Below are positions 1 to 64,000 of a stretch of 64,000 nt of DNA, one piece after another (the first letter of the stretch is position 1; each line of letters opens with the position of its first letter). The DNA is from Sinohyriopsis cumingii (lineage: Eukaryota > Mollusca > Bivalvia > Unionida > Unionidae): contig CM068831.1 in the NCBI GenBank assembly GCA_028554795.2, positions 34,163,644 through 34,227,643 on the forward strand, read 5' to 3'. The notes beneath the pieces are model-generated. The model was not told the DNA's origin. It saw only the letters and a program-made list of their open reading frames with translations, and searched no databases. Both the position numbers and the translations under genes were made by a program.

Positions 1-409
1 TTATTGCCTTCGGACTGTTGATACAGGGAAAAGTGAATGTCAAAACCAAGCAGGAGAGAAATAAGAATGCCAATCTTGCAAAGTCACTACGTACATGTTC
101 AATTCATGTATTCGCCATTCCTTTGTAGTATAAACAGTGACATTCTGGAACTGAATCCATGCCCGATTAATGCAACTTAATTACGATTATTCAGTTCTAT
201 GCAACTATCGTCATAATAGGTTCGATTACGAAAACTATAAATAATATTATTTTTAAACATTTGGTATCAGCTCACTAATAATTTATTCAATGATTACTGG
301 ACCAGTAATATAAAAGGTCAGTAGAATGAATAAAGGAATACAGTGATGCACGAATACTCTCTTTGTAATTGTATAAGCCACGTGCCTCCATAAATAATAA
401 TAATAATAA

Positions 410-440
<31 letters not shown>

Positions 441-3068
441 AAGAAAAAAATATTCAAACTCCATACCCAAATCATACTTTTCCCCAGCTCTGTCCAAAGC
501 ATAAAAAAGCTTTGCATTTAGTTCTTATTTACTCTTTATTGCCTCACAAATAGTTTAGCTGTACAGCATCCATAAAAATACATAACACAGTTCAATTATG
601 TGCATGTCAAGATCTAGATGTTCAATCGTAAATGAAATCGTTTAAATAGCTCCAAAAATGAGCTTCCTTATGATGCGCCAGTCAAAGCGACTTAAACATG
701 AGCCAAATTAACAAAGTTGACTTTATCCGTGTGATCTAACGTACCCTGCTCTGGAAGCTGAGTTGAATTAAGGGTTAAAAAGTAGAACAACGCCTATGTT
801 CATATTATTCAAAAATAATTCAGGTTATGCGGCCAAATATATAAAAGTGACCATTTAGGACCCAACATAACGGATCCAATTTTTATGATCGGTACCTGTC
901 TTCAAGAATGGAAATAGTTTACAGCATAGAACTTCTGTTATACGTACCATCTATTGAATCGACGGAATAAACAGTTAGGTCTTGTTAAATGTTTGAAACG
1001 AATATTTTGCCCAAAATTGAGTTGTCTGCCTATTAGACAAGGGCAATAGATTTAACTATCCTTGCAACGCAAAATCATTTAATTGGTACTAGTCAATGCT
1101 CTTAAAATAAGTAACAGAAAAGAGTTAAAAACACTGAGCTATGTACAATTCACCAAAGAATTTGTTTCTCTAGACTACAATGTAAACAATAAAAGAAATT
1201 AGCTCAAGGCATTGCGACTATACTGCCAACATAACCCTAGACACATGTTCTAATACTGAAAGTTCTTAATAAACTTCAGTGGAATCCAAATTATGTCCAA
1301 TGATGAAGGTGCTGATGTACATGTGGTGACCTATATCGTATTGTTATGCCAACCATCTTTTATTGAAACACATTAATATACTTTCACTTTAAATCTCAAT
1401 GAATATCTCTCCAAGAATGTTATTTTATTTTGACGTGCATTCAATATTTACAAATTTCCAAAGAAAAAATCATTAAATTGAATAGCTTGAAGAAATAAAT
1501 TTCTGCCAAAACATGTTTCTGCACACAACAATAATACAAAATTGATTGTGGTAGATCTTAAAACATGAATGAATAATTTTTCCCGTAAACAGATTAGGTC
1601 AAAATTAACATTTTGTAAACAAAACTATTTCCTAATGAAAATTAACCTTCTAGAACGTTTTTCATATTTACAAAATAAAATTTTAGTTCGAGTACTCGTT
1701 GAATTAACAAATTGTAGTTCCAAAACGTACAGACAAAATATTTTTAGTTTGGTCCATGATACTCTTTTGTCTGCTTATTTAGGGATCAAAACGTCTTATC
1801 AAAAGATCTTGAACCACTTGTAATGGCCAATCATTAAAAGTGATGTTGAACATAGTGTAGAACTTGTTACACTTGTCTAAATGGTATCAAAACACATTCA
1901 GATGATACATACGGCTAATCCGCAACCTATCCCGTTTGTCAGAATAATGATTGATATACCTTAGACAACGATTGGAATAATATCCCACAGAGTTTATTTA
2001 AAATCCATTAAATTAAGAAAACGTGATAAGATCATTATATAATTGCATACCTGCAAACTATTTAATTAATGACCTATGTGCTTCTATTATTCCCATGCGT
2101 ATTATTTGTGAGTGTTTTGCTATTGTAAATTGGTTCGCCTCGTACATAAAGAGAGTTTGTGGTCTTAATGAAATATGCTCAGGAATAGTAAACTAGCATT
2201 TTACAAACATTTTAAAATTTAATTGCACAAATGTCCTGACAGAAAAGAAACATGCTATAGAATTTCAATGTATATAATTTACTACATGTGTTTTACTTTT
2301 GAAAGACAGTGAGGATCACAGATACATTTTCTTCTTTCAAATGTACGTATTATCGGTGAACCAGACACGTAAGCTGGCAAACTCCTCCTCCATTAGCCAG
2401 TAATACTGACTTATACCTAAAATGTTTAGAACTTTTTGCCTTTTTTAAGATCAAGAACTGTCTGTATCTCACTCATTGTTATATAACATTTAGCTTGTTA
2501 AGCATATATTCCTTACCTATACTTTATATTGTTGCATATAAAGAACGATAAAACATTTTATTTTAATCATGGTCAGCCATTTATACTAAAATGCTTAAGG
2601 TCGTGTAACAAGATTGGTCAGCCAAATATTTAGACTAACTCGTTTGTGGTCACGAACTACACTTTGGTCCGACCAGAGTTAAGTACAATATATGTTCATC
2701 TTAACAGAAGCAACATTATGAACACGTATTTGTCAATGTATCGCGTGCTGAATCAAATGCTAGACAGGAAGTTACATGTTTGGTACTACTCAGTTTTTGC
2801 TCATTACTGACAAGGATTAGCTCATTAACTAATGATGCGCGAGATATGGGCTTGAGTTCAGCGTGGTTTCAAAGGTGGAAATGGCCTGATAATCGTGGGC
2901 GTTTTACACTGCATATGCGTCATACGTAGTGCTTGAATAAAATTCATAGGTGATTTTCAGTGATCATACTGAACGAAGCTGGCTTATTCCAAATAGTATT
3001 TAGACACACGTGGTTAATATGTATGTCAAGTGTACTTTCCCTTTTTAAAATATATTATGCATGCATAA
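1..3068. other. Host intergenic DNA, no gene seen
   Basis: AT-rich sequence with stop codons in all frames. The only open stretches are short (for example 84 codons at 1569-1823) and encode low-complexity lysine/leucine-rich peptides without recognisable motifs. The 76-codon frame at 287-517 on the - strand is a poly-Phe/Leu translation of the microsatellite. I see no exon, RNA gene or transposon end in this stretch. Confidence 0.6.
397..447. repeat. (AAT)n/(GAA)n microsatellite
   Basis: A run of AAT triplets passes into about ten GAA/AGA triplets. It is a simple-sequence tract of the kind common in metazoan intergenic DNA. Confidence 0.9.
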
Positions 3069-3285
3069 CACTGGACAACAAATTTTTACAAAAGTCATGT
3101 TACTGAAATAAAATTAGTCAATTCTTATCAATTTTTATGTGCTGAACACGAATATGACAGTCAAATTGCAAAATTGGCTCTAGTTTTTTTGTAATCTGCA
3201 AGAAATTAATGTTTACATAACGAAATGCATTCCAATAGTAAAAGGTCAACTGTAATAGCCTACCTATAAAAAATCAAGTCATTGA

Positions 3286-4974
3286 CTACATCTTAGATTT
3301 CTTCGCCTGTCTCTTGTACAGCTGTTCGGGAGCATCTCTGAGGAGTGTCCAGCAGTAGTCAGCCAGCATTGTAGTGGACCATTTTCCCTGGTATCTTTGT
3401 TCCATTGTTGCGATATCTTGATGAAAACGTTCGCCGTGTTCATCACTAACAATACCACAGTTGCTAGGAAAGAAATCCAAATGGGAATGAAGGAAGTGAA
3501 TCTTTAGAGACATATTGCAGCCAAGTTTCTTATACTTCATCAACATGTCTTCTACTAGTTCCTTATAGTTTTCTGCCCTAACATTTCCGAGGAAGTTTGT
3601 AGAAACTAGGCGAAAAGCATTCCATGCTTGTTTCGCGTCACCTTCCAGCAAGTTGTTGAACCGGTCATCTTTGAAAAGCTCTCGAATCTGAGGACCCACA
3701 AAAACTCCCTCTTTAATCTTTGCTTCGCTGAGTCGAGGGAATTTTTCATGCAGGTATCGGAATGCTGGCAAAGTCCGGTCAATGGCTTTCACGAAGTTCT
3801 TCATCAAACCTAGTTTGATGTGAAGGGGTGGTAGCAAGATTTTCTGAGCCTCAACCAGAGCTGGGTGTTGGATATTCTTCTCTCCAATGGCTACATTCTG
3901 CCTGTGAGTCCATTCCTTCCTCATGTAGTGCATTTCCCTTGCTCGGCTATCCCACTCGCATAAGAAACACATGTATTTTCTATATCCTTGCTGCAGTCCC
4001 ATTAAAAGGGCAACTACCTTCAAATCACCACAGAGGTGCCAGCTGTACTTGTTATACTCAATGGAATTCAGTAGCTGCCTTAAGTTATCGTATGTCTCTT
4101 TCATGTGGACAGCATACGCTACTGGAACAGATGGAAGAATGTTTCCATTGTGCAAAAGCACAGCCTTGAGACTCAGTTTCGAAGAGTCCACAAATAGTCT
4201 CCATTCTTGTGGGTCATGAGTGATTTTTAAAGCATTCATGAGGCCCTCAATATCGGAACAGAATATCAGATTACTTTCCTTTCTGAAGAAAGGCTCCAAT
4301 TGCTGGTGGCGCTTTCGATATGCAGTAATTGTGACATCTTCTTCTAGAAGATTCCATTGTTGGAGTCTTGATCCTAGCAATTCTGCCTTGTTCTTTGATA
4401 AGTCCAAATCACGAATCAGGTCATTTAGTTCTTCCTGTGTTATTCTGTGTGGGGTTGATGATGCACCACAGTGAAAATCTGGATCACTGCATGCTGATGG
4501 ACCAGGAGAAGAACAGGTCGACTCACCTTTGTCTTCGTCAGATGAATCAAGAGAATATTCTGCTGGAGGTTCTGGAATAGGAAGTCCCTCACCATGTGGA
4601 ACTGGTCTCAATGCAGACGGAATGTTTGGGTAGACTATTCTCGACTTCTTTCGCTTCGTTATTCCGCCAGAAAGAGGAGGAACCAAGCAGAAGTAACAGT
4701 CATTTAGGTGGTTGCTTGGCTCTCTCCACACCATTGGGACTGCAAACGGCATTGATGACCTTTTGCAATTCAACCACTGTGAAAGCTGTGTTGTACATGT
4801 AGCACAGCATATATGTGGAGCCCAAGGCTTGTCTTGGTCACCAACCTTGCATCCGAAGTAAAGATGATATGCCTTCTTCACTTGAGAATTGATACTTTTC
4901 TTCTGGTTGGCAAATGTCACTTCCCCACAAATATAGCAAAAATTGTCCGCGGTATTAACACACTTTCGAGGCAT
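3286..4974 (-). CDS. Putative DDE transposase of the 2.4-kb element (copy A)
   Basis: The ORF has 562 codons, starts at ATG 4974 and fills most of the 2.4-kb element. The first ~100 residues are Cys-rich, with CxxC pairs (CYIC near 13-16, CCATC near 56-60, CYFC near 93-96), and probably form a zinc-binding DNA-recognition region. A Ser/Asp/Glu-rich linker follows (about 135-180). The C-terminal two-thirds carries acidic residues in conserved-looking contexts that I propose as a DDE catalytic set: D263 in FVDSSK, D317 in CGDLKV and E512 or E515 in DEHGERFHQD. A CxxC pair sits between them (C336, C339). The ORF differs from copy B at only a handful of residues, so both look recently active. Similar proteins are widespread in invertebrate genomes. 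The transposase role is inferred from its position inside inverted repeats with target duplications. Confidence 0.75.
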   Translation of the reverse strand: MPRKCVNTADNFCYICGEVTFANQKKSINSQVKKAYHLYFGCKVGDQDKPWAPHICCATCTTQLSQWLNCKRSSMPFAVPMVWREPSNHLNDCYFCLVPPLSGGITKRKKSRIVYPNIPSALRPVPHGEGLPIPEPPAEYSLDSSDEDKGESTCSSPGPSACSDPDFHCGASSTPHRITQEELNDLIRDLDLSKNKAELLGSRLQQWNLLEEDVTITAYRKRHQQLEPFFRKESNLIFCSDIEGLMNALKITHDPQEWRLFVDSSKLSLKAVLLHNGNILPSVPVAYAVHMKETYDNLRQLLNSIEYNKYSWHLCGDLKVVALLMGLQQGYRKYMCFLCEWDSRAREMHYMRKEWTHRQNVAIGEKNIQHPALVEAQKILLPPLHIKLGLMKNFVKAIDRTLPAFRYLHEKFPRLSEAKIKEGVFVGPQIRELFKDDRFNNLLEGDAKQAWNAFRLVSTNFLGNVRAENYKELVEDMLMKYKKLGCNMSLKIHFLHSHLDFFPSNCGIVSDEHGERFHQDIATMEQRYQGKWSTTMLADYCWTLLRDAPEQLYKRQAKKSKM

Positions 4975-5090
4975 TACTGTTCTTTATTGTACGTAAATGG
5001 ATAAAATAATAAGTTTTATGTAACAGTAGCTTGAACTGTCTCGCACAACGTCTAAAATATTTTAAATGCTGAACCTATCTGATTGGGCTT

Positions 5091-5208
5091 TATATAGTAC
5101 ACTGCTTACGTCAGCTTCAGCAGCCGCCTGGCATTAGTATAATAGGCCTACACATGTATAGTACACTGCTGACGTCAACTTACTTCAGCAGCCGCATGGC
5201 ATTAGTAT
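5091..5208 (-). promoter_or_regulatory. Direct repeats upstream of the transposase (copy A)
   Basis: Two ~50-bp direct repeats (5091-5140 and 5155-5208) lie 120-230 bp upstream of the transposase ATG. Each holds a TATAGTACACTGCT block, a CRE-like ACGTCA/GACGTCA core and CAGCAGCCGC. They are suited to act as a promoter or as transposase-binding subterminal repeats. Copy B has the same repeats at about 20449-20566. Confidence 0.45.
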
Positions 5209-5468
5209 TGCATTGCATCAGAAAATGATGCAATCAACTGTGGATGATGTGAGCATGATGGTATTATGCAATGTTACATCATTATTCCGGATGTTGCTGC
5301 AGTCCTACTGGAGAAATTTACACAGTGAAACATAGAAAATGAGGTATATGAATATCTTCAAAACGAGAGCCAATACAAATTTTTCACGGTTATATTCGTG
5401 TTCGGCACACCAAAATACTACAGATTAGGGCCTTTTCAAGTCAGTAATGATTTCACTGTTGACCAGTG

Positions 5469-5898
5469 TAATCAATCACCAGCTCATTTAATGCTTGACA
5501 CCGTTTTCGTGATATGTAAGGTAGCTTGTCATCATGTGGTAAAGAAATTAAGGTTACAAATTTCATCTATCGCACAGATGGTACTCAAAATCCAATCGGA
5601 TTGAATAATCAGCCTTCTTCGTATTGTGTTTAATCCAGCGCAGTTGCACATCTAGCTTAACATATAACACGACCAGAACGTGATGTAGAAACTGTTGAAA
5701 TCCGTCTCCAGACTGAAGATTTGATCAGACACATAGGGTTTTAAGTTTGAACTAAAGCCACCCCACCCTTTTCACAATATCGGGTATATTTTCGACTATA
5801 TCATTAGAGTTAGGTGAACAATTAAGGCAATTATAAAACTTCTTCGCATAGGGTTATGCTGATAGGTTGCTATTTAATCAACAAGCCTTTTTATAACG
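5469..5898. other. Host spacer between transposon copy A and Pol1
   Basis: 430 bp of AT-rich DNA with no recognisable feature. It ends with TAACG (5894-5898), which recurs directly after the right end of Pol1 (38762-38766). Confidence 0.6.
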
Positions 5899-6070
5899 AG
5901 CAGCAGGGAGGGTGAACAAACTCTAATTGACTCACTCTCTATTTCAAATAATAAGCCTTCGGGAAATTGCAAAAAGAGGGTTCGAAATAAGCGTCCTTCT
6001 TGAAAATCGTAAAGACAAAGGGACTGCGGTGACTGAGTGCCGATTATGAGACTTCGCCCTCCCTGCTGAT
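5899..6070 (+). repeat. Pol1 left terminal inverted repeat (172 bp)
   Basis: Matches the reverse complement of 38590-38761 with scattered differences. The repeat is itself bracketed by an inverted copy of its tip: AGCAGCAGGGAGG at the outer edge and CCTCCCTGCTGAT at the inner edge (6058-6070), so the whole arm could fold into a long hairpin. Confidence 0.9.
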
Positions 6071-6093
6071 ATTAATTAAAAATTGCTATATCA

Positions 6094-6490
6094 AATAATG
6101 GTTTATCCGGAATCTTATACTGCCCGGTTAGCTCGAGAGCGACTGGAATCAATCACGAAATTTCTCCCCGTGAGAGATTCTTTCAGAAAATAACCTACAA
6201 GAACGGCAAGTAGCACAAGTTGAATTCGCTACAGGTACATAACAGTTATTTAAACCTGTTACTGAAGCTACTGAAAGAGTTGCAACGGCTACTGAGGAGG
6301 GTCTTCTTCCAGTATTAAAACGAACAGAACAAATTTTACAGGAGCTTCCAATTAAAATAGCCGCCACACAACCTCAACCATTTTCTCAACTTGAAGATGA
6401 AGGCGAAGAAACACCTGAAGGTGCTATTGGTGAAACCCCCCCACCAAAAAAAAAAAAAAAAAGAAAAAGAGAAATTGATGTTAGGTAAAA
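6094..6490 (+). pseudogene. Pol1 homologue of the Pol2 172-aa virion-block protein
   Basis: Pieces in two frames match the Pol2 gene at 34795-35313. A segment with ARLARERLESITKFLPV matches its N-terminal third, and after a frameshift a VTEATERVA...EEGLLPVLKR segment matches its middle. The C-terminal tail is Glu/Pro-rich and ends in a poly-Lys tract (poly-A at 6450-6466), not the Gln-Ala repeats seen in Pol2. At least one frameshift and one stop interrupt it. It is the first gene inside the TIR, as in Pol2. Function is unknown; the family recurs next to Polinton capsid genes. Confidence 0.6.
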
Positions 6491-6531
6491 ATTTACTAAT
6501 AAAAAGCATACAAGAAACTCAAAAATATAAA

Positions 6532-7213
6532 ATGAAAACTAGAGAGGATAAAGCCAAGTTTGGTGAGTTTGCTGCCGAACATTTTCCTTTCAGAGATCAA
6601 TTTTTAAAACCTGAATACGTTAAAAAAGTAAATAGTGACGCATGGAACGATTAGGTGTTTAAAAAGAAATCAAAATGTTGATTATATAGACAAAGAAAAT
6701 ATTGATTATAAAATTTATTCAGCAGGAGCAGAAAGTCATAATAAAACACTAAAAGGACAAAGAGATCATGAAAAAGAACAACAACAAAAACAAATGGAAA
6801 GGAAACAAAAACGAGCACAACAACAAAAACGACAACAAGAACGACAACAAAAAACTTCCCATCAAGAGCCTTCCTATCAACTTCCTCCTCCATTGCAACA
6901 AACGGAAAAAGAATCAACTCAAGACTTTTATAAACTATATGGAGAACCTACAGAAGAAGAAGTTTACGATCAGCCTGACATTGGTGATACCGGTAGTGGT
7001 TTGGGAAGTGGCCTTGTTACTTGTCCTAACAATATCCTCAATGACGTGCAACGTCTAGAAGTTCTCATAGGAGGAAAACGTGCTAGTAATAATTCTTCAG
7101 AAACAATTAATGAAGCGGCTGATATTTGTCAGCGATTATTTACATGTGGTATCATGGATTTCGACGTTTACCAGTAACTTATTGATGAACTCGTTGATGA
7201 TTGCAGTGACTAG
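6532..7213 (+). pseudogene. Pol1 homologue of the Pol2 271-aa virion-block protein
   Basis: The C-terminal ~60 codons (about 7010-7200) match the Pol2 gene at 33944-34759 closely, including the core VLIGGKRASNN and a following NEAADICQRLF. The N-terminal part (DKAKFGEFAAEHFPF) also aligns. The centre is a Gln/Lys-rich low-complexity region. In-frame stops lie near 6651 and near 7176, where Pol2 has a Glu codon. A GSGLGSGL stretch precedes the conserved C-terminus, echoing the GSG motifs of other virion proteins here. Confidence 0.65.
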
Positions 7214-7250
7214 TTCTCACAATGATTAGATAAATGGCAAGTAAAATAAG

Positions 7251-7695
7251 ATGATCATACACAATAGTCAGCGTGGACCTGTAATGGTCAGAGCAATAAA
7301 CTCACGATTACCAACCTACACAGCGATTTACGGAGATGGACTTGGTGATGTTGTTCTGGGTTTATTCAGAAGGGTAGCTCCAAAAGTAGCACCTGTTGCA
7401 AAACAATTATCAATGAAGGCTATTGATGTTGAATAGCAAAAAAGCTTCTAGTGCAATCGTCAATGTTACTGGTAAGGCGTTCTCGGCAATCAAAGAAAGA
7501 CTAGCACGATTAATACGACGAAACTCACAGCCAGTAAAATTACCAAGCACTGAAGTTATGCCTGCAAATGTCAGTAGAATAATAAATCAAGCTGCACATC
7601 AGAAACTGGCATTGCTAGCAGATCAAGGACTCGGTGAAGCAGGGAATAACATTTCAAGGCTAATATCAGGAAGCGGAGTTTTCCGAAGGATGTAA
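7251..7695 (+). pseudogene. Pol1 pVI-like basic/amphipathic virion protein
   Basis: Aligns over its length with Pol2 33369-33923. The N-terminal basic segment (INSRLPTYTAIYGDGLGD), the amphipathic FRRVAPKVAPVAKQL region and the QPVKLP motif are all shared. A frameshift near 7430 splits it into two frames. It ends in GSGVFRRM, where Pol2 ends in GSGLRFR, and lacks the 9-residue repeats found in Pol2. The role as an adenovirus pVI-like internal virion protein is an inference from composition and position. Confidence 0.6.
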
Positions 7696-7728
7696 TCCTC
7701 GTGTTAGACGAAAATAATTATAATAAAA

Positions 7729-9119
7729 ATGCTTAAGCGCATATCCGACACAGCATTTGACATGGAAGGAACTTTCCTCAAGGATGAAAGTGTACCTGAT
7801 TATCAATTTTATTCCTATGATGCACGACTACCAAATCAGCAGGGGAGAATTGAGTTACAAGTCCATGATACAAGAAGATACTTTTTACCTGCTGAGGCTT
7901 TCATTGAGGCAGAAGGTGAAATTATAAAAAACGATAATACTGAATTTATAGCCGGGATTGAAATTGATTTTGTCAACAACGGCATCATATCAATGTTTAA
8001 TAGCGCTACTTATTTGATTGATGGAAAAAAAATTGAGACAATTCAGAAAGATGTTGACGTTGCTACATCAATAATAGGACTGGAAAGATACTCTGATGAT
8101 TATACAAGATCAGCAGGTCCCACAATGATGTTTGTAAAAGATAATTCTAACGACCATGAAAGAGACCAGTATACTAAAAGACGACCAACAAAAAAAAAAA
8201 AGAAAACCACTGCCGCTGCAGATGACGCATATGTGGAGTCGATAATTATTGAAGCTAAATCAAATCACAACTTAGGATCTGCAACAAGTCGATCAATGTT
8301 GGAAGGGCTTCGTAGAAATTTTTCATGCGCAATTCCACTATCACATATTTTTGGATTTTGCACAAATGTCAGAATGGTTATCTTTGGAGCTAAACACACA
8401 GTTGCTCTTGTGCGAAAGTCTTCCGAGAACGACGTGCTCTGGATACCTACTAGTGATCCTGGTAAAGTAGTACTAACAAAACTTTCGTTATGTATACCAG
8501 TAATGACTTCAATCATCGCAGAAGAACAGCGACTATTATCTTTTGAGGACATAAGTGGTTATTCTCTGTTGTCCTGGTTGACAACAACCACAGATAGTAT
8601 GCAAACTGATATTAACGGTCAATTTACATGGCATATAGCATCACAACAAAGTCTTTCTGCACGACGATTTATATTTATTGTTTTTCAGAATTATGATCGA
8701 GCAAACTCACAGGAACGTAGTCATATGATATTTGACAAACTGGGTGTTACTGAGTTTTCTTTGTGGATACATGGATAACAAGAACCAACAGAAAACATAA
8801 TACTCTGTTTTGAAAACAATCATATAGCGCGTGTATACATCGGTTAATGATGTTTATGGAACGTGATCAAAATGTAGATACTGGTTTACAAACATCACAG
8901 TTACATTTTAGAAATGGATATCCGATCTATTAATTTACGCTGGAGAATCTTGATTTATCCAAACAATATGTCGTAGATATACACTTCAGAGCCAGAGTGA
9001 ATACAGGTGGTGGTGTTCATTACAGAGCAATCGCGGTTATACTCAGTGACAAAGCAATGTTACTTGAAGGTGGTAGTGGTCGAATGGGAGTCGTTGATGA
9101 CCCAGTGGAAAATCTTTAA
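7729..9119 (+). pseudogene. Pol1 major capsid protein, broken
   Basis: Matches the Pol2 460-aa capsid gene almost end to end, for example YFLPAEAFIEAEGEI, VNNGIISMFNSATYLIDG, RYSDDYTRSAGPTMMF and SHIFGFC. The first 349 codons are open to 8778, where a CAA codon in Pol2 corresponds to TAA here. After further frameshifts the C-terminal part resumes at about 8846-9119 (ERDQNVDTGL ... AIAVILSD). An insertion of Lys codons near 8190-8210 (poly-A) is not in Pol2. The parent would have been a double jelly-roll hexon-type capsid subunit, by family. Confidence 0.75.
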
Positions 9120-9154
9120 TCCACGTTATTTAGAAACACGAGTATTTTATAAAA

Positions 9155-9529
9155 ATGTCTTACCATCAAGCAAGTGTCAGTCTGACTCCTGGTCAGATCA
9201 AGAAATTACAATCCGCATCAGCAAACAAATGTGGGACCACAATAACGCTAAAGCACAATCAAATCACAGGCGGTGAAAATAAACTGTCGTTGACAACGCG
9301 CCAACTTAAGCATCTCAATGACGCCCAACAATCCAAGATTGGAATACAACTTAAACTTTCCGCCGCAGCCATCAGCAACATGGTTAAAACCGGAGGAATA
9401 TTCCCACTTCTCGCGGCAATACCAGCATTGATAGCTCCTGCTGCCCCAGCTATTGCAAAGGCGGCAGCGTTAGGTGCTATTGGAACGGCCGCTGAAATGG
9501 CATCAAAAAAGAAACAGGAAAGGGATTAA
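9155..9529 (+). CDS. Pol1 pX/mu-like virion protein (open but shortened)
   Basis: A 124-codon ORF matching Pol2 31431-31937: the SVSLTPGQIKKLQSA start, the GGENKLSL motif and MVKTGGIFPLL are shared, followed by an Ala-rich hydrophobic stretch. Pol2 continues with two GSGL motifs. Here the frame stops after KKKQERD, and the downstream sequence (about 9519-9545) still shows a GLKLPGTYLR-like remnant in another frame, so the end is probably lost by frameshift. The family is common in Polintons between the capsid and protease genes. Confidence 0.6.
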   Translation: MSYHQASVSLTPGQIKKLQSASANKCGTTITLKHNQITGGENKLSLTTRQLKHLNDAQQSKIGIQLKLSAAAISNMVKTGGIFPLLAAIPALIAPAAPAIAKAAALGAIGTAAEMASKKKQERD

Positions 9530-9545
9530 AACTTCCGGGAACTTA

Positions 9546-9634
9546 TCTAAGAACAGTACCAATAAAACAAAACAGCGCTGAAACCGGTATTATTAATCTC
9601 GATAACAGCACTGGACCTGGAATTTATTCAGGTT
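9546..9634 (+). pseudogene. Pol1 adenain-like protease remnant
   Basis: Only the N-terminal segment survives: SAETGIINLDNSTGPG aligns with the Pol2 protease just before its catalytic His motif. The His, Asp and Cys motifs are missing because a deletion joins this stub directly to the start of the fibre gene. Confidence 0.6.
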
Positions 9635-10437
9635 GACCGAGATGAAGTTGTTGTTTTTCATGACCGATATGGCAGGCTAAAAACCAGCAACATCAAATGG
9701 AATGATATAGTTCGACGAGTACTCGGTGTGGTCACGGATAACATCCCTGTGTTTATTGACGGGGATAGAAGCAGAGACTCAAATATATCGGTTACAACCA
9801 TCAGAGATGAAATTGCAATAGTGTGAAGAATAGCGGTGACACAATGACAGGTGAACTCAGCATGAGCGGAAATAAAATAGTAGTGCTTGGAGAACCAACA
9901 TCCGACGAAGACTCGCAACAAATAATATGTGGACATTAACTACAGCTCCGTAGATAATACATTATCCACGTTACGGGCCGAGTATGACGTTCATGTGAGT
10001 ATGTTCACGAATATTCGTAGAAATTTTAGAAAAACTGATGCAATCGCAGATGTTTTCTTTGGTACTCCGTTGACCGCTGGCATAAAACTCTCTGATATCA
10101 AGACGAACATTGATACAATAAGAAAACACTCGAAGACATCGTAAGTCGAATTGCTGATATCGTTAACAAAATTAGTCTGATTAAAATGCCTCATAAACGG
10201 ATCATCAACAACGTATACACAATGTCATCCGGGTTGGCAACATGTTCACAGCAAAATAATACTATCAAACATACCGCCGAGGTCACTGGTGTGTACAGGT
10301 TGTCTGTGCTCAGTGCTGCAAAATTTAGTATATACACCACATATCCCTGGCGGCGTAAGTTTTCCGGGGTTGTGTCTGTTGTGTTAAATAGCGGAAGCGA
10401 AGCGACATTTATACTGGAAGCAGCTGATAAACATTAA
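9635..10437 (+). pseudogene. Pol1 fibre (coiled-coil shaft and head), broken
   Basis: The first part (VDRDEVVVFHDRYGRLKTSN) matches the N-terminus of the Pol2 fibre shaft. The middle is short, with only a few coiled-coil heptads left (about 9930-10180). The last part (10186-10437, including EVTGVYRLSV) matches the Pol2 C-terminal head. The coiled-coil frame around 10120-10185 reads straight into the head frame, which shows that shaft and head belong to one gene. Several stops and frameshifts interrupt it. Confidence 0.6.
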
Positions 10438-11363
10438 CCGGAACATCTTACTGGTGGTGTCTGGAATTTGTTGGTGAAACGCCTCAATTGGTTACTGCGT
10501 AAAATAATAATGACGTTGACAGAGTCAAGTGTTCAGAAATATAGATATGATCAAGTACGTGAATGGCAATCAGCGTTAAAAACCATCACTGACAAATATA
10601 CAGTGAAAGTAAAAAAATACCGAAGACGTTCAGTTGCCATTGGTGTTGTAGTTTATTCAGTGTCCACGTTAGTTGCGTCACCGGAGTAGTGTTATCAGCG
10701 CTGACCCCGATAAAAGCAGTGATAGCAACAATATGTGTTTCATCATCAGCAGCAATTGCAGGTGTTTTAATATTATCGCAAAAAAGTTATCCACTTGCAC
10801 GAATACAAAATTGCACGATTATGTTGCAAAATTACATACGGCAACAGCAGCATATTCTATATTATCATCGTTGATATCAACCAGACATTTATACTGGAAG
10901 CAGCTGATAAAAATTAACCGGAACAACGTACTGGTGGTGTCTGGAATTTGTTGCCGAAACGCCTCAGTTGGTTACTGCGTAAAATAATAATGACGTTGAC
11001 AAGTCAAGTGTTCAGAAATATAGATATGATCAAGTACGTGAATGGCAATCAGCGTTAAAAACCATCATTGACAAATATACAGTGAAAGTAAAAAAATACC
11101 GAAGACGTGCAGTTGCCATTGGTGTTGTAGTTTATTCAGTGTCCACGTTAGTTGCTTCCACCGGGGTAGTGTTATCAACGCTGACCCCGATAAAAGCAGT
11201 GATAGCAACAATATGTGTTTCATCATCAGCAGCAATTGCAGATGTTTGAATATTATCGCAAAAAAGTTATCCACTTGCACGAATACAAAATTGCACGATT
11301 ATGTTGTAAAATTACGTACGGCAACAACAGCATATACTATATTATCATCGTTGATATCAACCA
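10404..11363 (+). repeat. 480-bp tandem duplication inside Pol1
   Basis: 10404-10883 and 10884-11363 are near-identical direct repeats with an offset of 480 bp. The junction falls at GACATTTATACTGG, which continues the end of the fibre head in copy 1 and follows the middle of the membrane-protein gene in copy 2. The copies differ by scattered substitutions and a 2-bp deletion. Confidence 0.9.
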
Positions 11364-11554
11364 GCCTCGGCGACACAACAATATCAAATTTCGAATTTAC
11401 CAACATGGCTAAGATATACAATGAAGTAATTGATTCAGAAAACCGCCATTTGAAAGAAAATGAAAATAATAATGGCCGCACTACTTTTGCAGATAGCCGC
11501 GAACACAGCGCTGATGAAAACAACAATGATATCGACAAGCTCAACAAACCCTGA
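10510..11554 (+). pseudogene. Pol1 two-helix membrane protein, duplicated and broken
   Basis: Homologue of Pol2 29002-29532. Copy 1 (from ATG 10510) encodes the N-terminal basic helix (YRYDQVREWQSALKTI) and the start of the first hydrophobic segment. Copy 2 repeats this with a 2-bp deletion, and its continuation at 11213-11554 encodes the C-terminal half (IIAKKLSTCTNTKLHDY ... DIDKLNKP). The 480-bp tandem duplication and frameshifts destroy the original gene. Confidence 0.6.
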
Positions 11555-12959
11555 ATTCAGTATTAATTGCCAACTGCGATTTCAGCAAAATAAATCGCTC
11601 TTGCACAGTTGCGAGTATACAACAGTTGGCCAAATATAAGATCAAAATCAGTCGGTAGATTACAACCAAATAATTCGTTGGTGTTTGCAAATAAAATAAA
11701 CCCGATGGAACCCCCGACTGGACAGTTGTTGTAATACCGACCGGACGTTATCAAATCGAACAGATCCATGATAAAGAATATCACCGGGGAGGAATCCAAA
11801 ATAAAAATAACAGTTCATGAACCAACACTATCATCTGCAATCGATATAAACTCTACCATTACGCCGTTGATATATATCAATCATCGATCAGAAAAGTGTT
11901 AGGCTGGCATGATGTTGCACCGCCACCACCACCACCTGAACCAAAAGGGTCTGATTTCACGACGGATAATGCTTCATACTCAGAAGTAGAAAGATTTCTT
12001 GGAACCTATGAAGGTTGGTTTGGACCATATGTGACGGGACTTATAATGGTTAAAATTATACATGTTATTTTTAGGTCTTTCAAAGATGAGCTGATTTGGA
12101 TCCATCAACCACAAAATGTAGAATTTGTTGAGGAGAGACTCATAGGTTTCGTCAGTGAAATTAATGAAATAAAGTACAATGCTTTACTAAGGAGTTTGCG
12201 TCATAGGTTTACAGAATACTACACTGATATAAGAACAGATAAAAAAGACATTATTAAACATATTGAGACATCAAATCAAATTATGGCCGATCTTAAATAT
12301 AGAAATCAAATTTGCACACAAGCGGTAATTAACTCAGAAGGTAAGCTTAAGCAACAATTTCTTAACAAATACAAGATAACAAAAGCTGATCTACGGACAT
12401 TTAAATTTCCTGGGTATAACCCAGACGAGTATAAAAAAAATCACTCAAAGATATCATTGATAAGTTTTTCCCTAAAATACTCGCCGAGCAGAAAAGAATA
12501 ATAATACCACCGGCAACTATTCTCGGACACAACAATGACCAAACGGAGACAGGCTGTCATGTATCTCCGGAAATCGTAAACATATCCTCGGTGATCACGA
12601 TCAATCTTGTGTGTGATGTAATTCACAGAAGCTATCAGACAAACACAGAAATATCCACACAGGCACAGCAAGGATACAGCTTATATACTTTTACCCCGCA
12701 AGTCCCACCTGAATCTCTCATTGTGCAAGAGCTAGTCAATCCCGTCTATCGACAGTGTCATAATCCACTGTTATCAAGAATAAATTACAGACTAACTGAC
12801 CAGTCCGGGAACTTGATTGCCCATCGTAGGAAAACGCGAAATCTAAATTTATTTGTGAAATCGTCAAAATCTACGATTCCTCGATGTGTTTTATCAAGGG
12901 AACAACACAAAAAAATAATTCTCCTCCTTGACAGTCAAGGTGGATATTTTTTTTACTGA
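11526..12959 (+). pseudogene. Pol1 penton-like minor capsid protein, broken
   Basis: Homologue of Pol2 27540-29087. The start (SSTNPEFSIN), the VYNSWPNI-type segment (about 11620, frameshifted), the VDIYQSSIR...LGW segment (about 11865) and the C-terminal jelly-roll-like part (QAQQGYSLYTF, RINYRLTDQSGNL) all align. The central insert region is open at 11896-12501. At least three frameshifts are needed to follow the homology. Confidence 0.7.
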
Positions 12960-13129
12960 CAAATGGACTTATACTGGATCAGACTGATTTCTTAATTCTG
13001 ATAGTGTAATAGGTAGTCAAAATCGTGCAAAACGGTCAGATTTTTTTTAATACTGAAAATTGGTCAGTGGTGAAAGACAAGGGAACAGTACACAAAAATA
13101 ATAATTCTCCTCCTTGACAGTCATTTATT

Positions 13130-13485
13130 TTCACGAATGAGTCTAACTTTCATTTCTATTATTTGACATAATCTTTCTTAGTTGCCTCACACGAGTATTA
13201 TTGTCTTCTTTGCTTCATATTCACGAGATAATTCTGATCTAATTGTTTTGATGGCACTAGAAATAGAGAGACAAATTATTTTCCTTCACTTTCTTTTATT
13301 GTAGCTAGCGATTGAAACATCGCCGTCTGAATTTTTTTACGAATCTGTACTCGGATGGTAAAGTATTCCTTCTTCCTTCCATTCTTTCTTGCAGTGTTTC
13401 AAAATCAGAAATATTTTTTTCAGGATTTAATTCATCAGATAAATTTACAGCAGAAATGACATCATTGATATTTTTGTAATTCATT
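13130..13485 (-). pseudogene. Pol1 homologue of the Pol2 small gene at 27042
   Basis: The first 60 codons from ATG 13485 align with the Pol2 protein, ending in the shared LPSEYRFVKK motif. A stop follows, and a further AKK-type tail can be followed in other frames. Function unknown. Confidence 0.55.
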
Positions 13486-13499
13486 ATGCAGTATATGTA

Positions 13500-14905
13500 C
13501 ATATATTTAAAACAAAAATATTTTTAATCCCATGTAAATACCTAGGGTGCCCATATAACATCCTAGCAAGTCCAGAGGGGTGTTTAGTTTTACACCGAAG
13601 ACAACACAATCCCATATGAGCCTCTAAGGTGCCCATATAACATCATACCAGGCTCATGGGCACAGTAAAAACAACCCCCAATGTGAGCCTTTCACATGTC
13701 AAACAACAGTCTAGAAGACTCAAGAGGGCATGTTTTCGAGGACGTCACAACACGTAAATCTTAATTAAGGACGGCATAATTTCCTCATATTGAACTCCCA
13801 GGGTTACACCGCATCTTAGCGAGTCCAGAAGGATACAGTAAACATTAATTAAGGACGGCACAGCATATAAACCTTAATTAACTTAATTCTAAGGAGGACG
13901 GCACGATAAACATAGGAGTATATTTACAGTATTTACGGTAAGGTATTTACAGTACGGATGGCACAATCCCCCATCAAACCTCTAGAATGTCATATAACAT
14001 TCTAGTAGGTTTAAGAAGATATGTTTACACTATATGCAGGTGTTTACAAATATTTACATTAAAGATGGCGCAACACATGTATTTACTCTATTTACAAGTA
14101 TTTACAGTAAGGACGTCACAACACATGTATTTACACTATTTACAGGTATTTACACTATTTACAGTAAGGACGGCACAGATGATGGTCACGGTGTCATTTT
14201 CTACGCTCAACAGATTTGCACACCCTCCCCAAATTCAACCCCTAGAGAGCGCAAAAAGGTGTCCGCCACGTGTTGACATGGCGGGAATATGCGTTTATTT
14301 GTCGAGTTTCGAAAACCCCAATAAAGAAAACGGGTCCTATAATATATAAGCTGGACTGATACTTGGAAATTCAAAGATAGCTCACGCGATAGGCGCGGCT
14401 TTTTGTTGTCTATATTCTTAATTTTTCTTAATTAAATCGAAGAAAAATTTTAGATGAAAAAGAAAACCGGACGGATTCAGTAAAATATATATATTGTCTG
14501 TGGAAAAAATGTATTATTTATCCCAATAATCAATTACACACCTCCCCGTACTGACAGTTCTTGATAAAATATCTACGGGAAGTAATCGGAGATAACCGCT
14601 AGGTAGACCGGTAGTTATTTTACTTCCGTGTGATGTCGACCAGTTGCCACAAAAATATTTCTTGCAGGTATTCTGAAAGGACAGAGAACATATAAAGATA
14701 GGAAAAAATGATAATTTACCTTTTAATCTATTTCAGCCATCATGTAAATTTAGAAACTGTAAGCAGCTCTTTAATTTGGTGCAATGTGTATACAACTATA
14801 ACGATAATGAAACTAGGATGCGGTTTAATCAGTACAGGAAATGAGGATAACTCTGTGAACCGCGTTACATATCCTCGATAGAGTTGTCTCCGTTCATTGC
14901 CTGTA
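13500..14905. other. Foreign ~1.4-kb insert in Pol1 with degenerate repeats
   Basis: The neighbouring genes of Pol2 are only 25 bp apart at the matching place, so this interval is an insertion relative to Pol2. It contains an array of degenerate short repeats (13540-14180): at least eight variants of AAGGACGGCACA, several CATATAACAT boxes, and TATTTACA runs. One box is a palindrome around CATATAACATTCTAG (13985-14005). Further right are imperfect inverted repeats (14578-14635 and 14838-14895). A TATA-like stretch lies at 14338-14348. No protein is recognisable and no clear terminal repeats were found. Confidence 0.55.
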
Positions 14906-14908
14906 TCC

Positions 14909-15420
14909 CTAATAATAATGGAAAATGATTTTTTGTTTATATTTGTTTGAAAGATCAGATTTGGTTATATTTTCTTCGACTTTTCGTACTGAAGGCATGC
15001 AGATATCAAAATACGTTGCATCAGTATTCATTGATTAAAAAATTCTCTCTTCGCCGGTCTATATATTTAAAGATTGAACCGCCTTAGGAATCTTTCTATT
15101 TTCCACATTCCTTCTACGTGCAGAATTTTCGCTAGGTGTGATAGTTTGAATATTCTGTAAAGCATTATCGAGCTTGTCCCTGTTGATATGATCGATCACA
15201 AGACCGTCTTTGATATCCCCTTGAAAAACCTCGAATATAAATCTGTGATTGTGATGACTCTTTTTCCCAACAGTAAATCTACGATAAACAGCATTATCAA
15301 TTACACCAACTGTTTTTTTTCCGCTGACAGTGGTATACTACACCATCACGAGATGCTTTATAATTTTTAATGATGGGACGTTGAACGAATTATTTTTGCT
15401 CCATTTATACATAAGATTAT
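14909..15420 (-). pseudogene. Pol1 NUMOD/HNH endonuclease, broken
   Basis: Matches Pol2 26464-27016. The HNH core is well preserved: HRFIFEVFQGD, then LVIDHINRDKLDNA and a TPSENS motif. A NUMOD1-like C-terminal helix-turn-helix follows (YFDICMPSVRKV). Frameshifts near 15395 and a stop near 15058 break it. Confidence 0.65.
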
Positions 15421-15730
15421 TTGTCTCAGTGATAACTTGTCTTCAAATCTGGCTATATAGTCGTCAGGGGTTCTTATCATCTTATCAATGACAGATTTTG
15501 TTTAAAATCGTAATATCTTTTTAACCGTTTATATCGTTTACCATCAAAACACGCACACAACCGTATGTTTCTTCTAACTCCAACACCACATTTTAAACAC
15601 GGTTTGGACCAAGACTCCCCGTCTTTACACTTTGCAAATGTTGACCGCAGACTTCTTTAAAGCAGGATTTATTACAAGGAGTTGAAGACCCTACCATCAG
15701 CCACTTGCACTGATCTCTTATTTGAGTCAT
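15395..15730 (-). pseudogene. Pol1 Cys-rich zinc protein, broken
   Basis: Homologue of Pol2 26139-26486, starting at ATG 15730. Shared features are QCKWLMVGSSTPCNKSC, then a CGQH motif, and after a frameshift CLKCGVGVRRNIRLCACF. The spacing of Cys and His residues is the same in both copies. It lies divergent to the polymerase gene, as in Pol2. Confidence 0.65.
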
Positions 15731-15775
15731 CGTATATATAATATTTTGTATTTAAATACTTGTCTGAAATATAAT

Positions 15776-18426
15776 ATGGAAGAATTTGAGAGATTACCTA
15801 CAATCGAGGCTTGGGAAACTTCCAGATTCGATCTTGACAGAAGAACCCCTGACTTGCGGGGGCGAAACCTGTCTGATCCGACTATTAATCTGATTAATAT
15901 TATCAGGGATGCTAAAAAAGAATTTCGTGATGATGGGGCATCTCACACCTGGTCGACATTCAAAATTACACGCGATGTATCTCTCAAGGACGAAGTCATT
16001 GATGCTACAATGAACGATACGCGGGCGAAAACGGTCGATTATATCAACGACCAGAAATATTTTTTCAGAATAAAGTTTATTGTGCTAGCAGAAACAGATT
16101 CCGCTGAGTGGATTATCCGTGACAAACGTGACCCTGTCCTTGCTAATGGAAAAACCGCTGTGTTAAGTAAAAATTCAAAGCCAGGCGTACTGACTGGTAT
16201 TGACAGACCGTATTACGAACGAGAGTATCCTATAACAGCGATTGTTTATGGAATTTATCAGCTAAATGATAAACCCAACATTAATGATCTTGCATCAATG
16301 ATATTTTCAAAGCTGAATTGTGTAGCCGAAAGAGTAATCGAACAAATGCGATGCGTGGGAATGGGTTAACGGATTTACGACGTTCGCGGATAAACAATTG
16401 GGCCGAATTGGTCAAGGATACCGGAGCTACAATAAATGATGTTGCCGAGTTATCAAGTAAATTAAAATTTCCAATAACATTAAACGTTAACCGGGGAGAT
16501 TTTATATGAATCAAAGAATAAGGGGAAGGGGACACCAATTGAAATTATTGATCATAACGCACACGCGTCTACCAGCGCAGTCACAATATTTCAGCATGAT
16601 CGAACTGTAAGATTTTACCCAGACTCTGGAAGAAACATGTTTGATTTTATTCACCAAATAAGAAAAAAACGATCATGTGTCAGTATGGTTATTTAAAAGT
16701 TCAGATGATGAAAAATATATCAATTTGTACGATATCACGGCGAAATATATTGTCTTGAATCTCTTCGTGAAACGATGAGAAATCTTGCGCGGAAATTTTC
16801 AACAGAGAATACTGAGCAATGACTTTATAATTGTTCTACAGTTCCGTCAGTTGCTGCCCACGCTGCCAGAGAGAAAAAATCGTTGAAGCCAACACACGCT
16901 AAATTGCTGAAGATGTACAATTAAGCTGCTGTGAATACGGACACGCGGTTTGTGGAATACCATGTATGACCACAACGACGTCATCTCGGTTGATATGGTC
17001 GCGTACTATCCGGGAAATTTTCTTGGATTGGGGTAGTGTTCTGGGTATTTTAAGCGACGTGGACACCCCACAAACGAGATGACCAGAGTGGCAATTAATG
17101 GATCACTACCTGATTTTGATCTAACCGGATTCGCTCGTATTGTTTCATTTGAAATAGCTAAGGGTCTTCATCCGATCTGTTATGTTTGGTTTGGAAGAAA
17201 CTTTTCAGAAAAACGCTGGGCACCCATAGTTTTATTACGATATATGATTGATTGTAAAATACTGATATCGCTGATTGAAAGTGAGGCAATTATATCATAT
17301 CGGAAGCAGACCGAAGTTTGGTTACCATCACCTGATGATGATAGCGCCGCAAAGGATCTCGGTAGAAGAATAATTGGCAAGTTTACTCAAGGTGGAGCAT
17401 CTGATCATAAACGATATTATGCACGATTAATTCTAGATGACGCTGAATTTGATTTTATAATCGCTGATGTAACAGCGAGAAATATATTTGTAAGTCGAGA
17501 AAACAGTAACTTATCTGACGGAACACAGTTGGGTACAATTGTTGGTTATATTAATTGATCGCCTCAGTATATTCTTTTAAGATCTTCAATGCTCGCTAAT
17601 GTTTCGATAAATTTATTATCAATGATAAATAGATTCCCTGACACTAAAGTCAGAGCTGCAACGGATTCGTTTTATATCGATACAAAATATACATATTGGT
17701 AACTCGTTTTACAAACACTGATGCATCATGGGGTTCGTGGAGTATAAAACAAGAAATGTTATGTAATTATTCTGAATCCGCGGATGTTACGATTAAAGTT
17801 ATTTATCGCAGCAATCAGATATCAGAATTATCGTCTGAGGCATCCGTGTATGATCCAGTATCCAGACACAAGACTGTTTATCTAAACGGGCCGGGTGGTT
17901 CTGGTAAGACGACTCGGGGGATCGAATTATTTCAACATAATTCAGATGATATGATTGTGCTAACACCTACACAGACTCGCGAGATAAATGTAACAGCGAG
18001 GTGTGCAATCATGTACTTATCACAGCTTTTTTCGATAGAAGGGTGACACATGGACTCCTGGCCGAATGGGAGAGAAATATATTCCAAAAATTATTATTTG
18101 GGATGAAGTATGCACAGTATCTAAAGATATATTAAACATGTTTCTGGATTGGTTGTTATTGCAAAATACAGCCGTGATAATGTGCGGCGATCACGGTCAA
18201 CCCCCACCGTTTGTTGGGTTACCTCCGCACGAATGGCTGAAGAATTTTGTAGATTATTACTCGGAGATAACAGACCATAACATATCACTTGATGCAGAAT
18301 TAAGGGAGTTTAAAAAATTAATCAGACTATAACCGAATACAATTCAGTGTGAAATAATGCGTAAAATAATTCCAGAAACTTCAATGAACGGCTTTCTGCT
18401 AACGAGGAGATCAAATGATTTGATAA
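15776..18426 (+). pseudogene. Pol1 polymerase-helicase fusion, 5' part
   Basis: Starts at ATG 15776 and follows the Pol2 gene to the helicase middle. The N-terminal region (DGASHTWSTFK, WIIRDKRDPVL), the polymerase motif A region (about 16990, VDMVAYYPG), motif B (IIGKFTQGG, near 17368-17400) and motif C (AATDSFYID, near 17660) are visible. The helicase Walker A (GPGGSGKTT, about 17889), Walker B (WDEVC) and GDHGQ follow. More than five frameshifts or stops occur. The gene is cut at 18426 by the 2.4-kb transposon and resumes at 35634. Confidence 0.8.
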
Positions 18427-20790
18427 CACTGGACAACAAATTTTTACAAAAGTCATGTTACTGAAATAAAATTAGTCAATTCTTATCAATTTTTATGTGC
18501 TGAACACGAATATGACAGTCAAATTGCAAAATTGGCTCTAGTTTTTTTGTAATCTGCAAGAAATTAATGTTTACATAACGAAATGCATTCCAATAGTAAA
18601 AGGTCAACTGTAATAGCCTACCTATAAAAAATCAAGTCATTGACTACATCTTAGATTTCTTCGCCTGTCTCTTGTACAGCTGTTCGGGAGCATCTCTGAG
18701 GAGTGTCCAGCAGTAGTCAGCCAGCATTGTAGTGGACCATTTTCCCTGGTATCTTTGTTCCATTGTTGCGATATCTTGATGAAAACGTTCGCCGTGTTCA
18801 TCACTAACAATACCACAGTTGCTAGGAAAGAAATCCAAATGGGAATGAAGGAAGTGAATCTTTAGAGACATATTGCAGCCAAGTTTCTTATACTTCATCA
18901 ACATGTCTTCTACTAGTTCCTTATAGTTTTCTGCCCTAACATTTCCGAGGAAGTTTGTAGAAACTAGGCGAAAAGCATTCCATGCTTGTTTCGCGTCACC
19001 TTCCAGCAAGTTGTTGAACCGGTCATCTTTGAAAAGCTCTCGAATCTGAGGACCCACAAAAACTTCCTCTTTAATCTTTGCTTCGCTGAGTCGAGGGAAT
19101 TTTTCATGCAGGTATCGGAATGCTGGCAAAGTCCGGTCAATGGCTTTCACGAAGTTCTTCATCAAACCTAGTTTGATGTGAAGGGGTGGTAGCAAGATTT
19201 TCTGAGCCTCAACCAGAGCTGGGTGTTGGATATTCTTCTCTCCAATGGCTACATTCTGCCTGTGAGTCCATTCCTTCCTCATGTAGTGCATTTCCCTTGC
19301 TCGGCTATCCCACTCGCATAAGAAACACATGTATTTTGTATATCCTTGCAGCAGTCCCATTAAAAAGGAAACTACCTTCAAATCACCACAGAGGTGCCAG
19401 CTGTACTTGTTATACTCAATGGAATTCAGTAGCTGCCTTAAGTTATCGTATGTCTCTTTCATGTGGACAGCATACGCTACTGGAATAGATGGAAGAATGT
19501 TTCCATTGTGCAAAAGCACAGCCTTGAGACTCAGTTTCGAAGAGTCCACAAATAGTCTCCATTCTTGTGGGTCATGAGTGATTTTTAAAGCATTCATGAG
19601 GCCCTCAATATCGGAACAGAATATCAGATTACTTTCCTTTCTGAAGAAAGGCTCCAATTGCTGGTGGCGCTTTCGATATGCAGTAATTGTGACATCTTCT
19701 TCTAGAAGATTCCATTGTTGGAGTCTTGATCCTAGCAATTCTGCCTTGTTCTTTGATAAGTCCAAATCACGAATCAGGTCATTTAGTTCTTCCTGTGTTA
19801 TTCTGTGTGGGGTTGATGATGCACCACAGTGAAAATCTGGATCACTGCATGCTGATGGACCAGGAGAAGAACAGGTCGACTCACCTTTGTCTTCGTCAGA
19901 TGAATCAAGAGAATATTCTGCTGGAGGTTCTGGAATAGGAAGTCCCTCACCATGTGGAACTGGTTTCAATGCAGACGGAATGTTTGGGTAGACTATTCTC
20001 GACTTCTTTCGCTTCGTTATTCCGCCGGAAAGAGGAGGAACCAAGCAGAAGTAACAGTCATTTAGGTGGTTGCTTGGCTCTCTCCACACCATTGGGACTG
20101 CAAACGGCATTGATGACCTTTTGCAATTCAACCACTGTGAAAGCTGTGTTGTACATGTAGCACAGCATATATGCGGAGCCCAAGGCTTGTCTTGGTCACC
20201 AACCTTGCATCCGAAGTAAAGATGATATGCCTTCTTCACTTGAGAATTAATACTTTTCTTCTGGTTGGCAAATGTCACTTCCCCACAAATATAGCAAAAA
20301 TTGTCCGCGGTATTAACACACTTTCGAGGCATTACTGTTCTTTATTGTACGTAAATGGATAAAATAATAAGTTTTATGTAACAGTAGCTTGAACTGTCTC
20401 GCACAACGTCTAAAATATTTTAAATGCTGAACCTATCTGATTGGGCTTTATATAGCACACTGCTTACGTCAGCTTCAGCAGCCGCCTGGCATTAGTATAA
20501 TAGGCCTACACATGTATAGTACACTGCTGACGTCAACTTACTTCAGCAGCCGCATGGCATTAGTATTGCATTGCATCAGAAAATGATGCAATCAACTGTG
20601 GATGATGTGAGCATGATGGTATTATGCAATGTTACATCATTATTCCGGATGTTGCTGCAGTCCTACTGGAGAAATTTACACAGTGAAACATAGAAAATGA
20701 GGTATATGAATATCTTCAAAACGAGAGCCAATACAAATTTTTCACGGTTATATTCGTGTTCGGCACACCAAAATACTACAGATTAGGGCC
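18427..20790 (-). mobile_element. DDE transposon copy B, left 2,364 bp
   Basis: Near-identical to copy A at 3069. The CACTGG end at 18427 is preceded by TAA (18424-18426). The last 36 bp of the element lie at 35595-35630, because Pol2 inserted at TTAGGGCC (20783-20790). The two parts add up to 2,400 bp, as in copy A. Confidence 0.92.
18644..20332 (-). CDS. Putative DDE transposase (copy B)
   Basis: 562 codons, intact, same layout as the copy A ORF (N-terminal CxxC pairs, acidic linker, D263/D317/E512 or E515 as candidate catalytic residues). It differs from copy A at about seven residues, for example LMGLLQGYTKY against LMGLQQGYRKY. The gene is untouched by the Pol2 insertion, which falls 458 bp upstream of its start codon. 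Confidence 0.75.
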   Translation of the reverse strand: MPRKCVNTADNFCYICGEVTFANQKKSINSQVKKAYHLYFGCKVGDQDKPWAPHICCATCTTQLSQWLNCKRSSMPFAVPMVWREPSNHLNDCYFCLVPPLSGGITKRKKSRIVYPNIPSALKPVPHGEGLPIPEPPAEYSLDSSDEDKGESTCSSPGPSACSDPDFHCGASSTPHRITQEELNDLIRDLDLSKNKAELLGSRLQQWNLLEEDVTITAYRKRHQQLEPFFRKESNLIFCSDIEGLMNALKITHDPQEWRLFVDSSKLSLKAVLLHNGNILPSIPVAYAVHMKETYDNLRQLLNSIEYNKYSWHLCGDLKVVSFLMGLLQGYTKYMCFLCEWDSRAREMHYMRKEWTHRQNVAIGEKNIQHPALVEAQKILLPPLHIKLGLMKNFVKAIDRTLPAFRYLHEKFPRLSEAKIKEEVFVGPQIRELFKDDRFNNLLEGDAKQAWNAFRLVSTNFLGNVRAENYKELVEDMLMKYKKLGCNMSLKIHFLHSHLDFFPSNCGIVSDEHGERFHQDIATMEQRYQGKWSTTMLADYCWTLLRDAPEQLYKRQAKKSKM

Positions 20791-20990
20791 AGCAGCAGGG
20801 AAGTTCTACAGACCAGACGTTCCAGACCAAATAAAGCTTCCTACGAGAACTTTCTCCGTAGAAGCCTCAGATTTCAAAAATAAGCCTTCCTGCGAGAATT
20901 AATTTGCGTAAATTCGTCACCGATTGCAATTTTTGTGTGCAAAAATCATTGATTTTGGACAGCAATTTTTTTTTGGGGGGGGGTAGGAGA
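20791..20990 (+). repeat. Pol2 left terminal inverted repeat
   Basis: Identical to the complement of the right end for about the first 100 bp, then diverging gradually to a poly-G run (about 20978-20986) that is also present at the inner edge of the right repeat. Confidence 0.9.
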
Positions 20991-21034
20991 AATTTATTCC
21001 ATCGATGAAGTTTGCAAAGATTTGGGTGCGAGTC

Positions 21035-21685
21035 TCATGAATAAATTTGATCGAGACCGATTCGATATCTACTACGCGAATCATGAAGATTAATCGTGAT
21101 AAAACCATGCGGTATTGCCTGAGCGCGGCTGAAGAAATTTTTAAATTTGTTTATGTCCATATCGCCGTTGCACCAAGTCTGATGAATATTTCTCAACGTG
21201 TGAGTATCGACGCCATTGAAAACCGACAAAATGTTACAATTGTCCCTAATTACCTTTGGAATTTGCGTATATCGCTGCGTCACGTAAATCACATCGGTGT
21301 TCTTGTGTCGGCCACGCGAGAATATCCTAGCCGGATTAGTTTGCTTATCCAGCATAACATCATCGAAAACAACAAGATTATTAACATCGCCATCTAAATT
21401 TTCCACGGATGGGGTTTCATTGATGTCTGTGATGAATTCGATTGTGCCTTCGTCGGTATTGTCGCTAAATTCTTTTAGCACTTGATAACAACGCTGATCA
21501 TCAACGGACGGTGCAACCAAATACAATTTGTCCCATTTTAGCCATCGCATTATCAAATTTAGCAACAACTGCGTCTTTCCAGAACCAGACGGGCCAATAA
21601 TTATCATCCTTATCGAATTCGGTAATACCGCGTTGTGTTTCGCTTGCTCGCGTTTCTTCGTGGCTGAAAAATCAATTACATTCAT
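21035..21685 (-). CDS. FtsK/HerA-type (A32-like) packaging ATPase
   Basis: 216 codons from ATG 21685 (the frame is open upstream to 21817, but homology with Pol1 begins at MNVIDF). It should drive DNA packaging into the capsid. Walker A is GPSGSGKT (residues 31-38), followed by QLLLNL. Walker B is the hydrophobic stretch NNLVVFDDVML. A TQRYTQIPK segment after it fits the sensor region of this family. Its ATG overlaps the first possible ATG of the zinc-ribbon gene in a shared CATG, so the two genes diverge from one point. It is the gene nearest the left TIR, as in Pol1. Confidence 0.88.
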   Translation of the reverse strand: MNVIDFSATKKREQAKHNAVLPNSIRMIIIGPSGSGKTQLLLNLIMRWLKWDKLYLVAPSVDDQRCYQVLKEFSDNTDEGTIEFITDINETPSVENLDGDVNNLVVFDDVMLDKQTNPARIFSRGRHKNTDVIYVTQRYTQIPKVIRDNCNILSVFNGVDTHTLRNIHQTWCNGDMDINKFKNFFSRAQAIPHGFITINLHDSRSRYRIGLDQIYS

Positions 21686-21698
21686 GTTACTAGAATAC

Positions 21699-21875
21699 AT
21701 GGATCTATATTGTGTTAAGTGTCGCACGCGCACAGCTACGATAAATCCAACCGAAATCGTCACACGCAATAACAGGAACGCAATTGCAGGAGAATGCGAA
21801 GTTTGTAATACACGCAAATTCAGATTTGTAAAAAAAAAAATAGAAGAACCGGAGGAGACATTACCGCCTCCATGA
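21699..21875 (+). CDS. Small zinc-ribbon protein (DUF5679-like)
   Basis: 58 codons from ATG 21699 (an earlier ATG at 21684 would add five residues). Two Cys pairs, YCVKC near the N-terminus and CEVC about 30 residues on, give a C-x2-C...C-x2-C zinc ribbon with the RTATINP and GEC spacing typical of DUF5679-type proteins found in large DNA viruses. The tail is Glu/Pro-rich. The stop overlaps the start of the phospholipase gene (ATGA at 21872-21875). Role unknown, perhaps nucleic-acid or transcription-related. Pol1 has a frameshifted homologue. Confidence 0.7.
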   Translation: MDLYCVKCRTRTATINPTEIVTRNNRNAIAGECEVCNTRKFRFVKKKIEEPEETLPPP

Positions 21876-22207
21876 AAAATCTACCCGGGTTGCCCTGGGC
21901 GAAATATCCCGGAGAGAAGCATCTACCAGGATACAATTACTGCGGACCTGGTACGAGGCTCGATATAAGACTCAACGATAATAATCAACCAAATCCCGGC
22001 GAAGATCCAGTAAACGCCATCGATAACGCGTGTTACTATCATGATCTTGCGTATCGCAGCGGGGATTTACAACAAAGACATCTCGCTGATATTAGGCTAA
22101 TTCACGCACTAAACGCGATTCCTGACAAAAGTTTCAAAGAAAAATTGGCAACTTGGTTGATAAAAGGCGCAATGAAAGGTAAATTAGTACTCGGCGCTGG
22201 TAAATAA
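21872..22207 (+). CDS. Parvovirus-type phospholipase A2
   Basis: 111 codons. It carries the secreted-PLA2-like fold signature known from the VP1-unique region of parvoviruses: the calcium loop YNYCGPGTRLD (about 21-31) and the catalytic helix NACYYHDLAYRSGD (His57-Asp58). In parvoviruses this enzyme breaches endosomal membranes during entry. The same job in a Polinton virion is inferred. It is a stand-alone protein here, not fused to a capsid protein. It overlaps the zinc-ribbon gene by 4 bp, and the integrase starts 2 bp after its stop. The C-terminus is basic. Confidence 0.88.
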   Translation: MKNLPGLPWAKYPGEKHLPGYNYCGPGTRLDIRLNDNNQPNPGEDPVNAIDNACYYHDLAYRSGDLQQRHLADIRLIHALNAIPDKSFKEKLATWLIKGAMKGKLVLGAGK

Positions 22208-22209
22208 TA

Positions 22210-23160
22210 ATGGAGCAAATATATTATTCTCCGCGAGGTTTTTGGCGAGGAAAATCAGCAATAGCCAAACTCCCCAACTCAGCAAAAGTAAAACAATCCG
22301 TTGCTGAATCGTGGCTATTGAAACAGGCAGTCTGGCAAATTTATCTTCCTCCACCTATGAAAATATCATATGCGAGTTTCTCTGTCAGCGTCCCTAATGA
22401 AGTCCATCAGGCTGATTTAATGTTTCTTCCTTACGATACCGTCGACGGAGTCACATATAAATACGTGTTAACGGTTGTTGATATTGCTAGCAGATACAAG
22501 GAAGCCGAGCCGTTATCGAATAAAACAGCAACGGAGATCGCTAAGGCGTTTAGCGAAATTTATTCACGATCTCCATTAACATGGCCGAAGCTTCTCCAGG
22601 TTGACCCAGGTCGAGAATTTCTTGGCGCTGTTACTTCACTGATGAAAAAGAATAATGTTAAAATCCGTCGCGGTATTGTAGGTGTTCATCACAATCAAGC
22701 TATCGTTGAGAGATTCAATAAAACTCTTGCAGAACGATTATTCGGATACCAGTACGCGCGTGAATTTATTCAAGATAATCGATCTCATGATTGGGTATCG
22801 AGGTTGCCTCATGTGATTAACGCACTAAATAACGAGACAACGAGAACAATAGCAATGAAACCTGCAATTGCAATTACAAAACCAAATATACCCCTAAAGC
22901 GAGATTCCACAATTCCGCCTGTGCTAGGTAGCGTCACGGTCAGGTATTTATATAAAGAAGGCGAGGCCGAAGGAGGAAGAAAAAGAGCAACCGATCCAAA
23001 TTGGAGCGTTACGACACATAAAATATCCGCCGTAACAAGATCATCGGGAAGACCGGCAATTTATTTTCTAGATTCACTAGCGCCACAGCGCGGATTTACC
23101 AGGGAAGAATTACAAATAATACCGAAAGATACTCAACTACCGCCAGCGTCATTAATGTGA
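22210..23160 (+). CDS. Retroviral-type (rve) DDE integrase
   Basis: 316 codons from ATG 22210. An N-terminal helix-turn-helix-like segment (VKQSVAESWLLKQAVWQIYLPPP) precedes the rve catalytic core: D69 (VHQADLMF), D132 (LLQVDPGREF) and E167 (AIVERFNK), a 35-residue D-to-E step as in retroviral integrases. The C-terminal part (VTVRYLYK ... ITRSSGRPAIYFLDS-like) is the basic SH3/chromo-like DNA-binding region of Polinton integrases. It would join the element ends to target DNA and make the flanking duplications. Its 3' end overlaps the polymerase-helicase gene of the other strand by 28 bp. No lesion was seen. Confidence 0.93.
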   Translation: MEQIYYSPRGFWRGKSAIAKLPNSAKVKQSVAESWLLKQAVWQIYLPPPMKISYASFSVSVPNEVHQADLMFLPYDTVDGVTYKYVLTVVDIASRYKEAEPLSNKTATEIAKAFSEIYSRSPLTWPKLLQVDPGREFLGAVTSLMKKNNVKIRRGIVGVHHNQAIVERFNKTLAERLFGYQYAREFIQDNRSHDWVSRLPHVINALNNETTRTIAMKPAIAITKPNIPLKRDSTIPPVLGSVTVRYLYKEGEAEGGRKRATDPNWSVTTHKISAVTRSSGRPAIYFLDSLAPQRGFTREELQIIPKDTQLPPASLM

Positions 23161-26105
23161 AACCGAATTCTACCTAACTGAGATAATTTTCTTACTCTTG
23201 ACACGGCTAAATAAACTAAATTTGACCAGGAAATTCTATCATCGACAATCCAAACTTGGCCATCCACGGTTAATCCCTGCGATGAATGTATCGTTGTTGC
23301 GTATCCAAGTTTCCATGGCAATCTTTCTGCGTTTATCCCGTCATTAACAAGATTAATATCAACGAGAATAATATCGTTCAAGACCAGGATCTTTTCCTCT
23401 CCGCAGGGTAAAGTAACACTGATATTTTGTTTTCTGGTATCAGCGGGCCTGTAACATAACGGCACCTGCAATGTTGGAAATTTCTCGCAATGAAGCTTGA
23501 ATAACATATCCTGAATAATATCGCGAACAATTTTCCTACTAGCAACGATCAAATGATCGGGACGCCACAAATTTAGAAAAATATCCATCGGAGTCTCGTC
23601 GATTATTCTTCTCATCACATCGCATTGAATTTTATTCGGTTGTAATCGAATTATTTTCTTAAATTCAGTCAGTAAAATATCATCGGATCTATAATCAGCG
23701 TCGATTTCCTCATAATAGTCAACGAAATTCCTGAGCCATTCGTGAGGAGATTCACCATCAATCGGATCAGGCTGGCCATGATCTCCGCACATTATCACGG
23801 CTGTATTTTTCTCCTCCAGCCAGGTTAGGAACGATTTTAATACAACTAAATTTACTGTGCAAATTTCATCAAATATTATGATCTTGTTGATATATTTATT
23901 TCCCATACGAGCCGAATCCCATAATCCACCGCTGTATTTGAAATAACTATGATACGTACCAGAATCAACGCCGCGTTGCCTTATTTCTCGCGCTAATCTG
24001 TGAGTTGGAGTCAACACTATCATATCAGATTTCGCAAATAAATTTATCGCTCGCGTTGTTTTACCGCTACCGCCAGGTCCATTTAGGTAAACGAATTTGT
24101 TACGTGAAATCGGGTCAAATGCGGATGCAGCCGTCGATATTTCCTCAAATTTATCTCGATGAAATTTATCGCAATCTTCGACATCGGCGTCCTCACAGTA
24201 ATCTAGGATATCCTCGTTTTTTATCCTCCAAGTGCCCCAAGAGCCATCGGAGATTAAATTCTCCAGCCTATACTGATATTTCTTATCGATATAAAACGAG
24301 TCCGTTGCGACCCTTACCGCGATATCAGAAAATTTATTTATCATCGACAGTAAATTTATGCTCACATAAGCGAGCATCGATGATCTCAAATGCGTATACT
24401 GCGCTGATTCTCCGTCGAGATAGCTAATTACGGTACCTAATTTTTCTCCGTCAATAATAATATTCTCTCTGTTGCAGAATATTCCTCGCGACACTGTATC
24501 GGCTATAATAAAGTCCATCTCGGCATCGTTGATAAACAATCTAGCGTGTCGGTGTTTATGATCAACGGATCCTCCTTGAGTAAATTTGCCAATTATTTTT
24601 CTTCCGATATCTTTCGCGTTTTCACAATCCGTCGGCAACCACACTTCAGTTTGTTTCCTGTATGATATAATCGCCTCACTCACCGTCAATGATATCAACA
24701 TTGACGAATCCAGCATATACCTCAACAACACAATAGGGACCCATCTGCGTTGAGATAAATGCCGACCAAACTAAATATAACAAATTTTATGTAAATTTTC
24801 AGCAAACTCGAATGAAGTAACACAAGCGAATCCGGTCATGACAAAATCAGGTAACGGTCCGTTAATTGCTACCCTTGTCATTTCGTTGGTGGGATGGCCG
24901 AATTTAGCAAAATAATCCGCACAATCGCCATATCCGAGGAAACTTCCAGGATAGCACGCGCTCATATCAACGGATATCATGTCTTCGAAATAATATTTGG
25001 TATTCCACAATCCGCCATGGCCGTATTCGATACAGCTAAGTTGAATATCAGTGAGAAATTCATTCCTTGTGGGTTTCCACGAATTTCTCTCTCTGGCAGC
25101 GTGAGCAGCAACAGACGGAACAGTAAAACAATTTGTCAGTAACTGATCGGGATTTGACGAATATTTCACCGCGATATTTCTCATCGATTCATGCAATTTT
25201 TCATCTCGGTATATATCTCCTCGCGGCAATATAAATTGATCGTATCTTTCTTCGCTCGAGAATAACCAAACCGATATCGGATCAGATGCGGCTAATATTT
25301 TGATATATCGGAACATGGCATCGGAATTGTCCTTTGCGCCTTCCATGGGATAAAATTTAACAACCCGATCTCGCGGGAATATCATTACCGACTGCGACCA
25401 CGCATGTGAATTATGATCAATAATCTCGATTGGTACTCCTCGAGATCTATACGGCGACGAGTATAATATTTCTCCCGATAGCGTTTTCACGGTAATAGGA
25501 AATTTAAGTTTCTTGCTCAACACAGCAACATCGTCAATCGATGCGCCATCAACAACTGTCTTCGCCCACGCGTTAATTTTATTCAACCTCAACTGAGTCA
25601 GACCAGATCCACGACGAGCGTTTTTCATATGCTCGATAACGCGCTCGGCAACGCAATTTATCATCGGTGATTCTTTCATCGCAGGTAGATTTTTCACATC
25701 CGGGTTGTTATTTAGCCGATAAATTCCATAAACAACAGCGCTAGAAGGATACGCCCTGGCATAATAAGGACCATCGATTCCCAATAATAATCCTGGCTTC
25801 GAATTTTTATCAAGAACAACGTTTTTCTTACCGCCACGCACGGGATCTCGTTTATCGCGAATAATCCAAGTGTCGTCAGGCATTTGTGCGATGAATTTTA
25901 TTCCAAAGATAAATCGCTCCTCGGAATGCGAGTTTTTTATATGCTCGATTATCTTCTTGGCCCGTTCCAGATTCATCGTAGCATCAACAGAGTTAGTTTT
26001 CCATGTCGACCAAACATGAATCCCCCCATCATCGAAAAATTCTTTTTTGGCACGATCAACCTCAGGAATGATATATTCTGCCTCATCAAGATCAAATGCA
26101 TCCAT
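23133..26105 (-). CDS. Protein-primed family-B DNA polymerase fused to SF1 helicase (one internal TAG)
   Basis: 990 sense codons from ATG 26105, interrupted once by TAG (24771-24773, codon 445). The Pol1 homologue has TGG there, and the frame is open on both sides. The polymerase half shows motif A DMSACYPG (D380), motif B-like GRKIIGKFTQGG (about 501-512) and motif C VATDSFYI (D602). No classical exonuclease motif was clear to me. After a short linker the same frame continues into a superfamily-1 (Pif1/RecD-like) helicase: Walker A GPGGSGKTT (676-684), Walker B DEIC (746-749), GDHGQ (774-778), motif V TIHSSQGLT (about 937) and motif VI YLAVSRVRK (about 965). Both halves are also joined in Pol1, so the fusion is real. 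It should replicate the element from its TIRs. It overlaps the integrase tail. Confidence 0.85.
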
Positions 26106-26138
26106 TATTATATTTTAGACAAATATTTAAATTATAAT

Positions 26139-26486
26139 ATGCAGTGCAAATGGATACCAATCGGATCAACAAAATCATGCGACAAATCCTGCAGAGGCGA
26201 TTATTGTGGCGCTCACATATATGCGATTCGACGAGGCAGTAAAGGACCACAGCGGTGCTTAGTTTGTCAAGTTGGCACGCGAGGAAAAACTCGATTGTGT
26301 TTGTCCTGTGGAGGGAAAAATTATCGGGAATTGCGCCGGTATTACGAAAAAAGATCCTCGTCGGTGATAACCTGCGAAGAAGATTATATTAATCGATTCA
26401 AGGCAAATTACGATTTAGACAGATGGAATATTGTATATGAATCCAAAATCAACGATTCCTGCAATGACAATCACACACGAGTATAA
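26139..26486 (+). CDS. Cys-rich zinc-binding protein
   Basis: 115 codons from ATG 26139, only 33 bp from the divergent polymerase start, so the two share a promoter region. The N-terminal half holds CKW, CDKSC, CGAH, CLVC and CLSCGG, at least eight Cys plus a His with spacing suited to two zinc sites. The second half is basic and aromatic (YRELRRYYEK). The Cys pattern is fully conserved in the Pol1 copy. I do not recognise the family. A DNA- or RNA-binding role is a guess from composition. It overlaps the HNH gene by 23 bp. Confidence 0.65.
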   Translation: MQCKWIPIGSTKSCDKSCRGDYCGAHIYAIRRGSKGPQRCLVCQVGTRGKTRLCLSCGGKNYRELRRYYEKRSSSVITCEEDYINRFKANYDLDRWNIVYESKINDSCNDNHTRV

Positions 26487-27016
26487 ATCGCATCCAACGA
26501 TCAGTGGATACGAGGCATCTGCCGATGGTGTTGTCAGAAATATCAAAACAAAGTATCATGTCGGTAATGTTGGTAATTCGGGTTATTTGATATGTAACTT
26601 CAGCGAGAATAAAAAAAGAAAAAAAAACAAATTATCTTTCTCACAGATTTATATTCGAGTGTTTTCACGGACCTATCGGGGATGGTCTTGTTATCGATCA
26701 TATTGACGGAAATAAACTCAACAATAAAATAACAAATCTTCACGCGGTAACTCCGAGTGAAAATTTACTTCGCAGTAGTAACGTTGGTAAATATCCGAAA
26801 TATGCCAAGGCGGTTAAATCGATAAATCGAGAAACAAACGAGGAAATTATATTCGCGTCGATGCATGCAGCTGCAAAATATTTTAGTATTAATTCGACCT
26901 CAGTGCGACGAGTGGCAGAAAAAATAATCAACGCGACATTTTCCTACAAATTTGACGCGTGGATCGAATTTTCCTATATTCCGATAATATTCGATTCGGA
27001 GAGCGACGAAGAATAA
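26464..27016 (+). CDS. NUMOD4-HNH-NUMOD1 endonuclease (frameshifted)
   Basis: Starts at ATG 26464. The N-terminus (HPTISGYEASADGVVRNIKT) resembles NUMOD4, the DNA-binding module of intron-type nucleases. After an A-rich stretch (26609-26632) the frame shifts by one base, and the HNH nuclease core follows: ECFHGPIGDGLVIDHIDGNK and TNLHAVTPSENLL. A NUMOD1-like helix-turn-helix is next (MHAAAKYFSINSTSVRRVAE), with an acidic tail ending at TAA 27014-27016. The lesion lies in homopolymeric A. The Pol1 copy (14909-15420) confirms the architecture. Such nucleases cut DNA site-specifically and often act as selfish homing genes. Confidence 0.75.
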
Positions 27017-27041
27017 TTAAATATTACAAAATTAATATAAC

Positions 27042-27419
27042 ATGAATGAACAAACCATAAGCAATATCATCGAAGCTATCGATGACCTGAGAAAGAAAAA
27101 TATAAATCTTCCCTCGGAGTTGGACACGAATAAAATCCGATCCGAATTCGAGACGATTGTTCAAGGGAAACTCGAATACAAATACACGCTACCATCCGAA
27201 TACAAATTAATAAAGAAAATCCAAATCGCGATGTATCAATCACTTGCGACAGTCAGCGATGATCGCGTCGAGGATTTTGTTAAATTATCGACGCTAGTGG
27301 AGAAAGCTAGATTGATTTTATCAGAAGCGTACGAGTCAAAAAAAAATTACAAGCTCGCGCATCAGACAACTGAAAAAACTTGTCGATGAGAGCAAGGCCA
27401 AGGAAATCGCAGACTCTTG
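27042..27419 (+). CDS. Unknown small helical protein (frameshift near the end)
   Basis: ATG 27042 opens a 115-codon frame to 27389. The protein is predicted helical (IIEAIDDLRKKNINLPSELD) with a shared LPSEYKLIKK motif in both Polintons. After a run of nine A (27340-27348) homology to Pol1 moves to the +1 frame, which ends in a basic helix RIRQLKKLVDESKAKE and a stop at 27417-27419. The native protein was probably about 125 residues. No function is recognised. Confidence 0.6.
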
Positions 27420-27539
27420 AATTTTCCTGAAGATTTCCGCAAACAAAAAAAAAACAAAAATTAAAAAAATATATTAATTTTAAAAAAATTCCCTGGATTT
27501 TATTTATTTTTTTTGGCCTGTTTTCCCTGGAGGACGGAT

Positions 27540-29087
27540 TTACGATTTCACCAGCAGATTGATACTAACAGTTTCCCCGCGTATATCAAGCAAATTTCCT
27601 TTCTGATCCGTCAGTTTGAAATTTATCCTTGACAATAATCGATTATGACATCGCAGGTAAAATGGATTCACTGGCTCTTTTATTATCAAATAACCAGGAG
27701 AGGCGCTAGGTGAAAACGAATACAAGATAAATCCCTGCTGCGCTTGATTTGACTCTGACGAATCAACATTGTAGCTGCCTTCGACAACATCCGCGTGAAG
27801 ATAAATCGCGATAACTTCCGTTATATTAACGATACCTGGCGAGATATGCCGCCCCTGCCCGGTGGGATCATTATCGTGTTTGAGAATCGATTCTGATTGT
27901 ATTTTTTTAGTCCACGCGGCATGTAACTTCGGAAATAAATCATCGATGGTATCAGTGACGGATTTTCTCATTTTATCAACATCATAATCGGGAAATTTGA
28001 AATTTGGTAGCGTTTCCTTGGTTAATCCAAATACTCTCATGAATTTTTGTTTTTCTCCTGAATTTCTGATCAACTCGAATTTGCTAATAGGAAGAACATA
28101 ATCGGCAATTGATATATCGTCGACTATCGCCTGAATAAACATTCCATGATAATATTCAACATCATTCGCGAGTTGATTTAAAAACTTCACGCGTTTGATA
28201 ATTTCGCTACATGAGCCTGATTTATTTAAGATGCATTCATGAAAGGATTCCCGCAATAAATTTAATTGTATTGTATGTTCTTGAATAAATTCGTCGAGGG
28301 TTCTTCTTACCAAGATACCGTCTATGGGGGCTATTATCTTAATGTGGGTAGCGTCGAAGATTTCCACGCCGGGGGGAATTTTAGGAAGAGGCAACCACGA
28401 GAGAATTCTTTCGTTAATAAAAGTAAAAGCGAATATTACCAGGTTAAATTTGTGGTTATTCATGAGGTTGATGGCGCTATCGATCAGAGGCTTGTGTTTG
28501 ATATCTCCGTACCATCCTTCGTCGGTGGTAAAATCTTCTTTTTTTGGTTCCGGTAGTTCTGGAGGAGCTTCCTCGTACCAACCTGGAATAATAAAATCTG
28601 ATTTTTTTGGTTTTGCTAGAGGTGCGATTTCAGGCCAACCTAATATGGTCCTAATCGATGATTGGTAAATATCTACCATATACGGCGATTTCACTTCTAT
28701 CATCGATGACAGTGTTGGTTCATGCGCAGATATTTTTATTCCCGGAGTAGCATCGCCGGTTATATTTGATATTCTGGTGGTAAATTCCTTATCCAGCTGA
28801 TCAATTTCGTAACTGCCTGTTGGTATGCCAACGACGATCCAATCAGGCGTTCCATCGGGTTTGTTTTTGTTGGCAAAAACAAGCGAATTATTTGATAATA
28901 ATCTGCCAAATGATTTCGATCTAACATTAGGCCAGCTGTTGTAGACACGCAATTGTGTTAACGCAATTTCTTTGACGCTGATTGGTGTTAGAAAATTGAT
29001 GCTAAATTCTGGATTGGTTGAGCTTAACGATATTAACGTCGTTGTCGGTGGTGTCGTGTTTGTCACGATCTGGGCTAGCTCGGACAT
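27540..29087 (-). CDS. Penton-like/minor capsid protein with large central insert
   Basis: 515 codons from ATG 29087. The N-terminal ~160 residues (LSSTNPEFSINF, LRVYNSWPNVRSKS, IPTGSYEIDQLD, YMVDIYQSSIRTILGW) and the C-terminal ~100 residues (AQQGFILYSFSPSASPGYLI, RINFKLTDQKGNLLDIRGE) match the beta-rich protein that in many Polintons follows the pattern 'LETYNSIPN ... GSYE ... LGF ... YSFFP ... LTDQDG ... LRGE', regarded as penton or minor capsid. Between them lies an extra ~210-residue helical segment (about 165-375) with Pro/Glu-rich flanks (PPELPEPKKEDF), also present in Pol1. It is the last gene of the - strand virion block. Its start overlaps the membrane-protein gene by 86 bp. Confidence 0.7.
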   Translation of the reverse strand: MSELAQIVTNTTPPTTTLISLSSTNPEFSINFLTPISVKEIALTQLRVYNSWPNVRSKSFGRLLSNNSLVFANKNKPDGTPDWIVVGIPTGSYEIDQLDKEFTTRISNITGDATPGIKISAHEPTLSSMIEVKSPYMVDIYQSSIRTILGWPEIAPLAKPKKSDFIIPGWYEEAPPELPEPKKEDFTTDEGWYGDIKHKPLIDSAINLMNNHKFNLVIFAFTFINERILSWLPLPKIPPGVEIFDATHIKIIAPIDGILVRRTLDEFIQEHTIQLNLLRESFHECILNKSGSCSEIIKRVKFLNQLANDVEYYHGMFIQAIVDDISIADYVLPISKFELIRNSGEKQKFMRVFGLTKETLPNFKFPDYDVDKMRKSVTDTIDDLFPKLHAAWTKKIQSESILKHDNDPTGQGRHISPGIVNITEVIAIYLHADVVEGSYNVDSSESNQAQQGFILYSFSPSASPGYLIIKEPVNPFYLRCHNRLLSRINFKLTDQKGNLLDIRGETVSINLLVKS

Positions 29088-29532
29088 TATTAATATTCAT
29101 TTGTTCAATCTCCGAGTAAATACTTATCATTGCCGAAAATTCTAGATCGGAGATAACGCCATCGTTGAGACTCTCCGAAAGCAACGATGATAATCTCGAA
29201 TACGCGTCATTGACCTTGGTTAGTTTGTTTTTGTACAATGATAACTTTTCACTCGTGCACGAGGAGATTTTTTTCGCTACGATATTGAGAACACCAGCGA
29301 TTGTCGTTGTTGACGAGATTATTATTGTTGCAACGATCGGCGCTATTGTTGTTACCGCGGATAAAATTATTCCAGCACCGGCGACTACCGCAGATACCGT
29401 GTACACGACGACGTCAATGATAACTAACCTACGCTGGTATTTTTTTATTTTTGTTTGATATTCGTCTAGTAGTTTTTTTATCGAATCCTGCCATGATCGC
29501 GCCTGATTATAACGATAATCCGATGCGGTCAT
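29002..29532 (-). CDS. Two-helix membrane protein of the virion block
   Basis: 176 codons. A basic amphipathic N-terminus (YNQARSWQDSIKKLLDEYQT, KIKKYQRR) precedes two long hydrophobic segments (IDVVVYTVSAVVAGAGIILS and IAPIVATIIISSTTTIAGVL), then a helical, charged C-terminus. This is a typical hairpin membrane protein and could sit in a virion membrane or act in entry or exit. Similar proteins occur near Polinton fibre genes. It is tandemly duplicated in Pol1. Function unknown. Confidence 0.6.
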   Translation of the reverse strand: MTASDYRYNQARSWQDSIKKLLDEYQTKIKKYQRRLVIIDVVVYTVSAVVAGAGIILSAVTTIAPIVATIIISSTTTIAGVLNIVAKKISSCTSEKLSLYKNKLTKVNDAYSRLSSLLSESLNDGVISDLEFSAMISIYSEIEQMNINNVRASPDRDKHDTTDNDVNIVKLNQSRI

Positions 29533-29547
29533 TTATTAGTTATTTAT

Positions 29548-31046
29548 CTAGCCAATTGATTGGGGATTCTCTATCTCGGCAACTTTAAATGGCTCGGGAT
29601 CCTCCTCTTCGGCAACGCTGACCGTCTTGGGGGTATTGGTCATACCCCAACCAAATAAATATTCGAAAATTACAAAATAATGCACTGGTCCCATGTTGGT
29701 TCTATCCGATGGCGTTAATTTAAAAGTTTCAGTTTTATTTTCATCTATGGAAATAACGAAAAATCCAGGATGGTATTCATAAATTTCACGAAGAAGAGCC
29801 GTCACGTTAAATTTTATTAATGACTTCGAAATAATATATATTCGATATACACCTTGAATTGGCGCGGTAAAGTTAAAAGAATCATTATCGGGTGTCCAGG
29901 TAAAATATTCTGACCTCAGCACAAATGGTATATTGAGAAGAAGATTTGTTGTATATACCTCCGGTGGTACCGTAATAAGCCCCAACGCAGAAATATCCAA
30001 CGGTAACATTTCTACTTTGATTTCGTCGAAGCTTGTTGTTACGGCGAGAAGTTTCGCGTTGATTTCTTGAATTTTTCCATCGTTCGCTGATGTATCAACC
30101 TTTCACGTACCGCGTTAATTTCATCGTTAATTTTAGTAATATCCTCGTCGATTTTTCTTGTTTTCTCATCTGTCGATTCACGTATCGCGTTAAACCCCTT
30201 GGTAAATTCGGGAACAACAAGATCGTTGAGTTTATTAATTTCCTCGCTGATTTTTTTGTTGAGATCGTCGATTGTTGCTCTCTGACCTAACGAGATATTT
30301 ATTTTGGTAATTTCCTCGTTAATGGATTTTACTCTCTCGATGAGATCGCTGTGTGATGTTCTATCGGCTTTTTGAAATATTAGTGCACGTGCCGATTCAA
30401 TATCTTTGTTGATTTGGGCGATATCTTCGTTGATTTTTCTTGTTTTCTCGGTCAGATCGTTATGTGTAGTTGAGGAGGTTTCGATGAATTTTTTTATATC
30501 CTCGTCGAGTTTTTTACTGAGATTTTTTGATGTATCGTCTAGTTTTTTAAGATCGTTAGTTAGCTTGGTAAATCTTTTTGTCACTCGGTCCTGAAGATCG
30601 TCGTGTAATGCTTTATCAGCCTTCAGAAGCAACGTTGCTGATAACTCTTTGTCGGATTTTTCCACATCCGCGATATTGGCCTTTAAAAGCATCGCCGCTG
30701 ATAGCTCTTTGTCGGATTTTTCCACATCCGCGATATTGGCCTTTAGTGGTAATACCGCGATAATATCGGTAATATCAGCAATAGATTTTAATACCATCTC
30801 CGATTGGCGAGTAAACTGACTGATATGATTGCGGTATTCGTCTCGCTTGATTATATCAGTTATTTTCACGTTGCTGGTTTGTAATCTTCCTTCGGTATTT
30901 TGAAAAACAGCAACTTCGCCAGGGTCCACCTCTGACAGCGATAGAAGATTGTTAATATCGCTCTTGGTTGCGAACTTTGATAGATCGACGTCAGTCACTT
31001 CTGCTTTTTCCTTCCTGTAGATAAATCTACCGTAAATATCAACCAT
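29548..31046 (-). CDS. Trimeric-type fibre: coiled-coil shaft plus C1q-like head (frameshifted)
   Basis: The first part (31046-30039, 335 codons) starts with a short beta-like segment (EVAVFQNTEGRLQTSN) and then forms a long heptad coiled coil. Two near-identical segments of ~23 residues containing ANIADVEKSDKELSA lie near 30640-30740. The second part (to 29548) encodes a beta-rich domain with FTAPIQGVYRIYIIS, like the core of C1q/TNF-type heads. The coiled coil continues in the head frame upstream of the apparent head ATG (30009), and the Pol1 copy reads directly from coil to head. I therefore call one gene with a frameshift near 30095. By analogy with adenovirus fibre it would be the receptor-binding spike. 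Confidence 0.65.
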
Positions 31047-31377
31047 GATATTTATCTACGGCGTATTCAAATACAATTTTGTGATACGGACCGGATGATT
31101 TTGAAATTGCATCGAGGACGTTAATTGATTCAGGGCCGCATATCGGTGGATCCGCTAATGTCTGCGTTGGAAGTGTCGAATACCAAATCGGAAGATTTAG
31201 TTTTGACACATAGCTGATAAATTCATTTGGCGGTGCTAATCCATAAGAGTCAAAATAAACGACTTCGCGAGGATTAATCGCGTATGCAACCCAGTGCGTA
31301 CCAGGGCCGGTATTTTTATCGAGATTTATTATTCCTGTCTCGGTAGGGTTTGGTTTTTCTGGTAGTTGATCTCGCAT
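31039..31377 (-). CDS. Adenain-like (C5) cysteine protease
   Basis: 112 codons from the first ATG (31377). The family motif FFRGVFMRD..P extends upstream of this ATG in the same frame, so initiation at an upstream non-ATG codon (TTG 31428) is possible. Catalytic motifs are in adenain order: His in GTHWVAY, acidic residue in YFDSYG, Cys in PPICGPES, with a Gln in TQT ahead of it. It would process virion precursors, probably at the GSG-type sites of neighbouring proteins. It overlaps the fibre start by 8 bp. The domain is shorter than adenovirus protease. Confidence 0.82.
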   Translation of the reverse strand: MRDQLPEKPNPTETGIINLDKNTGPGTHWVAYAINPREVVYFDSYGLAPPNEFISYVSKLNLPIWYSTLPTQTLADPPICGPESINVLDAISKSSGPYHKIVFEYAVDKYHG

Positions 31378-31430
31378 AAATACGCCTCTGAAAAATTTTA
31401 TTTTTTTATTCTTTGCTTCGCTGATCAAAT

Positions 31431-31937
31431 CTAAATTTGAGGCTGGTAGACTCGTCTTAGGCCGGATCCGTATGGGGGGCGTCTTAGATAAAGGCCGGAT
31501 CCTTTTTGTTGTTTTTGCAACATTTTCGCGATTAAGGGAGAGAGGGCGGGAAGTAACCCTCCCTTTTTTTTACTGTATCTCCCTCCAACCACCTTCTCTC
31601 CTAATTTGGAACCTATGCCTGTTAGCGCGCCTAATCCTACTGTTTTTGCAATCATCGGAAGAGCCATTTTTATCAGAGGAAGAAAAGGAAAAATTCCGCC
31701 CGTTTTGATCATATCTCTGATGGCGCCTATAGAGAGATTCAGATGAACGCCGGAATTCGCTGATTTGGCTCTGGTAAATCTTTCACGCTGACTTCTAGTT
31801 AGCGATAGTTTGTTAGGCCCACCGTGAATCTGATCGTTTTTCAGGGTTAAATTCAAACCGCTTCGCCTTGCTGTTGCTGTTTGGAGTTTTTTTATCTGAC
31901 CCGGGGTCAGAGTTACGCTGACGTGTTCGTATGGCAT
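31431..31937 (-). CDS. pX/mu-like minor virion protein
   Basis: 168 codons. The start HVSVTLTPGQIKKLQTA and GGPNKLSL are shared with Pol1. Then come MIKTGGIFPFLPLI, a glycine-rich hydrophobic stretch, a basic region, and two C-terminal GSGL motifs (KGSGLYLRR, YGSGLRRVY). Proteins of this layout sit between capsid and protease genes in many Polintons and have been compared with adenovirus pX (mu) core protein. The GSG motifs look like protease sites, which is an inference. Confidence 0.65.
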   Translation of the reverse strand: MPYEHVSVTLTPGQIKKLQTATARRSGLNLTLKNDQIHGGPNKLSLTRSQRERFTRAKSANSGVHLNLSIGAIRDMIKTGGIFPFLPLIKMALPMIAKTVGLGALTGIGSKLGEKVVGGRYSKKKGGLLPALSPLIAKMLQKQQKGSGLYLRRPPYGSGLRRVYQPQI

Positions 31938-31970
31938 ATTAATAATCGCTTAATCTAAATTTGGAATTTG

Positions 31971-33353
31971 TCACATGTTCTCGACAGGAGCATCGATGAC
32001 TCTCATTCTGCCGCTAATGCCTTCCAAGATCATTGTTCTATCACTGAGGATTACCGCGATGGCTCTTGCTGCTCCGGCTGTGTTAATTCTAGCTTTGAAA
32101 TGGATATCGACAACGGATTGTTTTACCAAATCGAGATGCTCCAGGGAAAAGTAATAGATAGGATAGCGAGTATTAAAATCTAGCTGTGATATTTGCAATC
32201 CGGTATCGATATTTTGATCGCGGCCCATGAAACTTAGCAATCGATGATACGCGCGGGCAGTCGAATAGTTGTCAAAATCGATGGCTATTTCCTCGGATGG
32301 TTCTTGCTGGCCGTTTATTCTCAGTGAAACGTTTGTTGCTGCAAATTTGTCGAATATCATATGACTGTGTTCTTGATCGTATCTGTTTGCGGCTTGAAGA
32401 GCAACAAAGATGTGTCTAGGTGCCGAAACACCTTGTTGTGACGCAATTCGCCAGGTAAATATTCCGTTGATATTAACATCGCAGGAGTCGGTCATCGTTG
32501 TCAACCAGGACATGACGGATTTTCCGCCTTGATTCATGAATGATAATAATTTTTCTTCCTCAAGTATCGATGGGGTTATCGCTGGCATCCACAAGGTAAA
32601 TTTTTCAAGGACAACTTTACCGACATTAGCGGCATCCGCACTAGCTTCTCGCCAGATGGCTTTGTTACTGCCAGCAGCGTCTCGAACGAAAGTTATCGTG
32701 TGTTTTGTTCCGTAAATAACTTTTCGGAAATGCCTACAAAATCCAAAAATGTGAGATAGCGGAATTGCACAGGAAAATCTTAGTTCATTCTTAGTCAACA
32801 TAGCTCTTCTCGTGGCAAATCCAAGGTTGTAATGATCATTGATGTTAATTATCATGCTTTCGACGTCAGCGTCAGCATTATTAGCGTTATTTCTCGGTCT
32901 CCTGACGATATACTGGACATGTTCAGCGTGATCAGAATTATCTTTGGCGAACATCATACTAGGACCGGCCGACCTGGTAAAATCATCCGAGTATCTCGCT
33001 AGGCCTATAATCGTCGTTGCTATATCAACGTTATCTGTAATTGATTCGATCTCTCTTCCATCGATCATGTAAGTGGCGCTCTTGAATAAAGCCATGATGC
33101 CGTTATTGACAAATCCGACTTTAAAATGTTCGCCAAAGTTGGTATCGTTTGTCCTAATAATTCTCCCAACAACCTCGATATATGCCTCAGATGGAAGAAA
33201 ATATCTTGTTGTATCGTGGACTTGAATTTCCAAGCGATTATTTGTATTTGGGTCAACTGCATCGTACGAGAAATACTGGAAATCTCGCACGGATGTATCC
33301 CTGCCTACAGGCTCGTCCATGTCAAACACTTCATTTGACACTTGTGCGAACAT
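31971..33353 (-). CDS. Major capsid protein (double jelly-roll, hexon-type)
   Basis: 460 codons from ATG 33353, open throughout. It follows the pattern I know for this Polinton capsid family: beta-rich N-terminus with IQVHDTTRYFLPSEAYIEV, FVNNGIMALFKSATYMIDG, the PLSHIFGFCRH segment, and C-terminal KQSVVDIHFKARIN and VILSDR. Double jelly-roll structure is family knowledge and is not visible directly from sequence. As the capsid shell subunit it implies that Pol2 could form virions. It sits centrally in the - strand block, 16 bp downstream of the pVI-like gene. The Pol1 copy is broken. Confidence 0.78.
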   Translation of the reverse strand: MFAQVSNEVFDMDEPVGRDTSVRDFQYFSYDAVDPNTNNRLEIQVHDTTRYFLPSEAYIEVVGRIIRTNDTNFGEHFKVGFVNNGIMALFKSATYMIDGREIESITDNVDIATTIIGLARYSDDFTRSAGPSMMFAKDNSDHAEHVQYIVRRPRNNANNADADVESMIININDHYNLGFATRRAMLTKNELRFSCAIPLSHIFGFCRHFRKVIYGTKHTITFVRDAAGSNKAIWREASADAANVGKVVLEKFTLWMPAITPSILEEEKLLSFMNQGGKSVMSWLTTMTDSCDVNINGIFTWRIASQQGVSAPRHIFVALQAANRYDQEHSHMIFDKFAATNVSLRINGQQEPSEEIAIDFDNYSTARAYHRLLSFMGRDQNIDTGLQISQLDFNTRYPIYYFSLEHLDLVKQSVVDIHFKARINTAGAARAIAVILSDRTMILEGISGRMRVIDAPVENM

Positions 33354-33368
33354 TTATTATTAAGAATA

Positions 33369-33923
33369 TCATCTAAAACGAAGACCGCTGCCTGAAATGA
33401 AGCTTGTATTTGCAACCTCATTTGCGAGATTTGTCTTAGCAACTTTATTTGCTAGATTTGTCTTAGCAACTTCCCTTGCTAGATTTGTGTTAGCAACTTC
33501 ATTTGCGAGATTTGTCTTAGTAACTTCCTGCGCTAGATTTTTCTTAGCAACTTCCTGCGCTAGATCGTTTATTTTTTTATTTGCCGCGTCGTTTATGGCT
33601 TTACTGATTTCGGGTGGCATTTCTCTGGTGATAGGCAATTTGACGGGTTGTTTTTTGCGCATTAAATTTAATATTTTACTTTTGACAACATTGAAGCCCT
33701 TGCTGGCCAAATTACCGATACCAGAAACGGCAGTCTCGCCGATCTTTCCTATTGCTTTTAACCCGAGCTGTTTGATCATGGGTCCAATTTTAGGTATTAT
33801 TCGCGTAAAAAGACTTCCAATAATATCGCCGAATCCATTACCGTGTATATATCTATATACGGGCAATCGAGAGTTTACTACGCGGACCTGTCTGGGTCTA
33901 CGCAGATATTTGTGAACAATCAT
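33369..33923 (-). CDS. pVI-like basic virion protein with 9-residue repeats
   Basis: 184 codons. The Arg-rich N-terminus (YLRRPRQVRVVNSRLPVY) is followed by a glycine/hydrophobic amphipathic region (FTRIIPKIGPMIKQLGLKAI), the KQPVKLPITREMPP motif, and six tandem 9-residue repeats of the type LANEVAKTN encoded by 27-bp DNA repeats (33412-33575). It ends in SGSGLRFR. Basic and amphipathic features plus a terminal GSG site recall adenovirus pVI. That comparison rests on layout only. Confidence 0.55.
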   Translation of the reverse strand: MIVHKYLRRPRQVRVVNSRLPVYRYIHGNGFGDIIGSLFTRIIPKIGPMIKQLGLKAIGKIGETAVSGIGNLASKGFNVVKSKILNLMRKKQPVKLPITREMPPEISKAINDAANKKINDLAQEVAKKNLAQEVTKTNLANEVANTNLAREVAKTNLANKVAKTNLANEVANTSFISGSGLRFR

Positions 33924-33943
33924 GTTATTTCAATTGTGTTGTT

Positions 33944-34759
33944 TTAATCGATGAGTTCATCGACAAGTTCCTTGTAAATGTGAGAGTCGATGACACCACC
34001 GCGGAATAATCGCTGACAAATATCCGAGGCTTCGTTGATTACTTCGCGAGAGTTATTTCCAGCTCGTTTTCCTCCGATTAATATCTCGAGGCGAGATACA
34101 TCGTTGACAACACTATCAGGGCAAACGGTATATCCGCTTCCTGTCTTTGGTTTTTGTGTTGATGGTTCGTTGAACCACTCCGTTAACACGTCCTTATCTT
34201 CCTTTTCTTTTTCTTTTTGTTTTACTTTTTCCATAAATTTAAAATATTCGTCATCACGTTTGTAAGGTGGTTTTTCACTAGCAAAATATATCCAGTCGAT
34301 ATATTTGCTTTTTTCAAGAGGTTTTCCACGAACACTGGGGTTAAAATATTTATCCCTATCATCATAATCCGCGGCAATATCTACTAAATTTTCTCCCCTT
34401 GCGATTTGTTCATGCACATCACGGGTAAAAACATTTCCGATAGCTTTATGAAGATTTTCATAGTCGGACTTCGCAGTTTCTCTCTCTTGTTGAGTTATTT
34501 CTTGTGATTTATCCGAAGTTTTTTTTTCCTCCTTCCTTGCATCTGCGACATCCAGAAATTTACTATAGAGGGCACTGGTTTTTCTCGCCTCAGACAAATT
34601 AAATCTACCTCGAAATAAATTATTATACCAAACATCCCGCGATTTAATTTTTTTAAATCCGTCTTCAGTTAAAAACGCCTTTCTATTGTCAAAGGAATCT
34701 TCAGCAAAAATAGCAAATAATCTAATATCATCTCCAAATACCTCAACTTGTTTTTCCAT
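33944..34759 (-). CDS. Unknown virion-block protein, 271 aa
   Basis: From ATG 34759. A charged, mostly helical N-terminal two-thirds (FDNRKAFLTEDGFKKIKSRD, a Lys/Glu-rich coil near 180-195) leads to a GSG motif (PKTGSGYTV). A conserved C-terminal helical domain follows (VSRLEILIGGKRAGNN, NEASDICQRLF, YKELVDELI). This C-terminal domain recurs upstream of capsid genes in other Polinton-like elements. Function is unknown. Pol1 has the same order. Confidence 0.6.
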   Translation of the reverse strand: MEKQVEVFGDDIRLFAIFAEDSFDNRKAFLTEDGFKKIKSRDVWYNNLFRGRFNLSEARKTSALYSKFLDVADARKEEKKTSDKSQEITQQERETAKSDYENLHKAIGNVFTRDVHEQIARGENLVDIAADYDDRDKYFNPSVRGKPLEKSKYIDWIYFASEKPPYKRDDEYFKFMEKVKQKEKEKEDKDVLTEWFNEPSTQKPKTGSGYTVCPDSVVNDVSRLEILIGGKRAGNNSREVINEASDICQRLFRGGVIDSHIYKELVDELID

Positions 34760-34794
34760 TGTTTCCCAACCACTCTTGGTAAATTTTTCTATTA

Positions 34795-35313
34795 TTATAT
34801 CTCGAGGTTCTTTTTTTTAACACCCTCCTTCCTTTCTTCTTCTTCTTCCTCTTGAGCTTGTTCTTCTTCTTGCGCTTGTTCTTGTTCTTGTTGTGCTTGT
34901 GCTTGTGCTTGTGCTTGTGCTTGTTGTGCTTGTGTTTGCGCTTGTGCTTGTGCTTGTGCTTGTGCTCGTGCTTGTGCTTGTGCTCGTGCTTGTGCTCGTG
35001 TTTGTGTTTGTACTATTCGCTCCGGCAATAATCGAGTGTGTTGCTCGATATCTCTCGTCATAGGAATAAGACCGCGCTTCCTAAGTTCCTTATCTTCCTT
35101 TTTATCGCCGTATGCGACTTGCTCGATTGCTCCAGTGACTGGACTCAACAACTTTGACGATATCTCGGTAATTCCATACTGAGAATCTTCGTAATCACGA
35201 ACTTTTTTCTTAAATAATTGTTTTACCGGGATAAGTTTCTTCACTGCCGCTAATTGCTCTCGCGCTAATCTGGCAGAATGAGGCTCTCCAACTGTGCTAG
35301 CTTTCGGACTCAT
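34795..35313 (-). CDS. Unknown virion-block protein with Gln-Ala repeats, 172 aa
   Basis: First gene inside the right TIR, from ATG 35313, and probably the first of a long late-type transcription unit. The N-terminal ~100 residues (HSARLAREQLAAVKKLIPVK, LSPVTGAIEQVAYG, RLLPERIV) are shared with Pol1. The rest is a (Gln-Ala)n tract encoded by a GCTTGT-type repeat on the + strand (34860-35010), then Glu-rich. Function unknown. Confidence 0.6.
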   Translation of the reverse strand: MSPKASTVGEPHSARLAREQLAAVKKLIPVKQLFKKKVRDYEDSQYGITEISSKLLSPVTGAIEQVAYGDKKEDKELRKRGLIPMTRDIEQHTRLLPERIVQTQTRAQARAQAQARAQAQAQAQAQTQAQQAQAQAQAQAQQEQEQAQEEEQAQEEEEEERKEGVKKKNLEI

Positions 35314-35387
35314 ATTATTTTCAACTATATTGTTTTAATGCGAGGTAAAATTAGGATCAGCAGCCAAATTCCATTTCACAAACTTCA

Positions 35388-35586
35388 AAATTCTCCCCCC
35401 CCCCCTAAAAATCGTTGTCTGAAATCACTGAATTTGTACACAAAAAATTGCAGTCGGGAGTGAATTTACGCAAATTAATTTTCGTAGGAAGGCTTATTTT
35501 TGAAATCTGAGGCTTCTACGGAGAAAGTTCTCGTAGGAAGCTTTATTTGGTCTGGAACGTCTGGTCTGTAGAACTTCCCTGCTGCT
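35388..35586 (-). repeat. Pol2 right terminal inverted repeat
   Basis: Complement of 20791-20990. It contains the C-run (35396-35404) matching the inner G-run of the left repeat, and ends CTTCCCTGCTGCT directly before TTAGGGCC. Confidence 0.9.
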
Positions 35587-35630
35587 TTAGGGCCTTTTCA
35601 AGTCAGTAATGATTTCACTGTTGACCAGTG
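35587..35630 (-). mobile_element. DDE transposon copy B, right 36 bp plus 8-bp target duplication
   Basis: 35587-35594 is the second copy of TTAGGGCC. 35595-35630 corresponds to 5433-5468 of copy A (CAAGTCAGTAATGATTTC...CCAGTG, first base offset by the duplication). TAA follows at 35631-35633, and then the Pol1 helicase reading frame resumes. Confidence 0.92.
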
Positions 35631-36334
35631 TAATGGCAAGTAGAAAGATAGTTCATGATACATTTCAACGGAGATTATTTGAAAAGCATAAAGAAAAATT
35701 CCCAGCGTTACCTGCACCATTGTGTTATAGACCAGCTGATACACGACGACATAATATCAACATTGATATATCAGGACCCTTGACAGAGTCAAGGAAACAG
35801 AATCTCGTATTAAATGATGCTGTCGCAGTTGATGTCAGTTTTGTCGAGGTTGCGCTGAGTATGGATAAATCCCCGTGGACGTTAGGATACGCAAAACCAA
35901 TTTACTCATCTCAAGAGGTAACCATCTCTGTTACTCGAGTTTGGATTGTAGATGATCATGTCGAATGGTCAAACTTAGTTTATTTGGCAATGTCTCGAGA
36001 AAGAAGAATATCTCAGCTGCGGAGAATTGTCAATGACGCTACAGAAACCATCAATGATGTTATTGACAGCGATATAGTAAAAAAAAAATTGCCGGTTATA
36101 AACAAAGTGACAAAAAATAATCGAGAAATTGAGATTGATGTTGAATTTATCAACGCGCTGAAGCGGCAGCAGAATAATCACTGTGCGAGTTGCTGTTGTG
36201 CACTGTTATGGCAGTACTCGAATAATAATCCAAGACAATTTACCGTAGATAGAAAATATAGTAGTCGCGATCATTCACAAGATAATGTGATGCTGACCTG
36301 TCTCGAGTGTAATCGATGTAACGGCGCTAGTTAA
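35631..36334 (+). pseudogene. Pol1 polymerase-helicase fusion, 3' part with HNH-like tail
   Basis: Continues the helicase cut at 18426. ASRKIVHD and FPALPAPLCYRPADTR align with Pol2, and motif VI YLAMSRERR is present. Motif V has decayed (IYSSQEVT, with the Gly lost). Beyond the point where Pol2 stops, about 85 more residues follow and end in an HNH-like zinc motif: NNHCASC, then FTVDRKYSSRDHSQDNVML and TCLECNRCNG. The stop at 36332-36334 overlaps the integrase gene end by 8 bp. Confidence 0.78.
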
Positions 36335-37266
36335 GTGATCGCGGTGGTAATTGCGTGTCTTCGGGAATTACTTGTAAATGTTCACGTGTAAATGCACGTC
36401 GAGGAGCAGTTGAATCTAGTCTGTAGGTTGCAGGTCTACCCGTTGATCTTACCACACTGGAAATATTGTGTGTTGTAATACTCCAGACAGGAGCAGTTGC
36501 TCTTTTTTACCACCTTCATGTTCACCAGGTTCATATAAATATCTTACAGTGACAGTACTCAGCACTGGCTGCGCTGAAAAATCACGCCGTTGTACTGGTA
36601 TAAGCGCGTTTGTGATCGCGTTAATATGTTTCATGTTGGTTGTTCGATTAATTTCATTATTTAACGCAGCTGTCACACTTGGGAATCTTGCAACCCATTC
36701 GCGAGATCTAGTATCTTGACTGATTTCCTTCGCGTATTGATATCCAAAATAACCGCTCAGTAAGTGTTCGATTAAATCTCTCAACAATTGCCTGATTGCA
36801 GTGAATTGCAGTATGATAGACATTATGTTACTCCATCAGCGATGATACTGCGCCCTGAAATTCTTTGCCAGGATCAACCTGTAGCAGCTGTGGCCATCGT
36901 AGACCACCTCGTTGATAAATTCGTTTAAACGCAGAAGCTACTTCAACAGCGGTCTTTTTTTTAAGGCTCTGCTTCTTTATACCTACTTTCAACATCAGCG
37001 ACAGTTAACGCGTATTTGTATGTTACTCGACGTCTAGAATCATGTGGTAAAAATAAAATATCAGCCTGATGAACTTCATTAGGGACGCTGACATCAAAAT
37101 GCGCGTACTGTATTGTTTTTGGCGGCGGTAGATAAATTTGCCATATTGGTTGTCGGGATAACCATTTTTCAGCAGTAGAACGTTCGACACCTGCTGCTTC
37201 AGCGGGTTTGCTAATCGCTGATCTACCTTTCCAGTATCATCTTGGGGAATAATAAATTGACTCCAT
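36327..37266 (-). pseudogene. Pol1 integrase, broken
   Basis: From ATG 37266. The N-terminal helix-turn-helix and QIYLPPP region, VHQADILFLPHD (first catalytic Asp) and the C-terminal region (VTVRYLYEPGEHEGG, STGRPATYRLDS) match Pol2. The core between about 36790 and 36980 is frameshifted, and the region of the second Asp and the Glu is disrupted. Confidence 0.78.
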
Positions 37267-37282
37267 TATGATAATAATCGGT

Positions 37283-37790
37283 TGATTAATTACCATTCAC
37301 CAATACAAGCTTACCCTTCATTGCAGATCTCACCAACCAATAAACTAATGATTTTTGAAAGATTTATTTTTTATGGAATTTAGTGCGTGAATTAATTTCA
37401 CATCTGCGATATGCCGCTGCTGAAGATCTTTAATTTTATAAGCTACATCATGAGCCTGACACGTGTTATCGATAGCATTTATTGGATACTCACCTGGTCA
37501 GGGTTGGTCTTGGTTATCAAGTCTGATATCAAGTCGGGTTCCAGGGCCACAGTGGTTATATCCTGGGAGGTGTGTTTCTCCTGCGTACATAGCCCACGGA
37601 GTTAATGGTCATCATGAGCCTGACACGTGTTATCGATAGCATTTATTGGATACTCACCTGGTCAGGGTTGGTCTTGGTTATCAAGTCTGATATCAAGTCG
37701 GGTTCCAGGGCCACAGTGATTATATCCTGGGAGGTGTGTTTCTCCTGCGTACATAGCCCACGGAGTTGCTTAACTGGGCAGCAATATCAC
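37283..37790 (-). pseudogene. Pol1 phospholipase A2, internally duplicated
   Basis: LPGYNHCGPGTRLDIRL (calcium loop) and, frameshifted, an AIDNTC...HDVAY segment match Pol2 21872-22207. The calcium-loop half is present twice because of a 164-bp tandem duplication (37446-37609 and 37610-37773). The tail RHIADVKLIHALNSI is near 37390. Confidence 0.72.
37446..37773. repeat. 164-bp tandem duplication in Pol1
   Basis: Two direct copies starting CATCATGAGCCTGACACGTG at 37446 and 37610. They are almost identical (for example CACAGTGG against CACAGTGA), so the duplication is younger than most Pol1 decay. Confidence 0.93.
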
Positions 37791-37794
37791 CTCC

Positions 37795-37945
37795 TCCCTC
37801 TCTTTAAAACCGACTTGTCAGCGGGAATAAACTTAAATTTCTTTGTACCGCATCGTTCACACTTACCTATAACTGCTGACCTGTTATTTTTTGTTGCAAT
37901 AGTTGTTGGTGTACTTGTCGGGGTATTTCGCACAATATGAATTCA
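37795..37945 (-). pseudogene. Pol1 zinc-ribbon protein, frameshifted
   Basis: NNRSAVIGKCERCGTKKFKF matches the second half of the Pol2 zinc ribbon. The first Cys pair lies in another frame near 37937. Confidence 0.6.
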
Positions 37946-37969
37946 TATTATTTATTATAGTTCTACAAA

Positions 37970-38590
37970 ATGAATGTAATTGATTTTCAGCAAAAAAAGG
38001 CGAGAACCAGTCAAGCATCATGCTGCGCTACCAAATTCTATCCGAATGATACTAATTGGACCGTCCGGGTCTGCTAAGAAGCAACTTTTACTTAATTTGA
38101 AAATGAGATGGTTGAAATGGGATAAATTGTATTTAGTAGCACCCTCTGTAGATGATCAGCGGTGTTATGAATTGCTAAAAGACTTGAATGAAAACACAAC
38201 GTTGTTGGATCAAAAAGGTGATGGTGTTATCGAGTTTATTACTGATATCGATTTAGCGCCATCTGTAGATGACCTTGACGGGTTTATTAATAATTTAGTT
38301 GTGTACGATGATATGATGCTGGACACAGATGTGATTTATGTTACCCAGCGGTATGCACAAATCCCGAAAGTGATCAGAGGTAATTGTAATATTCTTGCTG
38401 TGTTCAAAGGAGTTGACACGCATACGTTACGAAATATCCATCAGACTTGGTACAGAGGAGATATGGACATAATTAAATTTATAAATGTATTTAGTCAGGC
38501 TCAGTCAACCCCGCGTGGATTTATAACAATAAACTTACATGACCCACGGTCACGATATCGAATCGGTCTTGATAAAAATTTAATTAATTG
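37970..38590 (+). pseudogene. Pol1 packaging ATPase, degenerate
   Basis: Close match to Pol2 21035-21685 (MRWLKWDKLYLVAPSVDDQR is identical in both). There is a frameshift in a run of seven A (37990-37996). The Walker A is changed to GPSGSAKK, losing the Lys-Thr pair. About 14-16 residues around the region after Walker B are deleted (MMLDTDVIYV). The frame runs into the TIR. Confidence 0.82.
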
Positions 38591-38761
38591 CAGCAGGGAG
38601 GGCACAGTCTTATATTCGGTACTCAGTCACCGCAATCCATTTTTTCTTTACGATATTCAAGAAGGACGTTCATTTCGAACCCTCTTTTGCGATTTCCTGA
38701 AAGTCTTATTATTTGAAATAGAGAGGGAGTCAATTAGATGTTGTTCACCCTCCCTGCTGCT
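38590..38761 (-). repeat. Pol1 right terminal inverted repeat (172 bp)
   Basis: Complement of 5899-6070. Its inner edge GCAGCAGGGAGGGC (38590-38603) is again an inverted copy of the outer tip CACCCTCCCTGCTGCT. TAACG follows at 38762. Confidence 0.9.
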
Positions 38762-38766
38762 TAACG

Positions 38767-39553
38767 TCTCTATTAAATGACACTTGTAAAGCCATGTGTT
38801 GTACATTATTTTTTATCATGAAAATGTGAAATATTTAGACTTAGTGAAGTTGACATGGTGGATTCCTTAAAAGGTGTTCCTTTCCATTTATACAGGAAAC
38901 AATAATCTTATGAACCCTTCTAAAACTGTGAAAATGTCGTCGGCAAGTAATAAAATAAACTTGTAACAATGTGCAAATGCAAATGACGTAACCGACACCG
39001 TAGCTGCAGTGAATATTTTGAACTTCAACCGAACCAATAAAAATATTTTGAAATCATTACAACCACAGGAGAAAGATTTTAGATGCTATCAGAAACAAAT
39101 CTGTATATTATACAACTAAAATGCAAGGCAATCTTTGTCCAAAATTGGCATTAATACATTATGAGAGCAATCAGATAGTATGTGCAAGAATGTATGTATC
39201 TGATGTCAAAGACAAAAATATGTATTTATTGAATTTGTTTTCGCAATTAATCACACATAAACCAGCAATTTTCTTGCTTTCAGTAAATGTGAGAGTATTA
39301 TCGTCCGGTATGAATGAATTTTGAAACAATACGTTCCATGCAAAATATGTGAATGCTGTGACGGAGACATTCTTAATAACATGATTTGTTACTGTACCTG
39401 TTTAAAAATTGTATACACGCCCACCATACTTCTTTTGTTTGAAAACCATGCATATTCGTCTTATAATCTATGTAGCGCTTTTGACTTTCTTGTTTCACAT
39501 AGAAATGTTATTAATGAAAATCCAGTCATATGTGTGATCGCTTTGCTTACTGC

Positions 39554-39617
<64 letters not shown>

Positions 39618-42418
39618 CCCTTCACATTCTTCTGCATCTGATGTATTCCAGTAAGGTGAAATTGTATTATGATGAGATGCACAAAGACACAAAAGCACAA
39701 AGTACAACAACTCAGTAATGTGTGTAGGTGCTAATTAAGTGTGCGTGCAATCACTCACTCTCTATCTGTAATATGTGCATCTGTTTCTGTCTGTCTGTCT
39801 GTCTGTCTGTCTCTCACACCTCACTTCAATCAACATACACATATTCTTTCACAGTGCGACGACATACTTGTTTCTTCTTTCACAGTGCGACGACATACTT
39901 GTTTCCTATTAAAGTAAATTAAATTACACTTAGTATAAACAAAACATGAATGAATACGCACAAACTGTAATTTTTGTGAGTTATGTAAGAGGAAATATGG
40001 TACACTATTTATGTTCACATGCAGCGATATTAAGTAAATGTATTTCAGAGGTCAAGGTACCAGGCTAAAATATATCCTTCAGATTGATTGTCAGTTAGTA
40101 TGGTTTCCTTAATTGGTCTTTGCTTGCAAATCCCCAATATTATTTGCACTATAACAACACCTTTCTTTATTGATGAACCTTTATGCATAGAACTGTTTCC
40201 TCAAATGTCAGTTATTAGTGTTCGATGTATTATTGACCCTTTCTCTGTCATCAGTGTCTTTAAAACATGATACAATCGTTCCATGCAAAACTGTGTGTGA
40301 TATAAATTTCTTTCCAACAATAATCTTCCAACATTTTAACTTTATGTGATACTGCAATGGAACTAAGTACGAGAGTGTTTATGTATCAACCATATTAAGT
40401 GAAACTACTAATTTTTACCATTGGCTATGTGCGTGTATGATTGCTCAGGGAATCACATTCTTGCCGGCACAGATCACACTGATTTATGAGATTTTTAAGT
40501 ACCTTCTTACCCTTAGAGCAGCTTGCGGAATCACATGTGGGCATACAATATGGATAGTTCAGTCATGGTATCGGTTGTCCTTCTGTTGTGTGGAATAAGG
40601 CATGTTAACGGTGAGCAAAAATAAAAATATGGTACCACTGTTTCATGAAACAGCGTCAAATGAACAGTATTCTGAGATGAATAAATAATTGTGCTTGCTG
40701 AATTAAGTATTGAATGCATAAAATATAGGAGTCCTGAAATATACATTTTGAAGTACAATTGAATATCGTAGTAAAATGGTTTATTTAGATTTAATTTATT
40801 GTAAAGTGTCAAAGCTAAAAAATACTCAATAAAATCATTTTGGATATAACATGTAATGTCAGTTTTGAAGACTATTGCTAATCCTATTTAGTGATGGACA
40901 TAGCAATAATCCCCAAAATTAAAATGTAAATTTGTATATTATAAGAACCACGATATATTTAGGGATTGATAAATAGTTCTATCGCATACAGTGTTGTAAA
41001 CCAACAATGTCCGCCTGTACACGAAATGATGTACAACCTTCCACGCCTCGTCTCAACTACTCTCTCTCTCTCTCTCTCGTTCTCGAGCTATCTCTCTTTA
41101 TATATTAGTTAGTTAAATACTCCCTAAACGATTCCTTCTATCAGATGATAATAATAATAGAATGTTATCAAAGTAAATAATTGCGTAAATCGAGATAAGT
41201 ATTTTTGATGTTTGAAAGAACCCACCGAAAGTCGTGCATAGATATAATCTGAAAGGAATATTACATGCTTTTAGACTGCATCGCTCATACACATTTTCGT
41301 TGATCGTGAAAGATCACTATTAAAAAGACATTGATAAGTCTCGAATACGTAGATGTGTATGTATGTATGTATGTATGAGTGTGTGTGTGTGTATGTGTGT
41401 GTATGTGTGCGTTTGGGAAAGGTGCGAAACGGGGACATCAGTGTGAATACACCACAACCGACCGGGGACACACCTCAAAACCGGGACGTCCCAGTTTTGT
41501 AATGTCGGATTAAATGGAATGACAACGCCTTATTTAATGATAAAATCCTTAAGATAAGAGTATCTGAGCATGTCCCTATTTCGTTGGTATTTTCTCACAT
41601 CATGATATACAGAACAATACACACGTCCCACTCGACTCTAAATATGGTGTGTATCAGTCTGAAAATTGTGTCCCCGTTACGTGGTAAAAATTCACACTGT
41701 TGTACTGTCGGCTTGCGCACTTTGCTTCTGAATTACTTAGAATTACTTACCGAAGATGGCTTCAGGAAGAGCTAACATGATTTAAATCAGTTATATAAAA
41801 ATAGACAAATATATATATGGTATATTTTCTGTTTTAACACAGAGAGCAATATGATATACATGTTTATTAATTGGTAGTCCAACGTTCATAATAAACTTCG
41901 CCAAATTAGATCGGGAACCAAACAAAAAAAACTGAATAAAGGTTTTCGTGCAGATATTATGCACGGTTTGTACGATGGACAAGAGATTTTAACAATTCAT
42001 CTGTGCCTGTATATTTTATCTCCTATTTAACTCTGAGCCATGTACATTTGGATACGAGATACACAGGAAACCATCAACATATATTTTAGTTCATTCAAAT
42101 GTGGTTAGAAGCATAATAACAAACAGTCTACATGGTATCCAAAACATAATACCATTTCTTTCCTCAAATTAACCGTATTAGAGATAAATCCGACAAGTTA
42201 AGATTGAGCCAATAGGAAATAAAAATAACTTGTGTAAGTGCTTGCACATGACACCAGTCATGATGGTGAGAATACAAGTTTTTATACTAAATTTTAGAGT
42301 TTCTCGATTCTTCATAGATGTGTGTGCTGGATGAAGTATAATTAATGTGAAAGAAAACAATCAGCTACATTTTGTTTGACAAATATTTCACGTTCTCGTC
42401 TAGTCAGTAGTTTGTTTG

Positions 42419-42458
<40 letters not shown>

Positions 42459-43861
42459 CTCTCGGCTTCGCTACTTCTGTCCTGTCTGTCGTTATTCCTT
42501 CTTGCTAGCTTCATTTTTTTTTTCTGGCCGTACGTCCCTTGTTTTCCCCTTTTTATGAGGACCCAATGATGACAGTCTTCAATTTTTCTCTAATCAATCA
42601 ATGGCCACAAATACGCAACATAAAATTTACAACTGATTTCACTAAGCAAAAGGTAGAATATTCATAATGTTACATACAAGAGGTCTCTTTAGTGAAGGAA
42701 GGAAATAAACTATAATAATTCTTCTCTAATTAATGCATGACCACCAATATCACAACTATACATTTACATCGCAACTTCTTAATTGCCACAGAGGCATTGT
42801 TTCTCCTTAATCATTTCCGTAACGTAGCGCCGGTACCTAACTTCACAAAAAACAAATCACAAATCAAACAAAAAATACCGGGAATTATTTTCCTTCGCTA
42901 CCTTAAGTCAGTCAGATTATGGTTCTAAGCCTCATTTCGCCTGTAACTCTACACCATATTTACCTTCATGGTAGGAATTAAAGACGTCTCCAGATAACGG
43001 GACAGTCCCTTCTCGATCATCCAATTGTACGATTTACCAGTCTCTCATCAATACTGCACATGGTTTCACATAGCCAATCCACACAATTAGATTGTAATAG
43101 GGACTAATTGGCTCATGGAATACGTATGCGGCTGTGACCAGAGCTCACTAAAAGTAAACCATGCCATGATACAAAATAAACTTTTGGAGTGCTTCATATT
43201 GAAGAGATCTTATCATGCATTGGTTTAGTAACGAAGGGGATTGCACTAAAGTGGCAAATTGTGGTACGCCAAAGTCAACAATGTGTTATTGTGTGGTATA
43301 TTTTTAATTCTAAACCGTAGTCTTGCCAATATAATTATTTTAACTGAAGATTGGCACGCATATCTTTGATTAATTCATTTTAGAAAAAGGAGAAATTCTC
43401 TGTATTTTCACACAAGTCTGAAAATTCAACTTCCTCAAACTCCAGGACAAAATACATACTTATTGAATGTCCCCTATTTGATTGCATAATTTCTAGCACG
43501 GTGTATATGTGTTTATCTCTGTACTGATGGTAAAGATTCTCTTACAGGGTTTCTTGGAAATCAACCACATATCAATTAGAAACGATGTGTATATATCAAC
43601 TTGAATATTAAAATAGATCTGTATCGCTCATAATTTGTTAAAATAAATGTCCCCGCAAAATTCGTATGTCCCCGTTTTTTAGGTTTTACAAGAATGTGTG
43701 TGTGTTTGTGTATATATGTATGTATGTATGTACGTATGCATGTATGTATGTATTTATATTTGATGGTATGAGTGTATGTTTGTTTAACTTCATATCTATA
43801 TGACGCTACATGTATGTATATATGTATCACGATTTCAAAAACAATCTTGCTTGTATAATTC
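38767..43861. other. Host intergenic DNA with microsatellites
   Basis: No gene recognised; the short open frames are AT-rich or microsatellite translations. Simple repeats seen: (TA)n 39557-39615, (CTGT)n 39786-39816, (TC)n 41060-41081 and 42420-42456, (GTAT)/(GT)n 41350-41412, and (GTAT)n 43690-43755. Confidence 0.6.
39557..39615. repeat. (TA)n microsatellite
   Basis: About 29 uninterrupted TA units. Confidence 0.95.
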
Positions 43862-46812
43862 TGTGTGACTACAAAGTGAAATCATAGCATGTCATTATTT
43901 ATATTTGGCATTATTGGGAATGAAATGCATCTTTCATAAAACAATGAAGTTTAGAGACATTTTAATGACCTGTATCATTTTATTATGTTGACAGGTGGTA
44001 TATTGGCAACACATTCAGGGGAAACGCATTGCAGTTTAATTCAAATTTGCTGAAACAGCCACGTCTTCGATTAAAACTGAGTATGCCACTTATACAGTTA
44101 ACCGAACCGTCCCGCTTTACAATGTGAGTAAAGCAGATTTCACCTCTACAGATATTGTGATAGTGGTAGATATGGAAGTGCAAAAATGTGCATTGAAAAC
44201 TGTAGAATTACTCATCACTTTTCCAAATATATCATGGTTTTTCAAGGGCGGTTATTTTGAATGGTACGAGAAAGGGCGCCTTTTGAATTCTATAATCGTT
44301 GAGGTTTACGTTACGTTTATGACAGAGAAATTAAGGTTCATATTTTCTACATACATAATTTTATATTGATGCTATTCTTGCTCATACACTACGTGACTGT
44401 TGGTGGTACATAATCGTGTAATACTACTGGTAAAAATGTAAATAATCTCCGTACGATAACTCGTTTATATAGAACATCTGGCACATTGGCAGCCATACAG
44501 TTAAATGATACAGTTTCTCTCCAGAGAATCTAGAATACTGTCACACTTTACTGTTATATCGTAATAGCGTGTGTACTCTTCCTATTGATTTATCGACAGT
44601 GTTCGAAATACTAACGAACCACAACTGCAATAGACTGTCGAGACTGAACGGTAAATAGTTTGGTCGGGAGGCACACACACTGCATTTTATTTAATACTTT
44701 GTTAATTTTGTTATTTATCTGAAACGTATAACTAGGTTCAAAAAACAGATTTTCTTTAAAAATATAAGTATGGCAGGAGGCTCCTATACTGCCACTCTTC
44801 CGTCTTTTTCATACAATGTCACTGGTTAGGTAGCAGAAAACTGAAGAAAACAAAGACATATAGGGACGGTCTATAAACAAATAATTTTAGCGCAAGTCTC
44901 TTTAAACCCACATCTTTCACAAACTTTTATCACCCTAGCTGTCTTGGATGGTCTGTTAGTACATCAGTTTCACAAAGGTATCTCCCTTTATATATCCCTC
45001 CATCTCTCTGTCTTTGTCATATTTGGCGTAAAACATACCTTATGCTTCCAAAAGTAACGTAGAGCGGGGGATGTGGTGTTTAGCAAGCACAGGTTTAAAA
45101 CAGATTCCAACATCTATCTTCTTTTGATGAAACTTGCAAAGTGGCAGGACACAGTTCTGATTCAGATACATTCGAAACGCTTATGGTGTTTGCACACATG
45201 TTTTTGTGTTTGGATAATTACGCCATTGTACGTAGAACAATGTTGGTGTCTGGCACGAAAAACAAGCAAATCTTGATATACTGGTTGCTGTGCGAACCCT
45301 CGGTATATTAGTGGTTGGCTGTATAAATTGCATGTGTGAATAATTCATCTTATTGGACTCATAATAAGACTCGTCTTATCATAATGCGCATGGATGCAGA
45401 ATTTATTAGAACTCGTACTGACCAACTCATATGATAACTAATCCAGCAGACCTTATTTAGGAATGGGTTGTTTATACATAATGTTTTATTTTTCAAAGTA
45501 TATTGTGTAATTATTTGTGACAACAAAGTGAATTCATAGTATGTCATTATTTATCTTTGGAATTATTTGGAATGAAATGCATCTTTCATAAATCTATGAA
45601 GTTTATAAACATTTTAATGACCTTTATCATTTTATTCTTTTTACAGGTAGTATAATGCCAACACATTCAGGGGGAACGCATTGCAATTTAATTCAAAGTT
45701 GCTGACACAGGCGCGTCTTCGATTGAAATTGAGTATGCCACTTATACAGTTAACCGAACCGTCCTACTTTACAATTTGAGTAAAGCAGATTGCACCTCTA
45801 CAGATATTGTGATAGTGGAAAATATGGAAATTCAGAAATGTGCATGAAGAATTCCCCATCACTTTTCCAAGCATATCATAGCTTTTCAAGGGCGATTATT
45901 TGAATGGTACGAGAAAGGGCGCCTTTTGGAGTCTATAATCGTTGAGGTTTACGGTACGTTTATGACAGAGAAATTAATGTTCATATATTCTACATACATA
46001 ATTTTATATTGATGCTATTCTTGCTCATACACTACGTTAATGTTGGTGGTACATAATCGTGTAATACTACTGGTAAAAATGTAAATAATCTCCGTACGAT
46101 AACTCGTTTATATAGAACATCTGGCACAATGGCAGCCATACAGTTAAATGATACAGTTTCTCTTTAGAAGATCTAGAATACTGTCACACTTCACTATTAT
46201 ATCGTAATGGCGTGTGTACTCTGCATTTATCGACAGTGTTCGAAATACCAACGAACCAAAACTGCAATAGACTGTCGAGACGGAACGGTAAATAGTTTGG
46301 TCGGGAGGCACACACACTGCATTTTATTTAATACTTTGTTAATTTTGTTATTTATCTGAAACGTATAACTAGGTTCAAAAAACAGATTTTCTTTAAAAAT
46401 ATAAGTATGGCAGGAGGCTCCTATACCGCTACTCTTCCGTCTTTCTCATACAATGTCACTGGTCAGGTAGTAGAAAACAAAAGAAAACAAAGAAATATAG
46501 GGACGGTCTATAAACAAATACTTTTAGCGCAAGTCTCTTCAAACCCACATCTTTCCCAAACGTTTCTCACCCTAGCTGTTTTGGATGGTCTGTGGGTACA
46601 TCAGCTTCACAAAGGTATCTCACTTTATATATCCCTCCATCTCACTGTCTCTGTCACATTTGACGTAAAACATACATTATGCTTTCAAAAATAACTTAGA
46701 GCGGGGGATGGGGGTACTGGTGTTTAGCAAGCACAAGTTTAAAACAGATTCCCACATCTATCTTCTTTTGATGAAATTTGCGAAGCAGCAGGGTACAGTT
46801 CTGATTCATATA
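43862..46812 (+). repeat. Diverged ~1.3-kb direct duplication
   Basis: Unit 1 (about 43862-45175) and unit 2 (about 45515-46812) align over most of their length, with an offset of 1652 bp at the start and 1637 bp near the end. They have scattered substitutions and small indels and are separated by ~340 bp of unrelated sequence. Unit 2 keeps a 95-codon frame (46407-46694, starting MAGGSYTATLPSF) that has stops in unit 1. I do not recognise that peptide, and it may not be coding. No terminal repeats were seen. Confidence 0.75.
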
Positions 46813-47544
46813 CGTTCGATAAACGGAGAAAATTATCTAGAATTCCGTTTTGTGTTGAACGAGTATGAACGTATTTTCTTAATGTTTCGTCTGAATCTAT
46901 ATATATTTGTCTTTATCGACAGGACATTGGAAGATTATACTAACAGGCTCGGACACATGCAAAGGTAAGCCGTGAAATTGTAACATACTACTGAGTGAAA
47001 AAGCATCATCTTTTTACCAATGTAATGAGATAAGAATAACTCATTCATTACATCAATAATTCATTCAATACATAAGCCGGCAATTCTACATGTCATTAAT
47101 AATTTCTTATTATAGTGACCTTTGTAAACGATAATTTATATATTTGTCAAAATGTATAAACATGTTTTATATAGTATGTAATATAATTAAGCTCTTTTTG
47201 TTACCTCCTGCAGGTATTTAATTTTCTTTATTGTGTGGATTTGATTTTCTACTCAGATCTTTGTTCCTTTTATAATTACAAACATCACCTATATATGTAT
47301 GGCCAGTTATACAAGTTTAATTACATTAATAAATGAAACTGTCTACCTATTGATAAAATGAATTATTTGATTGAATCACTCAATGGATCAGTACATATGT
47401 CAATCCAGATATTCAGGACAGGTATGTTTATGGTTGTCTAACTAGCAGAGAAAGTGTGGATGCTGATACACATTTCCATATATCATGATACAGGGACTGC
47501 CTGAGATTAAAATATAAGCTGAAGACAATACAGAGACAGCGAAC

Positions 47545-47548
<4 letters not shown>

Positions 47549-47577
<29 letters not shown>

Positions 47578-47614
47578 TGTATGTATGTATGTATGTATGT
47601 ATGTATGTATGTAT
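47549..47614. repeat. (ATGT)n microsatellite
   Basis: About 16 uninterrupted four-base units. Confidence 0.95.
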
Positions 47615-50351
47615 AAAGCCATTGCGCCGTAGAGATAGTCATTGGCACTACTGAAATTGTCTATAAACTTTCAAACGGCTAGGACACGGAATGTCATATT
47701 CCAAGATGGGAAGAATGAAACAGAAATGTGTTTCCATTAACGGGCATGATGTACAATCAGGCCGCGTTGTATAGCTGCATATATGAAACATCGATATGAG
47801 AGCTCTGAATGTATATCATCCCTTAATGGAAATGAATAAAGTGACATGAAGTGCGTAGTCTTTTCCGTTATGGAAGGAGTCCGTATTCATGTTTCAAATG
47901 AGTATTAGGACCCTGTTGCAGAGATTACATTTTGCATATATAAAATACCTTTGTAATTTATTTTAGGAATGTCTGAGACAAGACAAAGATCTTTGAACTC
48001 TACTGATGTCATGCATAGTGCGTTCTACCTGAAAATTCATCTGACCATTACACCCCAGTGCCATGTGATTTATAATTCTCTGGTGTTCTGATATGACAAA
48101 ATGAACTACACTAGTTACTTGCATGCCTACTGTGACCAGATGCTCCTATTGAGCACACTCAAGGTTAATCAGAAATCATGCGTGGATACTTCACTGTTCA
48201 TGTGGTAATTTCCATTTGGACACATTCCCGTTGGCCAAATTAGTGTGGCCAAATTTTTTAAGGACACACAAACTCCAGGTGGTATAAGAAGGTTCAGTCT
48301 AACAAGATATTTCATCAAAGCCAAACATAGGTGCACATCCCTGGCCGAGATCAGAGAAAGGTTGCACGACAACAGAGTCGATCTTCAGTATGCAGAACTA
48401 CACATACAAAGAGTTGAAAACGGTGAGGATGCAGTCTCAGCAATGGTAAGTCTGCCTACATATTGGTCAAACCATTTGCTGGGATGCAGGACCTTAATAG
48501 CAGATCCTTTTAAAATAATATATGGCCGGATGAAGGTATATCAAATAGAAGAACATGTAATTTCATATCTTAGAAACTTAACTAGAATCCACCGATGAAA
48601 AGATTCCACGATGCAATGAATGATAAAAAACCTGATAATCTTCAGTAATATGTACAAGAAGAAGGAATTGAAGTGCAAAGAGATTGATGTAGTTTTGAAA
48701 ATAGGACAGTCGTGATTATCATAATACAAGGCCAGATCCTTTACATGGCTGATGCAGTCTTCAATTCCCATAACATAGTTTATTCAGTGGAGACTAGTAT
48801 GAATAAAATGCCAGTGCTAAGATTATTTTCCGGTCAGAAATATTCAAAATAGCAATCTTCCACATTTAAGAACCTTATACTTTGAGTGTCTTATTTGCCT
48901 AATAAAAGCAGTTAGCATACATTTAAAATGGAAGAAGTATTTGCAATATCATATGTTTAATAAAGAATGTCCGACCATAAAAAGCATATTTATATGATGC
49001 ATTGGCAATTTTGGCCTTTATTACAATTAGAGCCGATCACATTGTGAGGAGAAACATATATAGATAGTTTAATCTTTCTGTGTTATTATGAAAACTGTAT
49101 GTTTATTGATATATTTAATTAAACACCCATAAACTAACCATGTGTCTCTAGTACAAGCAATACAATAATAGTTCATGATGTGCATGATTATTGAAACAGA
49201 ACATTGTATGAAAAAGCTATAGGCTGACAAGATAATGACAGACTTAATATAATAACCTGTAAATATAGATGTTTAATACGCCTACGATATATGATAGTTA
49301 TAATTATGTCTCAGTCTATAGCTTGTTTATTTTAGAGGCTATTTGTTGATGATGGGGATTCGGTGTTGAGATGATATTTCTCAACCAGAATAGGTAGACA
49401 ATTTCCATGGGCAGACATAATAATGTACACCATTCGCGACAAATGAGAGCATCTATTAGTGTCGTTAAATTTTAGGTATACGTGTTTAGTAATTTAAGAC
49501 ACAAGTCTTTTTATTGGGTGACATAATGTCGTCATATCAAACTGATTTAAAATGCCCCGTGTAGCTACAATTTAATACCCGAATTTCTCAATATTTACCT
49601 TTTAGCGTTTCATAAAAACAGGGTAATCACTATTGGGACCATACCTATTTATTAGAGTTACTTTCCTATCCTGTATCGTCATATCAGCAATTTAATCAGC
49701 CAACGTTACCTATGCTAAAACTATGTAACTTTTATTCAGAATTATTATATCAGAATTTACTCTCGCAAGACCTGGCTCAAAAATGAAACAAACTCTCTAT
49801 ACCGTACGTTGTTCTTATAGCAGTACATTCACTAGCTGAGAAACTTATATTCCGAAGTACGTACATGCAGTATTTCTTTTGGGTTTTCAATAATCTCCTA
49901 AATGTTGACAGTTCATGTCGTAATTGTGGAATGACTATTCAAGTTGCATTATACTAGAACACTCAGTGCACTATTTTCGGTAATATACAAATGGAAATAT
50001 TAGTATGAAGGAATTAGAACAAAATAACAGACAACCCTTTTATCGAGGCGGCAAGATATAGAAGGAAGATATTCTATAATGAAATTGAGCTCAAAAAGGA
50101 ATTAAAGAAAGAATAGGATAGTAAAGGACGGATTGGAGAATTACATAGATAATCAAACGAGAAAGGCGATTATTGTAATATTTCTTCCAGACAGACAATT
50201 ATCTTAATTCATTTTAACCTAATTGGAACAAGCAGTATATTCGATAAGTGTACATTAAAGAAAACGCCCACTGGCACATACATATAATTTATGTGCTTAC
50301 ACTATAGACATGACTTATTGTTTTAATCAGTTTCGAAAAAGGAATCCACGA

Positions 50352-50354
<3 letters not shown>

Positions 50355-50425
<71 letters not shown>
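50355..50425. repeat. (TA)n microsatellite
   Basis: About 35 uninterrupted TA units. Confidence 0.95.
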
Positions 50426-50427
<2 letters not shown>

Positions 50428-52259
50428 GTACATCACGTAAAGAATACATATGCGACTCGAAACTCTTAGATTAATGACTCCGATGTATCGCTGTCAAAAG
50501 TACCATTGATTATACTATTGAAATCAGCTACAATGTTCCACTCGATCAAATTATATTTTATGTGTCAGATTTGTTTTATTTGTATTATTCTTGCGGTGTA
50601 TTACAAGCGAAATACGATATTGTCTACAATTAGTAACTTCACGACTTTACAACATTAATATCTTTTGTCTAAAGGTCCATAACTGTGAGTATGCACTTTG
50701 CATAAACGTTGATATTTGATGATTATTGATTGTTTTATTTTGAATATAATTTTGGTTTTCGATACCATGCGCGTGCTAATCGGGGTGTACACATTGCTGT
50801 GACATAATAATGAATTGGATCTTCTCAGTTGTATCTTTGGTGCAGAATAGTTAATCTGTAAACTTCTAACATGATGCGCACAAATGAGAACTTTTAAGAA
50901 CTCGCGCTGGATGACTCGCATGATAACTTATCACGTCATCCTTATAGGAATTACCTACTGTCCCACCTCTTGTCTGCGTTTGTTTCCATTTATAAATCCA
51001 CAATTCGTCATGACTAGACACAGAACAATAAATCATCTAATCGAGGAAATTAAGTTTTATTTGAAATAATTCAGTTTTCAGGAACATTTTGGTGACCGTG
51101 GTTGGTTTCAGTATATGTACAGGTCGAATAATCATGGCACAATTACAAGAATGATGCACACGTTCATTCCTATTTGACGAAACAACTGTGTACTCTATTA
51201 CATTTGGTTATACGACTCCTAAAGGTGGGTTTTGTCGTAATTTGCAATTCCACTAAAGTACATTTTACCTTTGCATATGTCTTACAAGAGTATGAGGCGG
51301 ACAGGCAAACCCATGCATTGAAAAAAGGAGACTTTTCATTCGCCACTGAAGACATAGTATGGTTACACACGGGATTACATTGTACTTGGATGACAAAGGA
51401 CGACTTTAGGGGTGTCTGTTTGTCGACATAGAAGGTAAATTACTGTTACACATAACTTTATCCGGGTATAGTGTACGCATGCAATTTTCGTACACAAGTT
51501 CAACTTGCACTTGAATTATAAGATACGTTTCAAGGAGAAAGCTAGTAGTATATATTCCTGCTAATAAACATCCCTGTACATTAACACATTTACGGAGACA
51601 ATGTGCAAAATTAGAGAGCGATATATGTTTGCATCACATGAATGCCATACGACATCATTAGAAGATAAAAATGATATGTTACACTCTACTCTTGGGACAT
51701 CATTGAGAAGTTTAAGATTCAATGAAATAAACTATACCCATTTGGAGTAGATATTGATATTTGTTTTATTCATTGTCGTTCAAACAATTAAATTGCTAGA
51801 GGTTGGTCTACGCTGATGCTATATTATATCTTCCTATCTCTCTCTGTTTAAACTACGCTCGTGTTCGGCAAATCTTTCTGAGAGTAATTGCTAGGACAGG
51901 TGTTTAACATTAGTTTGCTTGAGATTCAAAACATAAAAAGCACAGTTTAAGTGTTCATTGGAACTCCCACCTAAGGGTTTAAATAAATTAATTAAATATG
52001 TTCTTAAATTGTTATTTAAAGTATATAAAACACAATGATGGTCACACGTGTAAAATCATTGAAACGTTACAACAATTGTTGTAATAAACAAATTTCCATA
52101 AACAGTCCAAGGATGTCTTATGTGGTTGCTCCTTGTACAGTTTATGCATGTTCCGGTTAAAATACTAGCTTCGGAAAAGGATGAAATCGACTCAGTGGAC
52201 ACATATGTGGAGGTGAGGTGTTAGTTTCGGTCGATGTTCAACATTTGGATTTATTCATA

Positions 52260-53345
52260 AGTCGGGTATTTGTGTCCTGTATGGCACATTACCACGCTGA
52301 TGACACCCAAATATACAAATCTAGTAACTCAACTGAAGTTGATGCTACCATCCAAGGTATAGAGAGGTAAATTTCTGATGTGAAATCATGGATGACTTGT
52401 AACAAGCTGCAGATGAATGATGATAAAACTGAGGCCATTCGGATCACAATTCAAAGACTTTCCCATTCACACCCTTTACCTCAAACAATAAATATCAACA
52501 ACGCCAACAATAAATTCACACAATCAGTACGAAACCTAGGTGTCACTCTGGACAGTACTCTCACATTACACCAAGATATCATGAACTTATGCAAGGCTGC
52601 ATATTTTGAGCTGAGACGCATCAGCTCAATTCGCAAATATCTTTCAGTTGATGCCACTAAAACACTTGTGTGTTCATTAGTACTTTCAAGACTGGACTAT
52701 TGTAACTCAATTCTGTCTGGTTCATCTCAATATCTACTCCAGAAACTTCAAAAATTTCAAAACACAGCTGCCGGATAATACTTAGAGTACCACGATCAGA
52801 GCACACGTCACCGCTGCTCTCTACCCTACACTGGCTATCCATTCAATCCAGAATCAAATACAACATTTGTTATATGTGCTACATTTCACTGTCGGACTCT
52901 AGTCCAACATACCTATCTGATCTCACCCATGTGTACACACCAGCAGGATACTTACGCTCCTCTTCTGACAATCGTATGCTCATTATTCCCACTATGAAAA
53001 CAAAGTCATATGGACAGCGTTCTTTTGCATACCAGGGTCCAGCAACGTGGAATGTATTGCCCACTGAACTTAGACACAAAGACACAGTGATCCCATTCAA
53101 GAGTGCTCTTAAAACTCACTTATTTCGACTGCAAGAACAAACTTAAAGACCTAATAATTTTTCCTACCTGAAATATTCTCTGCATGTTTTTATTTTATAA
53201 TGTTTTTGTAATTTCATGTTGTTTGTTTTTATAATAATATTATTATGTTTCTTATCTTATACGTGTTGTCTAATGTTGTAAAGCGCTTAGAGCTTCTAAA
53301 GATTAGGCGCTATACAAAGTCCTCATTATTATTATTATTATTACC
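52260..53345 (+). mobile_element. Truncated CR1/L2-type non-LTR retrotransposon 3' end
   Basis: Begins inside the reverse transcriptase at the catalytic box (HADDTQIYKS, the Y/F-ADD motif). It continues with KSWMTCNKLQMNDDKT, RNLGVTLDSTLT and LSRLDYCNSILSG, and after frameshifts PTYLSDLTHVYTPAGYLRSS, SFAYQGPATWNVLP and FKSALKTHLF, the usual C-terminus of CR1/L2/Rex-type ORF2. The 3' region has TGTAAAGCGCTTAGAGC and GGCGCTATACAAA, which can pair, followed by an (ATT)n tail (53325-53342), as in L2-like elements. Stops at about 52368 and 52779 show it is dead. 5' truncation is typical. Confidence 0.85.
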
Positions 53346-54189
53346 ACCATATTTCTCCGATTTGTTCTATACAGGGAAGACACTCTCGAAAATTAGACTT
53401 GACGTTCTTAGTAGTTTTTTTTGTCTGTGGAGTGTTTGTTCAAAATAAACATAATTTGCAAAGTCTCACGAACATGCTGCTTTATACACTATTTCAAGTC
53501 AATATATGGTCTCTTCTATTCGGGACTGGTTACTTCAGGGGAGCTTTGACTGCTTTTGTCTTTTCATTACTCCTTACAACACTAAGACTAGGCCGAAAAT
53601 AATACAAAACAATTCTGCCAGACCATAGGATAACATCTTGTTTAAGAAAGATGACAATTTTCCTATTACAAAACAGAAGTTTTCTAGTTTAATCGGCAAA
53701 ACTGATACTGTATCTCTCTAGAAAAAAAAAATACTATTATATTTTGTAGATTTTGAATTTATTGAAAGGAATATATTTCCTACCACCCCTAAATTGTCTT
53801 CATTTCGTTTTTTCCTTCCGCTGAAAATGCAATATCTACTCAGTTTCAATGACATACGACGAGATGTATAAAAGTGAAATTGAAAGGAAATTAGGTTCAT
53901 TAGTTTTGTTGTACTGACAAACATCGAATGAGTAGGGAATATGGACTAAGCTCAAGGATAAACCAACATGAAGTAATGCAAACATCTATATGTACCTAGA
54001 GTTGATCTGTTTCATTATGAAGGTTCAACAAACACATCTACTATTAAAATTTTCGTTCTCATTTCATTGGTCACTTTGTTAATAACATTTAACATCGTTG
54101 ATAGGGCTAGATACATCCACGCATGGCACAGAAAAGCCGCAACAATTTTTCTTCACGGAGTTTTCTGGATATTTTGCTACAGTTGTCCC

Positions 54190-54234
54190 GAAAGAAAGAA
54201 AAAAGAAAGAAAGAAAGAAAGAAAGGAAGAATAA

Positions 54235-54278
<44 letters not shown>

Positions 54279-54318
54279 AGAAAGAAAGAAAGACAGAAAG
54301 AAGAAAAAAGAAAAAAGA
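54190..54318. repeat. (GAAA)n microsatellite
   Basis: About 25 units of GAAA with interruptions. The Lys/Arg- or Phe/Ser-rich open frames over it are artefacts. Confidence 0.95.
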
Positions 54319-54431
54319 GCAATATACTTTACTCAAAGTGATATGCTAAGAGAGGGGGAGGTTTTGGACACTTGCCATAAAGGTTTGTGGTATTGTCCGT
54401 CAACGCGTTTCTCTTTTGGTCAATTAGTCCG

Positions 54432-54465
54432 CTATTGACCAAACAACAAAAAGAGATAGAATAGT

Positions 54466-54497
<32 letters not shown>

Positions 54498-54980
54498 TAG
54501 AGAAAGATTATGGTATCTGGGACAGGTTTTGAATACGTGGTCCAGTGTTTCTGCAGCAGGGCAATGTGGACAGTTAGTAGTTCGGTTCAATTCCTTCCTG
54601 AGATGTTTCCTAAAGCTGTATCGGAGTAAAGTTGTTCCTGTTTTGATCCTATTGATAATTCGGATGTCCACGATTTCCAGTATTTTAGGGGTCTTGATTA
54701 CCCTTGTGGCCTCTTTTTGCAGTTGGTATAAATGTCTGTCCTTGTTGGTGTTGTCCCAGAGCTGCTGCCATTTCTTATTCATTTTGCTTCTTATCTGGCT
54801 ATATATCTCGTATACATTGTAATTAAGTGTTTCTGTTATATTGTTCAGGAGATTGTAGTTCGCTCTTCGGTCAGCTTTATCGTTGCCAGTCAGATTGATG
54901 TGAGAAAGTACCCATAGGAATTCGATGGTTTGTTGTTTATCCTCGATCTCCCTGATGGATATCAGGGTGTCTTCCAGCAT
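54432..54980 (-). mobile_element. LINE fragment with RNase H domain end
   Basis: The frame holds the end of an RNase H domain (FLWVLSHINLTGNDKADRRA, the His-Gly-Asn-Asp signature region with Gly-Val changed), a helical linker, and a C-terminal CCHC-like zinc motif (CPHCPAAETLDHVFKTCPRY). This order is known from I/Jockey-related LINE ORF2 proteins. A (GA)n microsatellite (54462-54503) replaces the normal end. Confidence 0.75.
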
Positions 54981-55054
54981 ATTTGCTCTACTGATGAAGA
55001 TAAATTTGTTATTGATAATGACCTTGATAATGAAAAATCCACAAAATTAAATCT

Positions 55055-55535
55055 GAACCAGTGAATTGGTCAAGGCCAGTTTATCCAGTACCACTACCTT
55101 CATATTCTTTATTAAAAACGGAAAGGCTTCGTAATAATATTGAATTATTACGAAATATAATATCAAATCTGATTATAATTAATATTAGTCAGTTAAATGA
55201 ACTAAAATCCTCGTTAAAATTGGAACGATATAAACTAGACTACGAAAATAAATAATTACTTATTGAGATAAGAAACGCTTAAAGCAATAAATAATACATA
55301 TGAGAGAGAAATAAAAAGAAAAAACTCTCGAGAGATATCATTTATCGGATCAAAGTTCGAGCATGATACGAATATATTGAAAGAGAGATTAATAGAATGA
55401 AAGTTGATGACAAAATAAAACATCAAACAATTTTGGTTAATATTAAACATAAAAAACGAGTCGATGAAGAACTTTCAACAGAGAATGAAGAATTATTGAG
55501 AAGGACAGATGAGATTCCCAAGGATATATAATTAC
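55055..55535 (+). other. Open, Lys/Glu-rich remnant, possibly of a third Polinton
   Basis: A 64-codon frame at 55061-55255 (WSRPVYPVPLPSYSLLKTER start) and a following broken helical stretch. Composition differs from the surrounding host DNA. It lies just outside the polymerase remnant at 56233 and may belong to the same dead element, but no family is recognised. Confidence 0.3.
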
Positions 55536-55599
55536 TAGTTGGTAATAATACTACTAATAATCATAATAATCATAATAAAGCGACAAAAGAGATATTACG

Positions 55600-56047
55600 A
55601 AACTTATTTATTTTTTCCTTCCCCGAACTTTATTGTTTTCTTTCTTCCTTTCCTTGACTTGGCAAGATTGTCATCACTGATCATGTCATTGTTAACTATT
55701 TCATTAACAATCAACTTTGCTCATATTTCCTCTTGTGTTAGTGGTCTATGAAGAAATTCGTCTATTTTGTCTATTGAGAGAGATAATATGTTGCATGGTT
55801 GAGTAACCTCTTCTTAAAACTCTTCATTAACCTTCATCAGTGATAACATCTTCAAGTCAGTTGTTTTACCGATAATAGGCACGATTTCTACACCAATGAT
55901 TACAAACGTGGTGTTTGATTCTTTCGGTTGCATAAAATATTTTTCACCATTTAGCCCATGAATAAGTTTGTTGTAGACATAATCATCGTTGTTGTCTTTG
56001 TGAAGATCTAGTATATTTAATGCGGTTAAATCGTTTACTGAACTCAT
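55600..56047 (-). pseudogene. Unknown small protein with two stops, beside Polinton-type polymerase
   Basis: From ATG 56047 the frame reads about 77 codons, a stop, then ~45 codons, another stop, and an Arg/Lys-rich end (KSRKGRKKTIKFGEGKNK). The three parts are in the same frame, so this was a protein of about 145 residues with two nonsense changes. Its start is separated from the polymerase remnant by a (TA)n tract, in divergent arrangement. No function is recognised. Confidence 0.45.
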
Positions 56048-56049
56048 TA

Positions 56050-56050
<1 letters not shown>

Positions 56051-56122
<72 letters not shown>
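56051..56122. repeat. (TA)n microsatellite
   Basis: About 36 uninterrupted TA units between the divergent remnants at 56047 and 56233. Confidence 0.95.
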
Positions 56123-56126
<4 letters not shown>

Positions 56127-56232
56127 CAGCCAAATGTTCAATTTTGAAATAGAAATAAATTCTGTATAAGTATATAGTATATAATTGTTGTAAAGACGAA
56201 ATACAATCCCCGTATTACTGTAACACAAATGA

Positions 56233-59170
56233 ATGACGAATGAATATCCGACCCTTATAGAGAAAACAGTACAATATCCAAAATCAACTGTTGATTTAGA
56301 TCGTTTCAAAAATGACATTGAAAAAGCGATCATGGGAAAACAAAAAACTCGTTTCACACAAGTAATTCTAGAAATAGAATTTGCGCCTAAATTAAGACAA
56401 ACAACTGAAAGAACTAAATTTACCAGAGACGATTTTATAAACAATTTAACGAGTGGGTATCATCTGTTGTCTGGAAAACCTGTAAGGTATCCAGGGTCAG
56501 ATGTTGAGCTCGATCATTTACACACAAAAAAATATTGATTCACTCAGACAATAAAAAGTACAATTGACGTTGATTAATTCATCGTTTGAGGGGTTTAATA
56601 AAACCTTTCAAATGGTCCTTCAAAACACAAAAATCAATTTAAAACGTATTATGACATCCATTTTGCATGACAATCCAAGCATCAACATGAATGTAGAGTG
56701 ACAGGTTATGTTTGGGCATGATGTTGATGTTAAAGCATGTGGTGAATATTACTGGTACTGTTCTGTTAAATGACAATATTGAAATACTTGCTGATCAAAT
56801 ACTTGAGAAATATGATAATCTCGTTGATTAATATACATCATTTGGTTCTGATTGGTTTTCATTGAGATGTTAAAAATATTGATTCATGTCCATAAATATG
56901 ACCCTCTACGTGTCGGTAATGTTGTTGAGTTCCCAGACAAAATGAAGAACATACAGTGTTGCATAAATGTTTTTTACAGATGATAATAAGTGTATATAGT
57001 TTCAAATTCTAGCAGCATTGTTTCCTGGTAGCAGAAATCCAAACATTGCCTCTAACTATAAACATCATGAATTGAGACTATATTTGTCTTGAATAATCGT
57101 TCCAACACCAATATCACAGATCTATATTATATATAAATATAATCTTGATCCGTTACCAGGTGGGATTAATGTATTTGGTGGTGATGATGTTGATACAATA
57201 TTTCCAAGACGAATCTCAAAGAAAGCATATAGTAAAACGGTTAATCAGTTGTTATACAAAAACATTATGCGCTGATAAAAAATGTTAATCTGTTAGCAGG
57301 AAAAGAGTTTGACAAACATCGATACCAAAGAGTATTTCTGTTTTCGTTGTTTATGGTGTTTTTAAAAATGAAAATCTATTCCTGAAACATAATAAATATT
57401 GAATTCATCAACAACGCACACCACTGCCGAAAGAAAAAGAAACAAATTCTAAAATGTATCAGCTATGAAAGAGTTTGTGATAGGATTCACGATTATGTAC
57501 GATTCTGACTCCATTAAAGAGTTAATTCCTGAGGAAATTAATTCTGCTGGATCGCGAATAACCACGCATGCATATAAACACATTGCAGTCTCTGTTGCTT
57601 ATAAAGTCACCCGTGTGGTTAAACATGTGTTATCTGAGCCGGTTAAAATCTACCGACGAAGAAGTAAAAAGGATGAAGAACCAGCTGTTTGGTTACTAAA
57701 CAATCTTTTTAGTGAAGCATCAAAACGATTTCAACGTCTTTCAAATCCATTTCCTATGAACCAATTAACCCCAGAGCAGCAGAATCAATACAAAAATATG
57801 CAGGTTGTCATATTTCTGTAAAACCGTTTTCATCAGCTGATGCTGAAGCATTAAGAGATGATATTTGTATAAACCACATGGTCACTGTCATCTTACTGGG
57901 GAATATATCGGGGACCTGAACATAATCTGTAATCTAACATTTCACGCGCTGGATTTCGTTCCTTGTGTTGCACATACTTTTAGAATCTATGATGGCCATT
58001 TTATCATATCAGTGTTAGGTCATCCTGGTATTATTAAATTGTGTAATAGCCTCAAACTAGATGGTATCTCAAACAACGCTGAAACATTTATGTCGCTGAC
58101 AGTTGGGACACATCGTTTTATTGATAGTCTGCAATGCATGAACTCAGCGTTTAACTCTCTAGTAATAAAATTGTAAGGACTTTCCATAGCTGGTAGGACA
58201 TTATGGTGAACGAGCGGTGTTAATGAAGCAGAAAAGCATTTTCACATATGAGTATTAAATATTACTGCTAGATCATGATACATTTTATTCTTCGCTGTCA
58301 GTTGAAAACATATCTGATGATGATTATAAATATGCACATCGAGTCTGGCAAGAATTCAGTTGTGCATTGGTGACTATTTAGATTTATATTTGATACAAGA
58401 TGTTTTGTTAATCGACGATATATTCCCGAAATTTCGTCGACAAGTATTTACAAGTATAAGCTAGAACCTTGCTGGTATTTATTATCACCTGGTTTATCAT
58501 GGGATGCAATATTCAAGCTTACCAGAGTGTAAGTTTAATTAATAACAGAACCTGATATGTCCTATTTTATTGAAAATGGGATTCGTGTTGGAATCAATGC
58601 TGTAAAAAAAAATGCGCGTGGTAATAATGCATATTTATCTTATTGCGATCCTTCTAAACCAACTAAATATATTTTATAATAACCTGTACGGATTGGACAG
58701 TGTATTCACAAATGCCTTATGGTTGTGTCGGATGGTAAACTGTAGAAAATGTTCTCATAGAAAGTAAAAATATCATTGTATATCTTACCGAGTTTTATTT
58801 TACTTAATTCGTTGAAGTCGATGCTGGTTATCCTGAATCGTTTCATTATCATCATAATGATTATCCTTTCATGGCTGAAATAAATGACAGTACCATATTC
58901 TCTATTGTCCGAAGAACATTATCACACCGGCGAAGAAATTCGTGTTCAGTTGAAAAATTAGTCCGAAATTTTTTGAGTATACACAATTATCTTTATCATT
59001 ATAGAATTCGTATACAGTCGTTTGATAATGGACTTATTCTCAGAAACATTCATCTAATATTAAAACTAAAACAATCACGATGGATAGGTTTATTAAGCAC
59101 TGAATTCGTTTTATGATTTTTAATCATAATGAGATTTTCATTGATAGGTTACTGGAATCGTCATACTAAA
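56233..59170 (+). pseudogene. Protein-primed family-B polymerase of a conventional Polinton (Pol3), decayed
   Basis: Fragments follow the usual Polinton polymerase order in several frames. N-terminal KTRFTQVILEIEF and TKFTRDDFINNLTSGYHLLSGKP come first. QILAALFPGSRNPN is at about 57001 and NVNLLAGKEFDKHRYQRVF at about 57280. HGHCHLTGEYIGDLNIICNL, ISNNAETFMSLTVG and RFIDSLQCMNSAF (exonuclease region) lie in 57865-58176. CWYLLSPGLSWDAIFKLT is at about 58470, NNLYG (motif A region) near 58680, DAGYPESFHYHHNDYPFMAE near 58820, and IHLILKLKQSRW at about 59055. The gene stops before motifs B and C because other DNA begins near 59170. More than ten lesions. It is unlike the Pol1/Pol2 polymerase and belongs to a different lineage. 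Confidence 0.78.
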
Positions 59171-59360
59171 AGTAGAAGTGATAGTGCTGAGACCATCGAA
59201 CATGTTCCAGGAAAGCTGAGTCTTTCTGATCCCTCCCGTGTAGTGACATACCGAACCTGAAACACTTCACATTATCATCTTCGCCCAAATAGATAAATCC
59301 AGCTCTGGCAAATTCTTGGGGTGGTGGGGTGGTGTACGTCATCCCAGATAGATGGGCCAC
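59166..59360 (-). pseudogene. Decayed BIR (IAP-type) domain fragment
   Basis: The peptide EFARAGFIYLGEDDNVKCFR ... LEHVRWSQHYHFY fits the BIR fold pattern GFYYLG..D.V.C..C......D.P...HARWFP.C.F. Of the zinc ligands, only the first Cys and the His remain. The second Cys is replaced in CFRF and the last is missing in HYHF, so it is unlikely to fold. BIR proteins occur as expanded IAP families in molluscs and in some large DNA viruses and Polintons. Here it lies just downstream of the - strand polymerase remnant. Confidence 0.65.
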
Positions 59361-59725
59361 TTTCCTTAGAAGGATTGGAATTGACGTTCATAGTCGCAGT
59401 ATTCAGACAAGTGCACAGGAAACGAATATTCTTATTTCACAGACTCATTTTAATGAGGCCACGGTGATACATAAAGCAGTTTCCTCAGGCATGGATGACA
59501 TCCATAGTGTGTTAGGTGTTCGGTTGTATGGCGTTGAGGATGAAAACCAGCAAAGAGTCCACGATAACTAGTGGCATCGTTTTCTCATTCATCGGGTTTG
59601 ACACGCACATTATCACTTTCCATGGTAGGTGTATTAGTAGTAGTAGTCATAGGGAAGTTCCCATGATGTCGTGCTGCATCGCTATGTCGCAATCTCAAGG
59701 CACAGCATCTTACTCGGCGTAAGAA

Positions 59726-61905
59726 TTACTGAACCTGAATCGCGTATGTATGAAAGTAGCAATCTGTCTCGCTTGGTGTATGTAATTGCACTGAACCATC
59801 GGTCTTGGAAGTTTTCCACTTTATATGCTGACCAATATCATCGTGTCCGTACGGTGTCCGTAAGGTAAAATGAAGTGACTGGTAAGTCACACTCACTTCT
59901 GGAACACGATTTGAATACGATTTTTTCCATGGGTCGACTGACAATTTAATGTTTGGGTAAACGTACAATCTAGTGCGGTTCGTAGGTACTCACTTTAGAA
60001 TGATGACCCTCTCCAGATTGCAATGCTTCTTTCAGCAGGCCATAGTTCACCGCTTGACTGGTGCGATAATGTAGAGTCAATCCTTTCACTTTACACTCCG
60101 TGTGCACTTATCCTTGTTTGTCCTGTATTTGTAGCCGTACTTACTATGACCTCCACTAGCAAAGTTTAGAATTTTGTCGTCGGGGTGCTCGTCCGTCTAG
60201 GCTTCTAAAAGGTCTCCTTCGATGGCAGGTTGACGGTGATCATTATAGATGCAACTGTGTGTGTCAACGCGGGCACACGATCTCATAACTTCTCTAAGGC
60301 TTGGTACAATTTTAAAATAGCATGCTCTGTCACGTAGGCCGCAATGATGACATTTCCAAAATTCGTCGGTCTCTACAAATTCAAGTTCTTCTTCGTAATT
60401 GATTAGGATCAAGTCTTCACTAACGACGTCCACGTGTTTCCTGTATTTGGTTTTGTCGCGAATCATCTGGAAGTAGCGTGAATGTTCTGTCAAATACACC
60501 GTCTTGGGTAAACACGGTGTTGTGCCATTTTTCCCCACAAACAATTCAATATTGCTTTGGCAAACAACTGAGATCCTTCGCTTTTCTCGATGTGGTCTAA
60601 AGTGATGCTTTCTTGGTCACAGTAGTTGTCTTTGAATTTGTTTTAGTCTTCAGAAGTGTGGCACCAGGAAGGATAGCCGCTGTCTTCTTATTTCAGTTTT
60701 GAAAAGGCATCCACGTAGTCTATGGAAATGTCTCTTCACACTTGTGGCACTGTCCTGTTTTGGGAAAGTGGTAAATTTCGTACACTTCTAACAGTTGGTA
60801 TCCCTGCTCCGGAGTTTTAAACAATTCCACGCTGAGCCACGTTATTGTCAATGCTTGTTCTTTTTGAGTGTGAGGTCAATGTTTTTCTTGGTTGCATGTG
60901 TTGAGCGTGTGTGATTTGGAGTTTTAACGTAGCTTTAACAATTTTGCAGTCATATAGCTACGATATATGCAATGTGGCAGTTTATAGTGCTGTCTAGCTC
61001 GAGGACATCATGCCGCAGACAAATAGCACAATGTCCCATCCAGTCACATTATCCTGACTCCATGAGGACCAGTCTCACATAACCTCTTAATGCTGAGTGC
61101 CAAGCGACGGAGCTGTTAATACATTTTTATAAGTCTTTTGTTTTACTCAGCCAGAAATCGAACTCACGACCTTCCGCGTCCGAGGTGGACGCTCTAACCA
61201 CTAGGCCACCAGAGCGGTGTGCATGTCTCGGCACGAGTACGGCACAATGAAAACATCAGTTTTCCCTGGGAATGGTAAGGTAAAACGGGATCATACAAGT
61301 CCGTGAGAGGAAAGACTTTGTACTTGATGAATCGGTTGTTATTGTTAAATGTTTTCCATGTCAATGCTGACAAGTTGTGCATGCACTTGTATTTGTCCTT
61401 TGTCAAGACGTGGTTTAAATGCCAAACATGCCTCACCTTTCCATCAAAATGATTGTGTTGCTCTCGATTGTTATAACCATAGTCACATGTCTTACAATAA
61501 CAACTGTATTGCATACATCCGGGGAGACTTCTAATGATGTAAAAATGGTCATCGTGAAGATAGACATGAATGTATTTTCTGCCTATGAAATGTTCGCCTC
61601 GAAACAACATGGCCACGCAATTCGTGTGGGTGCACTTTCAATGTGTAGCTGCAGTCAAGACGTCTTGCAATTTTTGCATTTCAGGAATAATGCCACAGGC
61701 TGTGTCTTTGGGTAGAAGGTTCTACGTTAGTCTACATCTTGTGACGACAACAGGTGAATGTAATGTGGTGAACCGCGGACGTTTAAATTGGAAAGTGGAT
61801 CGAAACGGAGTGACTTCTTTCATCAATCCTAATACTCGTTACAAGTTTTCTTTCCGGAGAACCTTCAGACACAGCGCGGAGTCTGTCTTCCAATCAGAAA
61901 AGAGC
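59726..61905 (-). pseudogene. Second conventional Polinton/adintovirus-type polymerase, decayed, split by a SINE
   Basis: Read on the - strand, the N-terminal part (61905-61220) has FRGEHFIGRKYIHVYLHDDH, a CYCKTCDYGYNN zinc motif, and then, after a deletion, IKYKVFPLTDLYDPVLPYHS and KLMFSLCRTRAET from the palm region. A tRNA-SINE occupies about 60905-61216. Beyond it come YQLLEVYEIYHFPKTGQ (about 60790), AKAILNCLWGKMAQH (motif B, about 60575), INYEEELEFVET and VDTHSCIYN (motif C, with the second Asp replaced by His, about 60250), then GGHSKYGYKYRTNKDK and a C-terminal TPYG region (59830). Many frameshifts. Orientation is opposite to the polymerase at 56233. Confidence 0.75.
60905..61216 (-). 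mobile_element. tRNA-derived SINE
   Basis: The - strand head is tRNA-like: an A box TGGCCTAGTGG (complement of 61198-61208) and a B-box-like GAGTTCGATTTC (complement of 61154-61165), correctly spaced at about 33 bp. A ~230-bp unrelated body follows with GCTTGGCACTCAGCATTAAG and GTCTGCGGCATGATG. It interrupts the - strand polymerase remnant between two segments that are neighbours in intact relatives. It is not a functional tRNA gene: no acceptor stem closes. Confidence 0.75.
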
Positions 61906-61919
61906 TTCCTGTGACGTCA

Positions 61920-62700
61920 CATTCCATATATAGGTGAATTAGTGTCTTTGCCAGTGAAATGGTGTGATTTTGTTAGAAATTGACGGAAACTATGAAGGCG
62001 ATGAATTGAGGTTGATCGACTGTAGAAACGAGGATAGATGGCATATCAGCAGCAACTAAATCAAACACAGTCCTTCTGCCAGAAGAAAACAATTTTAAAT
62101 GGGATTTAGTGGAGTTTGTTCTGGCACCAGTACCTTTGCCGCCTTCTCCGTCCATAACAAAAATACAAATTTTTAGACAGAGACAGAAAGAATAATTAGA
62201 GAAACAGCAGAAAGAAGCAGAACAAGCCTTTATCAATCATCAGCAACAGCAAGAACAGGAGGCAATAAGAAAACGAGAGGAAGAAGAAGAAGCAGAACAG
62301 ACATATGGTCTAGGAGAGAAGGAGCTGAAGCTAAAATACAGGCACAGTTAGAAAGCAATAAGAGATTTTAATATTGGGTATGCAAATGTATCAGTCAGAA
62401 GAAATGATAATGTCTATGTTTTAATAATATATTACGGATATTTGTAATAATAGTAGCTTTCTCGTACATTATAACATGGTTACGAAACACGTTGTCAAAA
62501 CAAGGTACAATATCAATCTAAAATTGTCATCAAATGACTTCACATTAGGATTCAATAACGTAATTACCCATGTTCCAAAATAACCTATTCCAGTAGTAAA
62601 TGAAGATTATGTAAAATTGATCAAGAACCAAAACAGAACGAAACTAAAATTTATGTCGATTGACGATCGTTCATATTATGGATTGGAAACTAAGGACACG
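61920..62700 (+). other. Possible further remnant of a Polinton-like element
   Basis: Several broken open stretches lie on +. One is a Gln/Glu-rich helical run (62170-62330) beginning after FKWDLVEFVLAPVPLPPSPS. Another begins at ATG 62477 (KTRYNINLKLSSNDFTLGFN) with a stop at 62580 and continues to KFMSIDDRSYYGLET. Composition resembles structural genes of such elements, but I recognise no family. Confidence 0.3.
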
Positions 62701-62727
62701 TAAAATATGTAACAGATTATGTCCAAC

Positions 62728-62822
62728 TTAGTACCAGTAATACCAGTAATACCAGTAATATCGGTAATACCATTAATACTAGTAATACCATTAATACCAT
62801 TAATACCAGTAATACCAGTTAT
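62728..62822. repeat. 9-bp minisatellite (AATACCAGT)n
   Basis: About ten degenerate units of AATACCAGT/AATACCATT. The Ile-Thr-Gly-rich frame over it on the - strand is a translation of the repeat. Confidence 0.9.
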
Positions 62823-64000
62823 GACTGATATTGCCTTGTCAACAAAATTCTTTAAGTAAGATGAAAGGAATTCAATCCTTGTTGTAAATTCGTCAGTGAA
62901 TAAAAACACCTGGAATACAGATTAGCAGTAATAACTATTTCTGCAGCAATTATGGTAATGGTTACATCCTGTATTTAAACAGAAATTGAACTATTCCTGC
63001 CAACAGTAGCGTCTAACTAATGTTGGAATTTACTTCCTGTATTGTCCATTTCATGATACGTTCTTATTGTACTGTACTCCAATATTCTTCTATATAAATT
63101 GTATCGCTCAGCAACATAATTTGCAACTTCTTTATGTCATTATCGTCTGGCTTTCCTCACAGCTTTTATCGGAGCATTTTGTTTAATAGTTTTCTCTTAA
63201 ACACATTGACTAGGAAGTCAGGTTCATCATCTCTGTTTAGATTTGTATAATTCTACCAAGAAACATTATTCAATCTGGAATGTTTAGATTTGTCAACCTG
63301 GTTTGACACAATTTGCTGCATTATCATTTACTCAATTATTTTGTTGTCTACCTATGAGTTTCAAGAACATCGTTAGATACATCATTAGCTATGAAAAATA
63401 GCTTCAACAGTTTTGAGGTAGTTTAATCATTATCATATGTATCAAATTCCTCTCACAGCTTTCTGCCGTTTTAATCTGTTGAAATGGACACAAATTTGAT
63501 CTGGAAGTATGATTAGTTGAAAAGTGTAGAGGTTTTTTAATTATTGGTTATGCATTATCTCAAAAATACTTTAATATAATGGAAAACACACAAGTATGCA
63601 GAACATATGTCTTGTCTGGAAATGCTTGATCAGACGAAATATTTCTGACTTTTTTTGATACTCTCATCCTGGCTGAAACACATGTGAATTGTAAATTTAT
63701 ATCAGGTTACGATCAGAATTCTTTGTAAACATAACTAAGATCTAATAGGTTTCAATGCTGCATAACATTTATACCATTTTAATTAAACATACTTGTGTCA
63801 ATGTTAAGAGTTCATTTGACAATGCTCAAGCATATTAAACCGAGGGAGATTAATGAATTCACACAGGTCGTAGAAATGATACAATATTGTGATAAACATG
63901 ATCCTTCTCTGCAAACTTCATTCTGTCGACGTAATTCCTATAGGTCGTAATTTTAAAAGATATATAATTTAAACACACGATATGATGCCGATGCCTTTGT
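62823..64000. other. Host intergenic DNA, nothing recognised
   Basis: AT-rich, with stops in all frames. No repeat, RNA gene or transposon end found. Confidence 0.6.

What the first reader, a model, noticed from the sequence alone, without database searches (positions are those of the whole stretch)
5899..38766. Three-level nest: Polinton inside a DDE transposon inside an older, related Polinton
Each junction is exact in the sequence. Pol2 (20791-35586) is flanked by TTAGGGCC, present once in the uninterrupted transposon copy A. The transposon is flanked by TAA. Across it the Pol1 helicase frame continues (SNDLI before, ASRKIVHD after), matching the uninterrupted Pol2 gene. Pol1 itself is flanked by TAACG. 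The relative ages are therefore fixed, and two related Polintons can be compared gene by gene.
Basis: seen in the sequence. Interest (0 to 1): 0.9.

Follow-up and report, generated by a model that had tools for sequence, protein, structure and literature searches.

The report
Virus-like element nested inside older relative
A young virus-like DNA element sits inside a young cut-and-paste transposon, which itself sits inside an old, broken relative of the first element, so that two waves of the same kind of genome invader can be compared in one place.

Summary
The three-level nest is real. Pol1 (5899-38761) was broken by a 2,400-bp DDE transposon (copy B, ends 18427 and 35630, TSD TAA), which holds Pol2 (20791-35586, TSD TTAGGGCC). 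The window's own genome supports both inner junctions: 39 other scored transposon copies are uninterrupted, and in all five Pol1 relatives with both flanks these abut with a 3-bp overlap.

Corrections. (1) Not canonical Polintons: the replication gene is a protein-primed-PolB-like palm fused to an SF1 helicase (Tlr1-like), beside rve integrase, A32 ATPase, DJR capsid, weakly matched protease and PLA2. (2) The transposon has a RAG1/Transib fold (CMCT, probably Chapaev3-like). (3) Nesting fixes Pol1 as oldest, but transposon plus Pol2 could have arrived as one unit.

New: of 48 Pol2-type copies 33 have 7-bp TSDs, 7 have 6, 2 have 8; Pol1-type ones fit 5 bp. Within a Pol2-type copy the TIR arms differ by 0.7%, between copies by 5.5%, and coding differences fall mostly at third codon positions, so copies diverged while replicating (inferred). 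Pol1-type arms differ at 7-19 of 101 bases: an older wave. The host is probably a bivalve (inferred).

The parts
5899..38761 (+). Pol1: old, broken element, interrupted by the transposon and Pol2; its genes run opposite to those of Pol2
   Evidence: TIRs 5899-6080 / 38579-38761, TSD TAACG; 37 in-frame stops over the aligned pieces
5899..6080 (+). Pol1 left TIR
38579..38761 (-). Pol1 right TIR
3069..5468 (-). Transposon copy A, uninterrupted, TSD TAA; 565-aa transposase ORF 3286-4983 (-)
   Evidence: 39 other scored full-length copies in the genome
18427..20790 (-). Transposon copy B, larger piece; transposase ORF 18644-20341 (-) open
   Evidence: 11 mismatches in 2,368 bp to copy A; ORF
35587..35630 (-). 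Transposon copy B, end piece, beginning with the second TTAGGGCC
   Evidence: 48 of 48 bases identical to copy A (these 44, the TAA and one more base)
20791..35586 (-). Pol2: young element inside copy B, 36 bp (not counting the repeated 8) from its right end, TSD TTAGGGCC
   Evidence: TIR arms identical over 101 bp; TSD once in copy A
21035..21880 (-). Pol2 A32-type packaging ATPase
   Evidence: Pfam Pox_A32 7.6e-12
21809..22207 (+). Pol2 phospholipase A2-like protein
   Evidence: Pfam Phospholip_A2_4 1.7e-13
22204..23160 (+). Pol2 rve integrase
   Evidence: Pfam rve 2e-8
23133..24770 (-). Pol2 replication protein, second part: rest of the palm with a motif C-like ATDS, then SF1 helicase
   Evidence: AAA_30 9.6e-10; phrog_325 Dda-like helicase 3e-20; relatives are single proteins; motif names recalled
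24771..26114 (-). Pol2 replication protein, first part up to a motif A-like DMSACYPG; same frame as the second part, separated by one in-frame stop that 0 of 7 other copies share
   Evidence: no family hit on its own
26591..27016 (+). Pol2 free HNH endonuclease
   Evidence: HNH_3 2.6e-16
31039..31569 (-). Pol2 adenain/Ulp1-type protease (weak)
   Evidence: phmmer to cysteine protease S273R, PDB 6lj9, 3.6e-4; no Pfam hit
31971..33353 (-). [quoted passage not shown]
   Evidence: PF21738 5.1e-17; 78 homologues
15911..18426 (+). Pol1 replication gene, left arm up to the transposon, many stops
   Evidence: tblastn to Pol2
35631..36334 (+). Pol1 replication gene, right arm: helicase end plus a C-terminal HNH-like tail that Pol2 lacks
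   Evidence: tail recognised by eye from the relatives' C-termini, no Pfam hit

Best explanation
Pol1 and Pol2 are two families of one lineage of integrating, virus-like DNA elements in an animal (probably bivalve) genome. The lineage carries a Tlr1-like replication protein (pPolB-like palm fused to an SF1 helicase), an rve integrase and a capsid set. Shown: Pol1 integrated long ago, leaving TAACG, and decayed. A recently bursting RAG1/Transib-fold (CMCT, probably Chapaev3-like) cut-and-paste transposon lies in its replication gene with a 3-bp duplication. Pol2 lies in that transposon copy with an 8-bp duplication. Inferred: each Pol2-type copy is made by protein-primed replication, which makes the outer TIR arms identical each round; the integrase joins the ends to the target with a 7-bp (6-8) stagger; and copies diverge in the replicating phase under selection rather than after insertion.
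Against: The order of the last two insertions rests on parsimony. The window's Pol2 replication gene has an in-frame stop, so this copy alone may be dead. No relative was found in viral contigs. The TIR of the window's Pol2 is diverged beyond 101 bp, so the arms are not reset over their whole length. The Pol1 relatives read TAG, not TAA, at the empty site, so the window's Pol1 must have differed there by one base before the insertion. Three Pol2-type copies with both ends have no TSD. Protein priming is inferred from the palm fold of a relative modelled at mean pLDDT 68.7. Copies were chosen by likeness to the window.
Confidence: 0.85

Rival explanations
1. Composite move: Pol2 first inserted into a transposon copy elsewhere, and transposon plus Pol2 (17.2 kb) then jumped into Pol1 as one unit, like a small Teratorn.
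For: Pol2 lies between the transposon's ends and the transposase ORF is open. The final sequence would be the same. A cut-and-paste move need leave no second copy.
Against: Only the window's own locus matched the whole 400-bp junction query, and all 40 scored transposon copies are the bare 2,400 bp. This is weak: one search scored 40 of 1,874 candidates and missed copy A and nearly all of the 39 other transposon copies that one search lists, and a longer junction query did not complete. I raised the odds from 0.08 to 0.10 for that reason.
Confidence: 0.1
2. Assembly chimera: one or more junctions are artefacts of joining repeats.
For: Both families are repeated in the genome, so mis-joins are conceivable; I had no reads.
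Against: Perfect TSDs at every level and uninterrupted counterparts in copy A and in Pol1 relatives, alignment to one Pol2 frame across the insertion, and a 127.6-Mb contig.
Confidence: 0.02
3. The near-identity of TIR arms within copies reflects gene conversion between arms after insertion, not reset during replication, so the Pol2-type insertions are older than they look.
For: Inverted repeats about 15 kb apart can convert each other.
Against: 43 of the 46 copies with both ends have exact TSDs, which conversion of the arms would not repair. Pol1-type arms did not stay alike (7-19 of 101 differ).
Confidence: 0.04

Closest known systems
Tlr1-type elements and PLVs with pPolB-S1H, the 'Tlr1-like helicase' (PMC11071308, PMC4642659, PMC4028283; passages seen)
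   Same: pPolB-like palm fused to a C-terminal SF1 helicase, rve integrase (Tlr1), FtsK/A32 ATPase, DJR capsid, homing-endonuclease-like C-terminus of the fusion in Pol1 and in relatives
   Different: Probable animal host; protease (weak) and PLA2 present (the protease is absent in Tlr, PMC4028283); mostly 7-bp TSD; Pol2 lacks the C-terminal HNH-like tail
Canonical Polinton/Maverick and adintovirus
   Same: rve integrase, A32 ATPase, DJR capsid, adenain-type protease (weak), TIRs; PLA2 is also known from adintoviruses (recalled)
   Different: No separate PolB gene recognised; TSD 7 (6-8) or 5 bp instead of the 6 bp reported for intact vertebrate Mavericks (PMC8097293, passages seen)
OmPLV of Oxyrrhis marina (PMC12721341; abstract and one section read)
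   Same: SF1 helicase and pPolB in one protein
   Different: There the helicase is N-terminal and an exonuclease is present; here the order is polymerase then helicase
Teratorn (PMC10175614; passages seen)
   Same: A virus-like genome between the ends of a cut-and-paste transposon
   Different: No evidence of joint movement here; one such locus seen
Chapaev3/Transib/RAG1 group, CMCT clade (PMC12730594, PMC4411706; passages seen)
   Different: Transposase matched no Pfam model; the Chapaev3 label is inferred

Membership tests
Polinton/Maverick (canonical) | rve integrase with TIRs, A32 ATPase, DJR capsid | tested here: met
Polinton/Maverick (canonical) | pPolB with exonuclease domain, not fused to a helicase | tested here: inconclusive
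   No PolB or exonuclease family hit (Pfam); the palm is fused to a helicase. In the model of P0204 the phi29 match starts near phi29 residue 206, but a fold absent from that list is not excluded and the N-terminal part was not modelled
Polinton/Maverick (canonical) | 6-bp TSD | tested here: not met
   7 of 48 Pol2-type copies have 6 bp; 33 have 7. Pol1-type: exact 5 bp in the window and in one further insertion (L097 and L099, duplicates, an AT-rich site), 5 bp with one mismatch in 4 further insertions, none in 1, right end not found in 2
Tlr1-type pPolB-S1H element | pPolB palm fused to a C-terminal SF1 helicase | tested here: met
   Halves in one frame; four of the six relatives shown run from the motif A region through the helicase; fold of P0204
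Tlr1-type pPolB-S1H element | Exonuclease domain lost | tested here: inconclusive
   None recognised, but the N-terminal part was not modelled
Tlr1-type pPolB-S1H element | rve integrase | tested here: met
Tlr1-type pPolB-S1H element | N-terminal TP and vOTU domains | not tested
   The N-terminal part matched nothing by sequence and was not modelled
Adintovirus | OTU-bearing adintovirus PolB and integrase with C-terminal chromodomain (PMC11071296, passages) | tested here: inconclusive
   Only rve was found in the integrase and no PolB model matched; no adintovirus sequence was compared
CMCT DNA transposon | CA..TG ends and 2-5-bp TSD | tested here: met
   CACTGG..CCAGTG with TAA at A and B; 3-bp TSD in 10 of 10 other copies checked
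[quoted passage not shown] RAG1/Transib relationship | tested here: met
Chapaev3 | N-terminal Chapa zinc finger | tested here: inconclusive
   Invariant C16, C19, C60, C63, C96, C99; no Chapa profile was available
Teratorn-like composite | Virus and transposon move as one unit | tested here: inconclusive
   Arrangement present; one junction found in an incomplete search

The most novel reading that the evidence does not exclude
An animal (probably bivalve) lineage of Tlr1-like integrating viruses is, or until very recently was, replicating and reinfecting its host. Its integrase has changed its cut on the target from 5 bp (Pol1 family) to a loose 7 bp (6-8, Pol2 family), so that TSD length evolves between families whose integrases are about 64% identical. 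The outer TIR arms are reset in each replication round, so the arms date the insertion while the coding regions record the virus's own history.
Probability: 0.5. Interest if true: 0.72.

Novelty: new variant of a known kind. Interest (0 to 1): 0.58.

Why it matters
The nest and its relatives separate three clocks (TIR arms, TSDs, coding change) that are easily confounded for Polinton-like elements, and suggest that copies of one family diverged while functional rather than in the genome. The pair also sets two related integrases with different target staggers side by side in one genome, which makes the determinants of TSD length testable. In the listings and passages I saw, no paper described the pPolB-helicase type of element in an animal genome. 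Those papers were not read whole, one central paper on this fusion is not held, and most subscription papers cannot be searched here.

Tried and rejected
Relatives in viral contigs: capsid (single and alignment) and integrase gave no confirmed locus. Rfam: nothing at gathering score. Capsid profile against the PDB: nothing. First reading that the 88.8% Pol2 TIR identity contradicts a young insertion: rejected, because the outer 101 bp are identical and only the inner part is diverged. First reading of the 8-bp TSD as a 6-bp TSD plus two leftover bases: rejected after 48 copies showed 6, 7 and 8. 'Helicase gene' as a separate gene: rejected, because four of the six relatives shown carry one protein from palm to helicase to an HNH-like tail. 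That the empty site in Pol1 relatives reads TAA: I expected this, and one search shows TAG in all five. Total copy number of the Pol2 family: not obtained. Second transposon/Pol2 junction with a longer query: not obtained. NCBIfam on eight Pol2 proteins: only weak hits below the cut-offs, the integrase to IS481, IS3 and IS30 transposases and two repetitive proteins to unrelated families.
Full report
Self-comparison of the window finds two 2.4-kb transposon copies (A 3069-5468; B 18427-20790 plus 35587-35630), a Pol2 with inverted ends at 20791 and 35586, and a Pol1 with inverted ends at 5899 and 38761. Pol2 carries TTAGGGCC on both sides, which copy A has once; both transposon copies are flanked by TAA; Pol1 by TAACG. 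Copies A and B differ at 11 of 2,368 bases. An abutting repeat of 8 bp has a chance of about 0.00008 in this host sequence, one of 5 bp 0.0018.

The window lies in a 2.9-Gb genome of 1,138 contigs. Contigs C1 to C19 are of chromosome size: their printed lengths are 71.8 to 193 Mb, and for C6 a match near 151 Mb was printed. That genome gives the independent test. Forty transposon copies were scored from 98 first-look candidates; copy A is one, and the 39 others run over the full query of 2,400 bp at an identity printed as 100%. Ten of the 39 were checked at their ends: all ten have a 3-bp TSD (TAA six times, TTA, TTT, CTA, TAT once each). The site of Pol2 is thus a normal stretch of the transposon. 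Of ten Pol1-type relatives fetched, five had both flanks of the transposon within the fetched stretch. In all five, left and right flank abut with a 3-bp overlap. The three bases there read TAG in all five, where the window has TAA, so the window's Pol1 differed there by one base before the transposon came. Two of the five share their outer flanks and count as one insertion. In two others the stretch began just past the site, and in three no flank was found.

Named relatives of this protein come from Sinanodonta woodiana (54%), Elysia, Glomeromycota fungi, a catshark assembly and MAGs of Thiodiazotropha, clam symbionts (the symbiosis recalled in part). In a tree of 51 of the 119 relatives plus Pol2, Pol2 falls with Sinanodonta and six unnamed rows (support 100/99), on a branch flagged as long. 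Named capsid relatives come from Sinanodonta (54%) and Hydra (26-28%). A bivalve host is therefore my inference, not a record.

Pol1 has nearly the same genes in the same order, turned round. The integrase pieces are 59-72% identical, the capsid 52-66%, the ATPase 62%, and the larger replication pieces 45-68%; other proteins range down to 31%, and the frame at 29548-30102 has no match at 1e-3. Over 3,217 aligned codons Pol1 and Pol2 differ at 34, 25 and 55% of first, second and third positions, with 37 stops counted in Pol1 over the aligned pieces, overlapping pieces counted apart and one antisense frame left out. They were separate selected lineages before Pol1 died. At 78 capsid positions fixed in 13 relatives Pol1 departs at 20 and Pol2 at 4; at 115 near-fixed helicase positions 24 (5 of them gaps) and 7.

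Two waves. The left 2 kb of Pol1 matches 39 other scored places at 80-89% over their longest piece. Eight Pol1-type copies with both ends have arms differing at 7-19 of 101 bases; two pairs among them are duplicates, and two right ends were not found. The left 3 kb of Pol2 matches 39 other scored places at 95-97%. For 48 Pol2-type copies (the window, 38 of those 39, and nine more) I had both ends fetched. In two the right end was not really found. In the other 46 the outer 101-bp arms differ at 34 sites in all (0.7%), with 29 copies showing none. Different copies differ by 5.6 of 101 on average over 1,128 pairs. The copies therefore, as I read it, did not diverge where they now sit.

The coding differences agree. 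Against seven copies, differences by codon position are 21/24/131 in the ATPase and 41/27/175 in the integrase without stops, and 60/67/505 in a stretch of the replication gene, where none of the seven shares the window's stop and one has another. These comparisons all use the window as partner and are not independent.

Target duplications. Of 48 Pol2-type copies 33 have 7 bp, 7 have 6, 2 have 8 (one is the window), 1 has 11 in a short repeat and 5 have none, two of these being the unfound ends. Pol1-type: the window and one further insertion (an AT-rich site) have an exact 5 bp, four further insertions 5 bp with one mismatch, one none; these old sites are less sure. Intact vertebrate Mavericks are reported with 6 bp (PMC8097293, passages). 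In cryptophyte PLVs rve-INT is said typically to make 6 bp, with one 7-bp case holding a mismatch (PMC12220804, passages). The 33 7-bp targets show no strong base preference by eye.

Limits. The order of the last two insertions is not fixed by nesting. The search for a second junction of transposon and Pol2 found none, but it missed copy A and nearly all transposon copies known, so it says little; a longer query did not complete. Genome searches score only the best candidates, so counts are lower bounds and the copies are those nearest the window. Protein priming, arm reset and reinfection are inferences. The literature statement covers only the held open library, the searches named and the parts seen.

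Noticed in passing
window about 59.3-59.5 kb, minus strand: BIR (inhibitor of apoptosis) domain outside the elements, E 2e-10: host gene piece or pseudogene.
   Followed up: partly
window 44902-45177, plus strand: Weak trace of a capsid gene (best 8e-5 among 198 queries), inside a 1.3-kb stretch repeated at 43851-45175 and 45503-46819 (91%): perhaps an even older relic, perhaps chance.
   Followed up: partly
window 36028-36343 against 23144-23166: Pol1 keeps a C-terminal HNH-like tail of the replication protein, as four relatives shown do; Pol2 has almost nothing between helicase end and integrase end.
   Followed up: partly
window 10404-11364 and 37446-37767: Tandem duplications inside Pol1 (480 bp x2, 96%; 164 bp x2, 99%).
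   Followed up: no
L011 and L012: One Pol2-type copy has different outermost bases, and its two flanks are inverted copies of each other over the 20 bases printed: a variant end or an insertion in a palindrome.
   Followed up: no
Pol1 TIR, about base 161-172 from the end: The Pol1 TIR holds, near its inner end, an inverted copy of its own terminal motif.
   Followed up: no
P0214, P0217, P0243, P0258, P0288: Relatives of the polymerase-helicase protein in Glomeromycota fungi and a catshark assembly: wide or transferred host range, or contamination.
   Followed up: no
P0218, P0222, P0226, P0239: Relatives filed under bacterial Thiodiazotropha MAGs (clam symbionts) are probably host DNA.
   Followed up: no
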